A stretch of DNA of 64,000 nucleotides from Gammaproteobacteria bacterium (GTDB lineage: Bacteria; Pseudomonadota; Gammaproteobacteria; Steroidobacterales; Steroidobacteraceae): the NCBI GenBank assembly GCA_021323735.1, contig JAJPKM010000036.1:62001-126000 (forward strand). Reading direction: 5' to 3'. Under the pieces are notes generated by a model that did no database searches, had not been told where the DNA came from, and was given only the letters and a program-made list of their open reading frames with translations. Shown in pieces: positions 1-64,000 of this stretch. Numbering within the stretch: the stretch's first letter is position 1; each line of letters starts with the position of its first letter. The translations under genes were made by a program, and so were the position numbers.

Positions 1-818
1 CGGCGAAGGCACAAGTCTTCTTCCAGACCGGGAAGCACGGGCGAGATGCTGAAAACGCAGCGGACTCCTCTCCGCGAACCAGGCCGCTGTCGGAGCCGGG
101 TTTGCCTGAGACGCCACCCGGTGCAGCGGCGCCGGGAGCGTCTCGCGATGACGTCCTCGATCAAAACCAGCAGGATCACAAGCAGTCATTCATCAATCGC
201 GGCTCTGATCCCAAGATCTACAGTTCCGCGTCGCTTCAGACGCCGCGATCGCCGTATCAAATCATGGCAGGCACGATTATTCCAGCGGCCTTGGTAACGG
301 GAATCAATTCGGACTTGCCCGGCGAAATCATCGCGACGGTCACGCAGAACGTCTACGACACAGTAACGGGCCGGTACCTGTTGCTGCCCCAGGGGTCACG
401 CCTTCTCGGTCAATACGACAGCCAGGTGACCTACGGTCAGCGTCGAGTACTACTTGTCTGGACGCGGCTCCTGATGCCGGATGGATCATCCATCGTGCTC
501 GAGCGGTTGCCGGGCGTCGATGGCGCCGGGTATTCCGGTGTCGAGGATGGCGTGAACTGGCACTGGGGGCGTATTTTCGCCGGTGCCGCGCTGACGACGT
601 TGCTGGGGGTCAATGCTCAGCTCGTTGCTGCGAATACCAACACTAATTCCGGTTCCATCGTCATTGCCACGCGTCAGAGCGCGCAGGACTCTGTCAATCA
701 AGTCGGGCAGCAGATAACCCGCAAGAACTTGAGTGTTCAGCCGACCTTGACCGCAAGGCCAGGGTTGCCACTGAACGTGATCGTCAATAAGGACATCGTC
801 CTTCGACCATACTCGTAA
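1..818 (+). CDS. trbI: TrbI/VirB10-family conjugal transfer protein, C-terminal part
   Basis: The frame is open from base 3 and runs off the left edge, so only about 271 C-terminal residues are present. TrbI is the VirB10-like protein of trb type IV secretion systems. It spans inner membrane and periplasm and joins the energy complex to the outer-membrane core. The visible part starts with AKAQVFFQT, has a Gln/Asp-rich linker, and then the conserved beta-barrel domain: AGTIIPAALVTGINSDLPG, VTQNVYDTVTGR, LLPQGSRLLGQYDS, then a closing block with WHWGRIFAGAALTTLLG that matches the membrane-inserting antenna. A DUF2274 gene follows 20 bases later, which is the usual neighbour. An internal ATG at 102 is not the real start because homology continues upstream. 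Confidence 0.93.
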   Translation, partial: AKAQVFFQTGKHGRDAENAADSSPRTRPLSEPGLPETPPGAAAPGASRDDVLDQNQQDHKQSFINRGSDPKIYSSASLQTPRSPYQIMAGTIIPAALVTGINSDLPGEIIATVTQNVYDTVTGRYLLLPQGSRLLGQYDSQVTYGQRRVLLVWTRLLMPDGSSIVLERLPGVDGAGYSGVEDGVNWHWGRIFAGAALTTLLGVNAQLVAANTNTNSGSIVIATRQSAQDSVNQVGQQITRKNLSVQPTLTARPGLPLNVIVNKDIVLRPYS

Positions 819-838
819 TGCAAGGGGAGTAGAGCCGC

Positions 839-1069
839 ATGAAACTGAAGATTGGACCGCTGCCAAATCCTGAGAAAGTCAAACTTCTGGTGCAAATATC
901 GGTCGAGTTGAAGGAGAGTCTCGATCAGTACGCGCAGCTCCACTCCCAGCAGAGTGGCCGAAAAGTGGATGCGGCGACGTTGATTCCGTACATGCTGAAG
1001 TTGTTCCTCGATCGCGATCGAGGATTTCGGTCGATGCGCCGGTCGTCGCAAACGCCGACCGACCAGTAG
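839..1069 (+). CDS. DUF2274 family protein of conjugative elements
   Basis: A 76-residue protein that directly follows trbI, as DUF2274 genes do in trb-type integrative conjugative elements. An AAGGGGAG ribosome-binding site lies before the ATG. The sequence MKLKIGPLPNPEKVKLLVQ followed by SVELKESLDQYAQLHSQQ and LIPYMLKLFLDRDRGF fits this small family, which looks like a ribbon-helix-helix-type fold (a basic start, then two amphipathic helices). No function is established. It may be a DNA-binding accessory of transfer. Translation is probably coupled to trbI. Confidence 0.88.
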   Translation: MKLKIGPLPNPEKVKLLVQISVELKESLDQYAQLHSQQSGRKVDAATLIPYMLKLFLDRDRGFRSMRRSSQTPTDQ

Positions 1070-1084
1070 CTGAGAACGATTCCG

Positions 1085-1352
1085 ATCGAATTTCAGCTGC
1101 AGCCTTGGCCGCAAGCCTAGCGCGATCAGCAGAAGCAACGATGATCCGCGCATGCTCGAGAAAGATTTCGCCCGCGGACGTCAACTTAGATCCTCGTGTT
1201 GAGCGGTCAAATAGACGGACACCCAAATCTTGTTCGAGTGCGCGAATGGCGCGTGACAATGGTGACTGCTCTATTCCGATGCGCTGGGCGGCACGCGAGA
1301 AATGTCGTTCCTCGGCAACCGCAACGAAATATCTAAGATGCCGGAATTCCAC
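1085..1352 (-). pseudogene. LysR-family regulator, N-terminal fragment only
   Basis: From a GTG at 1352 the minus strand encodes a clear LysR winged helix-turn-helix: VEFRHLRYFVAVAEERHFS, AAQRIGIEQSPLSRAIRAL and LGVRLFDRSTRGSKLTSAG, then the start of the linker helix. After about 87 residues the similarity ends and the frame continues as unrelated low-complexity sequence into the antisense of the DUF2274 gene. The whole effector-binding domain (about 200 residues) is missing. Complete lysR genes often sit next to DUF2274 in such elements, so this looks like a gene cut where cargo joined the backbone. A truncated but expressed DNA-binding protein cannot be excluded. Confidence 0.75.
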
Positions 1353-1591
1353 ACGAGAAGTATCCACGAAGGACGACCTGACTTGAAAGGCGCTCGGGCG
1401 CAGCCGGGCGAGAGAGCCATCGACCCTAAAATCGTCTGCCACGTCATCGCGGAACTACACGGCCCTCTCCAAACGAGGCGGCCAACATCAAGGCCACACT
1501 TCCTTTACTTGGAGCTTGTCCCTACAGTCCGAATTAAGCTGCTTGATCGCATCAGGTCTAAAGGGAACGGTTTGACCACTTTCACTTTGCA
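1353..1591. other. Non-coding junction between element backbone and RiPP cargo
   Basis: No supportable gene is seen here. Short frames on both strands have no family similarity and no good ribosome-binding sites. The stretch separates the truncated lysR from the end of the MNIO partner gene, so a recombination scar is plausible, but I saw no insertion-sequence ends or direct repeats. Confidence 0.4.
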
Positions 1592-2437
1592 TCATAAAGG
1601 AAGCGGGATTAGTGCGGCCTCCCCCGCTATTGCGCCAAGCTCGTTGAGAGAGTCGATTTCTTTAAGCACGTCAGAAACGGTAAGGTCGAGTTCCGCGGCA
1701 AGTTGCGAAGCGGTCTTCGAGACGGCAAGGCGCGTAAATATCCGGGCGGCCCGCGCAGAGACCCCACAATGCGTGGGCAAAGCATCGGCGCTTGGAAGGT
1801 AGATCAGCCAATGCGATTCGACTCGCGCAAGCTTCGCCTCGCTGTCGAACATGAGAGGATTACGGAGCCACGGTGTTAGGTCGAAACGCGTCGATGTGAC
1901 AGTCACGGCATCGCTGGCAAGATATTGTTGCGTTTCCGGATAGGGCGCTAAACTTATTGCTGTATCCGGCCCAGAAGTCAGCGGTCGTTCCCCAAGACGT
2001 CGAACGAGCGTAATAGCGACGGCATCCATCGCCAGCGCGTCCTGCTGTATTTCGCCGGCGAATTCAGGTTGCCGGACGAGATACTCGACAAATGCGGCGG
2101 CAAGTCTCCATAAATTGGGACCGTCGTCACGGTACCCGATCGATTCCGTGAAGTCACGGGCCACTTCTCCCACATCCATGCTGCTGGTATGCAGGAGACG
2201 GCTGCTCAGTGGTGCCAGTTGGAGCGCGGAGAGTGCGTTTCTGACAAGGCCGCTCCGATACATGAAGATCGTCTGCAAGGTCGCGGCGCGGGTGCTCGCG
2301 TAATCGGCAAGAATCGTAGCCTCTATAGGTAAGAGGCCGAGCGACTCAAAATCGCTGGTGGGCTCGAGCGCGCCAACGAGATTGTCGCGGGTCAGGATGA
2401 GGCGCCATGTATCCCACACAAGATGAGCGTCCATCAA
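1592..2437 (-). CDS. Putative MNIO (DUF692) partner protein for peptide maturation
   Basis: A 281-residue protein whose start overlaps the end of the upstream DUF692-family gene by four bases, so the two are translationally coupled. MNIO enzymes (MbnB, TglH, ChrH) usually work with a second protein such as MbnC that helps bind the precursor, and position and size fit that role. The N-terminal two thirds are helical. The C-terminal part contains AVSKTASQLAAELDLTVSD and VLKEIDSLNELGAI, which resembles a winged helix of the kind used for leader-peptide recognition. I do not recognise a named family, so the partner role is inferred from context. It is the last gene of the leftward RiPP set. Confidence 0.6.
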   Translation of the reverse strand: MMDAHLVWDTWRLILTRDNLVGALEPTSDFESLGLLPIEATILADYASTRAATLQTIFMYRSGLVRNALSALQLAPLSSRLLHTSSMDVGEVARDFTESIGYRDDGPNLWRLAAAFVEYLVRQPEFAGEIQQDALAMDAVAITLVRRLGERPLTSGPDTAISLAPYPETQQYLASDAVTVTSTRFDLTPWLRNPLMFDSEAKLARVESHWLIYLPSADALPTHCGVSARAARIFTRLAVSKTASQLAAELDLTVSDVLKEIDSLNELGAIAGEAALIPLPL

Positions 2438-3354
2438 GCGGCTTCCTCACGCGTCGTCCTGCGACTTTTGGCGCCGTACGCGTGGTCCCACGCACGGCGT
2501 GCGCATTCCAGGTCGGCAAGAACGAGGTCGACGGACCGCGCGTGATCGAGTTTCTTGCCGTCCTCGAACAACAGATGCGACTCATATTCCAGGATCACTG
2601 CCCGGGGCCGTGAGCGTGAAAGAACATTATCGAGGAGCTCCCATACAGGTTTCGGGACAGCAGTATCGTGTAGGTCGTGGTATAGACCGTCCAGCGAGCG
2701 TCCCCCAGCAAGGTGAATTGCAATGATACGGTCGAGTGGGATCGTCGAAAGGAACCGCTCGATTGAGTAGCCACTAGCCACGTGGTTGATGGAGTTCGCA
2801 AAGAGGTTGTGCAAGTCGAGATGTAAATAAGTGCCAGACCGCTCAATCACTCGCGCTAGGAATTCTTCCTCTGGCATATTGCTCCCCGGGCAAGAGCGAT
2901 AGTACGCCGCATTCTCATGACCTAGGCAGACCCCATAGATTTCCTGAAGATTCCGCGCTCGCTCGGCCACTCGCGCTACTTCCGCTTTTGAGAACTGCAA
3001 TGGGCTGCTCCATACGTTGGCCCATGAGGCATCACTGTAGAAGCAGTGATTCGTCACCCACGGCACGCGAAAGCGTTTTGCCAAAGGCACGTGTCGGCGG
3101 ACTGCTGAGGTGGTCTCCAGCGGGTCGAATCCGAAGTCGCCACCGTAATTCGAGTGACCAACGAGCGCGCACTGAGTCGCTGCGCTGTCAAGCGTTTCTG
3201 CGGCATCGGGCCACATTAGCTGCGGACCATCGAGAGGAGCCATAATGCTGTCGAAGAGAATCTCCATTACATCTAGCGCTTGCTCCCGGAACGGGAACCA
3301 GGCAGCGAGCGCGGGGTTGTACTGAAGCCCTACTCCAAGCGTCGAAATCATCAT
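2434..3354 (-). CDS. DUF692/MNIO multinuclear non-heme iron oxidative enzyme
   Basis: A 306-residue TIM-barrel protein of the DUF692 (MNIO) family. These enzymes use two or three iron ions to rebuild residues, usually cysteine, in RiPP precursors (oxazolone/thioamide formation by MbnB, carbon excision by TglH). Family landmarks appear in order: ISTLGVGLQYNP at the start, VGHSNYGGDFGFD near residue 65, VTNHCFYSDASW near 100, YGVCLGHENAAYY near 140, LHLDLHNLFANSINH near 175, AIHLAGG near 210, then YHDLHDTAVPKPVWELL and VILEYESH. The His, Glu, Asn and Asp residues in these blocks are the expected metal ligands. It is coupled to the following partner gene. The substrate is not proven and could be the precursor at 13346 or a small ORF just upstream. 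Confidence 0.85.
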   Translation of the reverse strand: MMISTLGVGLQYNPALAAWFPFREQALDVMEILFDSIMAPLDGPQLMWPDAAETLDSAATQCALVGHSNYGGDFGFDPLETTSAVRRHVPLAKRFRVPWVTNHCFYSDASWANVWSSPLQFSKAEVARVAERARNLQEIYGVCLGHENAAYYRSCPGSNMPEEEFLARVIERSGTYLHLDLHNLFANSINHVASGYSIERFLSTIPLDRIIAIHLAGGRSLDGLYHDLHDTAVPKPVWELLDNVLSRSRPRAVILEYESHLLFEDGKKLDHARSVDLVLADLECARRAWDHAYGAKSRRTTREEAA

Positions 3355-3509
3355 TTAGGCATCCGACTGTGCCATTCGCAGATCCGTCTGTTTCGCATCA
3401 AATGAGTGACTCCTACGCCAAATTTCCTGTTAGCTGTGCGCGGCACTAGCGCTTGACCTGCGGTAGTTCCATCTTCAAGTGATAAAATCTCTTCGACTTC
3501 TGGTACCAA
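3351..3509 (-). CDS. Candidate small peptide gene (possible second precursor), TTG start
   Basis: A 52-codon frame begins at a TTG with an AGGAAA ribosome-binding site about five bases ahead. Its stop overlaps the ATG of the MNIO gene, a layout typical of coupled genes. The N-terminal half is acidic and leader-like (LVPEVEEILSLEDGTTAGQ). The C-terminal half is basic, with FGVGVTHLMRN and RRICEWHSRMPK and a single Cys. Precursors often sit directly upstream of their MNIO gene. The start codon is weak, no similarity is recognised, and a chance frame of this size is possible. Confidence 0.33.
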   Translation of the reverse strand: MVPEVEEILSLEDGTTAGQALVPRTANRKFGVGVTHLMRNRRICEWHSRMPK

Positions 3510-3870
3510 ACATTTCCTGTGTAAAGTCCATAAATGGCACTACTGCAGATGTGGTTGTGGATTCATCATGCCTAGAGCTAATCGCGACAAGTATCCGGAA
3601 GGTGCCCGCATTTACCCGCCCATGAAACTGAACTCAATCTTCTGAGCGTGCAATAACGGTAACAACGCAATCTCAGACTTCGAGGGCACTACGCTTAGTT
3701 TCAAGTTCGTATCGTCCTTGATATCTGATAATCCTCATTGGCGTGTCTAGCAAAGTAGCGCAGTGGCTGAGGCTGCGTCAATACGAACAAGCGTTTGCTA
3801 ATTCTAGCAGCTAAAACTACGGATTCGCTAAATTCGTGATGCATTATAAACCGCGTCCCACAGAACCACA
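3510..3870. other. AT-rich intergenic stretch upstream of the MNIO pair
   Basis: This lies between the HExxH gene and the MNIO-associated genes. It is AT-rich and holds a TATAAT-like hexamer on the minus strand (3843-3848). A 56-codon minus-strand frame (about 3700-3870, starting MWFCGTRFIM) is open but lacks a clear ribosome-binding site and recognisable similarity, so I do not call it a gene. The gap breaks the otherwise tight leftward gene set, which suggests the MNIO pair has its own promoter. Confidence 0.4.
3843..3848 (-). promoter_or_regulatory. Possible -10 element for the MNIO transcript
   Basis: On the minus strand the sequence reads TATAAT, a perfect -10 hexamer. A TTGATG lies 20 bases upstream, which is a longer spacing than ideal. 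It is placed to transcribe the small ORF, MNIO and partner genes. This is motif evidence only. Confidence 0.3.
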
Positions 3871-4998
3871 TCAACTACCTAATCTGAGGTATCGCATAAA
3901 CAATTGGCCATCCTCAGTCAATTCTTTGCTTTCTCCTATCGATCTGGACATCGTCTCAACGTCCTGCGCCAATGTAAGGGCTTCTCGCAGCAGATACGGG
4001 CTGGCCCGCCCTTCAGACTGAAGCAAAGCGATATAACGAGACATGTTCACGGCCGCGTGCAACGCCAAAAGCACGCTAATCAATGGTCTTGCGACCTTTT
4101 TGAATGGAGAAAAGTGCTGTTCGACGCTGCCTGGTATCACAACATTGACTGCATCAGTCATCGCAAAGAAATATTGATGCGAACATTCATGAATAATCAG
4201 CACAGCCAATTGTTCGGCGGGTATTGGATGGGACGCCCATATAAGCCCTGGCAGCGAGCGCGCACTTCCGCTCCCGGACATCCTTTCGCCCGCAGGTGCC
4301 AAGAAACTGATTCCTGCCAGCACCCGAGATATCCACGCAAAAATCTCTGGAGAATGCGTCCGTATGCAATTCAGCGCTTCACGCAGTGTGGTACGTCGGT
4401 CCTCGATGCTACTAAAACTGCACACGCCATCGCCCAATTTTGAAACTTCGGAATCAGCATCGTCCAGAACATTGCAACTAACGCCGATGTCGCCAATGCC
4501 TGGTAGTGCGCGGTTACCGTCGTCGCGAACCCAAAGTCCACATTGCTTTTCGAATGAGACGCGCGTGCGGATTTGCTCCCCCCTTTCCCATGTTAGCGAT
4601 ACTCGATCTTGAATGGCGTTGAAGCACACTCGCCCGTGAAGGAGTAATGGAAAAGAATCAAAGTAAAACACTGACCCGGGATCCACGTTACAAGTCCATG
4701 AGCCAAGTCCATTGTTAGCTGCGCATTGAAGAGCAATCTGGATAATATTCGATTCATCAGCGCTCGTATCGGCTAAGAGCCGCCCCAAGCCCGGCACCCA
4801 AGGCCGATTTGATCCCGTCAATGCTGAAAGACACCCGTTTATATACGAAAGCAAATCACCAATATTTTCAGGAAGCTCATGATTAGATGTGGCCCGACTG
4901 AGTGACCATAGCCACCGACGCCGCAAGTAGTCGTCGATCGGCTCCGACTGCCACCCGTGCCCGCCTGCTGCACTGCGAATCATTGCGTCAGTTGACAT
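3871..4998 (-). CDS. HExxH-type peptide beta-hydroxylase-like protein (first copy)
   Basis: A 375-residue protein with the metal-binding pattern AVLIIHECSHQYFF (His270, Glu271, His274) and a following helical half. The layout fits the HExxH-motif family annotated as alpha-ketoglutarate-dependent peptide beta-hydroxylases, which occurs in RiPP loci: a variable N-terminal alpha-helical part, a central HExxH near residue 270, then a long helical C-terminus with an Arg/Glu-rich end. Members are expected to be cytoplasmic and to hydroxylate beta carbons of core residues. It starts 12 bases after the stop of the MacB-like permease gene and so belongs to the leftward set. A second HExxH protein is at 15882. 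That they act on the same peptide is inferred. Confidence 0.7.
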   Translation of the reverse strand: MSTDAMIRSAAGGHGWQSEPIDDYLRRRWLWSLSRATSNHELPENIGDLLSYINGCLSALTGSNRPWVPGLGRLLADTSADESNIIQIALQCAANNGLGSWTCNVDPGSVFYFDSFPLLLHGRVCFNAIQDRVSLTWERGEQIRTRVSFEKQCGLWVRDDGNRALPGIGDIGVSCNVLDDADSEVSKLGDGVCSFSSIEDRRTTLREALNCIRTHSPEIFAWISRVLAGISFLAPAGERMSGSGSARSLPGLIWASHPIPAEQLAVLIIHECSHQYFFAMTDAVNVVIPGSVEQHFSPFKKVARPLISVLLALHAAVNMSRYIALLQSEGRASPYLLREALTLAQDVETMSRSIGESKELTEDGQLFMRYLRLGS

Positions 4999-5010
4999 CG
5001 GCTGACCTCT

Positions 5011-7392
5011 CTACTGGAGCGCTGAGCTCAAATCGACCAGATCACTATTAAGTAGGCGCCTCGTCAAAACAATGCAAAATGCGCTTATTGCCAGCAGACA
5101 AGAAGCCCAGAGTGCCAAACTCAACGACAAATTTTCCGCGAAGAATCCGCCGAACATTCGAGCCCCGGCGAAGTGGGACGCTAATAGTAATGCGCAAGAT
5201 ACCAAGCATGCGATCCCAATTCCCACGAACGTATTTGCCACCAACGAATGCAACAAGGGACCTACTTCAGCTCCCAATGAGGCTTTTATTAGTGTGTATC
5301 GACGGCTTTCCGCATAGTTATTCGTCACGCTAAGATAGACAATGAGCGCGGCGATCCCGAGTGCCACGGCGAAGCTAATTGCCGCTACCAATGTTTGAAA
5401 TAAGCCACGATTCAAGGCTCTAAAATATGTATCGCTCAACGGCTCAACACTTTCAACAAACAGCTCACTGTCTACCGAATGAATTATTGCGGTAATGTCG
5501 ATGGCGCTCGGGTGTTCGCCTGCCCTATTGGTGAGCAATAACGAAATGTCCGTGGCCTCTGGAAAGAACTCAATGGGGACATAAGCTTGGAATTGCTTAC
5601 TGCGGTCGCTGCGGAAGGGGTTTTGGACATCATCAACCACGCCCACGATCTTAAACACATTATGGGCAATCTGCATGTCCTCGCCCAAATAAGGACCGAA
5701 CGGAAACAGAGTGTCCTTCAAGCTTTTACTGATAATGGCCACCCGTTGATTCTCGTTAGTCTCTTCGCGAGTGAACATTCTACCGACGGGCCGCAAGCCT
5801 AGGAGGTCTAGATAGCTGTCATCCACACCTGTCACGTTAACCATCAAAGAACTATTCCCTTTCAATCGTTGTACTTTCGACAGGGTGAAGCTGGGTGATA
5901 AGGGGAGAAGATCCGCATACGCGATTGTGGCATGCAGCGGCGATTCTTGAAATTTTGATCTGATTTTTTCCGCGACGAGACGCTTCGCGTCCGTAGACTG
6001 TAGTCTCTCCGGGAGATCTACTTGAACGGCGGTAACGCCCGCTGTACTGAAGCCAACCGAGAGCGTCAATTTTTGTACCAACCCAACGATCGCAAATGAG
6101 GTGAGCAGTATAGACACGGTAACCAGCACGAACTGAATCCCTATGACCCAGCGATTGACAGCTGCGTGCGCTGGCCCGGCGCTTCCCTTTACACCAGCGG
6201 TAAGCATCGCAGTAGTCGTGCGATTGATACGCACGACCACTGCGATTGCAATGATAATAAAGGCGGCACCTACAAGTGCGAAGAAGCCTACAAAGAAGCG
6301 CACGTCTAATCCGGCCTCTGCAATACGGGGAATTGCATCAGCGAATGATCGCTTCAAGGCGGACATGGTTATTGCAGCAAGAATCAAAGAAAGGACACAT
6401 GCAACTGCCACGCCGATACTTAGATCCGCGATTGTTTCGATCACCAGCATGCGACGCGTCGCCCCAAGAACATGCTTGATAAACTGAGTACGCCAACGAG
6501 TTGAAAGAATTGACACTATGTATTGTGCAACTACAGAGCACACCAGAACATATATCAAGTAGGAGGACATCAGAAATACGGCGGCGGTTATCGCAGATGT
6601 TCCCAAAATAGTTTCTCTTAGAGGGGACACCGCGATAGATAATTGTGTGCCGTGAGGAAAGACGTTCACCGTCTCCGCTTTCACGCTCGGTAAGGCCACC
6701 GATGTGAGTCTGGTCTCCGCTTCAGAAAACCCTTTCTCGTTGGGAAGCAAGGCAAAAATCTTCAAGGAACTCCCGAACCCAGAACGGTTGCCGTAGTCTA
6801 GAGGTGCACGCTTTAGAGGTAGCCAAACGTCTTCGGGTCGCCCTGCCAAGGCGAGTGGTGAAGCGTATTGCGGGTCAACGATTTGCAATACTCGATAATC
6901 GGTATTGTCGATTTTAAGGAACTGGGGGGCAGGACCCCGAAGAATCCGATCGTAGAGTGAACGTCGGACTATTACGACATCTTCCTGCGACTCAAAGGCT
7001 CGTAGCCACTGATCCCCGGCGCCGCGGGGAGTGCCAAATATGCGGAAATAATTTGCATCCACATATGAAGCGCGGACGATGCGATCGATTCCGCCAAGTC
7101 GAAGGCGTCGATTTTTTGACACTAAAAATGCAGTTTGAACATCCGGCTTGAGTAAATCCGACCATTCCTTGGCAACCGCGGCATTATTGCCAGGAAAAAC
7201 GCCGGCCTTGTTTGCAATCATGAGACGAATCTCGGCGAGGCGGTCGGCATTTTGAAACGGCAGCGGTGCAACTAGGAGAAGCGATGCTATCGACTGAGTC
7301 ACGCTCGTTATGGCCAATGAAAGCGCAATGCAAGTCACCACAATCGACATCATTTTGAGATGAGGTCTTAGGCGCCGAGAAATTTCAAGCAC
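5011..7392 (-). CDS. MacB/FtsX-type ABC transporter permease
   Basis: A 793-residue inner-membrane permease. A first membrane helix (about residues 14-40) is followed by a periplasmic MacB-like domain (to about 265), three helices in the middle FtsX block (about 270-400), another helix near 415-440, a second periplasmic domain, and a C-terminal FtsX block with three helices (about 675-785). This double-FtsX layout is that of the large ABC-type antimicrobial-peptide permeases. The ATPase and HlyD-like adaptor genes lie just upstream on the same strand, giving adaptor-ATPase-permease order. With TolC at 17835 it could export the mature peptide from the periplasm or give self-resistance; the choice is not decided by sequence. 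Confidence 0.85.
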   Translation of the reverse strand: MLEISRRLRPHLKMMSIVVTCIALSLAITSVTQSIASLLLVAPLPFQNADRLAEIRLMIANKAGVFPGNNAAVAKEWSDLLKPDVQTAFLVSKNRRLRLGGIDRIVRASYVDANYFRIFGTPRGAGDQWLRAFESQEDVVIVRRSLYDRILRGPAPQFLKIDNTDYRVLQIVDPQYASPLALAGRPEDVWLPLKRAPLDYGNRSGFGSSLKIFALLPNEKGFSEAETRLTSVALPSVKAETVNVFPHGTQLSIAVSPLRETILGTSAITAAVFLMSSYLIYVLVCSVVAQYIVSILSTRWRTQFIKHVLGATRRMLVIETIADLSIGVAVACVLSLILAAITMSALKRSFADAIPRIAEAGLDVRFFVGFFALVGAAFIIIAIAVVVRINRTTTAMLTAGVKGSAGPAHAAVNRWVIGIQFVLVTVSILLTSFAIVGLVQKLTLSVGFSTAGVTAVQVDLPERLQSTDAKRLVAEKIRSKFQESPLHATIAYADLLPLSPSFTLSKVQRLKGNSSLMVNVTGVDDSYLDLLGLRPVGRMFTREETNENQRVAIISKSLKDTLFPFGPYLGEDMQIAHNVFKIVGVVDDVQNPFRSDRSKQFQAYVPIEFFPEATDISLLLTNRAGEHPSAIDITAIIHSVDSELFVESVEPLSDTYFRALNRGLFQTLVAAISFAVALGIAALIVYLSVTNNYAESRRYTLIKASLGAEVGPLLHSLVANTFVGIGIACLVSCALLLASHFAGARMFGGFFAENLSLSLALWASCLLAISAFCIVLTRRLLNSDLVDLSSALQ

Positions 7393-7415
7393 AGGTATGC
7401 ACTCCGTCAGCCTAA

Positions 7416-8087
7416 CTAGCCAGCGAGTTGGCCGTCAGTCATGTGAAGAGACCGTCGCGATCGCGTGGCGCAAGTCTCATCGTGTGTAACATTAATAATT
7501 GTCATGGTAGGCGACAGAATCTCATCTAGCAGATTCAACAGTTCATCGCGCGTCTGTGAATCAAGACTGCCAGTCGGTTCGTCAAGCAGCAGCATCAAGG
7601 GATTCGTGGCAAGTGCACGTGCGATGGCGACGCGCTGCTGCTGCCCACCGGAGAGTTCTCTGGGGTAGTGTGAGGCCCTGTGTGCGAGACCGAGGCGCGC
7701 TATGCAATTGTCAATATAGTCGTGAGGCACTTGCTTGCCGTCACTTCTGTATTTAAATGGCAGACGGACATTTTCGAGCACCGTTAGCTCGTCAATCAGA
7801 TTGTAGTTTTGAAAAACGAATCCAATTTTCCTGTTTCTAATTCGTGCCCGTTCATCGATCGACAGCTCAGCCATATTTTGTCCGTCAAATAAGTATTGAC
7901 CGCTTGAGGGAGCAGAAAGAAGCCCAAGAATGTACAAGAGCGTTGACTTGCCAGATCCAGATACACCCGCAATCGAAACATATTCCCCCCGCCCAATCTT
8001 CACGTCGACACCGCGCAACGCATGGGTCTCCACAAATTGAGTTCGATACACCTTCGTCACTCCCGCGAGATCTATCAAGTCACTCAT
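7416..8087 (-). CDS. MacB/LolD-family ABC transporter ATP-binding protein
   Basis: An ATPase of 223 residues from the ATG at 8087 (MSDLIDLAGVTKVYRT); an in-frame ATG five codons upstream precedes the GGGAAGG that could serve as the ribosome-binding site. Walker A is GVSGSGKSTLLYILG, the Q-loop lies in GFVFQNYNLI, the signature is LSGGQQQRVAIARALA, Walker B is LMLLLDEPTGSLDS, and the switch His is in INVTHDE. These are typical of the subfamily that powers MacB, LolCDE and FtsX-like permeases by mechanotransmission. It sits 24 bases before the permease gene and is surely its partner. Confidence 0.92.
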   Translation of the reverse strand: MSDLIDLAGVTKVYRTQFVETHALRGVDVKIGRGEYVSIAGVSGSGKSTLLYILGLLSAPSSGQYLFDGQNMAELSIDERARIRNRKIGFVFQNYNLIDELTVLENVRLPFKYRSDGKQVPHDYIDNCIARLGLAHRASHYPRELSGGQQQRVAIARALATNPLMLLLDEPTGSLDSQTRDELLNLLDEILSPTMTIINVTHDETCATRSRRSLHMTDGQLAG

Positions 8088-8205
8088 GAACCTTCCCGGC
8101 AATTAGCGTTTGTAAGATGGTGTCCGCGTCCCGCCCACCTAACCGGGCCCGACGCTTGCCTGTCGTGTTTCCAGTTCGACCTATCTGCACTGTTCGAGCA
8201 CCGAA

Positions 8206-9453
8206 CTAGAGAGAATGGGCGCTGTCAGCGACAGGCTTAGGCTTCTCAAGAATCAACTTATCGCCCACGGTGATGCCCGTTCCTTGAATTTCGACGGTGT
8301 CCGGTGAGCCGGTGCCAAAATGCACAAGCTGGCGCTCAATCGTTCCGTTGAGGTGCACAACTTGCGCATAGCCAGAAGTGTTGGGATCGACACCTGGAAT
8401 ACGCGTTACGTAAAGCTTCCCCGGCTGCCGATCAACCGCAATTTCGCCAGTGAGCGCCTCATTTGGCTTAGGGGCGAAGCCTTCGCTCGCTGGAAAATCC
8501 AGATCCACGGAAACCAAGCCATCGAGTACGCGTGGATTAAGATTTATTACTTTGGCTCGTACCTGCCGGCCGTTGACATTCAGAACAGCAGAAGACCCAA
8601 GCACTATCCCTTCTGTAGAGTTTTGAGAAACACGTAGCGTCGCTACCAAGGTATCCGGATCGGCAATCGTCGCGAGTTTTTCGCCTTCGGCGACGAATTC
8701 CCCGGGGGAAATGAGAATTTCTTGCACAACCCCAGGGGCCGTCGCCAGAACGTTTAGGGATTGTACCGCGGTATCCGCGTCAGCCAGGTTTCGGCGCGCC
8801 ATATCCACGGCCTTGTTGCCCAACGCAACCTGCACCGCGGATATTCGTTGCATGTCCTCTAGCGCCTTCTTCTCCAGTTCAAGCTTTCGGCTCATTTTCT
8901 CAACCGTAACTTGCGAGCGAGCCAAATCGAAGCGCGAAAAGATGTGCTGGCCATCGAGGCTTTGCTTAGCCTCCAACTCGTGTTTGGCGATCTCCAAGTC
9001 TGCCTGTACGTCTAAAACGTTTTCGATTTGCCGATCATTCTGCGTTTTCGACTGAAACTCCAACGCCGCTAAGTCCGCTTCCGCTGACTGAAGTTTGAGC
9101 TTACTCTCGATAAGTAGTTTTTCAGACGTGGAATCAGTCAATGCAATGAGCAAATCCCCCTTATGCATTCGTGCACCTGGTTCCACGGCGATTTGTTTCA
9201 CACGTGATTTGGTCGGAGCAATAATTGTGAGCGTTTGTCTCGGTTTAAACTCACCTACTCCTGGTACTTGATAGCTAACGGAACCCGATCTTACGACAGC
9301 TTCGACATTTTGAGCGCTCACTTTAGTGTTTGAAGGTAATTGCAGAAAATAGAAACTGGCAACTCCTACAACAGCGAATCCACAGGCGAATAGGAGGCTC
9401 ATCCTGGTCGCTACTTTGAATCTCCTTTTTGGACGATCTATCGGAAAATCCAT
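8206..9453 (-). CDS. HlyD/MacA-type periplasmic adaptor of the efflux pump
   Basis: A protein of 415 residues from the ATG at 9453; a TTG further up is in frame but ATG with GAGAAG upstream is preferred. A cytoplasmic start DFPIDRPKRRFKVATR is followed by one membrane helix (about residues 18-40). Then come a biotinyl-lipoyl half (GEFKPRQTLTIIAPTKSRV, GARMHKGDLLIALTD), a long coiled coil (about 105-225), the second lipoyl half (ATAPGVVQEILISPGEFVAEG), and beta-barrel and membrane-proximal domains. This is the usual layout of adaptors that join an inner-membrane ABC pump to TolC. It precedes the ATPase and permease genes. Confidence 0.88.
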   Translation of the reverse strand: MDFPIDRPKRRFKVATRMSLLFACGFAVVGVASFYFLQLPSNTKVSAQNVEAVVRSGSVSYQVPGVGEFKPRQTLTIIAPTKSRVKQIAVEPGARMHKGDLLIALTDSTSEKLLIESKLKLQSAEADLAALEFQSKTQNDRQIENVLDVQADLEIAKHELEAKQSLDGQHIFSRFDLARSQVTVEKMSRKLELEKKALEDMQRISAVQVALGNKAVDMARRNLADADTAVQSLNVLATAPGVVQEILISPGEFVAEGEKLATIADPDTLVATLRVSQNSTEGIVLGSSAVLNVNGRQVRAKVINLNPRVLDGLVSVDLDFPASEGFAPKPNEALTGEIAVDRQPGKLYVTRIPGVDPNTSGYAQVVHLNGTIERQLVHFGTGSPDTVEIQGTGITVGDKLILEKPKPVADSAHSL

Positions 9454-9508
9454 AATCTTCTCGGCAGAAACGAACCCCAATCAGCCAGCGTTTTTAGGCT
9501 GCTGCGAA

Positions 9509-9967
9509 TCATTGTGGTTTATCGGGGTCCGTAAGCAATTGAGGAGTTGGCTTTGTGGAACATGCAGAACACACCTGCGGCGACGGTGCCAAATAAGGCT
9601 TGATAAAGATCTCATAGGTGTTCCCCGCTGGATCCCACATAGTGAAGCGATTTTCCTGGTTCAAAGTCAATCGAAAGTTCCCAGTCAAAAGTTCATCGCG
9701 ATTTGGCCCTGTGGCGACATACACAGCCAACTTGGCGTTCGCAGATCTTTCAGCGACCACGATCGGCGTCACGTTGAGTTGAACAGGATGGTGGTTTAGC
9801 AAATAGATGGCGACATGGCTCGGGCGTGTCCACATACGTGTGGACTCCGATTCCGCCTCATTCATTGTAACTCGAATTTCCAGCATCACCCCTACTTGGG
9901 GATCCTGTTGTGCTTCCGTTGTCGCGGTAGCCGCTATCAACATGCTAAGAATGAACAGTATTTTCAT
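9509..9967 (-). CDS. Small secreted protein of unknown function in the RiPP locus
   Basis: A 152-residue protein from the ATG at 9967, chosen because it gives a clear signal peptide (MKILFILSMLIAATATTEAQ). The upstream part of the frame belongs to the antisense end of the neighbouring gene. The mature part is beta-rich (VMLEIRVTMNEAES, SHVAIYLLNHHPVQLNVTP, FRLTLNQENRFTMWDP) and ends with a CSAC motif. Its gene overlaps the end of the cupin-like gene by 23 bases and precedes the adaptor by about 55, so it is in the same transcript. An immunity or chaperone role in the periplasm is possible but unsupported. I recognise no family. Confidence 0.6.
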   Translation of the reverse strand: MKILFILSMLIAATATTEAQQDPQVGVMLEIRVTMNEAESESTRMWTRPSHVAIYLLNHHPVQLNVTPIVVAERSANAKLAVYVATGPNRDELLTGNFRLTLNQENRFTMWDPAGNTYEIFIKPYLAPSPQVCSACSTKPTPQLLTDPDKPQ

Positions 9968-11255
9968 GCGGATCCTGTTGGGTAGTAGGCATATTCGATC
10001 CAATGTTGTCGCAGTCCGAGGGGTTGCGCGGCAAACTGCCGCATCGACGTGCGTTGGATTGGAACAAGGGACGCAAAAGCCAGGAATTGCGCACGCCGGC
10101 GGAAAGCACAAGGAGATCCCCTTCGGAGAGCAGTCCGAGCTCACTATGACTGCGAAACGTCGCTTGGATCTGCTGCTCTGATAAGTCCATAAGCTGACAA
10201 AGCACCATAAGGTGCCAGTCTTCTGATAATGGCGAGCCGAGTAGACCCAAATCCGATAGTCTCCTAATCCAAATCGTAATCAACGTGATCGGATCCTTGC
10301 GCGGAAATCGCTTTGCCACGCAGTCTCGGATTGATCGTCCATCCGGTATGTTGCGCAGGAGCGCTAGAAAAAACTGCAGTTCAGCATCTTTCGTACTCCG
10401 ATACAGGCCGAGTAGGCGATTGCTGCATTTGTAGAGCCAAAGCACTGAAATCAATTCTTCCGCAAGAGATGGATGCGCGCGTTTGAGAGCCGCCACCAGC
10501 TGTGTCCGCTGCTCGTCATCTTCTATCAAATTAAGCGTCGTCAGAAGAATCTGAAAAACAGTATAAGCATCTTTGGTTTCAACCGCTTCAAGCGCCAGCC
10601 GCATAAAACCAACCATATCACCGATCGAAATTAGCATTTTCAAAAGCTGACATTGGCGCGTTACCGAGGGGATGCCATTTGTGAAAGCGATGCAAGGTGG
10701 CAGCAGTGTGTATTGTGGCTGGCTGTCAGCATCCAGTATGGTTCTCGCCACTATGCTGATAGTAGGACGATCAAGGTGATACGTTGCGTGATACAAGCCG
10801 CAACCCGCAACGATCGGCCGAACGTCACCTGCACTTAGCAATTCCGCTGTCTTGAATGATACGTATCCAAGCAAAAGCCGCAGCTCTAGCCGCATCTTTG
10901 GTTGAAAATCCCACACGCTATGAATGCTGGAACCGCGAAGCACCTGAAACGCACCGGAGAAAGAGTGCTGGTGTATTGATGGTGTTCCTTCGGTCCAAAA
11001 AAGGATGTCTATTCGAAACTTACGACCAATAAATACGGTAAGCGGGGGGTCGCCGAATTTAGCGTCGATATCCGCCTGATAGGGCAATGCATCCTCACGC
11101 ACTGCCCAAGTCAATATTTCCCGCATATCGACGTTCAGATGCGCCGATTTTTGCGCTAGGCACCTGCAAGCAACTTCAGGAAAGCTTCGCTCATCGTAGT
11201 TGTGAATCTTCCACTCTGCATTTATTTGAGAACCGAGTTCTGTGAAAAACTGCAT
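9945..11255 (-). CDS. Uncharacterised 436-residue protein with a cupin-like segment
   Basis: No named family is recognised. The N-terminal third is beta-rich. The block SIHQHSFSGAFQVLRGSSIHS (around residue 95) has the spaced histidines and glycines of a cupin metal site, and further strands run to about residue 190. The rest is alpha-helical with repeat-like helices (DAYTVFQILLTTLNLIEDDE, RAHPSLAEELISVLWLYKC). No signal peptide is seen, so it is probably cytoplasmic. It lies between the membrane-fusion protein and the small secreted protein of the RiPP operon. A metal-dependent tailoring, sensing or scaffold role is conceivable; the sequence does not choose. Confidence 0.55.
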   Translation of the reverse strand: MQFFTELGSQINAEWKIHNYDERSFPEVACRCLAQKSAHLNVDMREILTWAVREDALPYQADIDAKFGDPPLTVFIGRKFRIDILFWTEGTPSIHQHSFSGAFQVLRGSSIHSVWDFQPKMRLELRLLLGYVSFKTAELLSAGDVRPIVAGCGLYHATYHLDRPTISIVARTILDADSQPQYTLLPPCIAFTNGIPSVTRQCQLLKMLISIGDMVGFMRLALEAVETKDAYTVFQILLTTLNLIEDDEQRTQLVAALKRAHPSLAEELISVLWLYKCSNRLLGLYRSTKDAELQFFLALLRNIPDGRSIRDCVAKRFPRKDPITLITIWIRRLSDLGLLGSPLSEDWHLMVLCQLMDLSEQQIQATFRSHSELGLLSEGDLLVLSAGVRNSWLLRPLFQSNARRCGSLPRNPSDCDNIGSNMPTTQQDPHENTVHS

Positions 11256-11424
11256 TGCGCGTCACCGTTACACTGTCGTTATTACGATCATGAAATGAGT
11301 ACGCCTGGCCTTGCGGGCCTCATGCCACATTTGAGGAGCGGCGGTATAACAGATGTGTATGCAACAGCGCTTTTTTAACAACGCAGGTGATATGTGCTCT
11401 CCAAAACACGCAGTCTTCACGATA

Positions 11425-11946
11425 CTACTTCGCTCTTCCAATCGAATTGATGCGACGCCGGATGAGGTCGGCAAGAGATACTTCTCCGTTCGGGATAACA
11501 AGCGCCACAATTCTGGACGCTTGCACTGGTTCCGAAAGGATAATGGTAACCTTCACGGTGTTACCCGCAGCCGACGAAGCTCCGGTAGATATGAAAGCTA
11601 TGTTAGTTCGGTGGATGCAAACGTAAGGAACGCGGCACGTCGATAGAACCTCCGCGGGTAATTTGATCGTACCACTCAACTTATTAGCAGCCACTTCCAT
11701 CTTGTACGAATAGGGTGATGCTCCGACAAGGTCCTGTGAGGCGGCTGTCACCTCAAAAGACTCGACCATGGGAACATGACTGAAGAAGAGCAACCATACG
11801 ACAACTGCCGCCAATACAACCCACCATCCCGCGATAGTAGCGGGGCTCCGAGTGTGCAGAATCGAAGCAAGACCGATGTGAGGATGCTTCTGAGCCTCGA
11901 TCGCTTCGGGTCGAAAAACATCGCTCAGTTCAGGATAATCGTCCAT
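11425..11946 (-). CDS. Shortened HlyD-like membrane-fusion protein
   Basis: A 173-residue protein beginning 7 bases after the radical SAM gene. The start DVFRPEAIEAQKHPHIG followed by one membrane helix (about residues 40-56) is the opening of bacteriocin-export membrane-fusion proteins, which typically begin with FRPEA. Those proteins normally have about 400 residues with lipoyl and coiled-coil domains. Here only about 110 beta-rich residues follow, with no coiled coil, and the protein ends RRRINSIGRAK. It probably pairs with the C39-peptidase ABC transporter at 13609. It may be a minimal adaptor or depend on another protein to reach TolC. Confidence 0.6.
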   Translation of the reverse strand: MDDYPELSDVFRPEAIEAQKHPHIGLASILHTRSPATIAGWWVVLAAVVVWLLFFSHVPMVESFEVTAASQDLVGASPYSYKMEVAANKLSGTIKLPAEVLSTCRVPYVCIHRTNIAFISTGASSAAGNTVKVTIILSEPVQASRIVALVIPNGEVSLADLIRRRINSIGRAK

Positions 11947-11953
11947 CGTGAGC

Positions 11954-13219
11954 TTAGATGATTGCAGACGGCTTTTTCGCTAGGCGACTGTTGAGTTGAT
12001 TGAAGTCGCCTCCAGCGAGCATGAGGGTTTCACAGGCGCCACTGTAAAGTGTCTTCAGGCTTTCACAATGTACCGAGCAATTATTGAATCCATTGTCAGA
12101 GCTGTAGCGGTGGTAAAGAATTCCGCCCCGACAAACGTTTACCCAATTGCAACTCATGCAATCGGCTGGCACGGAATAGCTAAGATCATTCAAGCGTGCC
12201 AGTGCTGGTGAGAGCAACAAATCCTTTAGCGTCGAAGTAATTACGTTCAACCCGGTGTTCATTAAATCCGGGTCTGTGGTTCGAAGTACGTCCTCAGGCT
12301 GGATTTCGCCGCTGCTGGCAACTACAAAAACGATTTCCTTCTGAGACAGAAATCGTTGTAGCAGGGAGGCGTGAATAGGTAAAACCCTTAATTCGCGTAG
12401 CGCAGAATCCACTATTCGAACCTTAACGCCGGCATCTAGTTCTTGACGGTATAAGGTGAGTAGCTCGGAAACGAATTTTGTAATTTTATCGATTTCGCTT
12501 TTGGTGCGGGTATTGTGGTCCAAATCGGGCAACAGAAAATCGACATTCTTGAACGATAACGTCTTGATGCAATGGTGGTATATTTCATCAGCAGTAAATT
12601 CGGGATTGATCACGGCAAGCAGGCCGGGTGCTGCTTGGAGTCTTCCATCGGAATGCGCATTCTGAAGAAGACGAACCCCCTGGAGTACTCTGTCATATGT
12701 GCCGCGACCGCGTTTATCGACCCGGTACTTGTCGTGAATCCACTTTGGTCCATCGAGACTCACGCCCACAGTTACGCGATGCTGCTTGAATATCTCAATC
12801 CACTCTTCGTCCACCAGCATGGCATTCGTTTGGAGCGTCACTTGGAACTCCATACCGCTGCATGCTTCACCTATCTTCACCAGCAGTTGAGTCATTCGGC
12901 TCTTCTTTAGGAGCAAGGGTTCGCCCCCATGAAGAATCAACCGGACCCGACGTAGATCGTAGGAACGGCGTCCCTCGCTCAAAAAACGCGCCAGACCATC
13001 CACAACGTCATCGTGGATGTAAGCCGGATGTGATTTATACGATTCATCCCCGGCGAAGAAAAAATAGCAATAAGTGCATGCGATATTGCAGCGCTCGGTA
13101 ATCTTGAGAATGATTTCCATGCCTGCGCCCGCCCCGAAACGCATATCGCGTTCAAACTGATCGGGCGGGTACGAGGAAGCGATGCCAAATTTAGTTGAGG
13201 CGTTCAAGACCACATCCAT
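11954..13219 (-). CDS. Radical SAM/SPASM peptide maturase, XyeB/GrrM-like (cyclophane-forming type)
   Basis: A 421-residue radical SAM enzyme. The cluster-binding motif is ERCNIACTYCYFF (Cys44, Cys48, Cys51), of the CxxxCxYC form seen in XyeB, GrrM and FxsB maturases. LILHGGEPLL is the usual SAM-binding GGEP. A C-terminal SPASM domain holds two auxiliary Fe-S clusters (ADCMSCNWVNVCRGG, then NNCSVHC). Characterised relatives join an aromatic side chain to the beta carbon of the residue two places later, giving three-residue cyclophanes. The precursor 126 bases upstream has FCK and WGQ, which fit that rule. The start is uncertain: the ATG used has AAGG directly in front, and ATG codons at residues 26 and 34 are alternatives. 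It acts in the cytoplasm. Confidence 0.9.
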   Translation of the reverse strand: MDVVLNASTKFGIASSYPPDQFERDMRFGAGAGMEIILKITERCNIACTYCYFFFAGDESYKSHPAYIHDDVVDGLARFLSEGRRSYDLRRVRLILHGGEPLLLKKSRMTQLLVKIGEACSGMEFQVTLQTNAMLVDEEWIEIFKQHRVTVGVSLDGPKWIHDKYRVDKRGRGTYDRVLQGVRLLQNAHSDGRLQAAPGLLAVINPEFTADEIYHHCIKTLSFKNVDFLLPDLDHNTRTKSEIDKITKFVSELLTLYRQELDAGVKVRIVDSALRELRVLPIHASLLQRFLSQKEIVFVVASSGEIQPEDVLRTTDPDLMNTGLNVITSTLKDLLLSPALARLNDLSYSVPADCMSCNWVNVCRGGILYHRYSSDNGFNNCSVHCESLKTLYSGACETLMLAGGDFNQLNSRLAKKPSAII

Positions 13220-13280
13220 CCTTAGGTGCAGACTTCAAAAATTGGCTGGCAAATTGAAATGACAGTAAGCCAGATATTGC

Positions 13281-13313
13281 AAAAGATCGGTCGCCCAATA
13301 CGGGCGACCGATC
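13281..13313 (-). terminator. Hairpin terminator/attenuator after the precursor gene
   Basis: A perfect 12-bp inverted repeat (13285-13296 with 13302-13313) with a 5-base loop is followed on the minus strand by TTTT. It starts about 33 bases after the precursor stop and ends about 60 before the radical SAM gene. A leaky terminator or stabilising stem here would give far more precursor mRNA than enzyme mRNA, as in many RiPP operons. Confidence 0.8.
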
Positions 13314-13345
13314 AATGGTCCCATGACCCAGACCAGACTAGGCTT

Positions 13346-13519
13346 TCAATTCGGTTCGCATTGACCCCAGCAAGCCTTACAGAATAGCCCCAAACCGCCA
13401 AACGTCATTTGGCCGATCTTCTCTCTCATTGCGGGGGATACTTCTTGCAGTGGGTTAGGTCCCGGTGACTCTGCTCGCGCAGCGTCTAACTTCCGCTTAA
13501 GCTCCTCTAAAATCGACAT
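13346..13519 (-). CDS. RiPP precursor peptide, 57 residues
   Basis: The start at 13519 is chosen because AAGGAAGGG lies about eight bases before this ATG; upstream in-frame ATGs have none. The leader is charged and helical (MSILEELKRKLDAARAES, then PAMREKIGQ). A double glycine in QMTFGG fits cleavage by the C39 peptidase of the adjacent exporter and would release LGLFCKACWGQCEPN. This core holds two aromatic-X-X triplets, F-C-K and W-G-Q, matching the rule for three-residue cyclophanes made by XyeB/GrrM-type enzymes. Its three cysteines could be targets for the MNIO enzyme or disulfides. It lies between the exporter and the radical SAM gene and is followed by a hairpin. The cleavage site and the modified residues are inferred. 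Confidence 0.85.
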   Translation of the reverse strand: MSILEELKRKLDAARAESPGPNPLQEVSPAMREKIGQMTFGGLGLFCKACWGQCEPN

Positions 13520-13608
13520 GGGTTTGCCCTTCCTTAGTAAGTCCATTGATGAATCGCCTCGCCGAATTACCAACAGCAACCAGCGCGACGAACCCAGCTT
13601 GATGTTAC

Positions 13609-15816
13609 TTAATCCATTTGAAGGGCGCAACCTGGATTTCGGCTACCAATCGTACCGAAGGTAGGTCCCATAGCACGCGGCTGCATCGCGGCGAGGTTGA
13701 TGATCTGTGTTGCATCTTTCAAAACTTCCGTTCGATGCGTCGCATGTATTACGGATATATTGAGCTTGCGCAGATTGGCCAGCACATTCAACTCGGTGTC
13801 GACGTCAAGATTTGCAGTGCCCTCGTCCAGAATTAAGAGTGGCGCACCGCGATATAGCGCTCTGGCTATAAGGATTCGCTGCACTTCTCCTGCCGAGAGC
13901 AATTGACTAAATTCACCCATCTGAGTGTCGTATCTCATTGGGAGCAAATTAATACGTTGCTGAATACACGCTTCCTGTGCAGCCTGACGCATTCTTGCCT
14001 CGTCGATTCCAATCGACCCGAAGCAGATATTCTCTCGGATCGTACCACTAAACAATTGCTGGCCTTGCAGCACGACCGCAACGCGAGTGAGCCAGAGGTC
14101 ACGCGGAATACTGGACAGTTCATGACCGCTTATTTTAATAGTACCTTGATAACCTGCCTTTAAGCCGAGGAGGATATAGAGGAGCGTGGTCTTGCCGGCA
14201 CCTGAATGACCCGTAACCGCAACTCGGTCTCCCATTTTTATTTCAAAATTGAGTGGGGAAAACAGGCCCGACTGCGATTGCGGAAAGGTATATTGTAAGT
14301 CTTTCGCCACAATCGTTGGGGCGCCAAGGTCAACATAATTGGATTCGACAAATCCCGCCTGATATGCAGGCTCTTGTTTTTCCAACAGAATATCGGAGAG
14401 CCTATCGAGGTGGATTCTTGCTAGTCGAAGCTTGAATATAACGTCGATTATCGTCTGGCCGCTGTCCCAGTAGAGTCGCTTATACATGAAGTAGGCCATC
14501 ACCATTCCGATTGTCATTTGGCTCGACATCATGAAATGCGCGGCCAAGAACAGTGAGAATATATTTTCCAGCTGAGTACTACGATCTCGCGCTAATCGCA
14601 GCTTCTCCAGCGATACATCTGTAAAGTACTGACTCTTGGTGGTTTCGGCAACATGCTGCCGCCAGTCTCCCGTGCGGAACGCCTCGGCATTTTGGGCTTT
14701 AACGCTGACTATGCTTCTCACGGTATCGAGGAAATACGCGGCTGCTTGCGCGCGCTTCACAAACGTATTCTCGAAATGCAGGCGATACTGGCTGTAAGTA
14801 ATTAAGCGAAAGCAAACATACATCGCCAATACAAAAGTTACGAGCCCTGTTAATAGGACGCTGTAACTACATAGAACGACAAGTGTCGTAGTGAACATTA
14901 CCGCACTTACCAGAATGCGCGGCAGTTCCTTAGTAAATATCTCGCGAATCTCCGTCATCGATTCAATTTTCGCCGCAAGGTTTGAAGAATCTCGCGACTC
15001 GAAAAATTCGATCGGAAGCCGGAGCATGTGTCGAAAAATGGACGTTGAAAAATTGGCGTTGAGAAGCGCTCCAAGTTGTGCGTTCAGATTCATCCGGCCG
15101 GTTTCAGTCACCCATTCCGCGAATCCCAAGCAAAGGAATATCGTGGCGATATAATAAAGAAAGAGAATGCTCCGCATTTGAATGACATTATCGACAATCA
15201 GCTGAAAGTAATAAGGAGCGATCAGCGCAAACACTTGGGACAATAACGCGAAAAGAATCAATAGCCCTATGCGAGGCTTCTGATCCGAAACGGTTTTGAA
15301 CATACTCGTCAGACGAATTCTTCGAGTATCCGAGGACCGCGCAAATTGAAGCGTCGGAGAAAGCTGCGCGGCAACGCCGGTGAAGCATGAGTCCGCTTCA
15401 GCATAACTGTGCGCCACTGCGCCCCGCGCTGGATCATGAATGAATATTTTTGTCTTCGAAGTCCGCGTTAGTACTACAAAGTGTGAGAAATTCCAATGCA
15501 GGATCGCGGGTTTGTTTATCCATTTGAGATCGCGGGGTTCGATTCGGAAGAGACGCGAAGAAAAATTGAGCCGGTCGGCAGCCTTTAGCAAGCTTTCTAA
15601 CGTCATGCCGAATCTCTGGGCGCCAAACATATCTCTCAATGACTTTAAATCCACGTCTCTGCCATGATGGCTAGCAATCATGGCTAGGCACGCCAACCCG
15701 CATTCTGCGTTGCATGTCTGCAGAATCACTGGAGGGCTGTGTCGAGAGAATATCCGGGTCACCCGGCCACGTGCGCGTTGCAACAAACTTGAGAACCACT
15801 GTCTTCTTGCCATCAC
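13609..15816 (-). CDS. Peptidase-containing ABC transporter (C39 domain, PCAT)
   Basis: A 735-residue exporter that cuts leader peptides after a double glycine and moves the core across the inner membrane. The N-terminal C39 peptidase has LQTCNAECGLACLAMIA (catalytic Cys39), HWNFSHFVVL (His112) and FIHDPA (Asp128). A six-helix membrane domain (about residues 180-460) follows, then an ATPase with VTGHSGAGKTTLL, LSAGEVQRILIARALY, LLILDEGTANLD and a switch His in HATHR. The GTG at 15816 and the ATG at 15813 both follow an AGGAAG. It is the first gene of the leftward set, and the precursor begins 89 bases after its stop. Its outward partner is probably the short fusion protein at 11425, with TolC. 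Confidence 0.93.
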   Translation of the reverse strand: MMARRQWFSSLLQRARGRVTRIFSRHSPPVILQTCNAECGLACLAMIASHHGRDVDLKSLRDMFGAQRFGMTLESLLKAADRLNFSSRLFRIEPRDLKWINKPAILHWNFSHFVVLTRTSKTKIFIHDPARGAVAHSYAEADSCFTGVAAQLSPTLQFARSSDTRRIRLTSMFKTVSDQKPRIGLLILFALLSQVFALIAPYYFQLIVDNVIQMRSILFLYYIATIFLCLGFAEWVTETGRMNLNAQLGALLNANFSTSIFRHMLRLPIEFFESRDSSNLAAKIESMTEIREIFTKELPRILVSAVMFTTTLVVLCSYSVLLTGLVTFVLAMYVCFRLITYSQYRLHFENTFVKRAQAAAYFLDTVRSIVSVKAQNAEAFRTGDWRQHVAETTKSQYFTDVSLEKLRLARDRSTQLENIFSLFLAAHFMMSSQMTIGMVMAYFMYKRLYWDSGQTIIDVIFKLRLARIHLDRLSDILLEKQEPAYQAGFVESNYVDLGAPTIVAKDLQYTFPQSQSGLFSPLNFEIKMGDRVAVTGHSGAGKTTLLYILLGLKAGYQGTIKISGHELSSIPRDLWLTRVAVVLQGQQLFSGTIRENICFGSIGIDEARMRQAAQEACIQQRINLLPMRYDTQMGEFSQLLSAGEVQRILIARALYRGAPLLILDEGTANLDVDTELNVLANLRKLNISVIHATHRTEVLKDATQIINLAAMQPRAMGPTFGTIGSRNPGCALQMD

Positions 15817-15881
15817 AGCATTACTTCCTGTACATTTCGATAGCCCGGGGGTGGAGATTTGGTAGCAAGGAGGCCTGACAC

Positions 15882-17051
15882 ATGCGTTACGACTCGCCTA
15901 ATACAATAACAGCCGACCTCGTTGCATCGCTAGAGTGGGCTACTAATCAACAGTACTCAACTGTGTGTAAAGAGCAGCGGACAAACGTTCTTTTGTTCGC
16001 GTTAAACAAATGCCTTGCGGAATCAACACGGGCTGAATCACGATTTCGTTGTCTGATCGATCGATGCAATGAAGCTAGCTTTGATCGATTCTTAAATGCT
16101 CCAAGTCTTTGGCAGGTCGTCACAACTAGGGATGCGAACACGCTTCCTTTGCTGGAAAGGATGATTGATGATGAAATTCGTGTGATTGATGCGATTGAAT
16201 ACTCTGTAGCTCACGCGAGTGTTCCGGTCCTTGAGATGGACTCGCTGCCGCCGAATTGCATTTGGGACGCCTGCGGTCTACACGCGGTTGACGCAAACGT
16301 GCAGCCCGGGAGAGTCCTGTACCAAAACGCTACCATTTCCGGAACGCTATTTGCCGATGCCGCGAGCATATGGGTGCGCGATGCGCTTCCCGACATTCCT
16401 ACAAAAAGCGATCCGTATAATGCTTCCGATTACAGGAAAAGCGTCAGCAAACTTAGCGATGCAGCTGCGCTGTTGGCGCGCTTCGTTCCGGGTGCCTGGA
16501 CGTTTGTCGAGCAACTCACCAGAGTGGTCGTACTCAAATGCGATGCCGACGTTATAAAGGGTGGATTTGTATCGGCTTCCACACCATTGTGCACCGGGCG
16601 ACCGGTCTTGCAAAACCCACACGCCGATTTTGTGAATGTCGAAATGCTCGCAGACGCCCTTCTGCACGAGAGTATTCATTCTGCGTTTGACGCAGCAGAG
16701 TATTTTGATACAAAGCTGCCGGAACGCGATACCGCTCACCGCTTAGCGTCGCCTTGGACAGGGAAACAGCTAGACCCAAATACTTATATTCAGGCGTCCT
16801 ATGTTTGGTTTGGGCTATTTAACTTTTGGGCAAGCGCGTTGTCGCAGTCGCCCGAGACCTGGCCTCGAGCACAAAAGTTGTTTCAAAAAACCGCCCGCGG
16901 CTTTCGAGACTCCACATTTCTCAGTCGAGCTCGCGCGAGGGCAGATCTATATGATCAGGAAACTCTTGGCGCGCTTGAGTTTATTGCGCACAGTGCCAGC
17001 CGGACGTTACAAGGTTTAGGCCAGGGGCTATTGGTTTCCCAAGCAAGCTAG
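15882..17051 (+). CDS. HExxH-type peptide beta-hydroxylase-like protein (second copy)
   Basis: A 389-residue protein transcribed away from the exporter, with a strong CAAGGAGG ribosome-binding site. The motif ADALLHESIHSAFD gives His262, Glu263 and His266 at nearly the same place as in the other HExxH protein (270-274). Both have a helical N-terminal half, a Gly/Pro-containing stretch before the motif, and a long helical C-terminal half ending in charged helices. The two share little obvious sequence beyond this, so they are diverged members, not a recent duplication. It probably modifies the same precursor at another residue. The 65-base gap to the exporter gene must hold divergent promoters. 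Its 3' end overlaps the converging gene by 24 bases. Confidence 0.65.
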   Translation: MRYDSPNTITADLVASLEWATNQQYSTVCKEQRTNVLLFALNKCLAESTRAESRFRCLIDRCNEASFDRFLNAPSLWQVVTTRDANTLPLLERMIDDEIRVIDAIEYSVAHASVPVLEMDSLPPNCIWDACGLHAVDANVQPGRVLYQNATISGTLFADAASIWVRDALPDIPTKSDPYNASDYRKSVSKLSDAAALLARFVPGAWTFVEQLTRVVVLKCDADVIKGGFVSASTPLCTGRPVLQNPHADFVNVEMLADALLHESIHSAFDAAEYFDTKLPERDTAHRLASPWTGKQLDPNTYIQASYVWFGLFNFWASALSQSPETWPRAQKLFQKTARGFRDSTFLSRARARADLYDQETLGALEFIAHSASRTLQGLGQGLLVSQAS

Positions 17052-17702
17052 GTTTCCCGCCAACTCGACGGGTGATTGCATCGATGCCGGATTGACTTTG
17101 AAGAACCCTTTAATCCGCAATACTTCGGTTTCGCTACACCACCGCGAACAGACGACATCTTCTGGAACCAACAAAGCTTGACCCGGTTGTACGGAAAAGT
17201 GCGCTTGTGTAGTCGGCGCTAGCGTTTCGAACGCCTCTACGGATATGAACAATTCCGGTCGAATTCCATCTAGCTGTTTTCGGACAGCCTCATCTAATTG
17301 TTCACTCATAAGAGAAATCGGTAGCAGGTTTACATCTACCTCCAGTGGAATTTCCCCTAGAGGCAGGTATAAGGCGTTTGGGCCACGGTATCTATCCCGA
17401 AGGCTAAAGCCCATGAAGTTATACAATGCGTACTCGGGGCGAGAGACAGTTCTTGTTCGCTCGATTGCGACTACCGGACCAATGCGAATTATGCTTGAAA
17501 TTGCAGAGATCAAGTGGTTGACAGACTGCACCAATTCATGGGCTGGTACGTGATCATCCGCGATAGAACGATTTGGAAACTCGGTTAAATTAGAGAACGA
17601 GGAAACTAGCTCTTTGGAGACTTCTATGACTGCTACATCACGGCAGTAAACGTGCAATGCTACCGAGTGCGGTGGCGTAAGACTGTGTGCAACTAGTGAC
17701 AT
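17028..17702 (-). CDS. Uncharacterised protein converging on the second HExxH gene
   Basis: A 224-residue protein. The ATG at 17702 is chosen because AGGAAG stands seven bases ahead; a start seven codons upstream has no such site. No family is recognised. It is soluble, mixed alpha/beta, with SVALHVYCRDVAVIEVSK, an acidic middle, YALYNFMGFSLRDRYRGP, and a C-terminal part (AHFSVQPGQALLVPEDVV) that could be a small beta-barrel. It overlaps the HExxH gene tail to tail. A role in the RiPP pathway, such as regulation or immunity, is inferred only from position. Confidence 0.5.
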   Translation of the reverse strand: MSLVAHSLTPPHSVALHVYCRDVAVIEVSKELVSSFSNLTEFPNRSIADDHVPAHELVQSVNHLISAISSIIRIGPVVAIERTRTVSRPEYALYNFMGFSLRDRYRGPNALYLPLGEIPLEVDVNLLPISLMSEQLDEAVRKQLDGIRPELFISVEAFETLAPTTQAHFSVQPGQALLVPEDVVCSRWCSETEVLRIKGFFKVNPASMQSPVELAGNLACLGNQ

Positions 17703-17834
17703 GGGTTCGCTTCCTGCGTGCAATACTTTTAGAATCTGCCGGAATCCTTATGCACTTACGAACCCAAGTCTATTTCGACGCCTACCATTAATGCAAGTGC
17801 AGAAAGGAGCCGAACGATTGGTCAAAATGGGTGC

Positions 17835-19256
17835 ATGTTATCTCTTACACTTGGTGTGGCTATGGAAATTATAGGCCTCCGAGACCCGAAGAGGAGATTG
17901 CGGGCACACATAGTCGTTCTGGTCAGTGCGTTTCTCGGTAGGAATATCTCCTACGCGAACGACCTTTGGGATTTCATTCAAGTTGCGAAGACTCGCGATG
18001 CCACGCTGCAGGCTGCATCGTTTCAAAGAGATGTAAGTGTAGAAATTCGACCGCAAGCATTAGCGCAGCTGTTACCACAACTGTCTGCCTCCGCGTCAGT
18101 GGCTCGGGAAAGTTTGCTTTTTCAGAGTACTCAGCTCTCGGGGAATGAAGGCGTTAGCTGTGCCCTGAATTCGGACTCGCGTACAGAAAGATGCTTTGGT
18201 AATGTCATCGGGTTGGGACTAACGCTGTCTCAAACGCTGTGGGACACGCAAGCATTCTATCGGCTTAAGGAAGCCAATTTTGAAATGGCCGCGGCTGAAT
18301 TAACTCTCAGAAGCGCGCAGCAATCATTGCTGCTGCGGGTTGCGCAGGCTTACTTTGCGGTTCTCTCGGCATCTGATCAGTTAGACACGAATCGAAGGGA
18401 GCGACAAACCTTTGAGACCCTTCTTAATCAAGCGAAATCTCGAGAAAAGGCGGGCAGCGGCGCGTTAAGTGACGTAGAACAGGTCCAGGCTTTCTACGAC
18501 GCCACGGAGAATGGCATCATCGACGCAGAGAATGCACTAGATGACGCAAATCTGGCATTGACAGTAATTGTGGGAGAGCACAGTCAAACCCTTTCTCTGA
18601 TGCGGGACGAGATACCGTTGGTTTCCCCAGAACCTGCGGCTGTCGAGGAATGGGTCCGTTCAGCCCGTCAAGGCAATTTCGATGTTCTCGCGGCCCAAAT
18701 GAAGGCAGACGCGGCTGCCCGAGAAGTGCAGTCACAGACTGGACGCCGCTTTCCCACTCTGTCCCTTATCGGTTCCAGTTCTAAGTTTCAACAGGACGCA
18801 ATTCTCGGTGGAAATCAAACCATCGACACCATAGGCGTGTATTTCAATTGGCCTTTGTTTCAGGGAGGGGCGGTATCATCTGCCATTCGGCAATCTCGCG
18901 CTGCCTCCAAGCAAGCGCTTGCTGCCTACGATTCCACCCAGCGTGATACCGAAAGACAGACGCGATCCTCATTCCGAGGCGTAATGAATGGCATTCGCAG
19001 TATTCTCGCCGCACAACGAGCAATGGAATCTGGTCGCGTGTCAGTACAAGCAAGTTCGAGCAAGGTGGATTTCGGCACCGGGACCGAGTTTGACCTTCTG
19101 AATGCACAAAATAACTATTACGCCGCAGTCAGAACTTATAAACAGGCGCGATATGATTATTTGGTGAACTCGCTAATGCTGAAGCAGCAGGCGGGCCAGT
19201 TGAGTGATCGCGATATTCAGGCGGTCGATAACTTGCTTGTCGAACACAGCAAGTGA
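17835..19256 (+). CDS. TolC-family outer membrane efflux protein
   Basis: A 473-residue TolC-like protein. A basic/hydrophobic start (RRLRAHIVVLVSAFLG) is a signal peptide whether translation begins at 17835 or at the ATG at 17862. The two-fold repeat is plain: LPQLSASASVARE and QTLWDTQAFYRLKEANFEMA in the first half, FPTLSLIGSSSKFQ and FNWPLFQGGAVSSAIRQ in the second, with long helices in between. It ends YLVNSLMLKQQAGQLS and EHSK. It forms the outer-membrane and periplasmic tunnel and should serve the MacB-like pump and perhaps the peptidase exporter of this locus. A decayed piece of a second tolC follows immediately. Confidence 0.9.
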   Translation: MLSLTLGVAMEIIGLRDPKRRLRAHIVVLVSAFLGRNISYANDLWDFIQVAKTRDATLQAASFQRDVSVEIRPQALAQLLPQLSASASVARESLLFQSTQLSGNEGVSCALNSDSRTERCFGNVIGLGLTLSQTLWDTQAFYRLKEANFEMAAAELTLRSAQQSLLLRVAQAYFAVLSASDQLDTNRRERQTFETLLNQAKSREKAGSGALSDVEQVQAFYDATENGIIDAENALDDANLALTVIVGEHSQTLSLMRDEIPLVSPEPAAVEEWVRSARQGNFDVLAAQMKADAAAREVQSQTGRRFPTLSLIGSSSKFQQDAILGGNQTIDTIGVYFNWPLFQGGAVSSAIRQSRAASKQALAAYDSTQRDTERQTRSSFRGVMNGIRSILAAQRAMESGRVSVQASSSKVDFGTGTEFDLLNAQNNYYAAVRTYKQARYDYLVNSLMLKQQAGQLSDRDIQAVDNLLVEHSK

Positions 19257-19261
19257 ACTCC

Positions 19262-19421
19262 CAGCGACGTTCGAGCAAGTACAGTCTTCGTATGACGCTA
19301 CGGAATAAGGCAGCACGACTACCTTACGAAATACCGTAATCTTAGAGCCGCAAGCGGGGGAAAATCGAATGATGGCGACTTGCAGGCAATCGACGACCTA
19401 CTCATGCAACACGGTAAATAG
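19262..19421 (+). pseudogene. Remnant of a second tolC gene
   Basis: Just after tolC are two fragments that match the tolC product. Bases about 19264-19303 read S-D-V, a one-base frameshift, then EQVQSSYDATE and a stop, matching SDVEQVQAFYDATE of the intact protein. Bases about 19342-19421 read GGKSNDGDLQAIDDLLMQHGK and a stop, matching the TolC end from QLSDRDIQAVDNLLVEHSK. About 200 residues between are deleted. So a tandem or paralogous tolC once stood here. The nucleotide sequence is diverged, so this is not a recent duplication. Confidence 0.75.
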
Positions 19422-19464
19422 AGTGATACTTAGAGCCCATCAGTGCACAAGATCAATCGCGAAG

Positions 19465-21378
19465 ATGCGCGGTTTATATCTCAGCCCTCTACTTCTTCTT
19501 GGCGTTCTGGCCTTCAGTGGTGTTGCCCCGCCCCGATGTCATGCAAGTGAGTCGCATCCATTCGGAATTGACGACTATTTGGCGCTGCGCTCCGCACATG
19601 CTGTTGCGCTTTCGAGAGACGGTAAGACTATCTTATTTGACGTTAGAGTTCATGGAGGAAAGGGCCCGACGAAGCACGAGTGGCGTTTAATCGACATCAG
19701 CGGTGCAAATTCAAGAAAACTGGACTTGCCGCAGAGTTTTGAGCCGGTCGGCTTCACCAAAGAGGGCGCGCTATTTGGCGGCTATCGCATGAACAGACAA
19801 AACCAATTGGCGGTCGTTCCACTGAATGACGGCAAGCCTACGCTATTTTTTGTATTGCCCAATGGGATGCGAACTGCCGCGATTTCACCGGATGGGAAAC
19901 AATTTGCATTGACCGTGGACTCAAGGGCTAAGGATGCGCTTGAAGGTATACACAATGTAGCTGAGCCCGATGAATCCAGTCTCTACGTCATTCGAGCTTC
20001 CGATGGCAATGGGGCTTGGTGGTGCCCGGAGCTAAAGTTTGTGTCAGACATCGTTTGGTCGAGGGATTCTGCCAGAATTGCTGTAATAAGCCACACCCCG
20101 AAAATCGGCCACCACGAGATGAGATCAGTGGTGAGCGTCTGCAGTGCGCAAGAGTCACGTAAAGTTGGCGAAATTCGCAATGCTACAAATGGCATTGCGT
20201 GGTCGAAGGACGAGAGCGAGATAATTTTTTCGGCCACTATAAGCCCAACCTTAACCGCAGAACATGTATGGACGGTGCCCGCGGCCGGCGGTATACCATT
20301 GGATCGCACACCGCAATTGGATGGGACTGCTACAGATGTTAAGTCAGATCCGCTTGGAACCGTCTGGGTGGAAATACATCGAGGCGTGCTAACCGAAATA
20401 GACACTTTCGTCGCTGGCAATATGGCTTCGGCCTTTCGGTGGCCCGCAGGGGCAATAGAAGGCCTCCCAGTCAGATCTGCATTCAAGAACTCGTCAGATG
20501 TGCTCGCGTTCTCTGTCGGAGATCCCGAGCATGCTACGAATGTCGCCGTAAACAGCGGAAGCGAATTGAAGAAAATCACCTTCGAGGGTGAGGACACCTT
20601 AGCGAACGTAAGTCGTAGTGTTACTAAGACCGTTCATTGGGTATCCAAAGAAGGCACCAAACTGGAAGGCATAGTGACCTTTCCACCCGGATATATCGGT
20701 ACAAAAAAGTACCCGTTTCTGGTCTTGCCTCACGGTGGGCCTGAGGTAAATGATTCCCCAACCTTCGATGCATTCCCACAGTTCATTGCAGGCATGGGAT
20801 ATGTAGTCCTTCAACCACAGTATCGTGGTTCAACTGGGTATGGATCACGCTTCATGTCTGCAATTTACCAACACTTTGGTGATCGGGCATATCGTGATGT
20901 AGAGAGTGCTACTGACTTTGCCATAGCGCAGGGATGGGCGGACCCAAAAAGATTGGCTATCTTCGGTTGGAGCGCCGGAGGCTATATGGCGGCATGGGCG
21001 ATAACTCAAACTCATCGCTACAAAGCGGCTATCGACGGCGGCGGAGTTACGGACTGGCTGAGTTTTGTCCCTACTAGTGACACATGGCAGACTGATTTTG
21101 ACGCCCGCCTTCAGGAGGCGGGTGCTACTCCTATGTTGCAATTTTCGCCAGTTATGCACGCTGACCAAGTGACCACGCCACTACTAATTCTGCACGGCGA
21201 GTCGGACTTGCGAGTACCTTTATCTCAGGCACGAGAGTTCTATGTGCTCCTGAGAGAACGCGATAAAACGGTGCGTATGGTTACCTATCCCGGTTCGCAA
21301 CACTTCCCGGATCTCGCAGAACAGCGGCGCGACATTTTCACAGAGCTCGCAAATTGGCTGGCAAAATACAATCCGTAG
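19465..21378 (+). CDS. Secreted S9-family prolyl oligopeptidase-like peptidase
   Basis: A 637-residue protein from the ATG at 19465. An in-frame ATG at 19369 lies inside the tolC remnant, and the later start gives a good signal peptide (MRGLYLSPLLLLGVLAFSG). An N-terminal beta-propeller with WD40-like repeats (ISPDGKQFALTVDS, VWSRDSARIAVIS, IAWSKDESEIIFSA) is followed by a C-terminal alpha/beta hydrolase domain. The nucleophile is in FGWSAGGYMAAW, the Asp in LLILHGESDLRVP, and the His in YPGSQHFPD. It belongs to the S9 acylaminoacyl/dipeptidyl-peptidase group and should act in the periplasm on short peptides. In this locus it could trim the exported peptide or destroy it for immunity; that is inference. 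Confidence 0.87.
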   Translation: MRGLYLSPLLLLGVLAFSGVAPPRCHASESHPFGIDDYLALRSAHAVALSRDGKTILFDVRVHGGKGPTKHEWRLIDISGANSRKLDLPQSFEPVGFTKEGALFGGYRMNRQNQLAVVPLNDGKPTLFFVLPNGMRTAAISPDGKQFALTVDSRAKDALEGIHNVAEPDESSLYVIRASDGNGAWWCPELKFVSDIVWSRDSARIAVISHTPKIGHHEMRSVVSVCSAQESRKVGEIRNATNGIAWSKDESEIIFSATISPTLTAEHVWTVPAAGGIPLDRTPQLDGTATDVKSDPLGTVWVEIHRGVLTEIDTFVAGNMASAFRWPAGAIEGLPVRSAFKNSSDVLAFSVGDPEHATNVAVNSGSELKKITFEGEDTLANVSRSVTKTVHWVSKEGTKLEGIVTFPPGYIGTKKYPFLVLPHGGPEVNDSPTFDAFPQFIAGMGYVVLQPQYRGSTGYGSRFMSAIYQHFGDRAYRDVESATDFAIAQGWADPKRLAIFGWSAGGYMAAWAITQTHRYKAAIDGGGVTDWLSFVPTSDTWQTDFDARLQEAGATPMLQFSPVMHADQVTTPLLILHGESDLRVPLSQAREFYVLLRERDKTVRMVTYPGSQHFPDLAEQRRDIFTELANWLAKYNP

Positions 21379-21575
21379 AACGTCGCCTCGACGTAAGCGC
21401 TCAGCAAACCCCGCTTTGTGATAGTTAAATTGCTCTGCATTCGCGATGAAAACACGCGCCCCGCACGGCGAGTTGTCGACACCTGCTCATCCGCGTCCGA
21501 CCATTTGCCAATCAAATCGTTGCGTGCTAAGAATGTAGGAAGGGAGATGACCGTATCGCGCAACAGGGAGGGTTT

Positions 21576-23135
21576 ATGAGAATAGTATTTTTTAAGCGGA
21601 TTAGCGTTTTACTGTTCCTCATGCTATTCGCCGATTCCGCGTTAACGAACGAAGCTCCCGAGCTCAAAGGGATAGTTCAAAGACCGCTGGTCTTCATTCC
21701 CGGCATACTCGGAAGCAAATTGTGCGACACGAGCGGCGCTGTAGTGTGGGGCAATGCTACATCCCTTCGCAATTTGCCAAAGTTGGAATTGGGGCGAGAG
21801 TTTCCGGAGTCAGCGGCTCTCGTTCCCTGCGGCCCAATCAGGAGTATACAAGTCCTTGGGCCCATATTCTCGATCAAGCAATACTCTTCGCTTTTTACAT
21901 CTCTCGCGAAGATGGGGTTCGTCGAAAAAAAGAACTTCTTTATCTTTTCTTATGACTGGCGCAAAAGCAACGTCGACAATGCATCTCGTTTCGAAACGTT
22001 CATCGCAAGAGAACTGCCGCACGGCGAGACGTTCGACATCTTGTCCCACAGTATGGGCGGGATCATCACACGAGTTTATCTCAGCAGCGCATCGAATCGA
22101 ACGCGCGTCCGGCGCGCCATATATATGGGAACGCCTTTTCTCGGTTCTAGTTCAACGTTCGAAACGATTCGGCACGGATGGGGTGCCTTGGACATTATGG
22201 TTCCCGGACACACGGAAGCGATCCATCGCATCGTCCTATCCTTTCCGGGTTTTCTCGAACTATTGCCTCGGTACGAAGATTGTTGCTACGTAAAGCATGC
22301 CGAAGGAACCCCCCTGGAGTACTTGAATGTTTTTGACCCCGGCGTCTGGCTACGCCTCGGCTGGTTACCCGGCGAAGTGAGATCCGGCGCGGCCTTCGAG
22401 CGATTTTCCGCCGGGCTTAGCGCCGCCCAAAGACTTACATCGCTGTTGGCCCGCCAGAGTCCGGACGGAATTACCGAAACGCTTTTTGCCGGTGATGCGC
22501 ATGCAACGCCCTACGGGCTGGGGATGCCGGTCGGTAATACGATCACTGATGGATGGAAGCTCGGGTACGGTGCCGGCGACGGTACCGTGCTGGCCAAAAG
22601 TGCGGCTGCAAACAAAACCTTCGACAGTTTGGAGGGAACCCTGGAGTCCTTCTCTCCCCATGCAACCATATTCGATGATCCGTATCTGGTTAAGCAGCTT
22701 GGACGCGCGCTCCTTAAGTTTCCGGATACCGAGGGTGCGCAACCGATAGCCAAGGAAGGCCCGCCGACTGTGGCGATTTCGCGTGGCCAACAGCGCTTAT
22801 ACGCAACTATTGTCCAAATGAAGCTCGATGCATCCGCGCCCACCCTGTTCGTCGGTGATCGTCTCACCGGAGAATTCGAGCTATCGATCAAGGCTTCGGA
22901 CGGCTTACCAATAGCTGAGGGAGTCATAACGCCCATTGGGTCTTACAGAATCGGCGGTAAAAGCAACCCTTTGAGGCTTGAGGAGCATTCGGACGACGAG
23001 GACTTGAGAAACAACCTTCATCGTTACGCACTAACTGCAAAACCGAACGAGTTGGAGGGAAATGCTGAAATCAAGGTTCGAGTGGGTGATACCGCGGTTA
23101 GCACTCGCTATGTGGCCTTTATCCAAAGAAAATAG
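21576..23135 (+). CDS. LCAT-like secreted alpha/beta hydrolase (lipase/acyltransferase)
   Basis: A 519-residue protein preceded by AGGGAGG with a signal peptide (FFKRISVLLFLMLFADSALT). The LCAT-family fold is shown by RPLVFIPGILGSKLCD near the start (oxyanion region), FFIFSYDWRKSN, and the nucleophile elbow FDILSHSMGGIITRVY. GDGTVL (near residue 335) and SFSPHATIFDD (near 360) give the probable acid and His. A C-terminal beta domain of about 130 residues follows. Family members transfer or release acyl chains on phospholipids or sterols. It heads a tight set with the protease-like and phosphoesterase-like genes (gaps 3 and -4 bases). Confidence 0.8.
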   Translation: MRIVFFKRISVLLFLMLFADSALTNEAPELKGIVQRPLVFIPGILGSKLCDTSGAVVWGNATSLRNLPKLELGREFPESAALVPCGPIRSIQVLGPIFSIKQYSSLFTSLAKMGFVEKKNFFIFSYDWRKSNVDNASRFETFIARELPHGETFDILSHSMGGIITRVYLSSASNRTRVRRAIYMGTPFLGSSSTFETIRHGWGALDIMVPGHTEAIHRIVLSFPGFLELLPRYEDCCYVKHAEGTPLEYLNVFDPGVWLRLGWLPGEVRSGAAFERFSAGLSAAQRLTSLLARQSPDGITETLFAGDAHATPYGLGMPVGNTITDGWKLGYGAGDGTVLAKSAAANKTFDSLEGTLESFSPHATIFDDPYLVKQLGRALLKFPDTEGAQPIAKEGPPTVAISRGQQRLYATIVQMKLDASAPTLFVGDRLTGEFELSIKASDGLPIAEGVITPIGSYRIGGKSNPLRLEEHSDDEDLRNNLHRYALTAKPNELEGNAEIKVRVGDTAVSTRYVAFIQRK

Positions 23136-23138
23136 CAC

Positions 23139-24422
23139 ATGCGATCCCTGCTCGTTCGCGTTCTCATCGCGTTGGTTTTGATGTCGAGTGTTTGGCCGCT
23201 CTGTTGCGATGCGCAGAATGAGTCAGAGGATGTAGTGAGGTTTACGCCAGAGGAACTAAAAAAGCTGACGGACAGAGGGGTACGGCTCATCTCCTGGGCG
23301 CGCGCTAATGCCGCGGCTGAGATCGACGACTCGCGTTTGGCTATTTGGCTAGCGGCCCAAGAACCCCTGAATGAGCCGTTGATAACAAGCCGCCTGCAAA
23401 ACTGGATTCTCAGCTTGCATGTCACGGGAAAGCCGTCGTTAAGAGAACGCATTAGCGAAGAAGGCACGGGCTTTTTCTTGCATACAACAAAGCAAGAGAG
23501 GCAGGACGCGATGACTGCGCTTCACGTGCTTCGATCCGATGATGCCTATCTCTCGGAGAGCGGCGTTCCCCAACGTCAGATCGCGTATAACTATATGGGC
23601 GAGCACGGCCAACCAGCGGATATAGCTAGAGACAAAAGCATTCACCGCATGCAAGCAACTGACGCAGCGGTTTTCTACACAGACGGCACCGACCACGAGG
23701 GGATGAGGCTCAGCACTCGAATTCTCCCACCGGGCGAGCCGCTGTTGGTACTCGCATGGCCGATCAATGAAAAATCAATAAAGCCAATCAAGGCAAAGTT
23801 CGAAAAATATGAAGACTCAGGCGACGCTAAATTATTGCGGTTGTCCGGATCCTTTGTTGAGTCAGAAAGCGGCTCGCCTGTTATTGGTCACGATGGGCTC
23901 GTAGTAGGAGTCTTGACGGAACGAGGCCTGGGACCTGGCTTGAGCCACTATGGTCTTGCGGTTCCGGTGTCGGAGCTGGGAGACTTGAGCGGCGTTGGGC
24001 ATCTGGGTCGCTCCGACGCCGATGATGGAGCATGTCATAACGAGATAAATAAGGTTCTGCAGGAGCCCATGACGCTTGCAGTACGAAAAGGAATAACCTG
24101 CCCTGCGGATGTTGCGAAGGAATTCTCCTTGGAGGTGCCTTCAGGGTATCAAGCGCCGGGCAAGCCTTATCTGGTTGTCGTCAGATCGGGCCAACGTCTG
24201 ATTGGAGTCCCGGTTCAACAAGGATCACATGAAGGCAAGACTGTTTTGACCGCCACCGTGAGTTGCGAATTGTTCGGTAACGATTCACTCGCGACGACTG
24301 ACAATAAGTCGGCCGGGGAGGTTCCGACTGAATTGTCATTCGAATTGAACGTCCAAAAACCCTTGACGGAACCCGAGAAGCGGTTGATTGGGCGATTCTG
24401 CTCGGCAACCGGCGGACGGTGA
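23139..24422 (+). CDS. Secreted trypsin-like serine protease homologue
   Basis: A 427-residue protein starting 3 bases after the lipase gene. The signal peptide is [23 protein letters not shown]. The middle looks like a chymotrypsin/trypsin fold: [15 protein letters not shown] then [13 protein letters not shown], where His is in place of the usual AAHC, and [19 protein letters not shown], where GSP corresponds to the nucleophile region (usual G-x-S-G). Because this reads ESGSPV, the Ser is present but the surrounding loop is changed, so activity is likely but not certain. The N-terminal 80 residues and C-terminal 140 residues are extra domains without recognised family. Confidence 0.65.
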
Positions 24423-26113
24423 ATCTAATGTGTCAACACGAGCACTACCGCTTCTCCGCATGCCTACTTATAGGACTGGCGATGTTTTCCATTCGTCAAT
24501 CAATTTCTCATGATTTTGATTCGGGCAAGCGCTATGTAGCTCAGACAAATGCGCTTCGCGGATCGGTCGACACCATTGTTGTTATTTATTTGACGGGGCA
24601 CAGCTTCGACAATATTTTCGGCCAATTTCCGGGTGCTTCCGGTCTTAAGGAAATTACCGGTGCGGATGGAAAGCCAAACGAGAGATATGTCCTTCAGGTT
24701 GATCGCGATGGTGGTGCGTTGGCGCAATTGCCACCAGCGTGGGGAGGAGTGACTTCTCGAGGCATAACGCCGGTGGTTACGCAGCAAGCGAGTGTCGGGC
24801 TCCCGAATGCACCATTTGATCTGGAGGCGGCGTTCCTGCCGACGCGATTGGATGGAAGAATAGCCGTGCGAGACTCCTGGGCTCGGTTTTTTGAAAACCA
24901 GATGCAGATCAATCAGGGGAAAATGGACGGATTTGTCGCTTGGAGCGATGCCGGCGCGATGGTGATGAGCCATGTTGATTATTCAATTTCGGGTCTTGGG
25001 AAAATCGCATCGGAATTTACCATCGAGGACAACTATTTTCAGGGCACTTTCGGCGGTGATTTTCTGAACTATCAATACGCCGTGTGCGCCTGCGCACCAA
25101 TCTATCCAAACGCTGACTTAAGTCCCGCAAAGCCGTCAATTGCGGTCCTTGAACAGGATTCGGGGGGGAAGTATTTGCCGCGTCTTGTATCTTCGGCGGG
25201 GAAGCCTGACTCGGCGCTAGATGAGCCACCGCGCTTCGCGCTTAATGGCAATATTGCTCCGGTCAATTATTTTGACGATGGGCTGTTTCACGCTGTGAAC
25301 ACAATGCAGCCTCCCTATCAGCCGAGCGGCAATCGCCCATCCGCATTCGAGAAAGATGCTTTGCTCTACGCTGATCCGTTGTCCTCAACTACGCTTCCGC
25401 CCCAAACAGCACCGACTATTGCCGATAGGTTGGATGCCAAGAATATCAATTGGGCGTGGTACGCGGGCGCTTGGAATCAGGCCGTAGCCGATGGACGTCG
25501 TCCTGCGTCTGAGCGCCGAACAGCTATTTATTCGCCCCTAGTCGCCGACGGCTCTCCTGACTTTCAACCACACCATCAGCCCTTCAACTACTTTAGCAGG
25601 TTTGATCCATCGCACCATGCGGAGCAACGTAAACAGAACTTAAAGGATTGGGAAGATTTCAAGCATGATATCGACTCGGGAACTTTGCCAAGAGTCTCGT
25701 TCTACGTGCCGCAGGGGAACCTGAATCAGCATCCGGGCTATACTAATTTGGCTGCAGGGGACGAGCACGTTTCGTATGTCATCGACAGGTTGCGATCCAG
25801 TAAACAGTGGAATCACATGGTAATAGTCATTGCATACAATGCATTCGGCGGGTCATGGGACCATGTTGCTCCACCAAGTGCCGACAATCTGGGTCCTGGG
25901 ACGCGCGTGCCGGCGATCGTGATTTCGCCGTTTTCCCGTAAAGGACTAGTGGACCACACACCGAACGACAGCGGTTCAGTTCTCAGATTTATAAGCAGGC
26001 GCTTCGAGTTGGATCCGCTACAGGGTCTGATAGAACGAAATAAGGCCTTGGTCTCCCGAGGCAACAAGCCCTTCGGTGATCTCACTTCAGCCCTTGAATT
26101 CCCTAAGCGCTGA
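24419..26113 (+). CDS. AcpA/phospholipase C-like phosphoesterase with degenerate active site
   Basis: A 564-residue secreted protein (GTG start overlapping the previous stop, or ATG at 24428), closely similar over its whole length to the phosphoesterase at 45108. The residues that hold the metal in this family are changed. VVIYAENRAFDS in the paralogue is [12 protein letters not shown] here, losing the Glu-Asn pair. VITYDEFGGSWDH is [13 protein letters not shown], losing Asp and Glu. The remaining frame ([33 protein letters not shown]) is well kept. So it is probably a secreted non-catalytic binder or has a new activity. It is the last gene of the lipase-protease set in the mobile element. 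Confidence 0.85.
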
Positions 26114-26227
26114 AATTCCACAGATTGCTAGCCGGAGTTCATAATATCCGCGACCGAAACGCAATGAGGCTCCGACCTAGTTAGCGGGAATTCCGTCCCT
26201 CATCGCCCCTATTCGCCTCTCAGCCGC

Positions 26228-26980
26228 CTAAATGATGACTGAACCCGGATCAACAGGGCATGCAAAGACCACTCTTTCCACATCGATGGCTCTCCACGCA
26301 TGTTGAGCGCCGTCCCAGTCAGTCCATTTCGCTCCATTTACGTTTAGTGTCTGAGCAGCTCTGAAGCATATCCGGCACCACTGATCAAATCCTTGAGCGC
26401 CAGCTCCAATACTTGTTAATGCCGAATGAGTCGAGTTGGACAGTTTTCCCGCCACGACGCTATCAAGTACTCCGCAATGCTCGGGATCTAAGAACGCGAC
26501 AACTTTACTGGCAAACGACCAGCCTATGTATGCAATTGATCGTATGGCCGAAATGGCACTCGCAAAATCCGATGCCGCGAGGTAACCCCGCGCCGTCGCA
26601 ATAGCAATGGCGATATCTTGAGCTGAAGTGGGCGCCGCACCGCCCGACTTTCCAGTAAATATCCAGCCGGCACGTGCTTTGGCATAACCATTAACAGATC
26701 CGAATTGATCAGCGAAATTCCCCCAATAAATAACGGAAACTAGGCCGTCAACGTTGGCATCGGGGTGGCCAGAAGTTAAAAGGTCCTCATGGTACGTATC
26801 CAAATTCATTGAAGAATAGCCAACACCAGCGTGGAGCCATCCATCTGCGGGATCCTGTCGAAGGTACTCGCGGCCATTCCACGTCGCGATAAGCGCGGTG
26901 GAATGTTGATATGTTCGCACTAGTCGCGCCGGCGGGTATGCATACACATTCCTCAGCCGGATGCATTCCATAATGTTCAT
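26228..26980 (-). CDS. Hypothetical protein with an OGG-like helix-hairpin-helix segment
   Basis: A 250-residue soluble protein. The central part IAYIGWSFASKVVAFLDPEH followed by CGVLDSVVAGKL resembles the helix-hairpin-helix region of proteins annotated as having an 8-oxoguanine DNA glycosylase (OGG) fold. There is no clear catalytic Lys-Asp pair that I can place. The N-terminal part is beta-rich (VYAYPPARLVRTYQHST). It stands beside another orphan gene and the integrase, a position where phage-defence genes are common, but that role is only a guess. Confidence 0.5.
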   Translation of the reverse strand: MNIMECIRLRNVYAYPPARLVRTYQHSTALIATWNGREYLRQDPADGWLHAGVGYSSMNLDTYHEDLLTSGHPDANVDGLVSVIYWGNFADQFGSVNGYAKARAGWIFTGKSGGAAPTSAQDIAIAIATARGYLAASDFASAISAIRSIAYIGWSFASKVVAFLDPEHCGVLDSVVAGKLSNSTHSALTSIGAGAQGFDQWCRICFRAAQTLNVNGAKWTDWDGAQHAWRAIDVERVVFACPVDPGSVII

Positions 26981-27085
26981 AATTTAAATATGGACATTTG
27001 TCTTGATGTGTCACGCCGTCGCGACTCGGCTACGGGCTTGCCCGGCCGCTGCCGCTCCCATGTCGTCGCGTCAAGGCGTCTTCGT

Positions 27086-27607
27086 CTAGCGGCACGATAG
27101 CGCTTCCGCCACGTGTGGATAGTAGGGCAATCGGTCAATTCCGCATCGATCGTACGCGCCCGGCGGTCGAACAGACCGAAAGTCCTCGTTGTCGAGTCTA
27201 TCGTTCTCTCCCTTAGTTATCGACGTAACTTTCAGCCTGTGAAGATAGGCGGCTAGACTCTGGTGCTCTAATCCGACGTCATATCGTACAAGGTCACGAT
27301 AAAATGACGCCGGCGGATCGTGCTCTTCCCACAGATCCTTCTCGACACCGCCCCTGCGCAGATGATCGAGGGCCTCCAGTGATACGAAATGCTGTGCCAT
27401 TGGCGGCTTCCACTTCCGCATGGCGTGATCCACTAAGGGACCAGAATAAGACAAGTGAAAGACCTTACCTTGGATGGCCGTTCGCATAGCCATCAGCGCG
27501 TGAGCCAACGCATACACGTCCCCATCCGGGAGATTGATTATTTCCCGCTGCTCAAGGCCGGCCCATTTGGTCCAGGCTTTTTCAAATTGAGAATCTATCT
27601 CATCCAT
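27086..27607 (-). CDS. Hypothetical protein near the integrase
   Basis: A 173-residue soluble protein without recognised domains. It is mostly helical and acidic at the start (MDEIDSQFEKAWTKWAG), with LPDGDVYALAHALMAMRTA in the middle and a basic, Pro-rich end (RPPGAYDRCGIDRLPYYP). It lies between the OGG-like gene and the integrase on the same strand. Composition is GC-richer than the RiPP genes, closer to the integrase. It may be part of the element's own end module. Confidence 0.45.
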   Translation of the reverse strand: MDEIDSQFEKAWTKWAGLEQREIINLPDGDVYALAHALMAMRTAIQGKVFHLSYSGPLVDHAMRKWKPPMAQHFVSLEALDHLRRGGVEKDLWEEHDPPASFYRDLVRYDVGLEHQSLAAYLHRLKVTSITKGENDRLDNEDFRSVRPPGAYDRCGIDRLPYYPHVAEALSCR

Positions 27608-27864
27608 GACACCGTTGCCTACTGGTCAGATCGACGACTAAGGCGGCTCAGCCTAAGAGAGCTATCGCTAAGAAGCTGGACACCGATCACACACAGTGAG
27701 GCGGCCTACCTCTCAGTGATGCAGCGCCACTGCATTGTACCGCTAGTTCGCAGATCGGAATCGGCCTTCCACGACCGGCAGGTCGAAATCGGCCAGTCAT
27801 CGCTACCGTCACCGTCAGCTTCTTCAGCGATGAGAGGTCCGCAAGCTTTTGGGCCTGAAAGGCC
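27608..27864. other. Spacer between integrase and hypothetical gene
   Basis: About 257 bases without a supportable gene. Frames that cross it are antisense shadows or lack start signals. No repeats or hairpins were noticed. Confidence 0.35.
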
Positions 27865-29400
27865 TCACGCGGCGTTATCAACAGAAGATGCCGATGGCGT
27901 TGCTCCTCTAATCCTAAGCCACTCGGGCAGCCCCTTGGGCGCCTCTTGCAACGGGACTGGCTCGACAGCTTGTCCTGCCTCGGTTCGCTGCCAGTAGCCG
28001 CGTCCCGGAATAGGTACCGCGGCGCGGTGACAGAGCTTTGCAAGTGCCACGTCTGATACCCCCAGGCGCGCAGCGATTTCGCTGACCGGCGATGTCCACA
28101 CCAGACGGTAAAGATCGTCGCGCCGGAAGTAATGCCGATAGAGCGCGCGGCTATTCTCGGTCGCTACAATTGTGGTGCCATCGACCGGCAACAGCGTGTT
28201 GGCCGAGAGGCCGGACGGCCCAGTGGGCTTACGCAAATGAGACGGTGTGAGTGCTAGCACGCGGTTGCCATGGCCGGTCAGGGCCTCCCTCCGCTGTTTG
28301 GTTTGGAAATAAGCGTAGCCGGCCGTGGTCTTGGGATCGCGATGGTTCAGTACATCGCCGATCAGGTGCAATGATTGCCCGTCTTGGGCCAGCCAGGAAC
28401 CGACCGTGCGCCGCAGATCATGAATCCGCAGGTTCACCAATCCGGCGCGCTTGAGCGTCCGCTTTAGGGGCTCTCCGAGGCTGCGCAGATATTGCCCGCA
28501 GAGCTTGCCGCAGATGATGTACGGGTTATCGGAGGTCCGTGGAATGATCTTCAGCCGCTCCATGGCTGCCTCGCTGATCGGCGCCAGCAGCGGGTCGCCG
28601 TTCTTGGTCAGCCCGATGAAGAGCGTCCCCATGTCCCAGTCAATATCGTCCCATTTTGCTTTCAGCAGTTCCTTGCTACGGAGACCCATGAGCAATAGAA
28701 GCCAAATGCCGTGTCGAGCGTAGTCGTTATCTTCCTGTTCGAGTGCCTGTAAGAAACGCGGCATCTCCACTGTCGTGATGAATCGCTTGCGTGCTCTCTC
28801 GGGGAATCGGACGATGCCCGCAACGATATTTGGGTGATCCCTCGGCACAAGACCCGCGACCTTGCCCCAGTTGAACATCTTGCGGACTACTTTTAGGACA
28901 TCATTCGCCCCATAGGGGTGAGCGGCGCCGAGCTGCGAGTGAATGGCTTCGATGTCCGCGGTGACGAGACTCACCGCCAAACGTCCCGAAAGCTTCGAGA
29001 GGACATAGCGCTTTAGGTAAGATTGGTCATCCTTCCAGGTTTTCTTTTTCTTCTTTGCGTGATTCTCGACATACGCCTCGCAGAGCTCATCAATCGTCTT
29101 CAGTTGCCGATGAGCATCGATATTGGCCTGAGGGTCCTCTTGATTCGCCGCCTTGGCGAGGTAGGTCATTGCTTTTTTTCGGGCCTGATCGAGGCTCAGC
29201 GTATCGGCTCGGCCGAGGGTAGCGAGGCGCTTGCGCCGATTGACTCGGTACGCGCACACATACACACGCCGGCCGCTCGGGTGTACCCGGAGGCCGAACG
29301 ATTCCAGAGCCTGGTCCCAGTATACGCACTGACCTTTTTCCCCCGGTCCGCAGTACGGGACAGTGCGCACGATGTCTTGCCGTAATTTCAGCCGCGGCAT
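27865..29400 (-). CDS. int: Tyrosine recombinase (integrase) of the mobile element
   Basis: A 511-residue phage-type integrase. The N-terminal DUF4102-like arm-binding domain (FGLRVHPSGRRVYVCAYRV, LATLGRADTLSLDQARKKA) is followed by a SAM-like core-binding domain (about residues 105-200) and the catalytic domain. The catalytic domain shows RSKELLKAKWDDID (first Arg), RIHDLRRTVGSWLA (His-x-x-Arg), LIGDVLNHRDPKTT and the nucleophile in GYAYFQ. An unusual C-terminal tail of about 110 residues contains a helix-turn-helix-like block (PVSEIAARLGVSDVALAKLC, then PIPGRGYW). It reads away from the tRNA-Arg fragment 160 bases upstream, so that fragment is the probable attachment site. Confidence 0.92.
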   Translation of the reverse strand: MPRLKLRQDIVRTVPYCGPGEKGQCVYWDQALESFGLRVHPSGRRVYVCAYRVNRRKRLATLGRADTLSLDQARKKAMTYLAKAANQEDPQANIDAHRQLKTIDELCEAYVENHAKKKKKTWKDDQSYLKRYVLSKLSGRLAVSLVTADIEAIHSQLGAAHPYGANDVLKVVRKMFNWGKVAGLVPRDHPNIVAGIVRFPERARKRFITTVEMPRFLQALEQEDNDYARHGIWLLLLMGLRSKELLKAKWDDIDWDMGTLFIGLTKNGDPLLAPISEAAMERLKIIPRTSDNPYIICGKLCGQYLRSLGEPLKRTLKRAGLVNLRIHDLRRTVGSWLAQDGQSLHLIGDVLNHRDPKTTAGYAYFQTKQRREALTGHGNRVLALTPSHLRKPTGPSGLSANTLLPVDGTTIVATENSRALYRHYFRRDDLYRLVWTSPVSEIAARLGVSDVALAKLCHRAAVPIPGRGYWQRTEAGQAVEPVPLQEAPKGLPEWLRIRGATPSASSVDNAA

Positions 29401-29418
29401 GGCTTATCTCCTGCAAAA

Positions 29419-29558
29419 AGGAGTGACCAGGGAGTGACCAGAACACGTCGAAGGAGGGCAGGTTGTGACGGAAACGGGAGTAGTCTACGTTCTGCTAAGT
29501 CCTTGAAACACCGAGTCCGGCGCGTTCGGTAGTACATGGGCGCAATGATCCGCCCAAA
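29419..29558. repeat. Element-terminal repeat, copy A (integrase side)
   Basis: Upstream of the integrase is a tandem GAGTGACCAG repeat (29421-29440), then a diverged 110-base sequence ending GCAATGATCCGCC just before the tRNA fragment. The same order occurs in copy B at 32568-32705, and its last part again in copy C at 34288-34335. These probably mark ends of related integrative elements and may contain recombinase arm sites. Confidence 0.6.
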
Positions 29559-29603
29559 CTCCGAAGGCAGGGGTCACTGGTTCGAATCCAGTCGGGCGCG
29601 CCA
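29559..29603 (+). other. Attachment site: 3' half of tRNA-Arg(CCG)
   Basis: The 45 bases match the 3' part of a bacterial tRNA-Arg(CCG): anticodon loop CTCCGAA with anticodon CCG at 29561-29563, a GGCAG half stem, variable loop, a perfect T stem-loop (ACTGG, TTCGAAT, CCAGT at 29576-29592), acceptor strand CGGGCGC, discriminator G and CCA at 29601-29603. The 5' half is absent: the preceding bases cannot pair with the acceptor or anticodon stem. This is the usual product of integration into a tRNA gene, so the element lies to the left. Confidence 0.8.
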
Positions 29604-29933
29604 TTAAAATCAAGAAGTTACGTGCCTCGACGGGGCTGTATCCCTCCCTTTTTTGGTCACTCCGCGCGTCAACGTGTACTGGAGCGTCGCCCGGAACCAA
29701 AGCAATCGGTCAGCGTGGGAGCGCACTCGGCAGCGGCAAATTTCCCTGAATCAATACGGTGGCGACGAGGACCGATCCTGTTTGCACAGGATGGTGCAGA
29801 AGCTCGATGCCATCAGCAGCGGGGAAGGGCCCGTTTGGCTTTGCACTATTGTCCAACACGCAAAGCACCCCGACCCGTCTGCCCGATCCGGTGGCATACA
29901 TCGCGGTTTGTCCCAGAAACCGTACGCAATCCT
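29604..29933. other. Intergenic region right of the attachment site
   Basis: About 330 bases. Open frames cross it on both strands but none has both a ribosome-binding site and recognisable similarity. It should be the first chromosomal sequence to the right of the element. Confidence 0.35.
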
Positions 29934-30320
29934 TCATTTCCAGGGGGCCCTATCATCGTACTTGAGTTCGATGCGGATGCGCCGGAAGGAGAGGTCAGTA
30001 ATGCCGCCGGAGCTTGCGGGGTGCTCCTCGAGTTCCTCGCCAACGGTGGGTGAGCGTCGCAGCTCGTCCCGGCCCTGCGCCTGGAAATCCTTCTCCTCTG
30101 TCGCGCCTTTGAAGAGAGCATCCTGCAATGCGCGGCCCGCGAGGTTGCCTAAGCACTGGAGCACCACCAGTGTGTTCTTCACGTCCTCTGGCGCCACGAG
30201 CGACTTGCGCAGCTGATCACAAATGCGGAATTCATCGAATAGCTGATAAAGTTCGGCGCTAGCTCTCGACCAAGCTGTGGTACCCGTGGATAGCAACGCT
30301 CCCAAAGACAATGCCTTCAT
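29934..30320 (-). CDS. Hypothetical protein
   Basis: A 128-residue frame that looks coding: AELYQLFDEFRICDQLRKSL, then DVKNTLVVLQCLGNLAGRAL, a charged middle (GATEEKDFQAQGRDELRRS) and RRIRIELKYDDRAPWK at the end. It is helical and soluble apart from a weakly hydrophobic start. No family is recognised. Its 5' end overlaps the start of the divergent membrane-protein gene by about 44 bases, so the true start may be internal. It may also be a fragment. Confidence 0.4.
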   Translation of the reverse strand: MKALSLGALLSTGTTAWSRASAELYQLFDEFRICDQLRKSLVAPEDVKNTLVVLQCLGNLAGRALQDALFKGATEEKDFQAQGRDELRRSPTVGEELEEHPASSGGITDLSFRRIRIELKYDDRAPWK

Positions 30321-31091
30321 GCTCGGCGCGCTCGGGATGCTCGCCTATGCGGCTTCGATGATGACGCATGAGGCGTTGGGGCACGGCGGATTTTGTCTGT
30401 TCGCCGGCGGGCACAATGCGATGCTGACCGCGTGGGGAGAGCGCTGCAGTTTCCCGAATGCCCAACCGCCGGGAATCGAGGCGGCCGGCCCGGCATTGCA
30501 ATTCGCCGCCGGGTTGCTGACGTGGTGGACTTTGAGCCGGCTGTCCGTGAACGCAACCGTGCTGCGCTATCTGTTGTGGCTGTACATGGTTTTCAATTTA
30601 TTTGTTTCCTCAGGCTATGTGGCATTCGGCGGCGTCACCGACTTCGGCGATGCGGCGGCGATCATCGGCGGACTGAACCCGCACTGGCTGTGGCACGGGG
30701 GTCTGATCGTTCTCGGCGGGACGGCTTACTACCTGTCGATGCGAATCGCGGCGTCGGAGCTGAAGCGATTCGCCACCATTCCCGGGGGCAGCCGGCCGGT
30801 GTTCCGCCTCGTCGCAACTCCGTATCTCTCGGTCGGCGTCTTCGCCTGTTGCGCCGCTATGTTGAATCGGACCATGGCTACGGGGTGGTGATCGGTTTGG
30901 CGGCGGCATCATCGTTCGGTGCGGGTTTCGGCATGTTGCGTCTCCCGGACATCGGGCGTGGAATGCCGACGAAGGACTTGCTCCCTGAAGTGTATATCCG
31001 TTGGCGCGCAGGCTGGGCCCTCGCGGCGGTCGTGCTGATCGCAGCATTCCTCTGGGTGATCGGACCTGGGATCGAGCCGCGATCCGACTGA
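30277..31091 (+). pseudogene. Membrane protein broken by a frameshift
   Basis: The frame from a GTG at 30277 encodes a multi-helix membrane protein with a metal-site-like MMTHEALGHGGFCL in its first helix region, and it stops after 204 residues at MATGW. The next frame continues without a break in character from about 30885: GYGVVIGLAAASSFGAG, LPEVYIRWRAGW and a final helix AAVVLIAAFLWVIG, ending at 31091. Joined, they give a protein of about 270 residues with roughly seven helices. One indel near 30885 therefore explains the break, either a real mutation or a sequencing error. The HEALGH motif recalls M50-type metalloproteases but the family is not certain. Confidence 0.65.
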
Positions 31092-31125
31092 ACACCTGGC
31101 TCGATCCCGGCCGCCCGCTGCCGGG

Positions 31126-31170
31126 TCAGAAGCAATTACCTTCGACCTATTTCCCCTCTATGAGTCGGGG
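31126..31170. repeat. 45-bp direct repeat, left copy
   Basis: It reads as the 3' end of the peroxiredoxin gene (minus-strand codons for RKIPRLIEGK and stop) but is not attached to the rest of that gene. It differs from the right copy by one base (C for T at 31146). Confidence 0.85.
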
Positions 31171-31300
31171 GTGACGCCAGCGGCGTTGATTGTTGGGTCC
31201 TGCCGCACCCGTCTCAGATGGGCATTGAGTTGCCAGTGTGGCGGTCACGGCTTCTGACCTGAGGGGACGGTTCGCCGAAATTTCGGACTTCGATGGCTCA
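31171..31300. other. Short non-coding stretch inside the small insertion
   Basis: 130 bases between the left direct repeat and the stop of the DUF427 fusion gene. No gene or strong hairpin was seen. Confidence 0.3.
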
Positions 31301-32245
31301 CTAAGCAGCGCCGACCTCGATGGTATCGACCCGGTCCGGGTAAAATGCCAGGTAATCCTTGATCTCCACTACGGCGGCATAAGGAGTTTCGTAGGTCCAG
31401 ACCGCATTGACCGAGCGTTCCGCGCCGGCGGGAATGCTGTAGTAGGAGCACTCGCCTTTATAGGGGCAGTAGGTCTGGTGCGAAGTCCGTTGCAGTTGCG
31501 TCATGTCGACGTCTTTGCGCGGAATGTATAGCACCGGCGGGTAGGCCGCTTCCTTCAGGGTCAGGGCCTCACGGGTATCGGCAACGCGTTTGCCTTGCAC
31601 GGTGACCGTGACCCGGTCTTGCGTCGGGCTGATCGCGATTGGATGATCCGGACCCGGAAGTTTGATTGGCTTGCTGTTTGTTTTTCGGGCATGACCAAGC
31701 ACATTCTCCAGCGAGCGAACGGTTTGTGCGCCATATCGGGCCGCCAGCTTCCGCAAGAGGTTCAAATCGACAGGTTCGAGAGCGACTTCTAAAGCGATCT
31801 TCGCGTCCGCGATGTCTTGAGGGCCACCCGCAAACAACTTCATCGCGACGAAGTCTTCGAGACTAACGAATTTCAGGGGTTCTCCATCGAAGGCTACTTC
31901 GACGGATCTTGAAAAAGCCTCTGCATCGAAACCGCGTATGCCGACTAACAGGTCAACCTGATTGTCGAAGCCATCTTGTAGCGTGAGCACTGCTCCGATA
32001 GGATCCTCAAAATCGCCGCTACGAAGTTCTGTGCGGAAGCCGGCGCGGCGGAAGGATTGCTCGAGTCCAGAAAGGGCGGGTACGCCGATCGACAGTAGGG
32101 CGTCAGCGTCTCGGCTGGCGCGGATCGCTCCGTACACCGACGCCGCCATCGCTCCGACAACTGCGTAGTCGACTTTCTCCTTACCGAGAATCTGAACGAC
32201 GTCCAGCAGTAGCAGCGTGGACTCCCCGCTCGCGCTGGTCCGCAT
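31301..32245 (-). CDS. Nucleotidyltransferase fused to a DUF427 domain
   Basis: A 314-residue fusion. Residues 1-185 look like a minimal nucleotidyltransferase of the AbiEii/MNT kind: VVGAMAASVYGAIRASRDAD holds the conserved Gly and Asp residues of the active site, and QVDLLVGIRG and FVSLEDFVAMKLFAGG follow. Residues from about 195 are a complete DUF427 domain: IKLPGPDHPIAISPTQDRV, VLYIPRKDVDMTQLQRT, HQTYCPYKGECSYYSI and WTYETPYAAVVEIKDYLAFY. DUF427 normally stands alone at about 95-120 residues. The gene overlaps its small upstream partner (TGATG), so the two are coupled. A toxin-like transferase with an unknown second module is one reading. A chance fusion during integration is another. Confidence 0.75.
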   Translation of the reverse strand: MRTSASGESTLLLLDVVQILGKEKVDYAVVGAMAASVYGAIRASRDADALLSIGVPALSGLEQSFRRAGFRTELRSGDFEDPIGAVLTLQDGFDNQVDLLVGIRGFDAEAFSRSVEVAFDGEPLKFVSLEDFVAMKLFAGGPQDIADAKIALEVALEPVDLNLLRKLAARYGAQTVRSLENVLGHARKTNSKPIKLPGPDHPIAISPTQDRVTVTVQGKRVADTREALTLKEAAYPPVLYIPRKDVDMTQLQRTSHQTYCPYKGECSYYSIPAGAERSVNAVWTYETPYAAVVEIKDYLAFYPDRVDTIEVGAA

Positions 32246-32427
32246 CAGCCGGCGACTCGTGTCTTTGCACGCACACGTTTGCCAGCCTCGGCCAGCCCGG
32301 TCACGAGCTTGCTGTGTCTAACGAAGGTGCGCAGCCGCTCTTCGCGCGTCTGGCGCTTTGCTGCCTCGACGAGCGTCTTGCGGCTGTGGTCGGCGAGTTT
32401 GGATTTCACGGTACCGCCATTGTACAT
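32245..32427 (-). CDS. Small basic protein, possible antitoxin of the nucleotidyltransferase
   Basis: A 60-residue, Lys/Arg-rich helical protein (SKLADHSRKTLVEAAKRQT, RTFVRHSKLVTGLAEAGKR). Its stop overlaps the start of the nucleotidyltransferase fusion gene (TGATG), giving translational coupling. Small genes ahead of AbiEii/MNT-type transferases are often antitoxins or substrate-binding partners (HEPN or MntA-like systems), but no such domain is recognisable here. Confidence 0.5.
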   Translation of the reverse strand: MYNGGTVKSKLADHSRKTLVEAAKRQTREERLRTFVRHSKLVTGLAEAGKRVRAKTRVAG

Positions 32428-32567
32428 CGCAGACCTAGAAGCTCAGATCGGGGTCCGCGCAGGCCCGCCATCGGCAGTTCAATCGCGGTACTCCGCCCGC
32501 GTCAACCTCAACCTGCGACAGGTCATGGATGTCCCAACCGCACTGACTTTACCACTTCATCACCGCT

Positions 32568-32705
32568 GGAGTGACCAGGGAGTGACCAGGAAATCTCAAA
32601 AGACGGCAGGTGTGGCGAGACCGTAAGTTACCCCAGCATCCATAAGTCATTGAAATACCACACCGGATTGTCTTGGAGTACGCAAGCGAAATGATCCGCC
32701 GGATA
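32568..32705. repeat. Element-terminal repeat, copy B
   Basis: A tandem GAGTGACCAGG at 32569-32590 is followed by GGCAGGTGTGGCG, CATAAGTCATTGAAATACC and GTCTTGGAGTACGCAAGCG, then AAATGATCCGCC. It aligns with the integrase-proximal sequence 29419-29558 but has no integrase beside it. Confidence 0.65.
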
Positions 32706-32735
32706 GCACTCATTCCGCTGCATACGCTTCCCCGC

Positions 32736-32780
32736 TCAGAAGCAATTACCTTCGATCTATTTCCCCTCTATGAGTCGGGG
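32736..32780. repeat. 45-bp direct repeat, right copy
   Basis: This copy contains the final codons and the 3' flank of the peroxiredoxin gene and is therefore the original. Insertion at this point kept the gene intact, as integrases that use gene 3' ends usually do. Confidence 0.85.
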
Positions 32781-33425
32781 AATTTTTCGTAGTATTTCGA
32801 GCACAGTCTCTGGGTTTGCACGGCCGGTCATGAAATTGGGGTCGACACAGGCAAACTGCACGACGCTGTTTGTGCCGATGACGAAAGTTCCTGCGACCGG
32901 AAGCTCCCACTTGTCGCTGCCATTGCGTTCAGAGATATCGAGCTTGCCCATTTTCAGAGAAAGATCCCTAACCTCGGAGTTCACCTGGTAAACCAACCCA
33001 TATTTCCGAGCGACCGAATTGTCATGATCAGTAAGAACGGGAAAAGTGAGCTTGTGTTTATCCGCCAAGATTTGGGCAAATCCAGGCTTCTCGGGAGACA
33101 CTGCGATGAGTGCTGCTCCAAGGGCCTCAATTTGAGGCAAAGTCTGCTGATATGCTCTTAATTCGAGGTTGCAGAATGGACACCATTCACCTCGATAGAA
33201 GCTTAAGACCACCGGACTATTTTTGAGAAGATGGGTGAGTGATATCTCACCTCCAAGCACATTCGGTAACACAAAGTCAGGCGCTTTCTGGCCAATTTGA
33301 AGCGAGTGTCTAACGATCCCGGATTGAAGCAGAGCCTCGGACTCTCGACTAAAAATATTGATCTTATCGCCAATTTTTGCCTCGAGACTGTTACGCAAGG
33401 CGCTCGAATCATCCTGTAGAGACAT
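32757..33425 (-). CDS. AhpC/TSA-family peroxiredoxin-like protein
   Basis: A 222-residue protein from the ATG at 33425, chosen for the GGAAGG ahead of it. The thioredoxin-fold core has APDFVLPNVLGGEISLTHLL, VLSFYRGEWCPFCNLELRAY (a CxxC pair instead of a lone peroxidatic Cys), and IAVSPEKPGFAQILAD, then VAGTFVIGTNSVVQFACVD. It fits the redoxin subgroup of peroxiredoxins that reduce peroxides using a local CxxC. It is divergent from a TetR-family gene 93 bases away, which probably controls it. Its 3' end is duplicated at 31126. Confidence 0.88.
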   Translation of the reverse strand: MSLQDDSSALRNSLEAKIGDKINIFSRESEALLQSGIVRHSLQIGQKAPDFVLPNVLGGEISLTHLLKNSPVVLSFYRGEWCPFCNLELRAYQQTLPQIEALGAALIAVSPEKPGFAQILADKHKLTFPVLTDHDNSVARKYGLVYQVNSEVRDLSLKMGKLDISERNGSDKWELPVAGTFVIGTNSVVQFACVDPNFMTGRANPETVLEILRKIPRLIEGK

Positions 33426-33458
33426 AGTTTTCCTTCCTCGCCGAAGGTGACGATTGAT

Positions 33459-33500
33459 AACTACTGTAACAAGGCCGTTGATCCGATTCAAACAGTTGTT
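33459..33500. promoter_or_regulatory. Candidate TetR operator in the divergent promoter region
   Basis: AACTACTGT at 33459-33467 and ACAGTTGTT at 33492-33500 form an inverted repeat with one mismatch and a 24-base spacer, between the peroxiredoxin and TetR starts. The spacing is wider than for a single TetR dimer, so it may be two half sites or chance. Confidence 0.35.
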
Positions 33501-33518
33501 TTAAACTATCGTTGGCCT

Positions 33519-34208
33519 ATGCGTAAACCTGCAAATACTGTTGAACTGAAGATCGATTCCGGACGTGATCAGCCACGTCAAAAGCTTCTGACGGCTGCGC
33601 GCCAGGTATTTGCTGAGGTCGGCTTTCGAGCCGCTACAGTGCGAGAAATCTGCGCTCGAGCGGAACAGAATGTGGCGGCAGTGAACTATCACTTTGGCGA
33701 TAAATTCGGTTTGTATGCTGAAACCTTAAAACACGAAACCGTATTCAATGAAGAGATGGCCGACAGGGAACTCGGAGCCCTTGCTCCGAAAGAAGCTCTA
33801 CGCACGTTTATCGTGAGGGTATTTCGAAGTTTTGGAAGCGCTGATCGTCCCGCGTTCTATACGCAAGTGATGATGCATGAACTGGCGGCCCCCTCTGAGG
33901 GGCTAAGCGCTGTACTTGACCAGGTCATTCGTCCTCGGGTGCAGGTTCTCGAAAAAATAGTTGGCCTTCTTATTGAGCTTCCGCCAGCTCACCCCAAGAC
34001 ACGCCTTTGTGTCCTAAGTATCACGGGCCAAATCGCTCATTACGTGAACTCGCGGGCTTTGATCAGTTCAATATGGCCGGAGTGGAAGCTCAATTCCGAA
34101 GACTTGAATGAGGTCGCCAATCACATCGCAGACTATTCGCTTGCAGCGCTACAGACGGTTAAAAGGGACTTTTCGCAGGCGGCGTCCAGAACTCGGAAGA
34201 CTCGATAA
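33519..34208 (+). CDS. TetR-family transcriptional regulator (CecR-like)
   Basis: A 229-residue protein from the ATG at 33519; an in-frame start at 33447 would run into the shared promoter region. The N-terminal helix-turn-helix is classical: QKLLTAARQVFAEVGFRAAT, VREICARAEQNVAAVNYHFG then DKFGLYAETL. The C-terminal ligand-binding part (PRVQVLEKIVGLLIELPP) resembles the DUF1956 domain of CecR. It stands head to head with the peroxiredoxin gene and probably represses both. The ligand is unknown. Confidence 0.87.
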   Translation: MRKPANTVELKIDSGRDQPRQKLLTAARQVFAEVGFRAATVREICARAEQNVAAVNYHFGDKFGLYAETLKHETVFNEEMADRELGALAPKEALRTFIVRVFRSFGSADRPAFYTQVMMHELAAPSEGLSAVLDQVIRPRVQVLEKIVGLLIELPPAHPKTRLCVLSITGQIAHYVNSRALISSIWPEWKLNSEDLNEVANHIADYSLAALQTVKRDFSQAASRTRKTR

Positions 34209-34287
34209 AAGCTGCGAGTAGGGCGCTATGGGGCATTCAAAGCTCACATTGACCCTCGCCTGCCTGCTCTGCGCAAGTTCCGTCTCA

Positions 34288-34335
34288 AACCGGGGTGTCT
34301 TGGAATGCGCGAGCGAAATAATCCGCCTCACATGA
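34288..34335. repeat. Element-terminal repeat, copy C
   Basis: It contains GTCTTGGAATGCGCGAGCG then AAATAATCCGCC, closely matching copy B (GTCTTGGAGTACGCAAGCG, AAATGATCCGCC). No integrase or direct repeat is obvious here. It is probably the relic of a further insertion. Confidence 0.55.
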
Positions 34336-34359
34336 TTTGTCGCGCTCGCCCCACGGTGC

Positions 34360-34695
34360 TCAGGACGCTGGATTTGCGGTGTGACGCGCGTTGTACCATG
34401 CCCAATACTCTGAAAGACTAAGTCGGTATCGAGCGATGTTGAATTCATTTAGCCTTTGAAATTCCAGGATCACTAACTTGACGAAACTCGATAGGTCGCG
34501 GGATTCGACGATGCGCCCCGCGACAACCCGGATTTCCTCGTCCGTAGGCCGCTTCTTTAATTCATTGATTTCGCGAGTGCGGGGTAGTTGAGTGAGTAAA
34601 CAGGACCTGACTATTAGGCTCGTAGCAGCATGTCTGGTCGCATTCGCTGCAACATATTTCCTGCTTCGCCTGCATCGGATGACTCGCGACTCCAA
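34360..34695 (-). CDS. Hypothetical small protein with uncertain start
   Basis: The C-terminal 70 residues look coding: LKKRPTDEEIRVVAGRI, DLSSFVKLVILEFQRLNEF and SLSEYWAWYNARHTANP, helical and charged. The upstream part up to the ATG at 34695 has an odd composition and overlaps the divergent gene at 34592, so the real start is probably an alternative codon near 34590. No family is recognised. Confidence 0.35.
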   Translation of the reverse strand: MESRVIRCRRSRKYVAANATRHAATSLIVRSCLLTQLPRTREINELKKRPTDEEIRVVAGRIVESRDLSSFVKLVILEFQRLNEFNIARYRLSLSEYWAWYNARHTANPAS

Positions 34696-35269
34696 CGATG
34701 CGCCCCAGGCTGCAAATCGGGAGATTGGCAGCCTGGGGCAATCTACTTCATCGCGCCGAGGAGGTCGGGAAAATGGAGCCTCGACCGACGTGCTCGCTGT
34801 GTCAGGAGCCGAATCTTCCGCCGCAACACAACACCGTGCCGAAGGCTCGGCACGACCGCACTCAGAGATTCCGGCCGGTGAGCTGCTTGCCGCGGTATTA
34901 GCGGGGCCTGGAGGAGGCCCCTCGAGCCCGCGTCATCAGTTCGCGAGTGAAACCGTGGACCCTAACTGGAGTAATGGGGCTGAGACTGAGATTCGCGAGT
35001 ACCTGGACAGACATCTCCACGCGAACGAAGTGGAGCTGGAAAATGTGGAATGTCGGAAATCAATCTGCGAACTTCAGATAGTCCCGGTGTCGGGCAGCGG
35101 CTTCAACGCTCCCGAGGTTGCTTGGAAACTGCTACCCGCCATGTCATCTGAGGAGTGGTGGTCGGCGTATCAGTTGACTGGAGAGCCTTCTGTAACGATA
35201 GTGCGGTTCAACGACAGCAGGCCGGTGGTGATCGCGTATGTATCCAGGGCTGGATCGGCCAGCAAATAA
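34592..35269 (+). CDS. Membrane-anchored periplasmic protein of unknown function
   Basis: A 225-residue protein from a GTG. One membrane helix (IRLVAACLVAFAATYFLLRL) is followed by a disordered Ser/Gly/Arg-rich linker of about 90 residues. The small C-terminal domain has NVECRKSICELQIVPVSGSG, a Cys pair pattern common in periplasmic domains of proteobacterial orphan proteins, and probably a disulfide. WKLLPAMSSEEWWSAYQLTG and a beta-rich end follow. The function is unknown. It is not obviously linked to its neighbours. Confidence 0.6.
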   Translation: MSKQDLTIRLVAACLVAFAATYFLLRLHRMTRDSNDAPQAANREIGSLGQSTSSRRGGRENGASTDVLAVSGAESSAATQHRAEGSARPHSEIPAGELLAAVLAGPGGGPSSPRHQFASETVDPNWSNGAETEIREYLDRHLHANEVELENVECRKSICELQIVPVSGSGFNAPEVAWKLLPAMSSEEWWSAYQLTGEPSVTIVRFNDSRPVVIAYVSRAGSASK

Positions 35270-35579
35270 GCCCTGCACGTACTGCACCCAATGGCGCTCC
35301 CGGATCTTCGACCGACTTCGTCAACGCACCGTGACCAGCTCTTCGGCAACCGTGTGGTGATCGCGACGATATCGTCGAAGTCTTGCGATGCTGCATCCGC
35401 ACTACTCGGGCGACTGGCAGGAATGAATTCGTCGAAATAGAAGTGCGGGTGACGCTGTGCCTGGTAAGGGCTATCGCATCGGCCAATGTCAGCGGGTGGA
35501 TTGGCAGCCGGGCGCGGTATAAGCTAGAACGATCGGAACGACAGAACAACAGAACCGAACAATAAACTTAGGAACCTTC
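35270..35579. other. Intergenic region before the M28 peptidase
   Basis: 310 bases without a supportable gene. Frames here have no ribosome-binding sites and no similarity. The final 40 bases are AC-rich and probably hold the peptidase leader. I see no promoter hexamers I would trust. Confidence 0.35.
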
Positions 35580-37187
35580 ATGTTGCGAATCATGCCGCGA
35601 AAGCCACTGGCTCTGCTGTTGATGACCGTCACTTGCGCCGCTCAAGCGGCGGAGCACTTCGACGGGACCACGTGGTGGGACACGGTGAAGGAAATTTCCA
35701 ACGATAAGTACGAGGGCCGCGATACCGGCAGCAAGGGTGAGCACCAGGCACAGGAATACCTGGTCGGCAAGCTCAAGGGGCTGGGTGTTGAATCGGCCGG
35801 TTCGAACGGCTTCTACCAAAGCGTGAAGCTACGCACGCTGGAGATCGACGAGGCCCACTGCCAGCTCTCCCTGGTTCGCGACGGCCACCCGCAGCGGCTC
35901 ACCCTAGGCGAGCAAGCTTTCTTCAGCACTCGATTTCCGCCGGCACCGAAAGTCGACGCCCCGCTGGTGTTCGTGGGCTATGGTCTCAACATCCCGGAGA
36001 AGAATTACAACGACTTCGCGGGCCTCGATCTCACCAACAAGGTGGCGGTCATTTTGAGCGGATCACCGGCCGACATACCCGCTGCATTGAGCGCCCACTA
36101 CCAGTCGCGCGCCGAGCGCTGGAAGGCACTCAAGGCGGCCGGCGCCATCGGTGTCATCCAGATTCCCAATCCGGCTTCCATGGACTTGCCTTGGTCCAGG
36201 ATGTCCTTGAATCGCAATCATGCCAGCATGGATCTGGTCGGCCGGGAGTTCGACGAGACCGCGGGCGCCAAGCTTGCCGTGACCTTCAATCCGGTCTATG
36301 CGGACCTGCTGTTGCAGGGAACCGGCCATACCTTCGAAGAACTGGCCGCCCTGGGAAAGGACCGTAAAATCCTGCCGCGCTTTCCTCTGCAGGTGTCGGT
36401 TGCCGCCATCACGGCCACACACTCTGAGGATGTCGAGTCGACCAACATCGTCGCGAAGATTCCGGGCAGCGATCCTAAGCTCAAGGGCGAGTATGTGGTG
36501 CTGTCCGCACACATCGATCACGTCGGAATCGGCGAACCCATCAACGGCGATCGCATCTACAACGGCGCCATGGACAATGGTTCGGGAAGTGCACTGCTGC
36601 TGGACATCGCGCGCTCTCTCAAAGAGTCGCGCACACCCTTGAAGCGCTCGGTGTTGTTGGTGTGGGTGACGGGCGAGGAAAAGGGCCTGCTGGGATCGAA
36701 GTATTTCGCCGAGCATCCCACCGTCACGGCGACATCGATGGTGGCCGATATCAACACCGACATGTTCCTGCCCATCGTGCCTCTGAAGGTGCTGACCGTC
36801 TACGGGCTGGCGGAATCCGATCTCGGCGACCGCGCAACACTCGTGGGCGACCGGCTGAACGTACACCTGCAGCCGGATCCTCTGCCGCTACAGAACGTCT
36901 TCATCCGCAGCGATCAATACAATTTCGTGCGGCATGGCATACCCTCGGTCATGATCGATGTGGGTGGATTGCCCGGATCGCCGGAGGCCGCGGCACTGAA
37001 GACTTGGCGTACCGAGCGCTACCACGCTCCGTCGGATGATGCGAATCAGCCGGTGGATCTGGTGACCGCCGCCGGCTACGAAGAAGTCATTCGAGCCTTG
37101 GTAATAGAGGTGGCCAACAATCCGAAGCGGCCGGAGTGGAAACAGGACAGCTTCTTCCGCCGCTACGCCTCAGGCCCCGCCACCTGA
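35580..37187 (+). CDS. Secreted M28-family metallopeptidase with PA domain
   Basis: A 535-residue protein with a signal peptide (MPRKPLALLLMTVTCAAQA). A protease-associated (PA) insert lies at about residues 110-240 (PLVFVGYGLNIPEKNYNDF, AVILSGSPADIPAA). The M28 di-zinc core follows: LSAHIDHVGIGEP (His and Asp region), AMDNGSGSALLLDIAR (Asp), WVTGEEKGLLGSKYF (Glu pair), ADINTDMFLP and, near the end, QYNFVRHGIPSVMIDVG with the last His. These aminopeptidases act in the periplasm or outside, removing N-terminal residues from peptides. Its neighbours do not suggest an operon. Confidence 0.9.
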   Translation: MLRIMPRKPLALLLMTVTCAAQAAEHFDGTTWWDTVKEISNDKYEGRDTGSKGEHQAQEYLVGKLKGLGVESAGSNGFYQSVKLRTLEIDEAHCQLSLVRDGHPQRLTLGEQAFFSTRFPPAPKVDAPLVFVGYGLNIPEKNYNDFAGLDLTNKVAVILSGSPADIPAALSAHYQSRAERWKALKAAGAIGVIQIPNPASMDLPWSRMSLNRNHASMDLVGREFDETAGAKLAVTFNPVYADLLLQGTGHTFEELAALGKDRKILPRFPLQVSVAAITATHSEDVESTNIVAKIPGSDPKLKGEYVVLSAHIDHVGIGEPINGDRIYNGAMDNGSGSALLLDIARSLKESRTPLKRSVLLVWVTGEEKGLLGSKYFAEHPTVTATSMVADINTDMFLPIVPLKVLTVYGLAESDLGDRATLVGDRLNVHLQPDPLPLQNVFIRSDQYNFVRHGIPSVMIDVGGLPGSPEAAALKTWRTERYHAPSDDANQPVDLVTAAGYEEVIRALVIEVANNPKRPEWKQDSFFRRYASGPAT

Positions 37188-37213
37188 GGTGAGGCTCGCC
37201 CGTAGATAAAGGG

Positions 37214-37819
37214 TTAGTCCGGGAATCTGGACGGCGCGGTGACCGTCGCCGGGCGCGGCGCAGTGCCGCGTGAATTGCCGCTGCCATGGCGACTTGGCAG
37301 CAGGTGATCGAACAGGCCGCCGCCCGAAGCGACACCCTCCTGGCGCACCAACGAGGTGCTCCACTGCAGCGACGGGACGCCGCGCTTGCCCGCCTGTAAT
37401 GAGATGGAGCTACCCCTGATCTGCCACAGGGTCAACAGTCGCACGCGATTTTGGGTGCGATATTCGGCCAATTGTTGCCATAGCGAGGTGTCTTGGAGCA
37501 TCGGCGCGTCGATGATCGGCCCCTGGGTTCTTGCGGTGCCCAACTTGTCGAAGCCGCCGTGCGGCCGAAACTCCGTTGCCGAATAAATGTCGGCGGCCGG
37601 CGATTGGAGCGGAGCAAACGCGGGCGGAGCAAACACGGGTGAAGTAAACGTCCGCGAAATAAAAGTGGGCGACATAAACACTGAGGGCAGCGATGTCCCC
37701 GCCCTAGCGTCCCGAGAATTCTTCGAGCCTGCGCCGAGCGCAGAATCCGTCGGTGGCTGTTCACCGCCAAACGCCTGAGTGGCCTGCACCGCGCCGAAGA
37801 GAACCCAGGTCAACACCAT
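37214..37819 (-). CDS. Putative secreted protein of unknown function
   Basis: A 201-residue protein from the ATG at 37819, chosen because it yields a signal peptide (VLTWVLFGAVQATQAFGG); the frame is open for 38 more codons upstream. A low-complexity stretch with repeated F-[AMS]-[PS]-[PT] units (VFMSPTFISRTFTSPVFAPP) precedes a beta-rich part with EFRPHGGFDKLGTARTQGP and NRVRLLTLWQIRGSSISLQA. No family is recognised. It converges with the M28 peptidase gene with a 26-base gap. Confidence 0.5.
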   Translation of the reverse strand: MVLTWVLFGAVQATQAFGGEQPPTDSALGAGSKNSRDARAGTSLPSVFMSPTFISRTFTSPVFAPPAFAPLQSPAADIYSATEFRPHGGFDKLGTARTQGPIIDAPMLQDTSLWQQLAEYRTQNRVRLLTLWQIRGSSISLQAGKRGVPSLQWSTSLVRQEGVASGGGLFDHLLPSRHGSGNSRGTAPRPATVTAPSRFPD

Positions 37820-38169
37820 GCTTTCGCGGCTGCGGTGGCACCGCGGCTCCGATTGACCGGCAATCCTTGCGCTGGCAAGTCCTGTTCCCAACATGGCGGA
37901 ATGTTCCCTCATCGCGGCCGGAGAGTCTGGCATCGAGCCTCTAGCATCTGCGCAAACCTAAGGCGCGGGTGCGACCTGCATCACATCATTGCGCCTCCCA
38001 TGGCGGCAGGTCAGCGCATCACAACATAACGCTGCGGAATTTCTCCATTATGTCCGCGGCAGGACGGTTCGCGGTGCTTAAAGTCTGCGGCTCGATACTC
38101 GCAGCTCGACCCCTTAAGGTAGGTTCGTGATACCCAAGCTCTCTGCGGCTCGCGATACCCGGCGCTAGG
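37820..38169. other. Intergenic region with short degenerate repeats
   Basis: About 350 bases. The only structure noticed is a repeated TCTGCGGCTCGCGATAC unit at 38084, 38142 and 38175, see the separate entry. No gene is supportable. Confidence 0.35.
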
Positions 38170-38193
38170 TCAATTCTGCGGCTCGCGATACTC
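38084..38193. repeat. Three copies of the gene tail of the GFA protein
   Basis: TCTGCGGCTCGCGATAC occurs at 38142-38158 and 38175-38191, with a two-base-shorter version at 38084. The 38175 copy encodes the final residues (YREPQN) of the GFA-family protein. The others are duplications of that tail. It probably arose by slippage or local duplication. Confidence 0.55.
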
Positions 38194-38589
38194 TGCGCGC
38201 CCCTTTTCCCAGTCGCGGCCGTTGAACGCGCTCACGGTCATCGACTCGATGCTGCCGCTGTCGATGCAGCGCGCATTGACGCTGATGCCATCGGGATGGG
38301 AGCGTGGGATGTAAAACGACTTCACTCCGCAGGTCGCGCAGAACAAATGCTTCGCGACCCCCGTGTTGAAGGTATAGGTCGTGAGAGCATCGCTCCCGCT
38401 CAGCAGCTTGAAGCGCTCGGCCGGCACGATCAGGTGCAGGAATCCCGCCTTGCTGCACATCGAACAGTCGCACTCGGATACCTCGATGTGCGCCGGCGCG
38501 ATCACCTCGAAGCGGACACGCCCGCAATGACACCCGCCGGCATGGGTGCGCCTCGCTTCTCGGCCTTGCACCTCGCCCGGTGCGTTCAC
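38170..38589 (-). CDS. GFA (CENP-V) family protein
   Basis: A 139-residue member of the Gfa/CENP-V family with two zinc sites shown by GGCHCGRVRFEV (first Cys pair), SECDCSMCSKAG, and LFCATCGVKSFYIP. The family is named for glutathione-dependent formaldehyde-activating enzyme, but most members have unknown substrates. It is cytoplasmic. It starts 9 bases downstream of the dsbA-like gene on the same strand. Confidence 0.88.
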   Translation of the reverse strand: MNAPGEVQGREARRTHAGGCHCGRVRFEVIAPAHIEVSECDCSMCSKAGFLHLIVPAERFKLLSGSDALTTYTFNTGVAKHLFCATCGVKSFYIPRSHPDGISVNARCIDSGSIESMTVSAFNGRDWEKGRAEYREPQN

Positions 38590-38598
38590 GATATCTCG

Positions 38599-39528
38599 CT
38601 AACGTTTGTGCTCTTGCGCGGCCAAGTCGCTGAGCAGCAATATCAAGCGATCCGGACTGCCGGCCATCGCCACGTCGGTGACGTACTTGCCGTTCACGAC
38701 GAAATTCGGAACCGAGGTCACGCGGTAGCGCTGCACGAGCTGATCGGCTCGCTGCATCGCAGTTTCGACGTTGAAGCCGTGATACTCCTTCTCGAAATCG
38801 CCGTCCGATATCCCCAGCCTCTTGATGAAGGAAAGCTGGATGCGTTCCGCGGTCGCGGCGTTGTTGGGATCCGGCCCGGTCAAAGGATCACCGTTGACTT
38901 GAATTTCCTTGAAGATTTCGCTGTGGACGTCGTTCAACTTGCCCATGCTGTCGAGCGTGTAGAAAAGCCGCGCCAAGGAACGGTGTCCTTCGTTCCATTG
39001 AACCGGGATTCGCGAAAAACTGATGTATGCCGGCTTGGACTTGAGCCAGGCCGCAATGGTCGGCTCGAGCGCGTAGCAGTGCGGGCAGGCGTACCAGAAA
39101 AACTCCAGCACCTCGACTTGTCCGGCAGGGACATTGGTGGGCTGCCCGGGAACGATGCGCGTGTAGTTCGTCCCTTCCTGCCACGGCGAACCGGCCGGTG
39201 TGGCCGCGACCGCCGTCGATGTGGCGGCCGCAACGGTGGAAGCGACCGCGGCGAGCAATTTGTTCTGCGCGCCGGTGTCTCCGGGTGTTTCCTCCACCGT
39301 CTCGGAACCGTCCTCGTTCAAGCGGGTCACCGTCAAGGGCTTTGCAGCATCGGCGGCCGTTTTGCCCGGCGTGGCCGGCGCGGTGGTTTGCGCCGGTGCC
39401 GTGGCCGTCGTGGGTGCCTTCCCCGGGGCCAGACCGGACGGCTCCTGGCGGCCGCAGGCGGTCAATGCCAGCACGAGTCCGAGCCCCAACCCGAGTTGCA
39501 ACAGTACTGACGTGGGGTGCAGGCGCAT
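38599..39528 (-). CDS. dsbA: DsbA-family thiol:disulfide oxidoreductase, lipoprotein form
   Basis: A 309-residue protein. The N-terminus is a lipoprotein signal (GLGLVLALTACGRQ), so the enzyme is probably membrane-anchored. A Thr/Ala/Pro-rich linker of about 90 residues follows, longer than in soluble DsbA. The thioredoxin-fold domain has EVLEFFWYACPHCYALEP with the catalytic CPHC, and the cis-Pro loop is in VTSVPNFVVNGKYV. DsbA puts disulfides into periplasmic proteins. Its start overlaps the stop of the cytochrome c4 gene, the order known from pseudomonads. Confidence 0.9.
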   Translation of the reverse strand: MRLHPTSVLLQLGLGLGLVLALTACGRQEPSGLAPGKAPTTATAPAQTTAPATPGKTAADAAKPLTVTRLNEDGSETVEETPGDTGAQNKLLAAVASTVAAATSTAVAATPAGSPWQEGTNYTRIVPGQPTNVPAGQVEVLEFFWYACPHCYALEPTIAAWLKSKPAYISFSRIPVQWNEGHRSLARLFYTLDSMGKLNDVHSEIFKEIQVNGDPLTGPDPNNAATAERIQLSFIKRLGISDGDFEKEYHGFNVETAMQRADQLVQRYRVTSVPNFVVNGKYVTDVAMAGSPDRLILLLSDLAAQEHKR

Positions 39529-40136
39529 CAGCGAATCCCTTCCGCATAGGAGGCCAGGTTCCGAATATCGTCGGGTGAGAGGCGTTTGGCGATGGTCTGC
39601 ATGATGCCGTTGGGCCCGGTCGCCCGGATGCCCGACGCATAGTCGTTCAACTGCTTCACCACGTAACCCGGCTGCTGGCCGCGCAGCGCCGGAAATTTCG
39701 CGGGTTGATTCCCGCGCCCCGTGGGTCCATGGCAGGCCATGCAGGCCGGTATTCCACGTGCTTGATCGCCGCCGCGATAGAGTTTTTCGCCGGCTTGCCA
39801 GAAGGAGGGATCGGCCTCCAACCCGGTGTTGGGCAAGCTGTCGAAATACGCCCCCAAATCCGCCATGTCGGCCGGGGTCAAAACGGCCGCCATCGGCATC
39901 ATGACCGGGCTCGCCCGCTTGCCGGTCTTGAAATTATTCAGCTGCTCCGCGATGTAATCCGCGCCGATTCCCGCGAGGCTGGGCCAATCAGGATTCGTGC
40001 TGTTGCCATTGGCGCCATGACAGGCCTGGCACGTGGCGGCTTTGGTGGCGCCGGCTTCGACGCTGGGCGCGGGAAGGGCCGAGGTGGTGACGAAAGTGCT
40101 GGAAATTGTTGCTGCGAGAATCCAAAGCCGCTTCAT
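39528..40136 (-). CDS. cc4: Cytochrome c4 (diheme periplasmic cytochrome)
   Basis: A 202-residue protein with a signal peptide (RLWILAATISSTFVTTSALP). Two c-type heme sites are visible, CQACHGANGNS (first half) and CMACHGPTGRGNQ (second half), each followed by a Met-containing loop (MMPMAAVLTPADMADLG and GIMQTIAKRLSPDDIRNLA). This two-domain form is cytochrome c4, an electron carrier to terminal oxidases. The gene is divergent from engB with a 132-base gap and runs into the dsbA-like gene. Confidence 0.92.
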   Translation of the reverse strand: MKRLWILAATISSTFVTTSALPAPSVEAGATKAATCQACHGANGNSTNPDWPSLAGIGADYIAEQLNNFKTGKRASPVMMPMAAVLTPADMADLGAYFDSLPNTGLEADPSFWQAGEKLYRGGDQARGIPACMACHGPTGRGNQPAKFPALRGQQPGYVVKQLNDYASGIRATGPNGIMQTIAKRLSPDDIRNLASYAEGIR

Positions 40137-40268
40137 GACGCCCTAAAACCCCATTTTATTGTGACCCGATGTCAACCCTAAATTGTACACTAGAGCTGAT
40201 CTTCGTATTCCACGTGGCCGTTCTTACGGATGCCTCGATGGTCTCCTCCCTAATTTGCCCATACGGCC

Positions 40269-40859
40269 ATGACGAACTATTCCCACGCAAAATTCATGAC
40301 CAGCGCGGCCGAGCCGCACCAGCTTGCCCCGGACACCGGCCGGGAGATCGCGTTCGCGGGGCGCTCGAATTCGGGTAAATCCACCGCCATCAACGCCATC
40401 ACCCAGCGTACCGGACTGGCCCGGGTCAGCCGCACCCCCGGCCGCACCCAGCTCATCAATTTCTTCGAGTTGGCGCCCGAGAGGCGGTTGGTGTACCTGC
40501 CGGGCTATGGGTTCGCCAAGGTACCGGAGCGGGTACGGCTGCACTGGCTGCAGTTGATGGAGCATTATTTCAATGTGCGCGAATCGCTGGTGGGCCTCAT
40601 GCTCATCGTCGATAGTCGACGCGGCTTGGGCGCCCAAGACGTGACGATGCTCGAGTGGATTCTGGCGCAGGATCGCAGCGTCCATGTCCTGTTGACGAAG
40701 GCAGACAAGCTCAACCGGCAGGACTCGGTGCGCGTTTTGCGGGAAACTTTAGCGGCCGGCGCGGATGCGGCAATCTCCGCTCAGCTATTTTCTGCGCATA
40801 ACAAACAAGGCATTGAAGAGGCCCGCGACGTCATGGACCGGTGGCTCAATCAGACTTGA
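40269..40859 (+). CDS. engB: EngB/YihA ribosome-biogenesis GTPase
   Basis: A 196-residue GTPase needed for 50S subunit maturation. G1 is FAGRSNSGKSTAIN, G2 follows in RVSRTPGRTQLINFF, G3 is VYLPGYGFAKVP, G4 is LTKADKLNRQD and G5 is ISAQLFSAHNKQG. The start is the ATG at 40269; an ATG nine codons in is a less likely choice. It sits between cytochrome c4 and polA, a known gammaproteobacterial order, with a small-RNA-like region between it and polA. Confidence 0.95.
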   Translation: MTNYSHAKFMTSAAEPHQLAPDTGREIAFAGRSNSGKSTAINAITQRTGLARVSRTPGRTQLINFFELAPERRLVYLPGYGFAKVPERVRLHWLQLMEHYFNVRESLVGLMLIVDSRRGLGAQDVTMLEWILAQDRSVHVLLTKADKLNRQDSVRVLRETLAAGADAAISAQLFSAHNKQGIEEARDVMDRWLNQT

Positions 40860-40910
40860 ATAGGGATCGAACCTAAAAAAATTCGGCACCTTGCAAGAAC
40901 GCATCCCCCC

Positions 40911-40950
40911 AAAAAAAAGCCCCGATGGGCGCTGTAGCAGCCATCGGGGC
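40911..40950 (-). terminator. Intrinsic terminator downstream of polA/small RNA
   Basis: A 10-bp perfect stem (GCCCCGATGG with CCATCGGGGC, 40919-40928 and 40941-40950) is followed on the minus strand by eight T. It ends leftward transcripts from polA or the small RNA, ahead of the converging engB stop. Confidence 0.88.
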
Positions 40951-41090
40951 AGACCAACCCGGCATGGGGATGACAAACCGGGTCTAGCCCGCTCAGGGAG
41001 AAGAGCGGGGAGCGTCTAAAACGCTCATTAGGTTAGATGGGGATGATGGTCGAAAGTTCCAGTCCTTTGAAAGCCGATTTTCCCTGCTTT
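40911..41090 (-). ncRNA. Candidate small RNA between polA and engB
   Basis: On the minus strand four hairpins follow each other: GAGCGT/ACGCTC (41011-41027), CCCGCTC/GAGCGGG (40988-41009), AACCCGG/CCGGGTT-like (40957-40984) and the terminal GC-rich stem with eight T (40911-40950). C-rich stretches TCATCCCCAT are exposed in or between hairpins twice. In other gammaproteobacteria this position holds small RNAs (Spot 42, ErsA; the sX13 RNA of Xanthomonas, near polA, also shows C-rich loops). The 5' end is not defined; TATATC near 41102 could be part of its promoter. It could also be just the polA trailer. Confidence 0.55.
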
Positions 41091-41175
41091 GCATATCTTT
41101 GATATAGGGCGGGAAATCTTGCGAATTGGGCTTAAGCTGGCCTACTTTGCGCCTATTTTTCGCGTCCTGCGCTCG

Positions 41176-43947
41176 TCAATGCGCCTCATCCCAGCTGCGG
41201 CCCACACCCACATCTACTTTGAGCGGCACCGATAAATCCGCAGCGCGGATCATGTGTGTCCGTATTTGTCCTACAAGAGACTCGACCGCTTCGTCGGCAA
41301 CTTCCAGGACCAGTTCATCGTGCACCTGCATGATCAGCCGTGCTGCGACGCCCGAACTCTCGAGCCATGCGTCTACCTCGATCATGGCGCGTTTGATGAT
41401 ATCCGCGGCGGTGCCTTGCATGGGTGCATTGATGGCGCTGCGCTCGGCGTATTGACGTAATGCGGCGTTACGCGACTGGATGTCGGGCAAGTACAGCCTG
41501 CGGCCAAACACAGTTTCCACATAGCCTGCTTCGCGTGCCTGGCGGCGCGTTTCTTCCATATAGCGCCGCACGCCGGGATAGCGCTCGAAATAAAGGTCCA
41601 TGTACTTTTGCGCGTCACTGCGCGCAATGCCCAGTTGGCGCGCCAGGCCGAACGCCGACATGCCGTACATGAGCCCAAAATTGATCGCTTTGGCCGAGCG
41701 GCGCTGATCGGCGCTGACCGCGTCGGGTGCCAGGCCGAACACCTCGGCCGCCGTGGCCTGGTGGACATCGCGATCCTCGGCGAAGGCACGCAGTAATGAG
41801 GCATCGCCCGACAGGTGCGCCATGATGCGCAGCTCGATCTGCGAATAGTCGGCAGCCACGAGGGAATGGTCCGGCGGCGCGATGAAAGCCTGCCGGATGC
41901 GCCGGCCTTCCTGTGTGCGAATCGGGATGTTCTGCAGATTCGGATCCTGCGAGGACAGCCTGCCGGTAGCCGCCACGGCTTGGTGATAGCTGGTGTGGAT
42001 GCGGCCGGTGGCGGGATTGATCTGCAGCGGTAGATTGTCGGTGTAGGTGGATTTGAGTTTCGCCATGCCGCGATATTCCAAAATCAGTTTCGGCAAGGGA
42101 TAGGTCGCGGCAAGCTCCTCGAGCACGTCCTCCGCGGTCGAGGGCTGACCGGTGGGTGTCTTGCGCATCACCGGAATTCCCAGCTTGCCGAACAAGATCT
42201 CCTGCAGCTGCTTGGGCGAATCGACATTGAAGACACCGCCTGCTTCGCGGTGAGCCTGCGATTGAAGCTCGAGCATACGCGCCGCCAGTTCCGCGCTCTG
42301 CGCTTTGAGCAAGGCCCGGTCCACGAGCACCCCCGCGCGCTCCATGCGCTGAAGCACCGGCACCAGCGGCTGCTCGATATCCTCATAGACCGACCTGAGC
42401 TCGAGGTGCGCGTCGAGCTGCGGCCAGATCGACTGATGTAGTTGCAGCGTCACGTCCGCCTCTTGCGCCGCGTACTCCGCGGCCCGGTCGACATCCACTT
42501 GGCTGAAAGCAATCCGCTTCGCACCCTTGCCCGTAATGTCCTCCAGCTGAGGCGCCTGGATGCCCAGATATCTAGCGGCCACCGTACTCAAGTCGTGCCG
42601 GGTCGCGACGCTGTTCAATACATAGGATTCCAGCATGGAATCGAAGCGCCGGCCGTTGAGCGCAATGCCGTGGTTTGCCAGTACATGTGCCTGGAACTTG
42701 AGGTCGTGGCCGAGCTTGACTTGGGTCAAATCCTCGAGCATCGGCTTGAGCGCGCCCAGAACCTCGTCGCGATCGAGTTGCTGCGGCGCCCCCGGGTAAT
42801 CATGGCCCAACGGCACATACGCAGCTTCATGCGGTGTCAGAGCGAGCGCCACACCGATGACGCGCGCCCTCATGTAGTCCAAATCATCGGTATGCGCGGC
42901 GAATGAAATCAGCGGCGCGTCCTTGAGCTTGTCGAGCCAGGCATCGAGTGCCTCCCGCGACAGGATCTTGTGATAGTCGCGCGGCATGGAGGTGTCGATG
43001 ACCGCGACCGCCGCCACCTGCGGACCGCTAGGTGTCACCGTCTCGGCAATGACCAGGTCGATCTCGGTGCCGCCTTGCGCGGCGGCAGACGCCTCCTGCG
43101 GCCCCAAGGCCTTGAGCAGCGCCCGCAGTTCCATGCGCGAATACAGCTCCCGCAGACGCGGCACATCGGGTGCGCCCGCGCTCAGCTGCTCCGGTGTGGT
43201 TTCCAACTGCAGCATGGTATCGATGGTCGCCAGCTTGCGCGACAACTCCAACATCGGAAGTTCATTGCGCAAATTTTCTCCGACCTTGCCGCCGATCTCC
43301 GCCGCATGGGTGACCAGCGCATCGAGACTTTGGTATTGGCTGAGCCACTTGGCCGCAGTCTTCGGCCCGACGCCGGTGACGCCGGGGATATTGTCCGAGG
43401 TGTCTCCGACCAGAGCCAGGTAGTCGACGATCTGTTCCGGGAACACATCGAACTTTGCCTTGACACCGATGCGGTCGAGGCGGGTGTTGCTCATGGTATT
43501 GAGCAGCTCGACATTTGGTCCCACCAGCTGCGCCATGTCTTTGTCGCCGGTCGAGATCAGCACCTTGAAGCCGGCATCCGCTGCCTGTCTCGCCAGCGTG
43601 CCGATCACATCATCGGCCTCCACGCCCGGCACGCGCAGCAGCGGCACGCCCATGGCCGCCACGGTGTCGTACAGAGGCTGGACTTGCGAACGTAGATCAT
43701 CCGGCATGGGGGCGCGCTGCGCTTTGTACCGATCGAACAGGTCGTCCCTGAAGGTGCGGCCGGGCGCATCGAACACCACGGCGATGCGATCGGGCGCCTC
43801 CTCCTTGATCATTTTATTCAGCATGTTGAGCACGCCCAGCACCGCACCCGTGGGCTCGCCGTGCGAGTTGGTCAGCGGCGGCAGCGCATGGAAGGCGCGG
43901 TACAAATAACCAGAGCCGTCGACCAGAATGAGTTTGCGCGCGCTCAT
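41176..43947 (-). CDS. polA: DNA polymerase I, proofreading site apparently inactivated
   Basis: A 923-residue PolA, close to E. coli length. The 5' nuclease (residues 1-290) and polymerase (from about 520) domains keep their key motifs: VAADYSQIELRIMAHLS, RRSAKAINFGLMYGMSAFG and MQVHDELVLEV. The 3'-5' exonuclease domain is present but its acidic residues are changed. Where E. coli has FDTETDSLD, this has FAAHTDDLD; LKYDRGILAN is LKFQAHVLAN; YAAEDADVT is YAAQEADVT. So D355, E357, D424 and D501 (E. coli numbers) become Ala, His, Gln and Glu. It should still fill gaps and process Okazaki fragments but not proofread. It is followed by the small RNA/terminator. Confidence 0.95.
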   Translation of the reverse strand: MSARKLILVDGSGYLYRAFHALPPLTNSHGEPTGAVLGVLNMLNKMIKEEAPDRIAVVFDAPGRTFRDDLFDRYKAQRAPMPDDLRSQVQPLYDTVAAMGVPLLRVPGVEADDVIGTLARQAADAGFKVLISTGDKDMAQLVGPNVELLNTMSNTRLDRIGVKAKFDVFPEQIVDYLALVGDTSDNIPGVTGVGPKTAAKWLSQYQSLDALVTHAAEIGGKVGENLRNELPMLELSRKLATIDTMLQLETTPEQLSAGAPDVPRLRELYSRMELRALLKALGPQEASAAAQGGTEIDLVIAETVTPSGPQVAAVAVIDTSMPRDYHKILSREALDAWLDKLKDAPLISFAAHTDDLDYMRARVIGVALALTPHEAAYVPLGHDYPGAPQQLDRDEVLGALKPMLEDLTQVKLGHDLKFQAHVLANHGIALNGRRFDSMLESYVLNSVATRHDLSTVAARYLGIQAPQLEDITGKGAKRIAFSQVDVDRAAEYAAQEADVTLQLHQSIWPQLDAHLELRSVYEDIEQPLVPVLQRMERAGVLVDRALLKAQSAELAARMLELQSQAHREAGGVFNVDSPKQLQEILFGKLGIPVMRKTPTGQPSTAEDVLEELAATYPLPKLILEYRGMAKLKSTYTDNLPLQINPATGRIHTSYHQAVAATGRLSSQDPNLQNIPIRTQEGRRIRQAFIAPPDHSLVAADYSQIELRIMAHLSGDASLLRAFAEDRDVHQATAAEVFGLAPDAVSADQRRSAKAINFGLMYGMSAFGLARQLGIARSDAQKYMDLYFERYPGVRRYMEETRRQAREAGYVETVFGRRLYLPDIQSRNAALRQYAERSAINAPMQGTAADIIKRAMIEVDAWLESSGVAARLIMQVHDELVLEVADEAVESLVGQIRTHMIRAADLSVPLKVDVGVGRSWDEAH

Positions 43948-43965
43948 GAGTGAGACAGACCCTGC

Positions 43966-44229
43966 TTAGGGTGAGCTTGCGTATCCTGCAGGCGGGTTCG
44001 GCGACGGCGACGTCGGAGCGGGCGCCGGCGATGCTGGGGTGGTTGCAGTTCCGCTCGCGGGGGCGGGCTTCGCTGCCTCGCCGCTGCTACCCGGCTTGAT
44101 GGCACCGGGCAGCGTGGGAATGGGCCGCTTGTGTTTCTGCGCATCGGGCATGACCAGCGGCCCTTTTTGACCGCAGGCGAGCAGGGCGACGGCAAGGCAG
44201 GCGCTTAACGTGAGCGGCGCAATCTTCAT
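43966..44229 (-). CDS. lptM: LptM/YifL-like small lipoprotein
   Basis: An 87-residue lipoprotein from the ATG at 44229 (MKIAPLTLSACLAVALLACG). The lipobox LLAC is followed by GQKGPLVMPD, the mark of the LptM (YifL) family, which helps assemble the LptD outer-membrane translocon. The rest is a Pro/Ala/Ser tail. LptM is usually next to lysA or dapF, so its place just before polA is unusual. A start eight codons upstream would lengthen the signal peptide. Confidence 0.75.
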   Translation of the reverse strand: MKIAPLTLSACLAVALLACGQKGPLVMPDAQKHKRPIPTLPGAIKPGSSGEAAKPAPASGTATTPASPAPAPTSPSPNPPAGYASSP

Positions 44230-44310
44230 CATGTTAAGTATACGCCCTGGCAACGTGGAACTTCTGTCAACGCCGTCGAGTCGAAGGCGTTATTCACGGC
44301 GGAGGTACGT

Positions 44311-44934
44311 ATGCGAATGTCAAAGACCCTGGCGGCCCTAACGGCGATTGCGGCCTGCGGCATTTCCGCTGCGGCGTCGGCGGACAATCTTTTGGGATTT
44401 TACGTCGGGGCCGGCGCGGGTGAATCCCAAATCAGGAGCGATGACTCGCGCTACGGGTATCCCGGTTACTTCGACGACTATCAAACCGCGTGGCAAGGCT
44501 TCGTGGGCATCCGGCCGATCAGCCTGATCGGTGTCGAGGCGACCTATATCGATTTCGGCCAGCCGTACCGGCACCACGGTGCCTTCGACTACAACGTCAG
44601 CGGCAGCGATTCGCATCCCACCGCCGCGGCGCTGTTCGGGGTCGGCTACCTGCCCATACCCATACCGTTCATCGATGTCTTCGGCAAGGCGGGTGTCGCG
44701 CGGCTGTCGACGAATCTCACGGATTTCGTTCAGCAGCCCTGTAACTTCAATTCGCCCTGTCCTAATTTTGTGCCCACTTCGCGTCACCAAGTAACCGACA
44801 CGCGCTTCGCCTATGGCGCGGGCGTGCAGTCGCGATTTCCCTTCGGTCTGACCATTCGGGGTGAGTACGAGCGCATCAGTTCGTCGTTCGGGGATCCGGA
44901 CGCGCTGATGGTCAGTGTTCTCTGGCAGTTCTAA
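44311..44934 (+). CDS. OmpA-like outer-membrane beta-barrel protein
   Basis: A 207-residue protein with a signal peptide (SKTLAALTAIAACGISAAASA) and an eight-strand barrel of OmpA type. Strand patterns are visible in LLGFYVGAGAGESQIRSDD, WQGFVGIRPISLIGVEATYID, AAALFGVGYLPIPIPFIDVF, RFAYGAGVQSRFPFGLTIRG and a terminal MVSVLWQF ending in Phe, as needed by the BAM machinery. Its function is unknown and may be structural or a receptor. It is divergent from the lptM-polA genes. Confidence 0.8.
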   Translation: MRMSKTLAALTAIAACGISAAASADNLLGFYVGAGAGESQIRSDDSRYGYPGYFDDYQTAWQGFVGIRPISLIGVEATYIDFGQPYRHHGAFDYNVSGSDSHPTAAALFGVGYLPIPIPFIDVFGKAGVARLSTNLTDFVQQPCNFNSPCPNFVPTSRHQVTDTRFAYGAGVQSRFPFGLTIRGEYERISSSFGDPDALMVSVLWQF

Positions 44935-45107
44935 GCGCAGCGTGTCGATAAAACCGCGCGGCATGCAACATCGCCGCCCGCCGCATCGGAGCGCATCACG
45001 ACGCATCGGGTCGCGCTCGAGTTAGGGCGCCGTTTTGCCGTGATCGTTCGCTGCGATCCCCTGCGCCGCGGTCGCTCTGACGCGCGGATGCACTTATACT
45101 GGCGTGC

Positions 45108-46838
45108 ATGCCGCATCCATCACCGGTCCGCGCGCGGGCCTTATTGCTATTCGGCGCCGCCGTGGCGGCGGCACTTTGCGCCTGCACTCAACAGCAGTCG
45201 AGGAAGATGCCCGGCGGAGTGGCTGCTGCTCCCGCCGGCACGTCGGCCCGCGGCGGCATGGTGGCGGATACCCGGGCGCTGCGCGATAAGGTCGACACCA
45301 TCGTCGTCATCTACGCGGAAAATCGCGCCTTCGACAGTTTGTACGGCAACTTTCCGGGCGCAAGAGGTTTGAACGAAGTCATCGATCGCGACGGCCGGCC
45401 GAGGCCCGGGTATCGGCCGCAGGTGGATCGCGGCGGCAAGGTGCTGGCGGTACTGCCGCCGACATGGGGCGGCGTGACTGCAACCGGCGTCACCCCCGTG
45501 GTCACGCAGCAGCAAAGCGTGGGTATGCCGAATGCACCGTATTCCATCGAACAGGGTTTTACGGCCCAATCGGGAGTGAGGCTGTCGACCGCGGTCGTGA
45601 CGCGCGATATGTGGCATCGTTTCTTCGAACATCAAATGCAGATCGACGGCGGCAAGAAAGATGGCTACGCCGCCTGGTCCGATGCCGGCGGCCTCGTCAT
45701 GGGCCATTACGACTACAGTAGCTCGGCGCTGTATGCGCTCGCGAAGGAATTCGTACTCGCCGATAATTTCTTCCAGGGTGCATTCGGCGGCTCATTCCTG
45801 AACCATCAGTACCTGATCTGCGCCTGCGCACCGGAATACCCCGACGCCGACACGGCGGCGGCAAGGCCCTCGATTGCCGTGCTCGAACAAGATGCCGGGC
45901 GCTACCTGCCGCGCCTGAAGCAGGCGACAAACTCCCCTGCCTCGGCCCTCGACGGACCACCCACGTTCGTCAGAAGCGGCAATATCGCGCCGGCAGGGTT
46001 TTTCGGCGACGGGAAATTCTACGCCGTGAACACGATGCAGCCGCCTTACCAGCCGAGCGGCAATAGGCCGGCGGCCGGCGATGCGAGCTTCGCCTACGCG
46101 GATCCGGGCAGCGCCACGACGCTGCCGCCCCAGTCGCATCTCACCATCGGCGATGCCATGGATGCGAAGGGCGTCCATTGGGCCTGGTATGCAGGATCAT
46201 GGAAGGCAGCCGTGGACGACGGCAGACGTGCGCCGTCGAAGGCACGCGAAGTCATTTATGCGCCGTCGACGGCATCGGGTGCTCCCGACTTCCAAGCCCA
46301 TCACCAGCCGTTCAATTATTTCGCGCGCTTCGATCCCAAGACACACGCGGATGATCGCGCCGCGCACCTGAAGGACTACAGCGATCTGCTGGCGGATATT
46401 GCCGGCGGCCGATTGCCCGCGGTGACTTTTTACAAGCCGCAGGGCAATTTGAACCAGCACCCCGGCTATGCCTCGGTGGCGGAGGGAGATGCGCACATCG
46501 CCGAGTTGGTCGGAAAATTGCGCGCAAGTCCGCAGTGGAATCACATGGTGATCGTGATCACCTACGATGAATTCGGCGGCTCCTGGGATCACCTCGCCCC
46601 GCCGCCGGCCGACGCGCTGGGTCCGGGAGCACGGATTCCGGCGTTGATCGTATCGCCCTTCGCCAAGCGCGGAACGGTGGATCACACGCAATACGACACC
46701 GAGTCCATCCTGCGCCTCATCACGCGCCGCTTCGATCTTGAAGTACTGCCCGGGATTGCCCAGCGCGATCGCGGTCTTGCCGCGCACGGCCAGCCGCCCA
46801 TGGGTGACCTGACCAATGCGCTCGATTTAGTGCATTAG
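45108..46838 (+). CDS. AcpA/phospholipase C-family phosphoesterase (active-type)
   Basis: A 576-residue lipoprotein (lipobox region AALCACTQQQ). It belongs to the alkaline-phosphatase-superfamily phosphoesterases with AcpA and phospholipases C. The metal-binding VVIYAENRAFDSLYG (Glu71-Asn72) is intact, as are [28 protein letters not shown] and the C-terminal LIVSPFAKRG and QYDTESILRLITRRF. It should release phosphate from esters or phospholipid head groups in the periplasm or outside. A paralogue with both motifs lost is at 24419 in the mobile element. Confidence 0.9.
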   Translation: MPHPSPVRARALLLFGAAVAAALCACTQQQSRKMPGGVAAAPAGTSARGGMVADTRALRDKVDTIVVIYAENRAFDSLYGNFPGARGLNEVIDRDGRPRPGYRPQVDRGGKVLAVLPPTWGGVTATGVTPVVTQQQSVGMPNAPYSIEQGFTAQSGVRLSTAVVTRDMWHRFFEHQMQIDGGKKDGYAAWSDAGGLVMGHYDYSSSALYALAKEFVLADNFFQGAFGGSFLNHQYLICACAPEYPDADTAAARPSIAVLEQDAGRYLPRLKQATNSPASALDGPPTFVRSGNIAPAGFFGDGKFYAVNTMQPPYQPSGNRPAAGDASFAYADPGSATTLPPQSHLTIGDAMDAKGVHWAWYAGSWKAAVDDGRRAPSKAREVIYAPSTASGAPDFQAHHQPFNYFARFDPKTHADDRAAHLKDYSDLLADIAGGRLPAVTFYKPQGNLNQHPGYASVAEGDAHIAELVGKLRASPQWNHMVIVITYDEFGGSWDHLAPPPADALGPGARIPALIVSPFAKRGTVDHTQYDTESILRLITRRFDLEVLPGIAQRDRGLAAHGQPPMGDLTNALDLVH

Positions 46839-46918
46839 TCGGCTTGGCGCGATCCCTGGCCGGCTAGGACTCCGTCTCGCATTGGTTCGAAAGGAACGGA
46901 CGCGTGCGTCCTCTCCCC

Positions 46919-47722
46919 TCACTTATTGGCTTGAGGCGACGGCGTTCCGGGCGGAGCCTTGGGCGGCGCACCGGCCGCTTCATCACTCAGCAAGTTGATT
47001 TCGAAAATCAGCAGCGAGTTCGCCGGAATCTTCGGCCTGCCTTGCGCGCCATACGCCAGCTCAGGCGGGATGAACAGCTGCCATTTCGCACCGGGCTTCA
47101 TCAGCACCAAGGCTTCCTGCCAGCCCTTGATCACGCCGGTGACGGGGAAGGTGGCCGGCATGCCTCGCGAATAGGAACTGTCGAATTCGGAGCCGTCGAT
47201 CAGCTTGCCACGATAGTCCACGGTTACGGTATCGCCCGCTGCCACGGGCGGCGCCTTCTTGTCGCCGGCGGCAATGATTTTGTATTGCAGGCCCGAAGCG
47301 GTCGTGACCACGCCCTTTTCGCGGCCGTTGCGCGCCAGGAAGTCCTTGGCCGCGGCCTGATTCTTGGCGGCTGCCGCTTCCGTCACCGAGCGCACGAAAT
47401 TTTGTATCTGCATTTGTTCGGCTTGAGACGGCTGTCTGCCTTGCAGACCCTCCTTCAAGCCGCGCAGGATGGCTTCGGGTACCACCTCATTGGTGATCCC
47501 GGCGTTGTGCATTTGCGTGCCGAAAATCAATCCGAACGCAAAGCTGATCTGATCAGGCGTGGGTGCGGGTGCAGGGTCGGCGCCCGGTGCCGTGGCCGGC
47601 GGCGGCGGCGCGGGAGGGGGGGGCTGCGCGGCGGCAATTGCCGTGAATGCGGCCAGCGCAAATGCGGCCAGCACCGATATGCCGGGTGCCCGGCGCGATG
47701 GTCCAACGGTAGATTTTTCCAT
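46919..47722 (-). CDS. Mip/FkpA-type FKBP peptidyl-prolyl isomerase
   Basis: A 267-residue protein with a signal peptide (PGISVLAAFALAAFTAIAAAQ). A Pro/Ala-rich linker and the FKBP_N dimerisation domain (ISFAFGLIFGTQMHN, KEGLQGRQPSQ, FLARNGREKGVV) lead into the FKBP domain: VTVDYRGKLIDGSEFDSSY, GVIKGWQEALVLMKPGAKWQ, IPPELAYGAQG and a final FEINLLSD. This layout is that of Mip and FkpA, which fold periplasmic proteins. It converges with the phosphoesterase gene. Confidence 0.93.
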   Translation of the reverse strand: MEKSTVGPSRRAPGISVLAAFALAAFTAIAAAQPPPPAPPPPATAPGADPAPAPTPDQISFAFGLIFGTQMHNAGITNEVVPEAILRGLKEGLQGRQPSQAEQMQIQNFVRSVTEAAAAKNQAAAKDFLARNGREKGVVTTASGLQYKIIAAGDKKAPPVAAGDTVTVDYRGKLIDGSEFDSSYSRGMPATFPVTGVIKGWQEALVLMKPGAKWQLFIPPELAYGAQGRPKIPANSLLIFEINLLSDEAAGAPPKAPPGTPSPQANK

Positions 47723-47824
47723 GGCGCGAAAGATACGCCTCTTCAGGTGAGAAATGCCAGCGCAAATATCTAAGCGCGGTTATGTTTTATAGGGATGAAC
47801 GTACCGGCACTTGCGTGAGGCGCT

Positions 47825-48259
47825 TCAGCCGAGCGAGCCGCGCTTGATGACCGCCATGGTAATGCGCGAAATGCACACCAGCTTGTGCGCATCGTTCAGA
47901 ATCTCGATGGACCAGACCTGCGTGCGCCCGCCTAAGTGCACCGCCCGCGCCGTGCCGGTCACGAGACCGCCGCGCGCGGCGCGCACGTGATTGGCGTTGA
48001 TCTCCTGGCCCACCACTTGGTATTCGGCCGCATCCACACACATGGCCGCACCCGTGCTGCCCAAGGTTTCGGCCAGCGCCACCGAGGCGCCGCCGTGCAA
48101 CAGTGCATAGGGCTGGAAGGTCCGCGCATCCACTGGCATGGTGCCGCGAATGAAATCATCGCCTATTTCGGTGAATAAAATTCCCAAATTGGCGATCAGC
48201 GTCCCTGCGGCGTTACCGTTCAAATCAGCGACCGTCTGCAAGCTGCGCCAAATTGTCAT
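47825..48259 (-). CDS. PaaI-type hotdog thioesterase
   Basis: A 144-residue hotdog-fold protein with LLHGGASVALAETLGSTGA, the helix and acidic residue of the PaaI group, and EINANHVRAARGGLVTGTA. Such enzymes cleave acyl-CoA thioesters, often aromatic ones. It overlaps the stop of argH by four bases, so it is the last gene of the arginine operon, although no role in arginine synthesis is known. Removing CoA from acyl intermediates is one possible link, but speculative. Confidence 0.85.
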   Translation of the reverse strand: MTIWRSLQTVADLNGNAAGTLIANLGILFTEIGDDFIRGTMPVDARTFQPYALLHGGASVALAETLGSTGAAMCVDAAEYQVVGQEINANHVRAARGGLVTGTARAVHLGGRTQVWSIEILNDAHKLVCISRITMAVIKRGSLG

Positions 48260-49446
48260 TCTTTGTCCTTGAGGGTGGAGGCCACGCGCCGATAGGCCTC
48301 GCGAAATGGAATGCCTTCCCGGCTTACCAGCGCGTTGGCCGCGGCCGCGGCATGAATACCGGGATCGAGGCGGATATTCTCAGGCCTAAAGCGCACGCCA
48401 TGCAATGCGCTCGGCAGAATCGCCAAGGATTGCAGGCAGGAATCGACGGCGCGAAACAACGGCGGCTTGATGAGCTGTAAATCGCGGTGATAACCGGAGC
48501 TCAGCTTTTGCGTGATGCCGAGCACCTCGTTGAGAGCCGCCTGCGCGACCGCGCTGCGCCCGCGCAGAAGCTCGAAAACATCGGGGTTGCGCTTTTGCGG
48601 CATGATGGACGAGCCGGTGGTGAAGGTGTCCGGCAAGCTCACGTAGGCGAACTCCTGCGTATAGAACAGCATCAGGTCCGCCGCCAGCCGGCCAAGGTCC
48701 TGGGTCAGCAAGGTGATCTCGAACAGCAGTTGCGCCTCGGCCTTGCCGCGCGACAGCTGCACCGCCGTGACCGGTTCCTGCGTCGTGGTGAACCCTAGGC
48801 GTCGCCGCGTCGATTCACGGCTGATGTCGAGATTGGGCGTGCCGAACCCGGCCGCCGAACCCAAGGGATTCTTGCCGATGCGCCGTTGGGTGTGCCCGAG
48901 TCCTTCGGCATCGTCGCGCAGCTCCGCCGCAAACCCTAAGGCCCACAGCGAGACACTGCTCGGCATGGCCTGTTGCATGTGCGTGTAACCGGGAAGCTCC
49001 TGGCCCTGGTGGCGTGCGCCGAGCGCATCCAGAGCGTCGGCCACCGCCCCCGCGCCTTGTCGCAAGGATTCCGCGGCATCGCGCAGGTACAGCCGCAATG
49101 CCGCCAGTACCTGATCGTTGCGCGAACGGCCGGCATGCAGGCGTCCCCCGGCCGCGCCGACGCGCGCCGTAAGCCGGTTTTCGATGGCTGTCTGGCAATC
49201 TTCATCTTCCAGCGCGACTCGCCATTGGCCCGCGGCGTGCTCTTCGCCGATCGCCACGAGGGCGTCCCGAATCAGGCTCAAATCCTCAGCCGACAGCAAG
49301 TGTTGCTCGGCGAGCATTTCGGCGTGCGCCACGGAGGCACGGATGTCGTAATGCACCAGCCGATCGTCCAGACCATGATCATCGCCCGCGGTGTACTTGA
49401 GCACCTGCGCATCGAGCGATGCTCCCTTGTCCCACAGGCGAGTCAT
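48256..49446 (-). CDS. argH: Argininosuccinate lyase, shorter than usual
   Basis: A 396-residue ArgH, which splits argininosuccinate into arginine and fumarate, the last step of the pathway. Signatures are HAGRSRNDQV, ELPGYTHMQQAMPSSVSLW and TGSSIMPQKRNPD with the catalytic Ser loop. Most ArgH proteins have about 450-470 residues; this one ends about 60 residues early, after SREGIPFREAYRRVA, losing part of the C-terminal small domain. The start MTRLWDKG is typical. Short forms occur in Xanthomonas relatives. It is cytoplasmic and tetrameric in the family. Confidence 0.93.
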   Translation of the reverse strand: MTRLWDKGASLDAQVLKYTAGDDHGLDDRLVHYDIRASVAHAEMLAEQHLLSAEDLSLIRDALVAIGEEHAAGQWRVALEDEDCQTAIENRLTARVGAAGGRLHAGRSRNDQVLAALRLYLRDAAESLRQGAGAVADALDALGARHQGQELPGYTHMQQAMPSSVSLWALGFAAELRDDAEGLGHTQRRIGKNPLGSAAGFGTPNLDISRESTRRRLGFTTTQEPVTAVQLSRGKAEAQLLFEITLLTQDLGRLAADLMLFYTQEFAYVSLPDTFTTGSSIMPQKRNPDVFELLRGRSAVAQAALNEVLGITQKLSSGYHRDLQLIKPPLFRAVDSCLQSLAILPSALHGVRFRPENIRLDPGIHAAAAANALVSREGIPFREAYRRVASTLKDKE

Positions 49447-49456
49447 GAAAGCCGCG

Positions 49457-50386
49457 TCATGGGGAGGACAACTGTTCCGCCGGGCTCAGCGCGTTCAAGT
49501 CCGCGACCACGAGCGTGCCGGTACCTTCGTTGGTGAAAATTTCCGCCAGCAAGCTGTCGGGGGCCCGGTAGCTGATGACGTGCACCCGGCGCACACCGCC
49601 GCGAATGGCGTTCTCGATGGCAGTGGCCTTGGGTAGCATGCCGTCCTTCAGGCTGCCCTGGTCGCGCAGGCGCTTCAATCCCTGGATGTCGGTGTAAGAG
49701 ATCACCGAGCCTGGCTCTTCAACACGTTCCAGGATGCCCGGCGCGCCGGTGCACAGTACCAGCTTCTCGGCCGACAGTGCGCCGCCGATCGCCGCCGCCA
49801 CCGTGTCCGCGTTGATGTTGAGCAAGGTGCCATGGGCGTCCGCCGACAAGGGGCTGACCACGGGCATGAGACCGCTTTCCAGCAGCTTTTCCAGCACCGC
49901 CGAGTTGACCGAATCGATGTCGCCGACAAAGCCGTAGTCCACAGTCTCCGCCGAGCCTGCGACGCCCACGGGCGGCCGCTTGTGCGCGCGAATCAATCCG
50001 GCATCGACACCGCTCAAGCCCACCGCCTCGATATCGAGCGTGCGGCAGATCGCCAGAATGCGCGTGTTGATCAATCCGTTGAGCGTCATGGCGGTCACGT
50101 CGATCGATTTCTGATCGGTGACCCGCCGGCCGTTGACCATGCGCGTCTCGATGCCCAAGGTCGCCTGCAGCGCATCGAGCTGCGGGCCGCCGCCGTGCAC
50201 GAGCACCGTTTTGATCCCGACCTGATGCAGGATGGCAACTTGTTCGATCAAGCCGCGCGTGGACGCCGCGTCGCTGAATACCGCACCGCTCGCCTTGATG
50301 ACGAAGACCTTGTTCTTGTACATGCGAATATAGGGCGCCGCGCTCTTCAGCGCGCGCACGGCGACTGACGGATCAGGTCGATTCAT
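49457..50386 (-). CDS. argB: N-acetylglutamate kinase-type enzyme
   Basis: A 309-residue kinase of the amino-acid kinase family. It phosphorylates the side carboxyl of N-acylglutamate. The nucleotide and substrate motifs are VFVIKASGAVFSD, VLVHGGGPQLDALQ, NADTVAAAIGGALSAEKLV and GVDAGLIRAHK. It is the kinase only. Xanthomonas-type enzymes carry an extra synthase (GNAT) domain of about 150 residues, which is absent here, so the first step must come from another gene. The start is at 50386 with GGA ahead. Inhibitory-loop residues for arginine feedback cannot be judged from sequence alone. Confidence 0.93.
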   Translation of the reverse strand: MNRPDPSVAVRALKSAAPYIRMYKNKVFVIKASGAVFSDAASTRGLIEQVAILHQVGIKTVLVHGGGPQLDALQATLGIETRMVNGRRVTDQKSIDVTAMTLNGLINTRILAICRTLDIEAVGLSGVDAGLIRAHKRPPVGVAGSAETVDYGFVGDIDSVNSAVLEKLLESGLMPVVSPLSADAHGTLLNINADTVAAAIGGALSAEKLVLCTGAPGILERVEEPGSVISYTDIQGLKRLRDQGSLKDGMLPKATAIENAIRGGVRRVHVISYRAPDSLLAEIFTNEGTGTLVVADLNALSPAEQLSSP

Positions 50387-50428
50387 AATCATTCCAATAG
50401 TTCTCCGAAACGACAAACGGACGGATGC

Positions 50429-51424
50429 TCACGCCAGCATGCGGTGCAGAACAGCCATTTGCACCGGCAATCGATTGAAAGCCTCTTGCTTGACCACAGC
50501 CCGCGGACCGTCGAGTATGCCGTCCGCCACCGCCACATTGCGGCGCACCGGCAGGCAATGCATCAGTTTCGCATCCGGCCGCGCGCGTTCGAACCAGCGC
50601 TCGCGCACGCACCAATCGGACAGATCCGCGCGCAGCCGCGAGTCGGCTTCCACGTCGCCGTAGTAAGCCGTGCTGCCCCACTCTTTGGCGTACACGACGC
50701 TTGCGCCGTTCAAAGCCGCCGCGCGATCACTGGTCTCGGTCACTGAACCGCCGGCCTCGCGCGCCGCCAACCGCGCCTTTTCCATGACCTGCTCGGGCAG
50801 TGCGTAGCCCTCGGGGCGCAGCACTACGACTTCCATCCCGCGCATCGCGGCCATGTGCACGGTGGCAGCGGGCACGGCCAGCGGCAGCGCCTTCGGATGG
50901 TACGCCCAGCTCAGGACGAACTTCGCACGGGTCGGGATCTTCATCTCATCCAGGGTGCGCCAATCCGCCAGAGCCTGGCAGGGATGATTCATAGCCGATT
51001 CCATGTTGATCAGCGGCTTCTCGCAGAGCCCGTCGATCATCCGGAACAGTGACTCATTGAGATCGCTTTCCAGGCTCTTGCCGTCGGCGAATGCACGGAC
51101 TCCGAGCGCATCGCAGTACGATGCCAGCACCGGTATGCCTTCGCGGATGTGTTCCGCGGCCGCGCCTTTCATGATGGCGTTGGGCTGCGTCTCCAAGAGC
51201 CATGTTCCCTGGCCTGGGGTAATCACGAATGAACTGCCGCCCAAGCGGGCCATCCCCGCCTGAAACGATGCCAAGGTGCGCAGCGAGGGATTGAAGAAAG
51301 CCAGTCCCAACACCTTGCCGGCAAGCGCCCGTGGCTCCGGATGGTGCTGCAGCGCCTGCGCGAGTTCGAGCAAATCCAGGATCTGCTCGCGGCTGAAATC
51401 CGCCAAATCGATGAACCGCCTCAT
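50429..51424 (-). CDS. argF': N-acyl-L-ornithine carbamoyltransferase (AOTCase/SOTCase type)
   Basis: A 331-residue carbamoyltransferase in which ordinary ornithine is replaced by an N-acylated one. Key blocks are FFNPSLRTLASF (carbamoyl phosphate loop), MNHPCQALADW, SWAYHPKALPLAVPAA and MHCLPVRRNV, as in the Xanthomonas acetylornithine and Bacteroides succinylornithine enzymes. The residue that sets acyl preference, Glu92 in the acetyl enzyme and Pro90 in the succinyl enzyme, falls on Ala90 here in MKGAAAEHI. The surrounding LETQ and EGIPVLASYCD resemble the succinyl enzyme (LETE, EAIPVMGCYCD), so an N-succinyl route is possible. A later deacylase is required; none is in the window. It overlaps argD by four bases. 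Confidence 0.92.
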   Translation of the reverse strand: MRRFIDLADFSREQILDLLELAQALQHHPEPRALAGKVLGLAFFNPSLRTLASFQAGMARLGGSSFVITPGQGTWLLETQPNAIMKGAAAEHIREGIPVLASYCDALGVRAFADGKSLESDLNESLFRMIDGLCEKPLINMESAMNHPCQALADWRTLDEMKIPTRAKFVLSWAYHPKALPLAVPAATVHMAAMRGMEVVVLRPEGYALPEQVMEKARLAAREAGGSVTETSDRAAALNGASVVYAKEWGSTAYYGDVEADSRLRADLSDWCVRERWFERARPDAKLMHCLPVRRNVAVADGILDGPRAVVKQEAFNRLPVQMAVLHRMLA

Positions 51425-52587
51425 GCAGAGATTTTCGCCAAGGCGTCACTCAGAAGATCCACATGGCCTTCATTCAAAATGTAGGCCGGCAACAGGCGCA
51501 AGATGTTCGGATCGCCGCTGGTACCGGTGAGGATGTTCTTGGCCATCAGCGCGGCCTGCACTTCCTTGGCCGGGCGAGATGTCTTTAGGCCCAGCAGGAA
51601 TCCCGCGCCCTGCACGCCGGTGATGGGGCCGATGATGCAGCTCGAGCGTATGTAGGCCGATACCTGGCGCACATTGGCCAACAGGGATTCCGACTCGATG
51701 GTGTCGATGACCGCTTCCGCCACCGCGCAGGCCATGGGGCCGCCGCCGAAGGTCGTGCCCATGTCGTCTACTTTGAGCTGGCTCGAGACGCGGCGCGAAA
51801 GCAGCAGAGCGGATACCGGGAAGCCGTTTCCCAATGCCTTGGCCGAGGTGATGATGTCCGGCACGACGCCGTAGTAGTTCGCCGCAAAAGGCGCGCCCGT
51901 GCGGCCCACGCCGCACTGTACCTCGTCGAATATCAGGATGGCGCCCACTTCGTCGCAGCGCCGGCGCAATGCCTCCAGCATCGGTTTGCCCACATCATAG
52001 GCGCCGCCCACGCCCTGCACCGGTTCGACGATGACGGCCGCGGTCTCACGGTCGATATGCCCGCCGACGGCGCCGGGGTTGTCGCGCGGCATGAAGCGCA
52101 CATCGAAGGGTGTGCGCGGAAAGCCATACCATTTCTCCAAAGCGCCCCAGGTCACGGCGCCCGCCGCGGCAGTCCTACCGTGAAAACCCTGCTCGAGCGC
52201 CACGGCTTTGCTGCGCCCGGTGATCTTGAAGGCAAGCTTCAGCGCATTTTCATTGGCCTCGGCGCCGCTGTTGATCCAGAAGACGGTGTCGAGCCCGAGC
52301 CCGGCGAATCGGGTCAGGCGCGCGGCCGCGCGCTCGCGGATGAGCATCGGCAGCGCATTGGTTTGAAACGCCATTTGCCGTGCCTGCCGTTCCAAAGCGG
52401 CGAGCCAGCGCGGATGCGCGTAGCCCAAGCCGGCGACGGCGTGGCCGCCGTAGAAATCCAAAATCTTGCGCCCGTCGCGCGCATGCAGCCACACGCCCTC
52501 GCCGTGCGCCACTTCGATCGGGTATTGCGCGAACACCTGCGCCAGGTGAGTCGCATGTGCCGCTGCGTTGAGGGGGGTCGCTGCCAT
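51421..52587 (-). CDS. argD: N-acylornithine aminotransferase
   Basis: A 388-residue class III aminotransferase that makes N-acylornithine from the semialdehyde and glutamate. The PLP site is clear: FWINSGAEANENALKLAF (phosphate loop), GFHGRTAAAGAVTW, LIFDEVQCGVGRTG and SAKALGNGFPVSALL with the Schiff-base Lys. It lies between argC and argF', overlapping argF' by four bases and 3 bases from argC. It may serve both arginine and lysine synthesis as ArgD does in E. coli, but only the arginine context is visible here. Confidence 0.95.
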   Translation of the reverse strand: MAATPLNAAAHATHLAQVFAQYPIEVAHGEGVWLHARDGRKILDFYGGHAVAGLGYAHPRWLAALERQARQMAFQTNALPMLIRERAAARLTRFAGLGLDTVFWINSGAEANENALKLAFKITGRSKAVALEQGFHGRTAAAGAVTWGALEKWYGFPRTPFDVRFMPRDNPGAVGGHIDRETAAVIVEPVQGVGGAYDVGKPMLEALRRRCDEVGAILIFDEVQCGVGRTGAPFAANYYGVVPDIITSAKALGNGFPVSALLLSRRVSSQLKVDDMGTTFGGGPMACAVAEAVIDTIESESLLANVRQVSAYIRSSCIIGPITGVQGAGFLLGLKTSRPAKEVQAALMAKNILTGTSGDPNILRLLPAYILNEGHVDLLSDALAKISA

Positions 52588-52590
52588 GAT

Positions 52591-53670
52591 TCAAGTCCAG
52601 CCCGATGCCGGCGCGGTCAGGCCGGTGGTCTCGGCCAATCCTAAGAGCCGGTTCATCCATTGCAGGGCGCCGCCCGCGGCGCCCTTGTTGAGATTGTCGA
52701 GCACCGACATGACGGCAATGGAATTGCCGTTGGTTGCAGCGCTCAAGCTCGAGTAGTTGCTCGCGGCGACATCTTTGACGCGCGGGGCAGCGGCCGCGAC
52801 GCGCACGAAGGGACAGTCCGCGTAGAACGACTTGAGCGCCTCCAGCGCCTGGGCCTTGGATAGCGAGTTCTTCAAGCTGGCCTGTACGGTGACGTGAATG
52901 CCGCGCGCGAAAGGCCCCGAATGCGGCACGAAATTAAAATCCGCCTCGATACCCGTCGCCTGTTTCGCGCAGGCGGCGATCTCGGGCACATGCCGGTGTT
53001 CGAGCGCGCCGTAGGTATAAAGATCACCGTGACGCAGCGGGTGGTGCGTCCCATCGACCGGCTTGCGGCCCGAGCCGGTACTGCCGGTGATGCCGGTGAC
53101 GTACAGGCGTGTGTCGGTCAGTCCCAGCGCCAGCAGCGGTACGCTCGCGAGCAGCGTCGCCGTCGCGAAGCAGCCGGGGTGCGCGACATGCGGCGTCGGG
53201 GACTTCTTCAGGTGTTCAGGGACAGCGCACGTGAACTCGGTGATTCTCGCCGGCGCACCATGCGGATGCCGGTACACCGCCTCGTAGGCGGCCTGGCTCG
53301 AATAGCGGAAATCCGCCGAGATGTCGACGCAGTGCACCCGCGCGCCCGCCGCCGCGGCCGCGATCAGCAGGCGATCGACCAGGGCGGCGGAAACGCCATG
53401 CGGGGCCGCGGAAAACAATGCCGATACCGGCGTGCGGCGAATCAGTTCCTGCACCTCATCGGCGCCGGAGAAATTCAGATCCGGATAGGTGCTGCGCAGA
53501 TGCGGGAAGGCCTCTGCGACGGAGGAGCCGGGCTGGCTGTCCGACAGCACGGCGGCGACTACCAGCCGCGGATGTCCCGCGATCAGGCGCAACAGTTCTC
53601 CGGCCACATAGCCGGTGCCCCCGAGCACAATGGCCGGCGTCGGCGCGCAGGACTCTGCCGTCGCGCTCAT
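52591..53670 (-). CDS. argC: N-acylglutamyl-phosphate reductase
   Basis: A 359-residue NADPH-dependent reductase that makes N-acylglutamate semialdehyde. The N-terminal Rossmann motif is IVLGGTGYVAGELLRLI. The active-site Cys is in HVAHPGCFATATLLA and the catalytic His region in FNFVPHSGPFARGIHVTV. Length is normal. It overlaps the upstream P-loop gene by four bases and is followed by argD 3 bases later. Confidence 0.95.
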   Translation of the reverse strand: MSATAESCAPTPAIVLGGTGYVAGELLRLIAGHPRLVVAAVLSDSQPGSSVAEAFPHLRSTYPDLNFSGADEVQELIRRTPVSALFSAAPHGVSAALVDRLLIAAAAAGARVHCVDISADFRYSSQAAYEAVYRHPHGAPARITEFTCAVPEHLKKSPTPHVAHPGCFATATLLASVPLLALGLTDTRLYVTGITGSTGSGRKPVDGTHHPLRHGDLYTYGALEHRHVPEIAACAKQATGIEADFNFVPHSGPFARGIHVTVQASLKNSLSKAQALEALKSFYADCPFVRVAAAAPRVKDVAASNYSSLSAATNGNSIAVMSVLDNLNKGAAGGALQWMNRLLGLAETTGLTAPASGWT

Positions 53671-54746
53671 TCGCCGACGACCTTGGACGCACGCGCATTA
53701 CGCAATCCCAGCGAGGTGATGATGTGATCGCCCAGGTCCGCCGGACTGGCGATGGCGTTGAATGCCTGGACATTCATCTGCTCGCGAATGATTTCGATGC
53801 CGACCTGATTGTCGGTCGCAGGTCCCGTCACCGCACAGGGCTCGATGCCGAAGCGTTCGCGCAACAGTTTGACGCCGCCCCAGGCAGCGACCGGATCATT
53901 CGCCGACAGCACCACCGCCGTCAGCGCAGCCTTGATGTCGGGCTGCTGCAGAATAGACTCCACACCGTAGGTGCCCAATAGTCCGTCGCCCAGTTCGAAC
54001 ACGATGGCATCCGGACCGCCGGCCGCCATTTCCGTGAGCATGCTGCGGGTCAGCGCAGGGCCGCATTTCGCGGTCGTGGTGACGATGCCGAAATCCGTGA
54101 ACAGCATGGTGCGCCGGGCGCCGGAGTCCTCGAAGGCCATGATGTCGCGGCGCAGGGATACACCCGTGGCCTTGAAGGCGTCCACCACCAATCCCCGATG
54201 GCGCATGCGCGCAATGATGGCAGCGGCTGCCGCGGTTTTACCGGCCTCCATACAGGTGCCGGCCAGCGCCACTACCGGTACGCCGCGCGCATCCAGCGCA
54301 GCTGCATAGTTCAGGGGCGCGTAGCCGACCTTGGCGGGGACACCGATGCGCTCTCCCAGATAGGGAAAGGTCAACACCGTGCCCAGCACCTTGCAGTCGA
54401 AAGGCTTGCCCTTGTCCTGCGTTGCCGAATCGCAGATCCCGAGCACGCCGCCGATATTCAGCATCTGAATGATGTCGCCCGGTTTGAGCGCGGCGGGAAT
54501 ATGGCCGGAGTAGCCGAACAGGGCCTTGCGATGTCCCAAGGCGCCGACCACGATGTCGCCGCGCACGACTTTGGCCATGCGTCCGCTGATGAGCTCCAGG
54601 GTGTTGTAGTTGGCCTTGTTGTTGAGGATCTCGACCACCAGCACCAGGCCTTCCTCGCAGGGAATTTCCGGCGCAATGCGCAGCTCATGCGACAGGGCGC
54701 AGGCTTGGGTCACGGAGGCGATCTTGTCCACCACCATGGTACGCAT
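53667..54746 (-). CDS. P-loop protein of the arginine operon (DUF1611-like?), possible N-acylglutamate synthase
   Basis: A 359-residue protein from the ATG at 54746, five bases after the argG stop (an in-frame ATG at 54737 is close). The N-terminal 130 residues are beta-rich (EGLVLVVEILNNKAN, RGDIVVGALGHRKALFGY, IPAALKPGDIIQML). Then comes a P-loop, VALAGTCMEAGKTAAAAAI, and a C-terminal alpha/beta part with FELGDGLLGTYGVES and ANDPVAAWGGVKLL. The layout recalls DUF1611-type proteins, one of which (DgcN) I recall as an acyltransferase on D-glutamate, though the match is loose. The gene is locked between argG and argC, so an arginine role is likely. The operon has no ArgA, ArgJ or fused synthase, which makes this the best candidate for step one. 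That function is inferred. Confidence 0.5.
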   Translation of the reverse strand: MRTMVVDKIASVTQACALSHELRIAPEIPCEEGLVLVVEILNNKANYNTLELISGRMAKVVRGDIVVGALGHRKALFGYSGHIPAALKPGDIIQMLNIGGVLGICDSATQDKGKPFDCKVLGTVLTFPYLGERIGVPAKVGYAPLNYAAALDARGVPVVALAGTCMEAGKTAAAAAIIARMRHRGLVVDAFKATGVSLRRDIMAFEDSGARRTMLFTDFGIVTTTAKCGPALTRSMLTEMAAGGPDAIVFELGDGLLGTYGVESILQQPDIKAALTAVVLSANDPVAAWGGVKLLRERFGIEPCAVTGPATDNQVGIEIIREQMNVQAFNAIASPADLGDHIITSLGLRNARASKVVGE

Positions 54747-54751
54747 GCCGT

Positions 54752-55978
54752 TCACGATTCGCCCGCGCCGGCGCGCCTGTGGAACACGCTCGTCAAAGCC
54801 AGCATTTTCGAGAAGCCCAGGGCGTCGGCTGGCGTCCATTCGCCGGCGGACTCGCCGTACACGCCTTTGGAGGCGGCCATCATTGAATGAGCCGAGTTCA
54901 CGCCCTCCACGAAGGCCGAGCCCGGCCGGAACAGCATCGTCACCTCGCCGCTGACCCGAGCCTGCGAGGAGATGAGCAGCGCTTCGATATCGCGGCACAC
55001 CGGATCCAAGTGCTGACCCTCGTGCACCAGATCGCCGTAGGGCTGCGCAACCGTCTCTTTGATGCGCGCCTGCTTGCCGGTGAGCACGAGTTTCTCCAAC
55101 TCGCGATGCGCCGTCAGCAGCACCTCCGCGGCGGGCGCTTCGAAGGCGACCCGACCCTTGGTGCCGATCACGGTGTCGCCCAAGTGAATGCCGCGGCCGA
55201 TGCCGAAAGGGCCCGCCAGCGTTTCCAGCGCCTCGATGATGGCAACGGCCGACAGGCGCTTACCGTCGAGACTGTCCGGCACGCCCCGTATAAATCCAAT
55301 GGTGTGCCTTTCAGGAGGGCGCGGATGCGCATAAGCATCCTTCGAAAGCACCCAGGCATGGTCCGGGATGCTGCCTTGCGAGGTGAGGGTTTCCTGGCCG
55401 CCGATGGTGACGCCCCACAGTCCGCGATTCACCGAATAGGCCGCGCCGAAGGGCGGCACCGGCAATTTGTGTTCTTCGAGATACTTGAGCTGCTCGGACC
55501 GCTTGAACGCGCGGTCGCGCACCGGTGCAATGATTTCCAATTCAGGCGCGAGGGTGCGCAAGGCCACTTCGAAGCGCACCTGGTCGTTGCCCGCCGCCGT
55601 GCAGCCGTGGGCGACCCTCCGGGCCTTGAGGGATAGGGCCATTTGCGCGATGGTCTGAGCCTGCAGCACCCGTTCGGCACCCACGCAGAGCGGATACACA
55701 TTGCCTCGCCGCACATTGCCCATGATCAGAAACTTGAGTACCTGATCGAAGTACGACGCGCGAGCATCCACGAGGTGATGCGCGATGGCGCCCAAGCTCG
55801 CCGACCGCTCCGCCAAGGATTTTGCGGCCGCGGCATCGATGCCGCCGGTATCCACCGTCACGGTGATCACCGGGCATCCATAGGTCTCTTTGAGCCACGG
55901 CACACAGAACGAGGTGTCTAGGCCGCCGGAAAAAGCCAGCAAAATGGGCGCGGCGCCCTGTTCGGGGGTGGATTGCAT
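54752..55978 (-). CDS. argG: Argininosuccinate synthase
   Basis: A 408-residue ligase joining citrulline and aspartate with ATP. The N-terminal PP-loop is ILLAFSGGLDTSFCVPWL, followed by ARRVAHGCTAAGNDQVRFE for citrulline and ATP contacts and FGAAYSVNRGLWGVTIGGQE. This is the shorter bacterial form, as in Xanthomonas and Bacteroides-type clusters. It follows argR by six bases. The product goes to ArgH at the far end of the operon. Confidence 0.95.
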   Translation of the reverse strand: MQSTPEQGAAPILLAFSGGLDTSFCVPWLKETYGCPVITVTVDTGGIDAAAAKSLAERSASLGAIAHHLVDARASYFDQVLKFLIMGNVRRGNVYPLCVGAERVLQAQTIAQMALSLKARRVAHGCTAAGNDQVRFEVALRTLAPELEIIAPVRDRAFKRSEQLKYLEEHKLPVPPFGAAYSVNRGLWGVTIGGQETLTSQGSIPDHAWVLSKDAYAHPRPPERHTIGFIRGVPDSLDGKRLSAVAIIEALETLAGPFGIGRGIHLGDTVIGTKGRVAFEAPAAEVLLTAHRELEKLVLTGKQARIKETVAQPYGDLVHEGQHLDPVCRDIEALLISSQARVSGEVTMLFRPGSAFVEGVNSAHSMMAASKGVYGESAGEWTPADALGFSKMLALTSVFHRRAGAGES

Positions 55979-55984
55979 GCGGTG

Positions 55985-56446
55985 TCAGCGTCCGAAGATG
56001 GCGAGCAGGCGAAGCTCGAGCTTGCGCTGTGCGGCGGCGCCGGCGGTGGCAATGAATATGGTGTCATCGCCGGAAATGGTGCCGACCACTTCCGGCCATC
56101 GAGCCCGGTCGATGGCCACGGCCACGCTCTGCGCGGAGCCGACTGCCGTCTTCAGCACGGTGAGGTTGGTGCCCGCCGTGAGGCGGGCATTGACGAAAGG
56201 CTTGAGGGCGGAAAAATCGTTCTTAGGCTGCATGGCCGTGTCGGGCAGGACGTAGCGATCCCCCATCTTGGCCACGCCCAATTCGCGCAGATCCCGGCTG
56301 ACGCTCGATTGCGTCGCGATGTGGCCCAATTTCCGCAGCAGGTCGACCAATTCGGTCTGACGGCCGACCGACTGCTCGCGGATGATCTTCGCGAGCAGCA
56401 CGCGGCGCGCCGGGGCATTGCTGTGTTCGGGTTCGGCTCGGAGCAT
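55985..56446 (-). CDS. argR: ArgR-type arginine repressor
   Basis: About 153 residues from the ATG at 56446; an in-frame ATG at 56461 lies within the operator region and is the alternative. The N-terminal winged helix is plain: [20 protein letters not shown] and [16 protein letters not shown]. The C-terminal hexamerisation and arginine-binding domain has [16 protein letters not shown], and [12 protein letters not shown] supplies the ligand Asp pair. It heads the arginine operon, and palindromes upstream of it look like ARG boxes, so it should repress its own operon when arginine is plentiful. Confidence 0.9.
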
Positions 56447-56456
56447 TTTCGACTCT

Positions 56457-56502
56457 TGCATAAAATCGCATGCATCCTGCATAAAAATGCAGTTGCTGTC
56501 AA
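56457..56502 (-). promoter_or_regulatory. Arginine operon promoter with two ARG-box-like operators
   Basis: CTGCATAAAAATGCAG at 56477-56492 is a perfect 16-base palindrome with the TGxAT-N4-ATxCA layout of an ARG box. TGCATAAAATCGCATGCA at 56457-56474 is a second, less regular one. TTGACA on the minus strand at 56497-56502 is a good -35 hexamer next to it; no convincing -10 is seen at the standard distance. The pair, three bases apart, matches the usual double box of ArgR-controlled promoters. Confidence 0.72.
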
Positions 56503-56517
56503 GGCCAGCTGGATCGA

Positions 56518-57264
56518 TCAACGGCGTGCGGGCGCGGTCCATTGCTCCCGGCGTGCCGCGATCTCGCCGGCTTGATCCAGCGGCTCACCGTCGATCGATT
56601 CCTCGACCGCGGCGCGTACCGCCGCCGAATCGGCGGAAGCGGCCGGCCGGAAGGCCGTCGAATTTGCGGGCGGTTCGGCGGATTGCGCGAGTACTTTGAC
56701 TTTCCAGGCGCCCCCCTCGCGGCAGGCCAGCCCCGCATTGGAATGTGTGCCGGTCAGAGAGAACGTCCGGCAGTAATCCCCGCTCTTGGCGCGAAAGCTC
56801 AAGCCCGTGGTAACGCCTCCCGGGGTGCGTTCGGATGAGAGCTGAGTCGACAGTGCATCGGCAAGACCTGCGCCTGCCACCACCTCACCATTTGATCTCA
56901 CCAGCGGGCTTGCGCTGCGCCAGCCGAGATAACCCAGCGCCACGCCCACCAACAGACTGGCGGCCATGGCAACCGGCTGCCAGCGGCGCAATCCCAATCC
57001 CTTACGGGCGCTCTCGCGAGCGCGGGCCAGGTCCACGACATTGCCGGCCGGCGCGCCGCGCGCCGCGGCAACCAGGCGTTGCGGCACCGGTTCGTCGAGA
57101 ACCTCGGCGAATGCACCCTGCAGCGCCCGGCGCAGTGCGCGATGATGCGCTATGCGCCTGCCAATTTCCGGATCGTCGCGCATGGCTTCCTCGATGCGCG
57201 TGCGCGTCGCCTCGTCGGCTTCACCGTCCGCGTACGCCATCAGCTGTTCGTCCGACACGTTCAT
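56518..57264 (-). CDS. Anti-sigma factor, transmembrane
   Basis: A 248-residue protein. The cytoplasmic part, [18 protein letters not shown], is the start of the RskA/FecR-like anti-sigma domain, with helical continuation [19 protein letters not shown]. One membrane helix (about residues 99-115, [17 protein letters not shown]) follows. The periplasmic part has two Cys ([10 protein letters not shown] and [11 protein letters not shown]), which may form a redox-sensitive disulfide. It overlaps the sigma gene by four bases. It should hold the sigma factor until a signal from outside frees it; the trigger is unknown. Confidence 0.85.
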
Positions 57265-57773
57265 GAATGATCTCCTTCCGGCAGCCGCAGCATCGCCTGC
57301 AGCGCATCGCGTCCGCGCGAAAGACGGCTCGTCAAAGTCCCGATCGGCACCTCGAGAACGTCGGCGGCATCCTTGTAGGCCAGCCCCTCGATCAGCACCA
57401 GGCTCACCGCCAGGCGCTGCTCCTCGGGCAAACGTGCCAAGGCGCTCTCCACGGACAATCGATCCACCTCCCGATCGATCGAGGCCTCGCCAACATGCTC
57501 ACCTGCCTCCTCCGGCATGAAAATCTTGGCGAGCCGTCCGCGCGATCTCACCTCATCGATCCACGCATTGCGCAGGATCTTGAACAGCCAACTGTCCAAG
57601 CGGGCGTCCCTGTGCCATTGGTCCAGGCGCAGCAGCGCCCGTTCCACCGCAATCTGAACCATATCGTCGGCGTCATGCGGCGAGCGCACCAGATTGCGTG
57701 CAAAACGCCTCAGACGCGGCAGCAAGGCGACGATCTGTTCCTGGATGTTTTCGGTGCTCGCGTTCGTACTCAT
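57261..57773 (-). CDS. ECF-type RNA polymerase sigma factor
   Basis: A 170-residue sigma-70-like factor with region 2 (NLVRSPHDADDMVQIAVERA, SWLFKILRNAWIDEVRSRG) and region 4 (LPEEQRLAVSLVLIEGLAY, KDAADVLEVPIGTLTSRLS) but no regions 1 or 3, which defines the ECF group. It is followed by a coupled anti-sigma gene and stands divergent from a subtilisin-like protease. Such sets often use secreted proteases in signal release or as targets. Its own promoter, in the 140-base gap, could not be read with confidence. Confidence 0.92.
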   Translation of the reverse strand: MSTNASTENIQEQIVALLPRLRRFARNLVRSPHDADDMVQIAVERALLRLDQWHRDARLDSWLFKILRNAWIDEVRSRGRLAKIFMPEEAGEHVGEASIDREVDRLSVESALARLPEEQRLAVSLVLIEGLAYKDAADVLEVPIGTLTSRLSRGRDALQAMLRLPEGDHS

Positions 57774-57914
57774 GAGGTAGACGTTCGAGGATTGAGGTTT
57801 AATCCACGCATGCTAGCACCCTGTCTGAGTATGCTCGCTCGCGGCAGCGGGGAGTACCCAGACAGGCTTCTAGCATTCCGAAGTGGTGATTGAGCAAACA
57901 TTAGGCCAAGGACA

Positions 57915-59243
57915 ATGCGCATACTGATCTGGGTGACGATCGCGATGACCTTGAGCGCCGCGGGGATGGCGCAGGTGCGACTGCCTGCCGTGCCGCTGCC
58001 GGCGCTGCCGCCGCGATTGACACAGGCGGTGGGGCAGGCGGGTGCCGATACGTTGGATCAGCTGAGCGACGTGCGTCATCTGCAGATTGCGCGTCTGATC
58101 CGCTCCAACCCGCGCACCATCGCGGCAGATCCGCACGGCAACCCCATCGTGCGCGATGAATTGGTGGCCTTTTCCCCATCCGTCCCAGGCCTGGCAGCGG
58201 CACAGGCGCTGGGCTTTGCGATCGTGCGCGAGCAAACCATGGATGACCTCGATCTACGCTTGGTCGTCCTACGCCCTCCGGCCAAGCTGGGCACAACCGT
58301 GGCGCTGCGCCGGCTGCGCGAGGCCGATCCTCAGGGAACCTATGATTTCAACCATATCTATATAGGCGGCGGCATCGTGTCGGTACCGGGTACCGGCCTG
58401 GGACAGACTCCGGTCGCTGCGGGGACCGGTAGCCGAATCGAGCATGTCGATGGGCCGGGCGCCGATCATGCGGTGCCGCGGCTGGGTCTGATCGATGCCG
58501 GCGTCGATATCGCTCATCCGGTGTTTCATGACTCAGTCATTCACCCCTGGGGATGCGCGGACCGAATTCTGCCGAGCGCCCACGGCACCGCCGTGGCGTC
58601 ACTGCTCATCGGTCAGGGAAGCGACTTTCATGGCGTATTGGCCAGAGCCGAGCTATATGCGGCAAATGTCTATTGTGACGCGCCGACCGGGGGTGCCGTC
58701 GACGCCCTCGCTGCGGCCTTTTCCTGGTTGGCGCAGCAGCGTGTGGCTGTGATCAACGTGAGCCTGGTGGGTCCTGACAATATCGCCCTGGCGCAGATCG
58801 TGCGGGCCCTGACGGCGCGCGGATATCTGCTGGTCGCGGCGGTTGGGAATGACGGGCCCGCGGCACCCCCGTTGTATCCGGCGTCCTATCCGCGCGTCAT
58901 CGGCGTCACCGGCGTGGACAAGCATCGGCGCGTGCTGATCGAGGCAGCGCATGGCAATCAAGTGATGTTCGCGGCACCGGGTGCGGACATGCTGGCGGCT
59001 GATATGGGCGGCAAATATTCGGCCGTCCGCGGGACATCGTTTGCCGCGCCGATCGTGGCGGCGCTGCTGGCGCGAACCGTTTCCGCACCCGATGTGGGCG
59101 CCGGCGACGCGGCCATTGAGGCGCTTGCCCGACAGGCCATCGACCTAGGGCCGCCGGGACGCGATTTGACATATGGCTTTGGATTGGTGGGCGCCGAATA
59201 CGCAATGGAAGAAAAGCCGGTGCCGGGTCGTATCAGTCGGTGA
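57915..59243 (+). CDS. Secreted S8 subtilisin-like serine protease
   Basis: A 442-residue protein with a signal peptide (RILIWVTIAMTLSAAGMA) and about 170 residues of N-terminal propeptide or helical region. The catalytic triad is visible: LGLIDAGVDIAHPVFH (Asp), LPSAHGTAVASLLIG (His) and RGTSFAAPIVAALLA (Ser), and the oxyanion Asn is in VAAVGNDGPA. It is expected to act in the periplasm or outside. It is divergent from the sigma/anti-sigma pair and followed by a secreted repeat protein, so the four genes may form one regulated group. Confidence 0.9.
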   Translation: MRILIWVTIAMTLSAAGMAQVRLPAVPLPALPPRLTQAVGQAGADTLDQLSDVRHLQIARLIRSNPRTIAADPHGNPIVRDELVAFSPSVPGLAAAQALGFAIVREQTMDDLDLRLVVLRPPAKLGTTVALRRLREADPQGTYDFNHIYIGGGIVSVPGTGLGQTPVAAGTGSRIEHVDGPGADHAVPRLGLIDAGVDIAHPVFHDSVIHPWGCADRILPSAHGTAVASLLIGQGSDFHGVLARAELYAANVYCDAPTGGAVDALAAAFSWLAQQRVAVINVSLVGPDNIALAQIVRALTARGYLLVAAVGNDGPAAPPLYPASYPRVIGVTGVDKHRRVLIEAAHGNQVMFAAPGADMLAADMGGKYSAVRGTSFAAPIVAALLARTVSAPDVGAGDAAIEALARQAIDLGPPGRDLTYGFGLVGAEYAMEEKPVPGRISR

Positions 59244-59279
59244 AGGCCGCGCATTGTGCAGCGGTCAAGGAGATCGACG

Positions 59280-60242
59280 ATGAACACGAAACACATTGTG
59301 GCGACGCTCAGTGTCGTGACCGCGCTGGCAGTGATAACCCCCTCCTATGCCGGCGGTTTGGGTGGCGGTCTGGGCGGCGGCTTTGGCGGTGGTTTTGGTG
59401 GCGGATTGGCCGGCGGACTGGGCGGGATGAATCGTCCGGGCGGCGTGTCCGGCCAAGGAGCATTACAGGGCCAGGGCGCAGTCGGTGGGTCGCTGGACAA
59501 ACCCAAGCTTCACCCGGCGGCAAACGTCGCGAAACAGGCTGCGGCGACCACCGATGCGGCAGCCCAGACGGCCGGCGGGGTTTCCAAAACTTCCGGCGCA
59601 GCTAGTGCGTCCGCAGTCGGTGCCCTGGAATCGACCGCATCAGCCTCGAAGCCTGCCGCGTCGAGTGCGGTGAATACCGCAACCTCGGGCGCAGGTAGTG
59701 CGTCTACTGCGACCGCAGCCGGTGCGCTCGATTCAACCGCCTCGGTCTCGAGACCGGTCGCATCGGGTGCCCTGAATGCCGCAACTTCCGGCGCAGGTAG
59801 TGCCACTGGTGCCTCCGCGGCCGGTGCGCTCGAGTCGACCGCCTCAGCCTCGAAACCTGCCGCGCCGAGTGCGCTGAATACCGCCGGTGAGGCGCAGGCC
59901 GCTCGGACGCCGACCACGGCGACAGCCACTAAACCGACCTCGACGACGGCCAACAAGCCGGCCACGGCGACAGCCACCAAGCCGACCTCGACGACGGCCA
60001 ACAAGCCGAGTTCGACGCCTGCCAAGAGCGCCGGCGCAACGGCTGCCCCCGCAGCCTCCACCACGGCCCAAAAGCCGTCCTCGTCTCTGGATGTTGCGGG
60101 CGCCGGCGGCGCCGATGCAAAGACCCGCGGGGGTTCGGCTTCAGCGAACGCCGCAGGCGCAGCCAATGCGCAGCATTCGAACGGTGCTACATCATTGGAC
60201 GCTGCGGGATCCGCGTCGGCGACAGCCGCGCGCAATCCTTAA
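59280..60242 (+). CDS. Secreted Ala/Ser/Thr-rich repeat protein
   Basis: A 320-residue protein with a signal peptide (TKHIVATLSVVTALAVITPSYA). A Gly-rich stretch of (G)GLGGGFGG units at residues 22-45 is followed by three imperfect repeats of about 40 residues around GALESTASASKPA, SGAL/AVNTATSGAGSA (near residues 110-210), then Lys-Pro-Thr units (ATKPTSTTANKP) and an Ala-rich tail. It has almost no hydrophobic core and is probably disordered. It starts 36 bases after the subtilisin gene. A surface, matrix or adhesin role is possible. Repeat number may vary between strains. Confidence 0.65.
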   Translation: MNTKHIVATLSVVTALAVITPSYAGGLGGGLGGGFGGGFGGGLAGGLGGMNRPGGVSGQGALQGQGAVGGSLDKPKLHPAANVAKQAAATTDAAAQTAGGVSKTSGAASASAVGALESTASASKPAASSAVNTATSGAGSASTATAAGALDSTASVSRPVASGALNAATSGAGSATGASAAGALESTASASKPAAPSALNTAGEAQAARTPTTATATKPTSTTANKPATATATKPTSTTANKPSSTPAKSAGATAAPAASTTAQKPSSSLDVAGAGGADAKTRGGSASANAAGAANAQHSNGATSLDAAGSASATAARNP

Positions 60243-60277
60243 GTAGTGCCCGGTGTATTCACGACTTGGCCGGCGCA

Positions 60278-60308
60278 ACGACGCCCTCGCTCCAAGCGAG
60301 GGCGTCGT
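60278..60308. terminator. Bidirectional terminator hairpin
   Basis: A perfect 14-bp inverted repeat with a 3-base loop lies between the converging repeat-protein and YcaQ-like genes (60278-60291 with 60295-60308). It is GC-rich. Only short T-rich stretches flank it, so efficiency is uncertain. Confidence 0.7.
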
Positions 60309-60322
60309 CTTGCACGATAGCG

Positions 60323-61429
60323 TCAGTTTTCCGTCTTTAGAAATGCGCGCAGCCGGCTCAGTTCAAGATCCAGGCCGTCGCGAAACGCCGGATTGCGCGG
60401 CGCATGGCCGTGGACGTAGCCGAAGACCGCACTCAATCTGCCGCCGGCAACGGACACATTTCCCCAGCCGATGACCCTTTCGTGCCACAGCAGCGGCAGC
60501 GCGTAGTAGCCCAGCTTGCGTTTCGGGGCCGGTGTGTAAGCCTCGAATCGGTACACCCAGTTCCAGAAGAATTCAAACCGGCGCCGGTCCCAGACCAACG
60601 GGTCGAAGGGTGTGAGCAAGCGTACGCCGTCGTCAGGCCGCCAACGGCGCGACGCGGGGTTTTCGTCCGCGGGCCAATACCATTCGACCCCATCCACCCG
60701 TGCATGCCCTAGCCGTTGTTTGGCGGTGGCCAGCGCTGCCGGGCGCTGCGCGGCCCACTGCGGCGCACCGTATTGCAACCGATTGACCAATGAAGCCAGC
60801 GTGTTTGCCGGGAGCGGTGCGTACTTGCGCACGATCACATCCACCAATGCATCCATTTTGGCTGCCGCCGTGAATGCCGCAGCAGCAAGCTCGGGTTGCC
60901 TCACTGCTTCGTTTTCGCGCGCCACGTACAGGCGAGTGCCATTGTCGCGTCCGGCCACCCGCAACAGCCCGCGGTAGTGCATTTGGTCCAGCAGCTGGGT
61001 GCTGGCATTGGACGTTCCGCCGAACCAATTGGTCACCCTGCCATGCGAAAAATGCGCATCGACCTCGCGTGGATGCACCCGGCCGCGCAACCGCACGAAA
61101 GCCAGTACTTCTTCCATCTGCGCGCGAGCTTTCTTGGATTTTGCCGGTACCGTGCGAGGATGCATGAGTGCCTGATGATCGCGAGGCAAGAAGCCATAGT
61201 TGACGAAGAAATCCTCTTCCAGCCCCAGCGCCCCGTAGCGCCGTTCGAGGTCGCCCGCCTGATATCCCGTGACACGATGACGCAGGGTCAGGTCTTGGGC
61301 TCGGGCCGGGGCGCGAATCGGGTCCGCCTGGACGAAGCCGAGTTTTAGAATGGCGCGCTTGAGCGTGGTCGGCTTGAACAGCGAGCGCGCAATCGCATAC
61401 CGGCGCAAATGATTCAGCGTGATGGGCAT
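60323..61429 (-). CDS. YcaQ/AlkZ-like winged-helix DNA glycosylase
   Basis: A 368-residue protein from the ATG at 61429 (MPITLNHLRRYAIARSLF). The family acts on bulky or cross-linked bases in DNA. The block LGFVQADPIRAPARAQDLTL contains the Q-x-D type catalytic motif. Further landmarks are EEDFFVNYGFLPRDHQALMH and VHPREVDAHFSHGRVTNWFG, and the C-terminal FDPLVWDRRRFEFFWNWVYRFEAYTP. It is cytoplasmic. The upstream part of the frame is the antisense of the esterase gene. Adjacent genes give no clear operon. Confidence 0.82.
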   Translation of the reverse strand: MPITLNHLRRYAIARSLFKPTTLKRAILKLGFVQADPIRAPARAQDLTLRHRVTGYQAGDLERRYGALGLEEDFFVNYGFLPRDHQALMHPRTVPAKSKKARAQMEEVLAFVRLRGRVHPREVDAHFSHGRVTNWFGGTSNASTQLLDQMHYRGLLRVAGRDNGTRLYVARENEAVRQPELAAAAFTAAAKMDALVDVIVRKYAPLPANTLASLVNRLQYGAPQWAAQRPAALATAKQRLGHARVDGVEWYWPADENPASRRWRPDDGVRLLTPFDPLVWDRRRFEFFWNWVYRFEAYTPAPKRKLGYYALPLLWHERVIGWGNVSVAGGRLSAVFGYVHGHAPRNPAFRDGLDLELSRLRAFLKTEN

Positions 61430-61502
61430 GCGGCGATGATAACGAATCGCCGCAGCGGGCAGCGCCTCCCGCGGCTTCGAGTTTCCTAGTACATTAGCGA
61501 AC

Positions 61503-62162
61503 ATGCTGGAAACTATCGAAGTGGAAACCGCGCCAAATCCTGACGCGGCAGTGATTTGGCTGCACGGGTTGGGCGCCGACGGGCATGATTTTGAGCCCAT
61601 CGTGCCGGAACTGGTGCCTGAGGGCACGCGCGCGTGGCGCTTCGTCTTTCCCCATGCCCCGGTTCGCCCGGTCACCATCAACAGCGGGATGCGCATGCGC
61701 GCCTGGTACGACATCGTCGGGCTGGATCGGCGTGCGGCGGAAGACGTCGTGGGCTTCAAGGACAGCGAGCACCAAGTCCAGCAATTGATCGCCCGCGAAG
61801 TGACGCGGGGGATCGGCGCCGATCGCATCGTGCTGGCGGGATTTTCCCAAGGGGGCGCGGTGTCGCTGTACACGGCGCCGCGCCTCGAGCAGAAGCTGGC
61901 CGGCGTGATGGCGCTCTCCTGCTATTTGCCGCGCGAGAGCACATTCGTCGCCGAGCGGCACCGGGCGAACGACTCGACACCGATATTCATGGCCCATGGA
62001 CAAGCGGACGGTACGGTGCCCATGATGCTGGGTATGAGATCCCGTGAGTACCTCGAGGCGCACGGTTACTCCGTGGAATGGCATGAATACCCCATGCCAC
62101 ATGCCGTCTGCGCCGAGGAAGTCGCCGACATTCGGCAGTTTCTATTTCGTGTTCTACCTTAA
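61503..62162 (+). CDS. Carboxylesterase/lysophospholipase-like alpha/beta hydrolase
   Basis: A 219-residue cytoplasmic hydrolase of the EstB/phospholipase-carboxylesterase family. The start is AVIWLHGLGADGHDFEPIVP with the oxyanion loop, the nucleophile is in VLAGFSQGGAVSLYTA, the acid in MAHGQADGTVPMMLG, and the His in YPMPHAVCAEEV. It hydrolyses short carboxylic esters and lysophospholipids. It is divergent from the YcaQ-like gene and 6 bases from the following Lys/Ala-rich gene. Confidence 0.92.
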   Translation: MLETIEVETAPNPDAAVIWLHGLGADGHDFEPIVPELVPEGTRAWRFVFPHAPVRPVTINSGMRMRAWYDIVGLDRRAAEDVVGFKDSEHQVQQLIAREVTRGIGADRIVLAGFSQGGAVSLYTAPRLEQKLAGVMALSCYLPRESTFVAERHRANDSTPIFMAHGQADGTVPMMLGMRSREYLEAHGYSVEWHEYPMPHAVCAEEVADIRQFLFRVLP

Positions 62163-62168
62163 GGGCTC

Positions 62169-62675
62169 ATGGCAACCCGTTCCGCCACCCTCGAGAGGTT
62201 AAAGGCAGCGGCCGCAAAGGCGGCGGCACGGTCGGCGGCGGCGAAGGAGCAGGTTCGATCGGCCAAAGCGCAACTCAAGCAAGCGCGCAAGCTCCTCAAG
62301 ATCGAAAAGAAAGCCGCGAAACAGGCGCGCAAAAAGGTGGAAGCGGCAGCTGCCACGGCTGCGCCGGCGGCCACTGCAGCGTCCGGCCGCCAACCAAAGC
62401 CGCCGGAGGGTGCCGGGATCACAGTCGCCAAAGCCGGCAAATCAGCTGCTGTCCGGAAGCCCGCCCGGCCGGTGCCCCGGTCCACGCCTAAACCCCGCGT
62501 TCGCAAATCCCCCGAGGCTCTGCGGTCGGCGGCGGAGGTCGCAAAATCCGTGATCGAGCGACTGCATAGCCCACCGCCGGTGCTTCCACCGACGCCGGTC
62601 ATTCCGGCGGATACGCCCCCGGCGGCCGCCTCGGCGCCCGGAGTTACTCCAGCCGGCTCCGACGAACCGACCTAA
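62169..62675 (+). CDS. Lys/Ala-rich basic protein
   Basis: A 168-residue protein directly after the esterase gene. Residues 1-60 are a continuous Lys/Ala/Arg helix (RLKAAAAKAAARSAAAKEQ, KAQLKQARKLLKIEKKAAKQ), likely a coiled coil or DNA-binding helix. The rest is Pro/Ala-rich and disordered. It resembles histone-H1-like bacterial proteins in composition. Composition alone does not assign a function. Confidence 0.5.
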   Translation: MATRSATLERLKAAAAKAAARSAAAKEQVRSAKAQLKQARKLLKIEKKAAKQARKKVEAAAATAAPAATAASGRQPKPPEGAGITVAKAGKSAAVRKPARPVPRSTPKPRVRKSPEALRSAAEVAKSVIERLHSPPPVLPPTPVIPADTPPAAASAPGVTPAGSDEPT

Positions 62676-62712
62676 GTATTCCGTCGCCACGGGCAACGAC
62701 GTCTCTTAGCCC

Positions 62713-63366
62713 TCAAGGCGCTGCGGTGGGCACCAGGCCCGGAAGCATCAGGGCGATCAAGAGGCTTAGAAACAGGGTTAGGAGCAGCGCCAGGAATTGA
62801 CCTAACAACCAAATGCCGAACGCCCGGCGCGTGGCCAGCCCCAGCATCTCGCTGAACCCCATGACCTGGAGCACGAAACTCCATAGCGACAGCAGCATGT
62901 AGGACCCGAACTGCAGTCGAAGCACGAAGGCCACGAAGTCGTCGATCTCGACCCCCGGCCTTTCGAGCACGGCGGACTCGCCGACCAGCAACGCCGTGAA
63001 TAACCATAGGATGAGCGACGCCGTCACGGGTATGCCGCCGTAGGCGAGCACGTGGAACAGCTGCTGTCGCGTCGACTTGCCGCCGGCCCGCGCGCCCAGC
63101 CGGGCATAAATGGCGGCAAACAAATACATGCTCACGACCCCGGCCACGGGCCCGAGGACGAAGGCGCTGAAGAGGATCTCGGCCGTACCGACGTTGGTTC
63201 CCGACAGTTGGGTTCGATACACCATGATGGAGGTCGCGATGCCCTGGGTCGCCGCCAGCAGATAGTCGGCGGCACCGATGGGTCGTGTCGCCAATTCCCG
63301 AAACACACGCCGGGGCCTAAGCCAGACATCTTTCAGCGGGCGGATGGGTTCTGTGGATGACACCAA
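62713..63366 (-). CDS. Yip1-family membrane protein
   Basis: A 217-residue inner-membrane protein with about five helices (starting LLAATQGIATSIMVYR and ILFSAFVLGPVAGVVSMYLF, ending in WLLGQFLALLLTLFLSLLIALMLPG). The N-terminal cytoplasmic IRPLKDVWLRPRRVFRELAT is typical of bacterial Yip1-domain proteins. Function is unknown. It is divergent from the H1-like gene. Confidence 0.82.
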   Translation of the reverse strand: MVSSTEPIRPLKDVWLRPRRVFRELATRPIGAADYLLAATQGIATSIMVYRTQLSGTNVGTAEILFSAFVLGPVAGVVSMYLFAAIYARLGARAGGKSTRQQLFHVLAYGGIPVTASLILWLFTALLVGESAVLERPGVEIDDFVAFVLRLQFGSYMLLSLWSFVLQVMGFSEMLGLATRRAFGIWLLGQFLALLLTLFLSLLIALMLPGLVPTAAP

Positions 63367-63479
63367 AGCAGCCTACGCAATCCGCGCGGGCGACTCCAGT
63401 GTTCACTCACAGATGACAGCAGACTTTTTCGGGGCTACTCTCACAACGAGTTCGAACGATGTCCAGGAGAAGAGTGATC

Positions 63480-63833
63480 ATGGCAAAAAAGAGCAAATCG
63501 AAGAAGCGCAAGTCGAAGCGTCCAGTGGCCAAGGCCAAGCGCGGTTCGGCCGCGCGCGTGTCAGCCAAGAAGAGCGCTAAGAAGAAATCACGGCCGATGA
63601 AGGCGAAGAAGAAGGTGGCGGCGAAGGCTAAGAAGACCGTCAAGAAGGTCGCCAAAAAGGCAGCGCCGAAGAAGAAGGTCATGGCGGCGATGCCAAAGCC
63701 TGCGCCTAGGGCTGCACCGAAGCCGAAACCTGCGCCAATGGCACAGACATTCATGGCTCCGCCAGCGATGCCGGCATCCGAGCCGGAAATGCCGCCGGCG
63801 ATGAATTCCGGCGTGGAATCATCGGGAATGTAG
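63480..63833 (+). CDS. Histone H1-like Lys/Ala-rich protein
   Basis: A 117-residue protein from the ATG at 63480 (MAKKSKSKKRKSKRPVAKAK), chosen because GAAGAG stands ahead of it. The first 70 residues are Lys/Ala repeats (KKKVAAKAKKTVKKVAKKAA), as in histone H1-like proteins such as AlgP or Hc1. The C-terminal part is Pro/Met/Ala-rich and disordered. It would bind DNA through charge and may compact the nucleoid. Confidence 0.6.
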   Translation: MAKKSKSKKRKSKRPVAKAKRGSAARVSAKKSAKKKSRPMKAKKKVAAKAKKTVKKVAKKAAPKKKVMAAMPKPAPRAAPKPKPAPMAQTFMAPPAMPASEPEMPPAMNSGVESSGM

Positions 63834-64000
63834 ATGCCGCCGGCCGGCAGTCAGGCGCGTCGGCCCTTGGAGAGGGCGCGCGCCGCTGCTGTCGGGGAAC
63901 TCGGGACGGCACCTCAAGAATCTGCGCCTCGAGCCGCGCGGGGGTTCGGCTGCCGCCGCCCGCTAGCCGGTAGCCTTGGCGGCGAGCAGAAAATGCAGCG
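63834..64000. other. Right edge of the window
   Basis: No gene is supportable. The frames are GC-rich and open by composition only. A gene on the minus strand may begin or end outside the window. Confidence 0.3.

Follow-up and report, generated by a model that had tools for sequence, protein, structure and literature searches.

A composite RiPP locus, apparently cargo of an integrative conjugative element, in which a TglH-type MNIO pair may have been recruited to a cysteine-rich core peptide

The window analysed here, a stretch of 64,000 nucleotides, holds a composite RiPP locus that appears to be the cargo of an integrative conjugative element (ICE). The core gene set, from the precursor to the pump, spans positions 3871-17051 and unites a radical SAM (rSAM) enzyme, HExxH proteins, and a C39 exporter, which is a known kind of RiPP locus. 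Beside it, at 1592-3354, lies a multinuclear non-heme iron oxidative enzyme (MNIO) with its partner, flanked on the far side by a LysR fragment and conjugation genes. Our main reading, a composite locus on an ICE in which the MNIO pair was recruited to a core peptide with three cysteines, is given a probability of about 0.47, and action of the pair on this core is close to an even chance. The gene inventory of the sequence-only reading (precursor, SPASM rSAM protein, two HExxH proteins, MNIO with partner, C39-ABC exporter, short protein, and pump) proved accurate, and every listed gene was found at or inside its coordinates. The locus further contains a 436-aa orphan, a TolC-family protein, and a 231-aa orphan ORF (17028-17723). 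The host genome comprises 4.19 Mb; both of its TIGR04267 matches fall within this locus, as does one of its two PF05114 matches. A promoter scan returned fewer sites than in shuffled sequences, and a terminator scan about as many.

The precursor (13346-13519, minus strand) is a peptide of 57 aa that starts with the ATG at 13519, preceded by "aaggaagg". Its C-terminal part reads TFGG followed by the putative core LGLFCKACWGQCEPN, so that a Gly-Gly lies directly before the core (TFGG/LGLF) as a putative cleavage site, and the peptide ends in CEPN, that is, without a C-terminal cysteine. No second precursor copy was found in the host genome. The putative core has three Cys in 15 residues, at positions 47, 50, and 54. 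Eight comparison cores were chosen by eye beside rSAM relatives among the matches listed (L026, L027, L028, and L037 contributed none, and one further L040 candidate was omitted); six of them have no Cys, and the other two have two Cys in 25 or 40 residues. The core also contains FCK and WGQ, which, by an aromatic-x-x motif rule, are candidate three-residue cyclophane sites. The exporter (13609-15816, minus strand) carries a Peptidase_C39 domain (PF03412, 114.6 bits) together with PF00664 and PF00005, and scores 408 bits against TIGR03796, under the cut-off of 853. With both a C39 domain and a Gly-Gly before the core present, the peptide is predicted to be of the double-glycine, C39-exported type. 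A short membrane-anchored protein (11425-11946, minus strand) has no family match in NCBIfam or Pfam; by eye and from its position, it is possibly a truncated adaptor for the C39 exporter.

The rSAM/SPASM enzyme (11954-13219, minus strand) has XyeB (TIGR04496) as its best NCBIfam match, followed by YhhB and FxsB. Since the score of 298.2 bits (E 7e-89) lies under the cut-off of 450, the enzyme is regarded as a XyeB relative and not as a XyeB equivalog. Its Pfam matches are Radical_SAM (PF04055, 57 bits) and Fer4_12 only. The CxxxCxxC motif is formed by Cys 44/48/51, and further cysteines stand in the SPASM region at 354/357/363/381/385.

HExxH1 (3871-4998, minus strand; HECSH) belongs to the aKG-HExxH-type peptide hydroxylase family, with 84.8 bits against TIGR04267 and a cut-off of 40, and its HECSHQY form is identical to that of the rSAM/C39-linked HExxH proteins of two other loci, L038 and L039. 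Membership of HExxH2 (15882-17051, plus strand; HESIH) is borderline, at 37.7 bits, or 40.1 with its neighbours in frame; the rSAM-linked HExxH protein of a Rhizobium locus (L026) shares 34.7% identity with it over 167 aa. A motif alignment places the two proteins in different subtypes. That both are proteases for leader removal or immunity, rather than hydroxylases, is the least probable of the alternatives weighed here, even though HExxH is the classical metalloprotease motif and PflC, of the same family, cuts the peptide backbone according to PMC12636437. The family assignment, firm for one protein and borderline for the other, argues against it, as do the conserved proline (usually SP) that both share past the HExxH in an alignment of 11 sequences and the C39 peptidase, which is available for leader removal.

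Genes for rSAM, HExxH, and C39 proteins co-occur in two other genomes (L038 and L039), and in the Rhizobium locus the rSAM gene adjoins the HExxH2 relative. Relatives of the rSAM enzyme were found in none of 216 other genomes of the family (E 1e-30), in 3 of 368 of the class (E 1e-40), and in 4 of 397 of the phylum (E 1e-50), at 27-37% identity across these searches; plasmid matches numbered 202 records, the best among the matches listed being about 36% identical. The idea that the enzymes serve one peptide is well supported by recurrence for the rSAM, HExxH, and C39 proteins. For the MNIO pair it is a possibility that the counts lean against: an MNIO was present at none of the 11 rSAM-relative loci (L037 is a 5.9-kb contig), and at none of the 16 HExxH loci outside the host genome was one found together with a XyeB-like rSAM enzyme, a count that misses other rSAM types and in which L062 ends at a contig end. 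No second locus with the whole gene set was found in the genomes searched; therefore, conservation says nothing on whether the set forms one pathway.

The MNIO (2434-3354, minus strand) matches PF05114 with 137.5 bits (cut-off 25) and is of TglH type. It is 52% identical to TglH (8hci_D), which is its closest solved relative (E 3e-106, the next being 3e-14), and all nine iron-ligand positions of TglH, as given in PMC10880893, are kept (H67, H103, E147, D180, N183, H214, D227, H229, and E256). The NCBIfam models HvfB, BufB, ApyH, and ChrH also matched, all far under cut-off; a generic HvfB/BufB type was ruled out, TglH being by far the nearest solved structure. The partner (1592-2437, minus strand) combines a helical N-terminal part with a C-terminal RRE-type domain. 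It reaches 54.4 bits against the TglI model NF058584, below the cut-off of 450, and matches 8hci_C at E 1e-12 (phmmer). Its AlphaFold model (pLDDT 85) aligns with TglI (8hi7_A) in Foldseek at TM 0.81/0.84, so the partner is predicted to fold like TglI. It is 42-50% identical to the partners of nine related loci.

A genome-contig scan with two peptide patterns, which more distant MNIOs would escape, yielded ten relatives of the MNIO at 66-69% identity. At E 1e-50 the class (368 other genomes) yielded no MNIO match, and none was found in viral contigs. The flanks of the relatives reach at most 10 kb, and three (L009, L011, and L013) end at contig ends. In all nine relatives with upstream DNA, a Cys-Ala repeat precursor precedes the MNIO, and several of these loci also carry methyltransferase-domain proteins and a HemW-like rSAM enzyme. 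With the window proteins as queries at E 1e-3, a threshold that divergent HExxH or rSAM genes could escape, none of the ten had a XyeB-type rSAM, HExxH, or C39 gene in its flanks; the one C39-query match, in L007, spans the ATPase part only. In these Cys-Ala precursors the cysteines stand 7 residues apart in 31 of 37 spacings (six of nine precursors). The outer cysteines of the window core (47 and 54) are likewise 7 apart, possibly by chance.

These counts bear on the reading in which the two parts are mere neighbours: the rSAM, HExxH, and C39 genes would make up a cyclophane RiPP system complete in itself, with the MNIO pair as an unrelated cargo fragment whose own precursor was lost or never there. 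We consider this a serious alternative, somewhat short of an even chance. It is favoured by the constant company of the Cys-Ala precursor, by the additional enzymes of some relatives, and by the state of the host genome, in which no Cys-Ala precursor was found and the 591-aa protein of the Cys-Ala loci has two weak matches, limited to residues 386-496, a methyltransferase domain by its NCBIfam matches. A GC step at the boundary (57% in the pair vs 49-52% in the core) points the same way. The check proposed with the sequence-only reading, a search for MNIO co-occurrence, therefore leans against one pathway, with a Cys-Ala precursor in 9/9 relatives, core genes in 0/10, and an MNIO in 0/11 rSAM loci. 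Because the Cys-Ala precursor is missing, the GC content differs, and a gap of 516 bp (3355-3870) intervenes, the pair was probably acquired separately. However, its frames and iron ligands are intact, and the core is rich in cysteine. In one FastTree tree, computed with the TglH segment without its ends, the window MNIO branches together with TglH, away from the Cys-Ala clade (support 0.95), and its 66-69% identity to clade members compares with 71-99% within the clade; because of this branching, the idea that the pair split off recently from a Cys-Ala cluster is not supported, which also weighs against the neighbour reading.

Recruitment to the three-Cys core draws on the same material. Since the genome has no Cys-Ala precursor, this core is the best remaining candidate substrate, and its Cys richness, the intact ligands, and the missing precursor all favour recruitment. 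The pair also lies on the same strand as HExxH1, 516 bp away. On the other side, the 0/10, 0/11, and 0/16 co-occurrence counts, the GC step, and the LysR/conjugation flank suggest otherwise, and the precursor end CEPN differs from the C-terminal Cys on which TglHI acts (PMC9016710). A private MNIO substrate in the gap could likewise count against recruitment. The gap has 47% GC and five same-strand ORFs of 26-57 aa, among them a 30-aa ORF with four Cys (3578-3670, TTG start) and a 52-aa ORF (3351-3509, TTG start) whose stop overlaps the MNIO start (ATGA) and which, by eye, has a possible Shine-Dalgarno sequence. When the gap was randomised at first order, in a post hoc test, an ORF with at least four Cys at such density arose 19 times in 1000; yet an ORF of at least 25 aa with at least four Cys at any density occurred in 245 of 1000, and one of at least 52 aa in 487 of 1000. 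The first part of the four-Cys ORF matches loci of its own genome only, the gap has no similarity to related MNIO loci, and both ORFs lack the leader and heptad Cys spacing of the Cys-Ala precursors. A private precursor in the gap is thus improbable, though slightly less so than the protease reading of the HExxH proteins.

Under recruitment, the leader would be bound and the rSAM enzyme would introduce one or two cyclophanes, each spanning three residues of the core, with FCK and WGQ as candidates. The HExxH proteins would hydroxylate core residues, and the MNIO pair may, in the uncertain step, modify at least one of the three cysteines. The likeliest MNIO chemistry would be the TglHI reaction, in which the Cys beta-carbon is lost (-14 Da) and a mercaptoglycine-type residue is left. 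The C39 peptidase would then cleave after Gly-Gly and export the product, and the MacB-like pump with TolC would expel it or give immunity. That a single 15-residue core receives SPASM cross-links, hydroxylation by two HExxH proteins, and internal-Cys beta-carbon excision by a captured TglHI-type MNIO is unlikely as a whole. The product would be a cyclophane peptide with mercaptoglycine-type residues, a chemotype not found in the literature searched. Should the core prove to be the MNIO substrate, mobile DNA would have delivered an iron enzyme of a carbon-excising type to a cyclophane peptide, opening a compact route to a new chemotype; otherwise, the locus is a clear caution that genes lying side by side on mobile DNA can belong to separate pathways. 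The family of Cys-Ala repeat precursors is a second lead and can be tested directly.

The statement that no described system has this gene set holds for the exact set in the literature searched. As a claim of no precedent it is too strong, because in biphenomycin biosynthesis (bip/bpm) an MNIO, a B12-dependent rSAM enzyme, and an HExxH protein act on one peptide (PMC12707348). There, an MNIO with partner, a rSAM enzyme, and an aKG-HExxH protein serve one precursor (PMC12707348 and PMC12257519), as proposed here. That system has its own Phe-acting MNIO, arginase, JmjC hydroxylase, TldD protease, and MFS transporter, and neither a SPASM cyclophane enzyme nor a C39 exporter appears in its gene lists, in the portions available; the window rSAM enzyme, judged by its Pfam and leading NCBIfam matches, is not of the B12-dependent kind. 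In the pfl/pos and pes RiPPs (PMC12636437 and PMC13060819), an MNIO and an HExxH protein share one cluster and both MNIOs hydroxylate Asp; the available gene lists show no cyclophane rSAM enzyme, and the pfl MNIO is a nitroreductase fusion. XyeB/FxsB-type cyclophane RiPPs (triceptides, including the fused rSAM-HExxH ChlB type) resemble the window in rSAM family and short precursor, and L038 and L039 also in the aKG-HExxH partner and C39 exporter. The window differs in its rSAM enzyme under the XyeB cut-off, two HExxH subtypes, Cys-rich core, and MNIO pair. The TglHI/TmoHI pearlin enzymes are matched in MNIO sequence, iron ligands, and predicted partner fold, and differ in the window precursor without a C-terminal Cys. 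PF04738 (lantibiotic dehydratase/PEARL) has no match in the host genome, but the control genomes also gave none.

The pump consists of an ADOP/MacB-like permease (5011-7392, minus strand; TIGR03434, 189 bits, cut-off 622), a MacB-like ATPase (7416-8102, minus strand; 215 bits, cut-off 375), and an HlyD/RND-type periplasmic adaptor (8206-9480, minus strand; TIGR01730 RND_mfp, 59 bits, cut-off 95), and the TolC-family outer membrane protein (17835-19256, plus strand; PF02321) scores 260 bits against TIGR01844, over the cut-off of 225. There is some likeness to darobactin export (DarBCD), as the best match of the ATPase is DarD (NF038007) and the permease and adaptor match DarB/DarC weakly (24 bits); all three proteins are under cut-off, and the permease fits ADOP and the adaptor RND_mfp better. 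The 436-aa orphan (9945-11255, minus strand) has no confident family and no PDB or plasmid match; it is present in none of 59 other genomes and was not found in viral contigs. Its AlphaFold model, built from the single sequence without relatives, has a pLDDT of 37, and a cupin-like HxH...G...H pattern can be seen by eye in its N-terminal part.

The gene list of the sequence-only reading was correct, and all listed genes are present. The minus strand carries the TglI-like partner (1592-2437), the MNIO (2434-3354), and, beyond a gap of 516 bp, HExxH1 (3871-4998) and the genes of a MacB/Dar-like pump (permease, ATPase, and adaptor; 5011-9480). Farther along the same strand come a 436-aa orphan protein (9945-11255), a short membrane protein (11425-11946), the radical SAM enzyme (rSAM, 11954-13219), the precursor (13346-13519), and the C39 exporter (13609-15816). 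HExxH2 (15882-17051) and TolC (17835-19256) lie on the plus strand. Family, PDB, plasmid, and genome searches found no relative of the 436-aa orphan; from a cupin-like HxH...G...H pattern seen by eye in its N-terminal part, it could be one more metalloenzyme. The ORF at 9509-10144, located between the genes for the adaptor and the 436-aa orphan, has a signal-peptide-like stretch, CSAC close to its end, and no family match. Opposite to HExxH2 is an orphan ORF of 231 aa (17028-17723) with no family or plasmid match. An S9-type peptidase (19369-21378) scores below cut-off against both Dpp5 (117 bits) and the lasso peptide isopeptidase (73 bits; cut-off 400).

The rSAM, HExxH, and C39 genes very probably constitute one RiPP pathway. 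Among NCBIfam families, XyeB ranked first for the rSAM (298 bits), followed by YhhB and FxsB; all scores are below cut-off, and the enzyme is therefore a divergent relative. Its matches in the genomes sampled are 27-37% identical. In the 11 rSAM-relative loci compared, three have an HExxH protein (L026, L038, L039), four have a full-length C39 exporter (L024, L038, L039, L040), and two have both (L038, L039). Alignment showed that HExxH1 shares the HECSHQY form with the proteins of L038 and L039, and HExxH2 the SPW form with the rSAM-linked Rhizobium protein of L026; thus, two HExxH subtypes, each observed beside such rSAMs, meet here. Judged from the enzyme families, the core peptide would carry cyclophanes and hydroxylations.

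The MNIO pair is, by its sequence, of TglH type. The MNIO is 52% identical to TglH and keeps all nine TglH iron ligands (as listed in PMC10880893), and the predicted fold of its partner matches TglI (AlphaFold, Foldseek). A second PF05114 MNIO of the genome (L001, G000:C45:37944-38723; 378 bits) is on a different contig. Ten MNIO relatives with 66-69% identity were obtained, nine via a pattern scan of an 84,980-species collection and one via a plasmid search. All ten loci contain the TglI-like partner, and all nine informative ones have, upstream of the MNIO, a Cys-Ala repeat peptide frame of ~70-83 aa; L011 was left out of this count, as its sequence starts 91 bases ahead of the MNIO. These peptides start like MDVKKLSVKEA and contain repeats such as KCAATAA, with cysteines mostly every 7 residues. 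L014 also encodes a methyltransferase-domain protein and a HemW/HutW-like rSAM, frames with similar rSAM-like starts occur in L007 and L010-L013, and the annotation of the B. stagnalis record (L004) includes methyltransferases and a radical SAM protein. This cluster (L004, L006-L014; e.g. L014:9698-15927), found in Burkholderia, Paraburkholderia, Bradyrhizobium, and several MAGs, combines the TglH-type MNIO and TglI-like partner with the repeat precursor, a methyltransferase-domain protein, and a HemW/HutW-like rSAM. No description of it was found in the literature searched.

Whether the MNIO pair acts on the core peptide is finely balanced, and we put the probability of one shared pathway at about 0.47. 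The pair is intact, the core peptide has three cysteines, and the MNIO falls outside the Cys-Ala clade in the tree, so that it may have a different substrate; the distance of 7 from C47 to C54, the same spacing as in the repeats, is suggestive only. That the pair and the core are mere neighbours is nevertheless a serious possibility. The flanking DNA available for the ten MNIO relatives contained no XyeB-type rSAM, HExxH, or C39 peptidase, no rSAM-relative locus (0/11) had an MNIO, and none of 16 HExxH loci outside this genome had both an MNIO and a XyeB-like rSAM. The co-occurrence of MNIO and SPASM genes, for which the sequence-only reading had proposed a search, was thus not seen in these loci. 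The proposal of that reading that one peptide is served by all the enzymes is well supported for the rSAM, HExxH, and C39 genes and uncertain for the MNIO pair. The 516-bp gap and a step in composition (GC 57.1-57.7% and GC3 61-63 in the pair vs 49-52% and 51-54 in the core) also argue against a shared pathway. A private precursor of the pair is improbable. The gap ORF 3578-3670, upstream of the MNIO on the same strand, encodes 30 aa with a TTG start and 4 Cys, a density reached in 19 of 1000 randomised gaps, and this rarity makes a private substrate possible. The Cys-Ala repeat precursor was not found in this genome; the search gave four matches with E 0.03 or worse, three with internal stops.

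The claim that such a gene set lacks precedent needs narrowing. According to PMC12707348 and PMC12257519, MNIO, rSAM, and HExxH serve one precursor in biphenomycin, and MNIO with HExxH is described for pfl/pos and pes (PMC12636437, PMC13060819). No TglH-type MNIO paired with a SPASM cyclophane rSAM appeared in the openly licensed literature searched. In L062, one of the 16 HExxH loci, an MNIO-matching frame of ~650 aa adjoins the HExxH gene and may, judged from its length, represent the MNIO-nitroreductase fusion described before.

Conjugation genes, including TrbE and TrbI by Pfam, extend from the adjoining own-genome region (L031) to position 818, and an integrase (27865-29400) adjoins an odd tRNA-like call (29513-29603). 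GC is 60-67% right of ~36 kb, a region taken as chromosome on this basis. Because of these genes and the GC contrast, the RiPP genes are most likely low-GC cargo of a probable integrative conjugative element (1-29600 plus L031). Beside the conjugation genes lies a LysR gene fragment (879-1442), in which a normal HTH part is followed by a frame that seems, by eye, unrelated.
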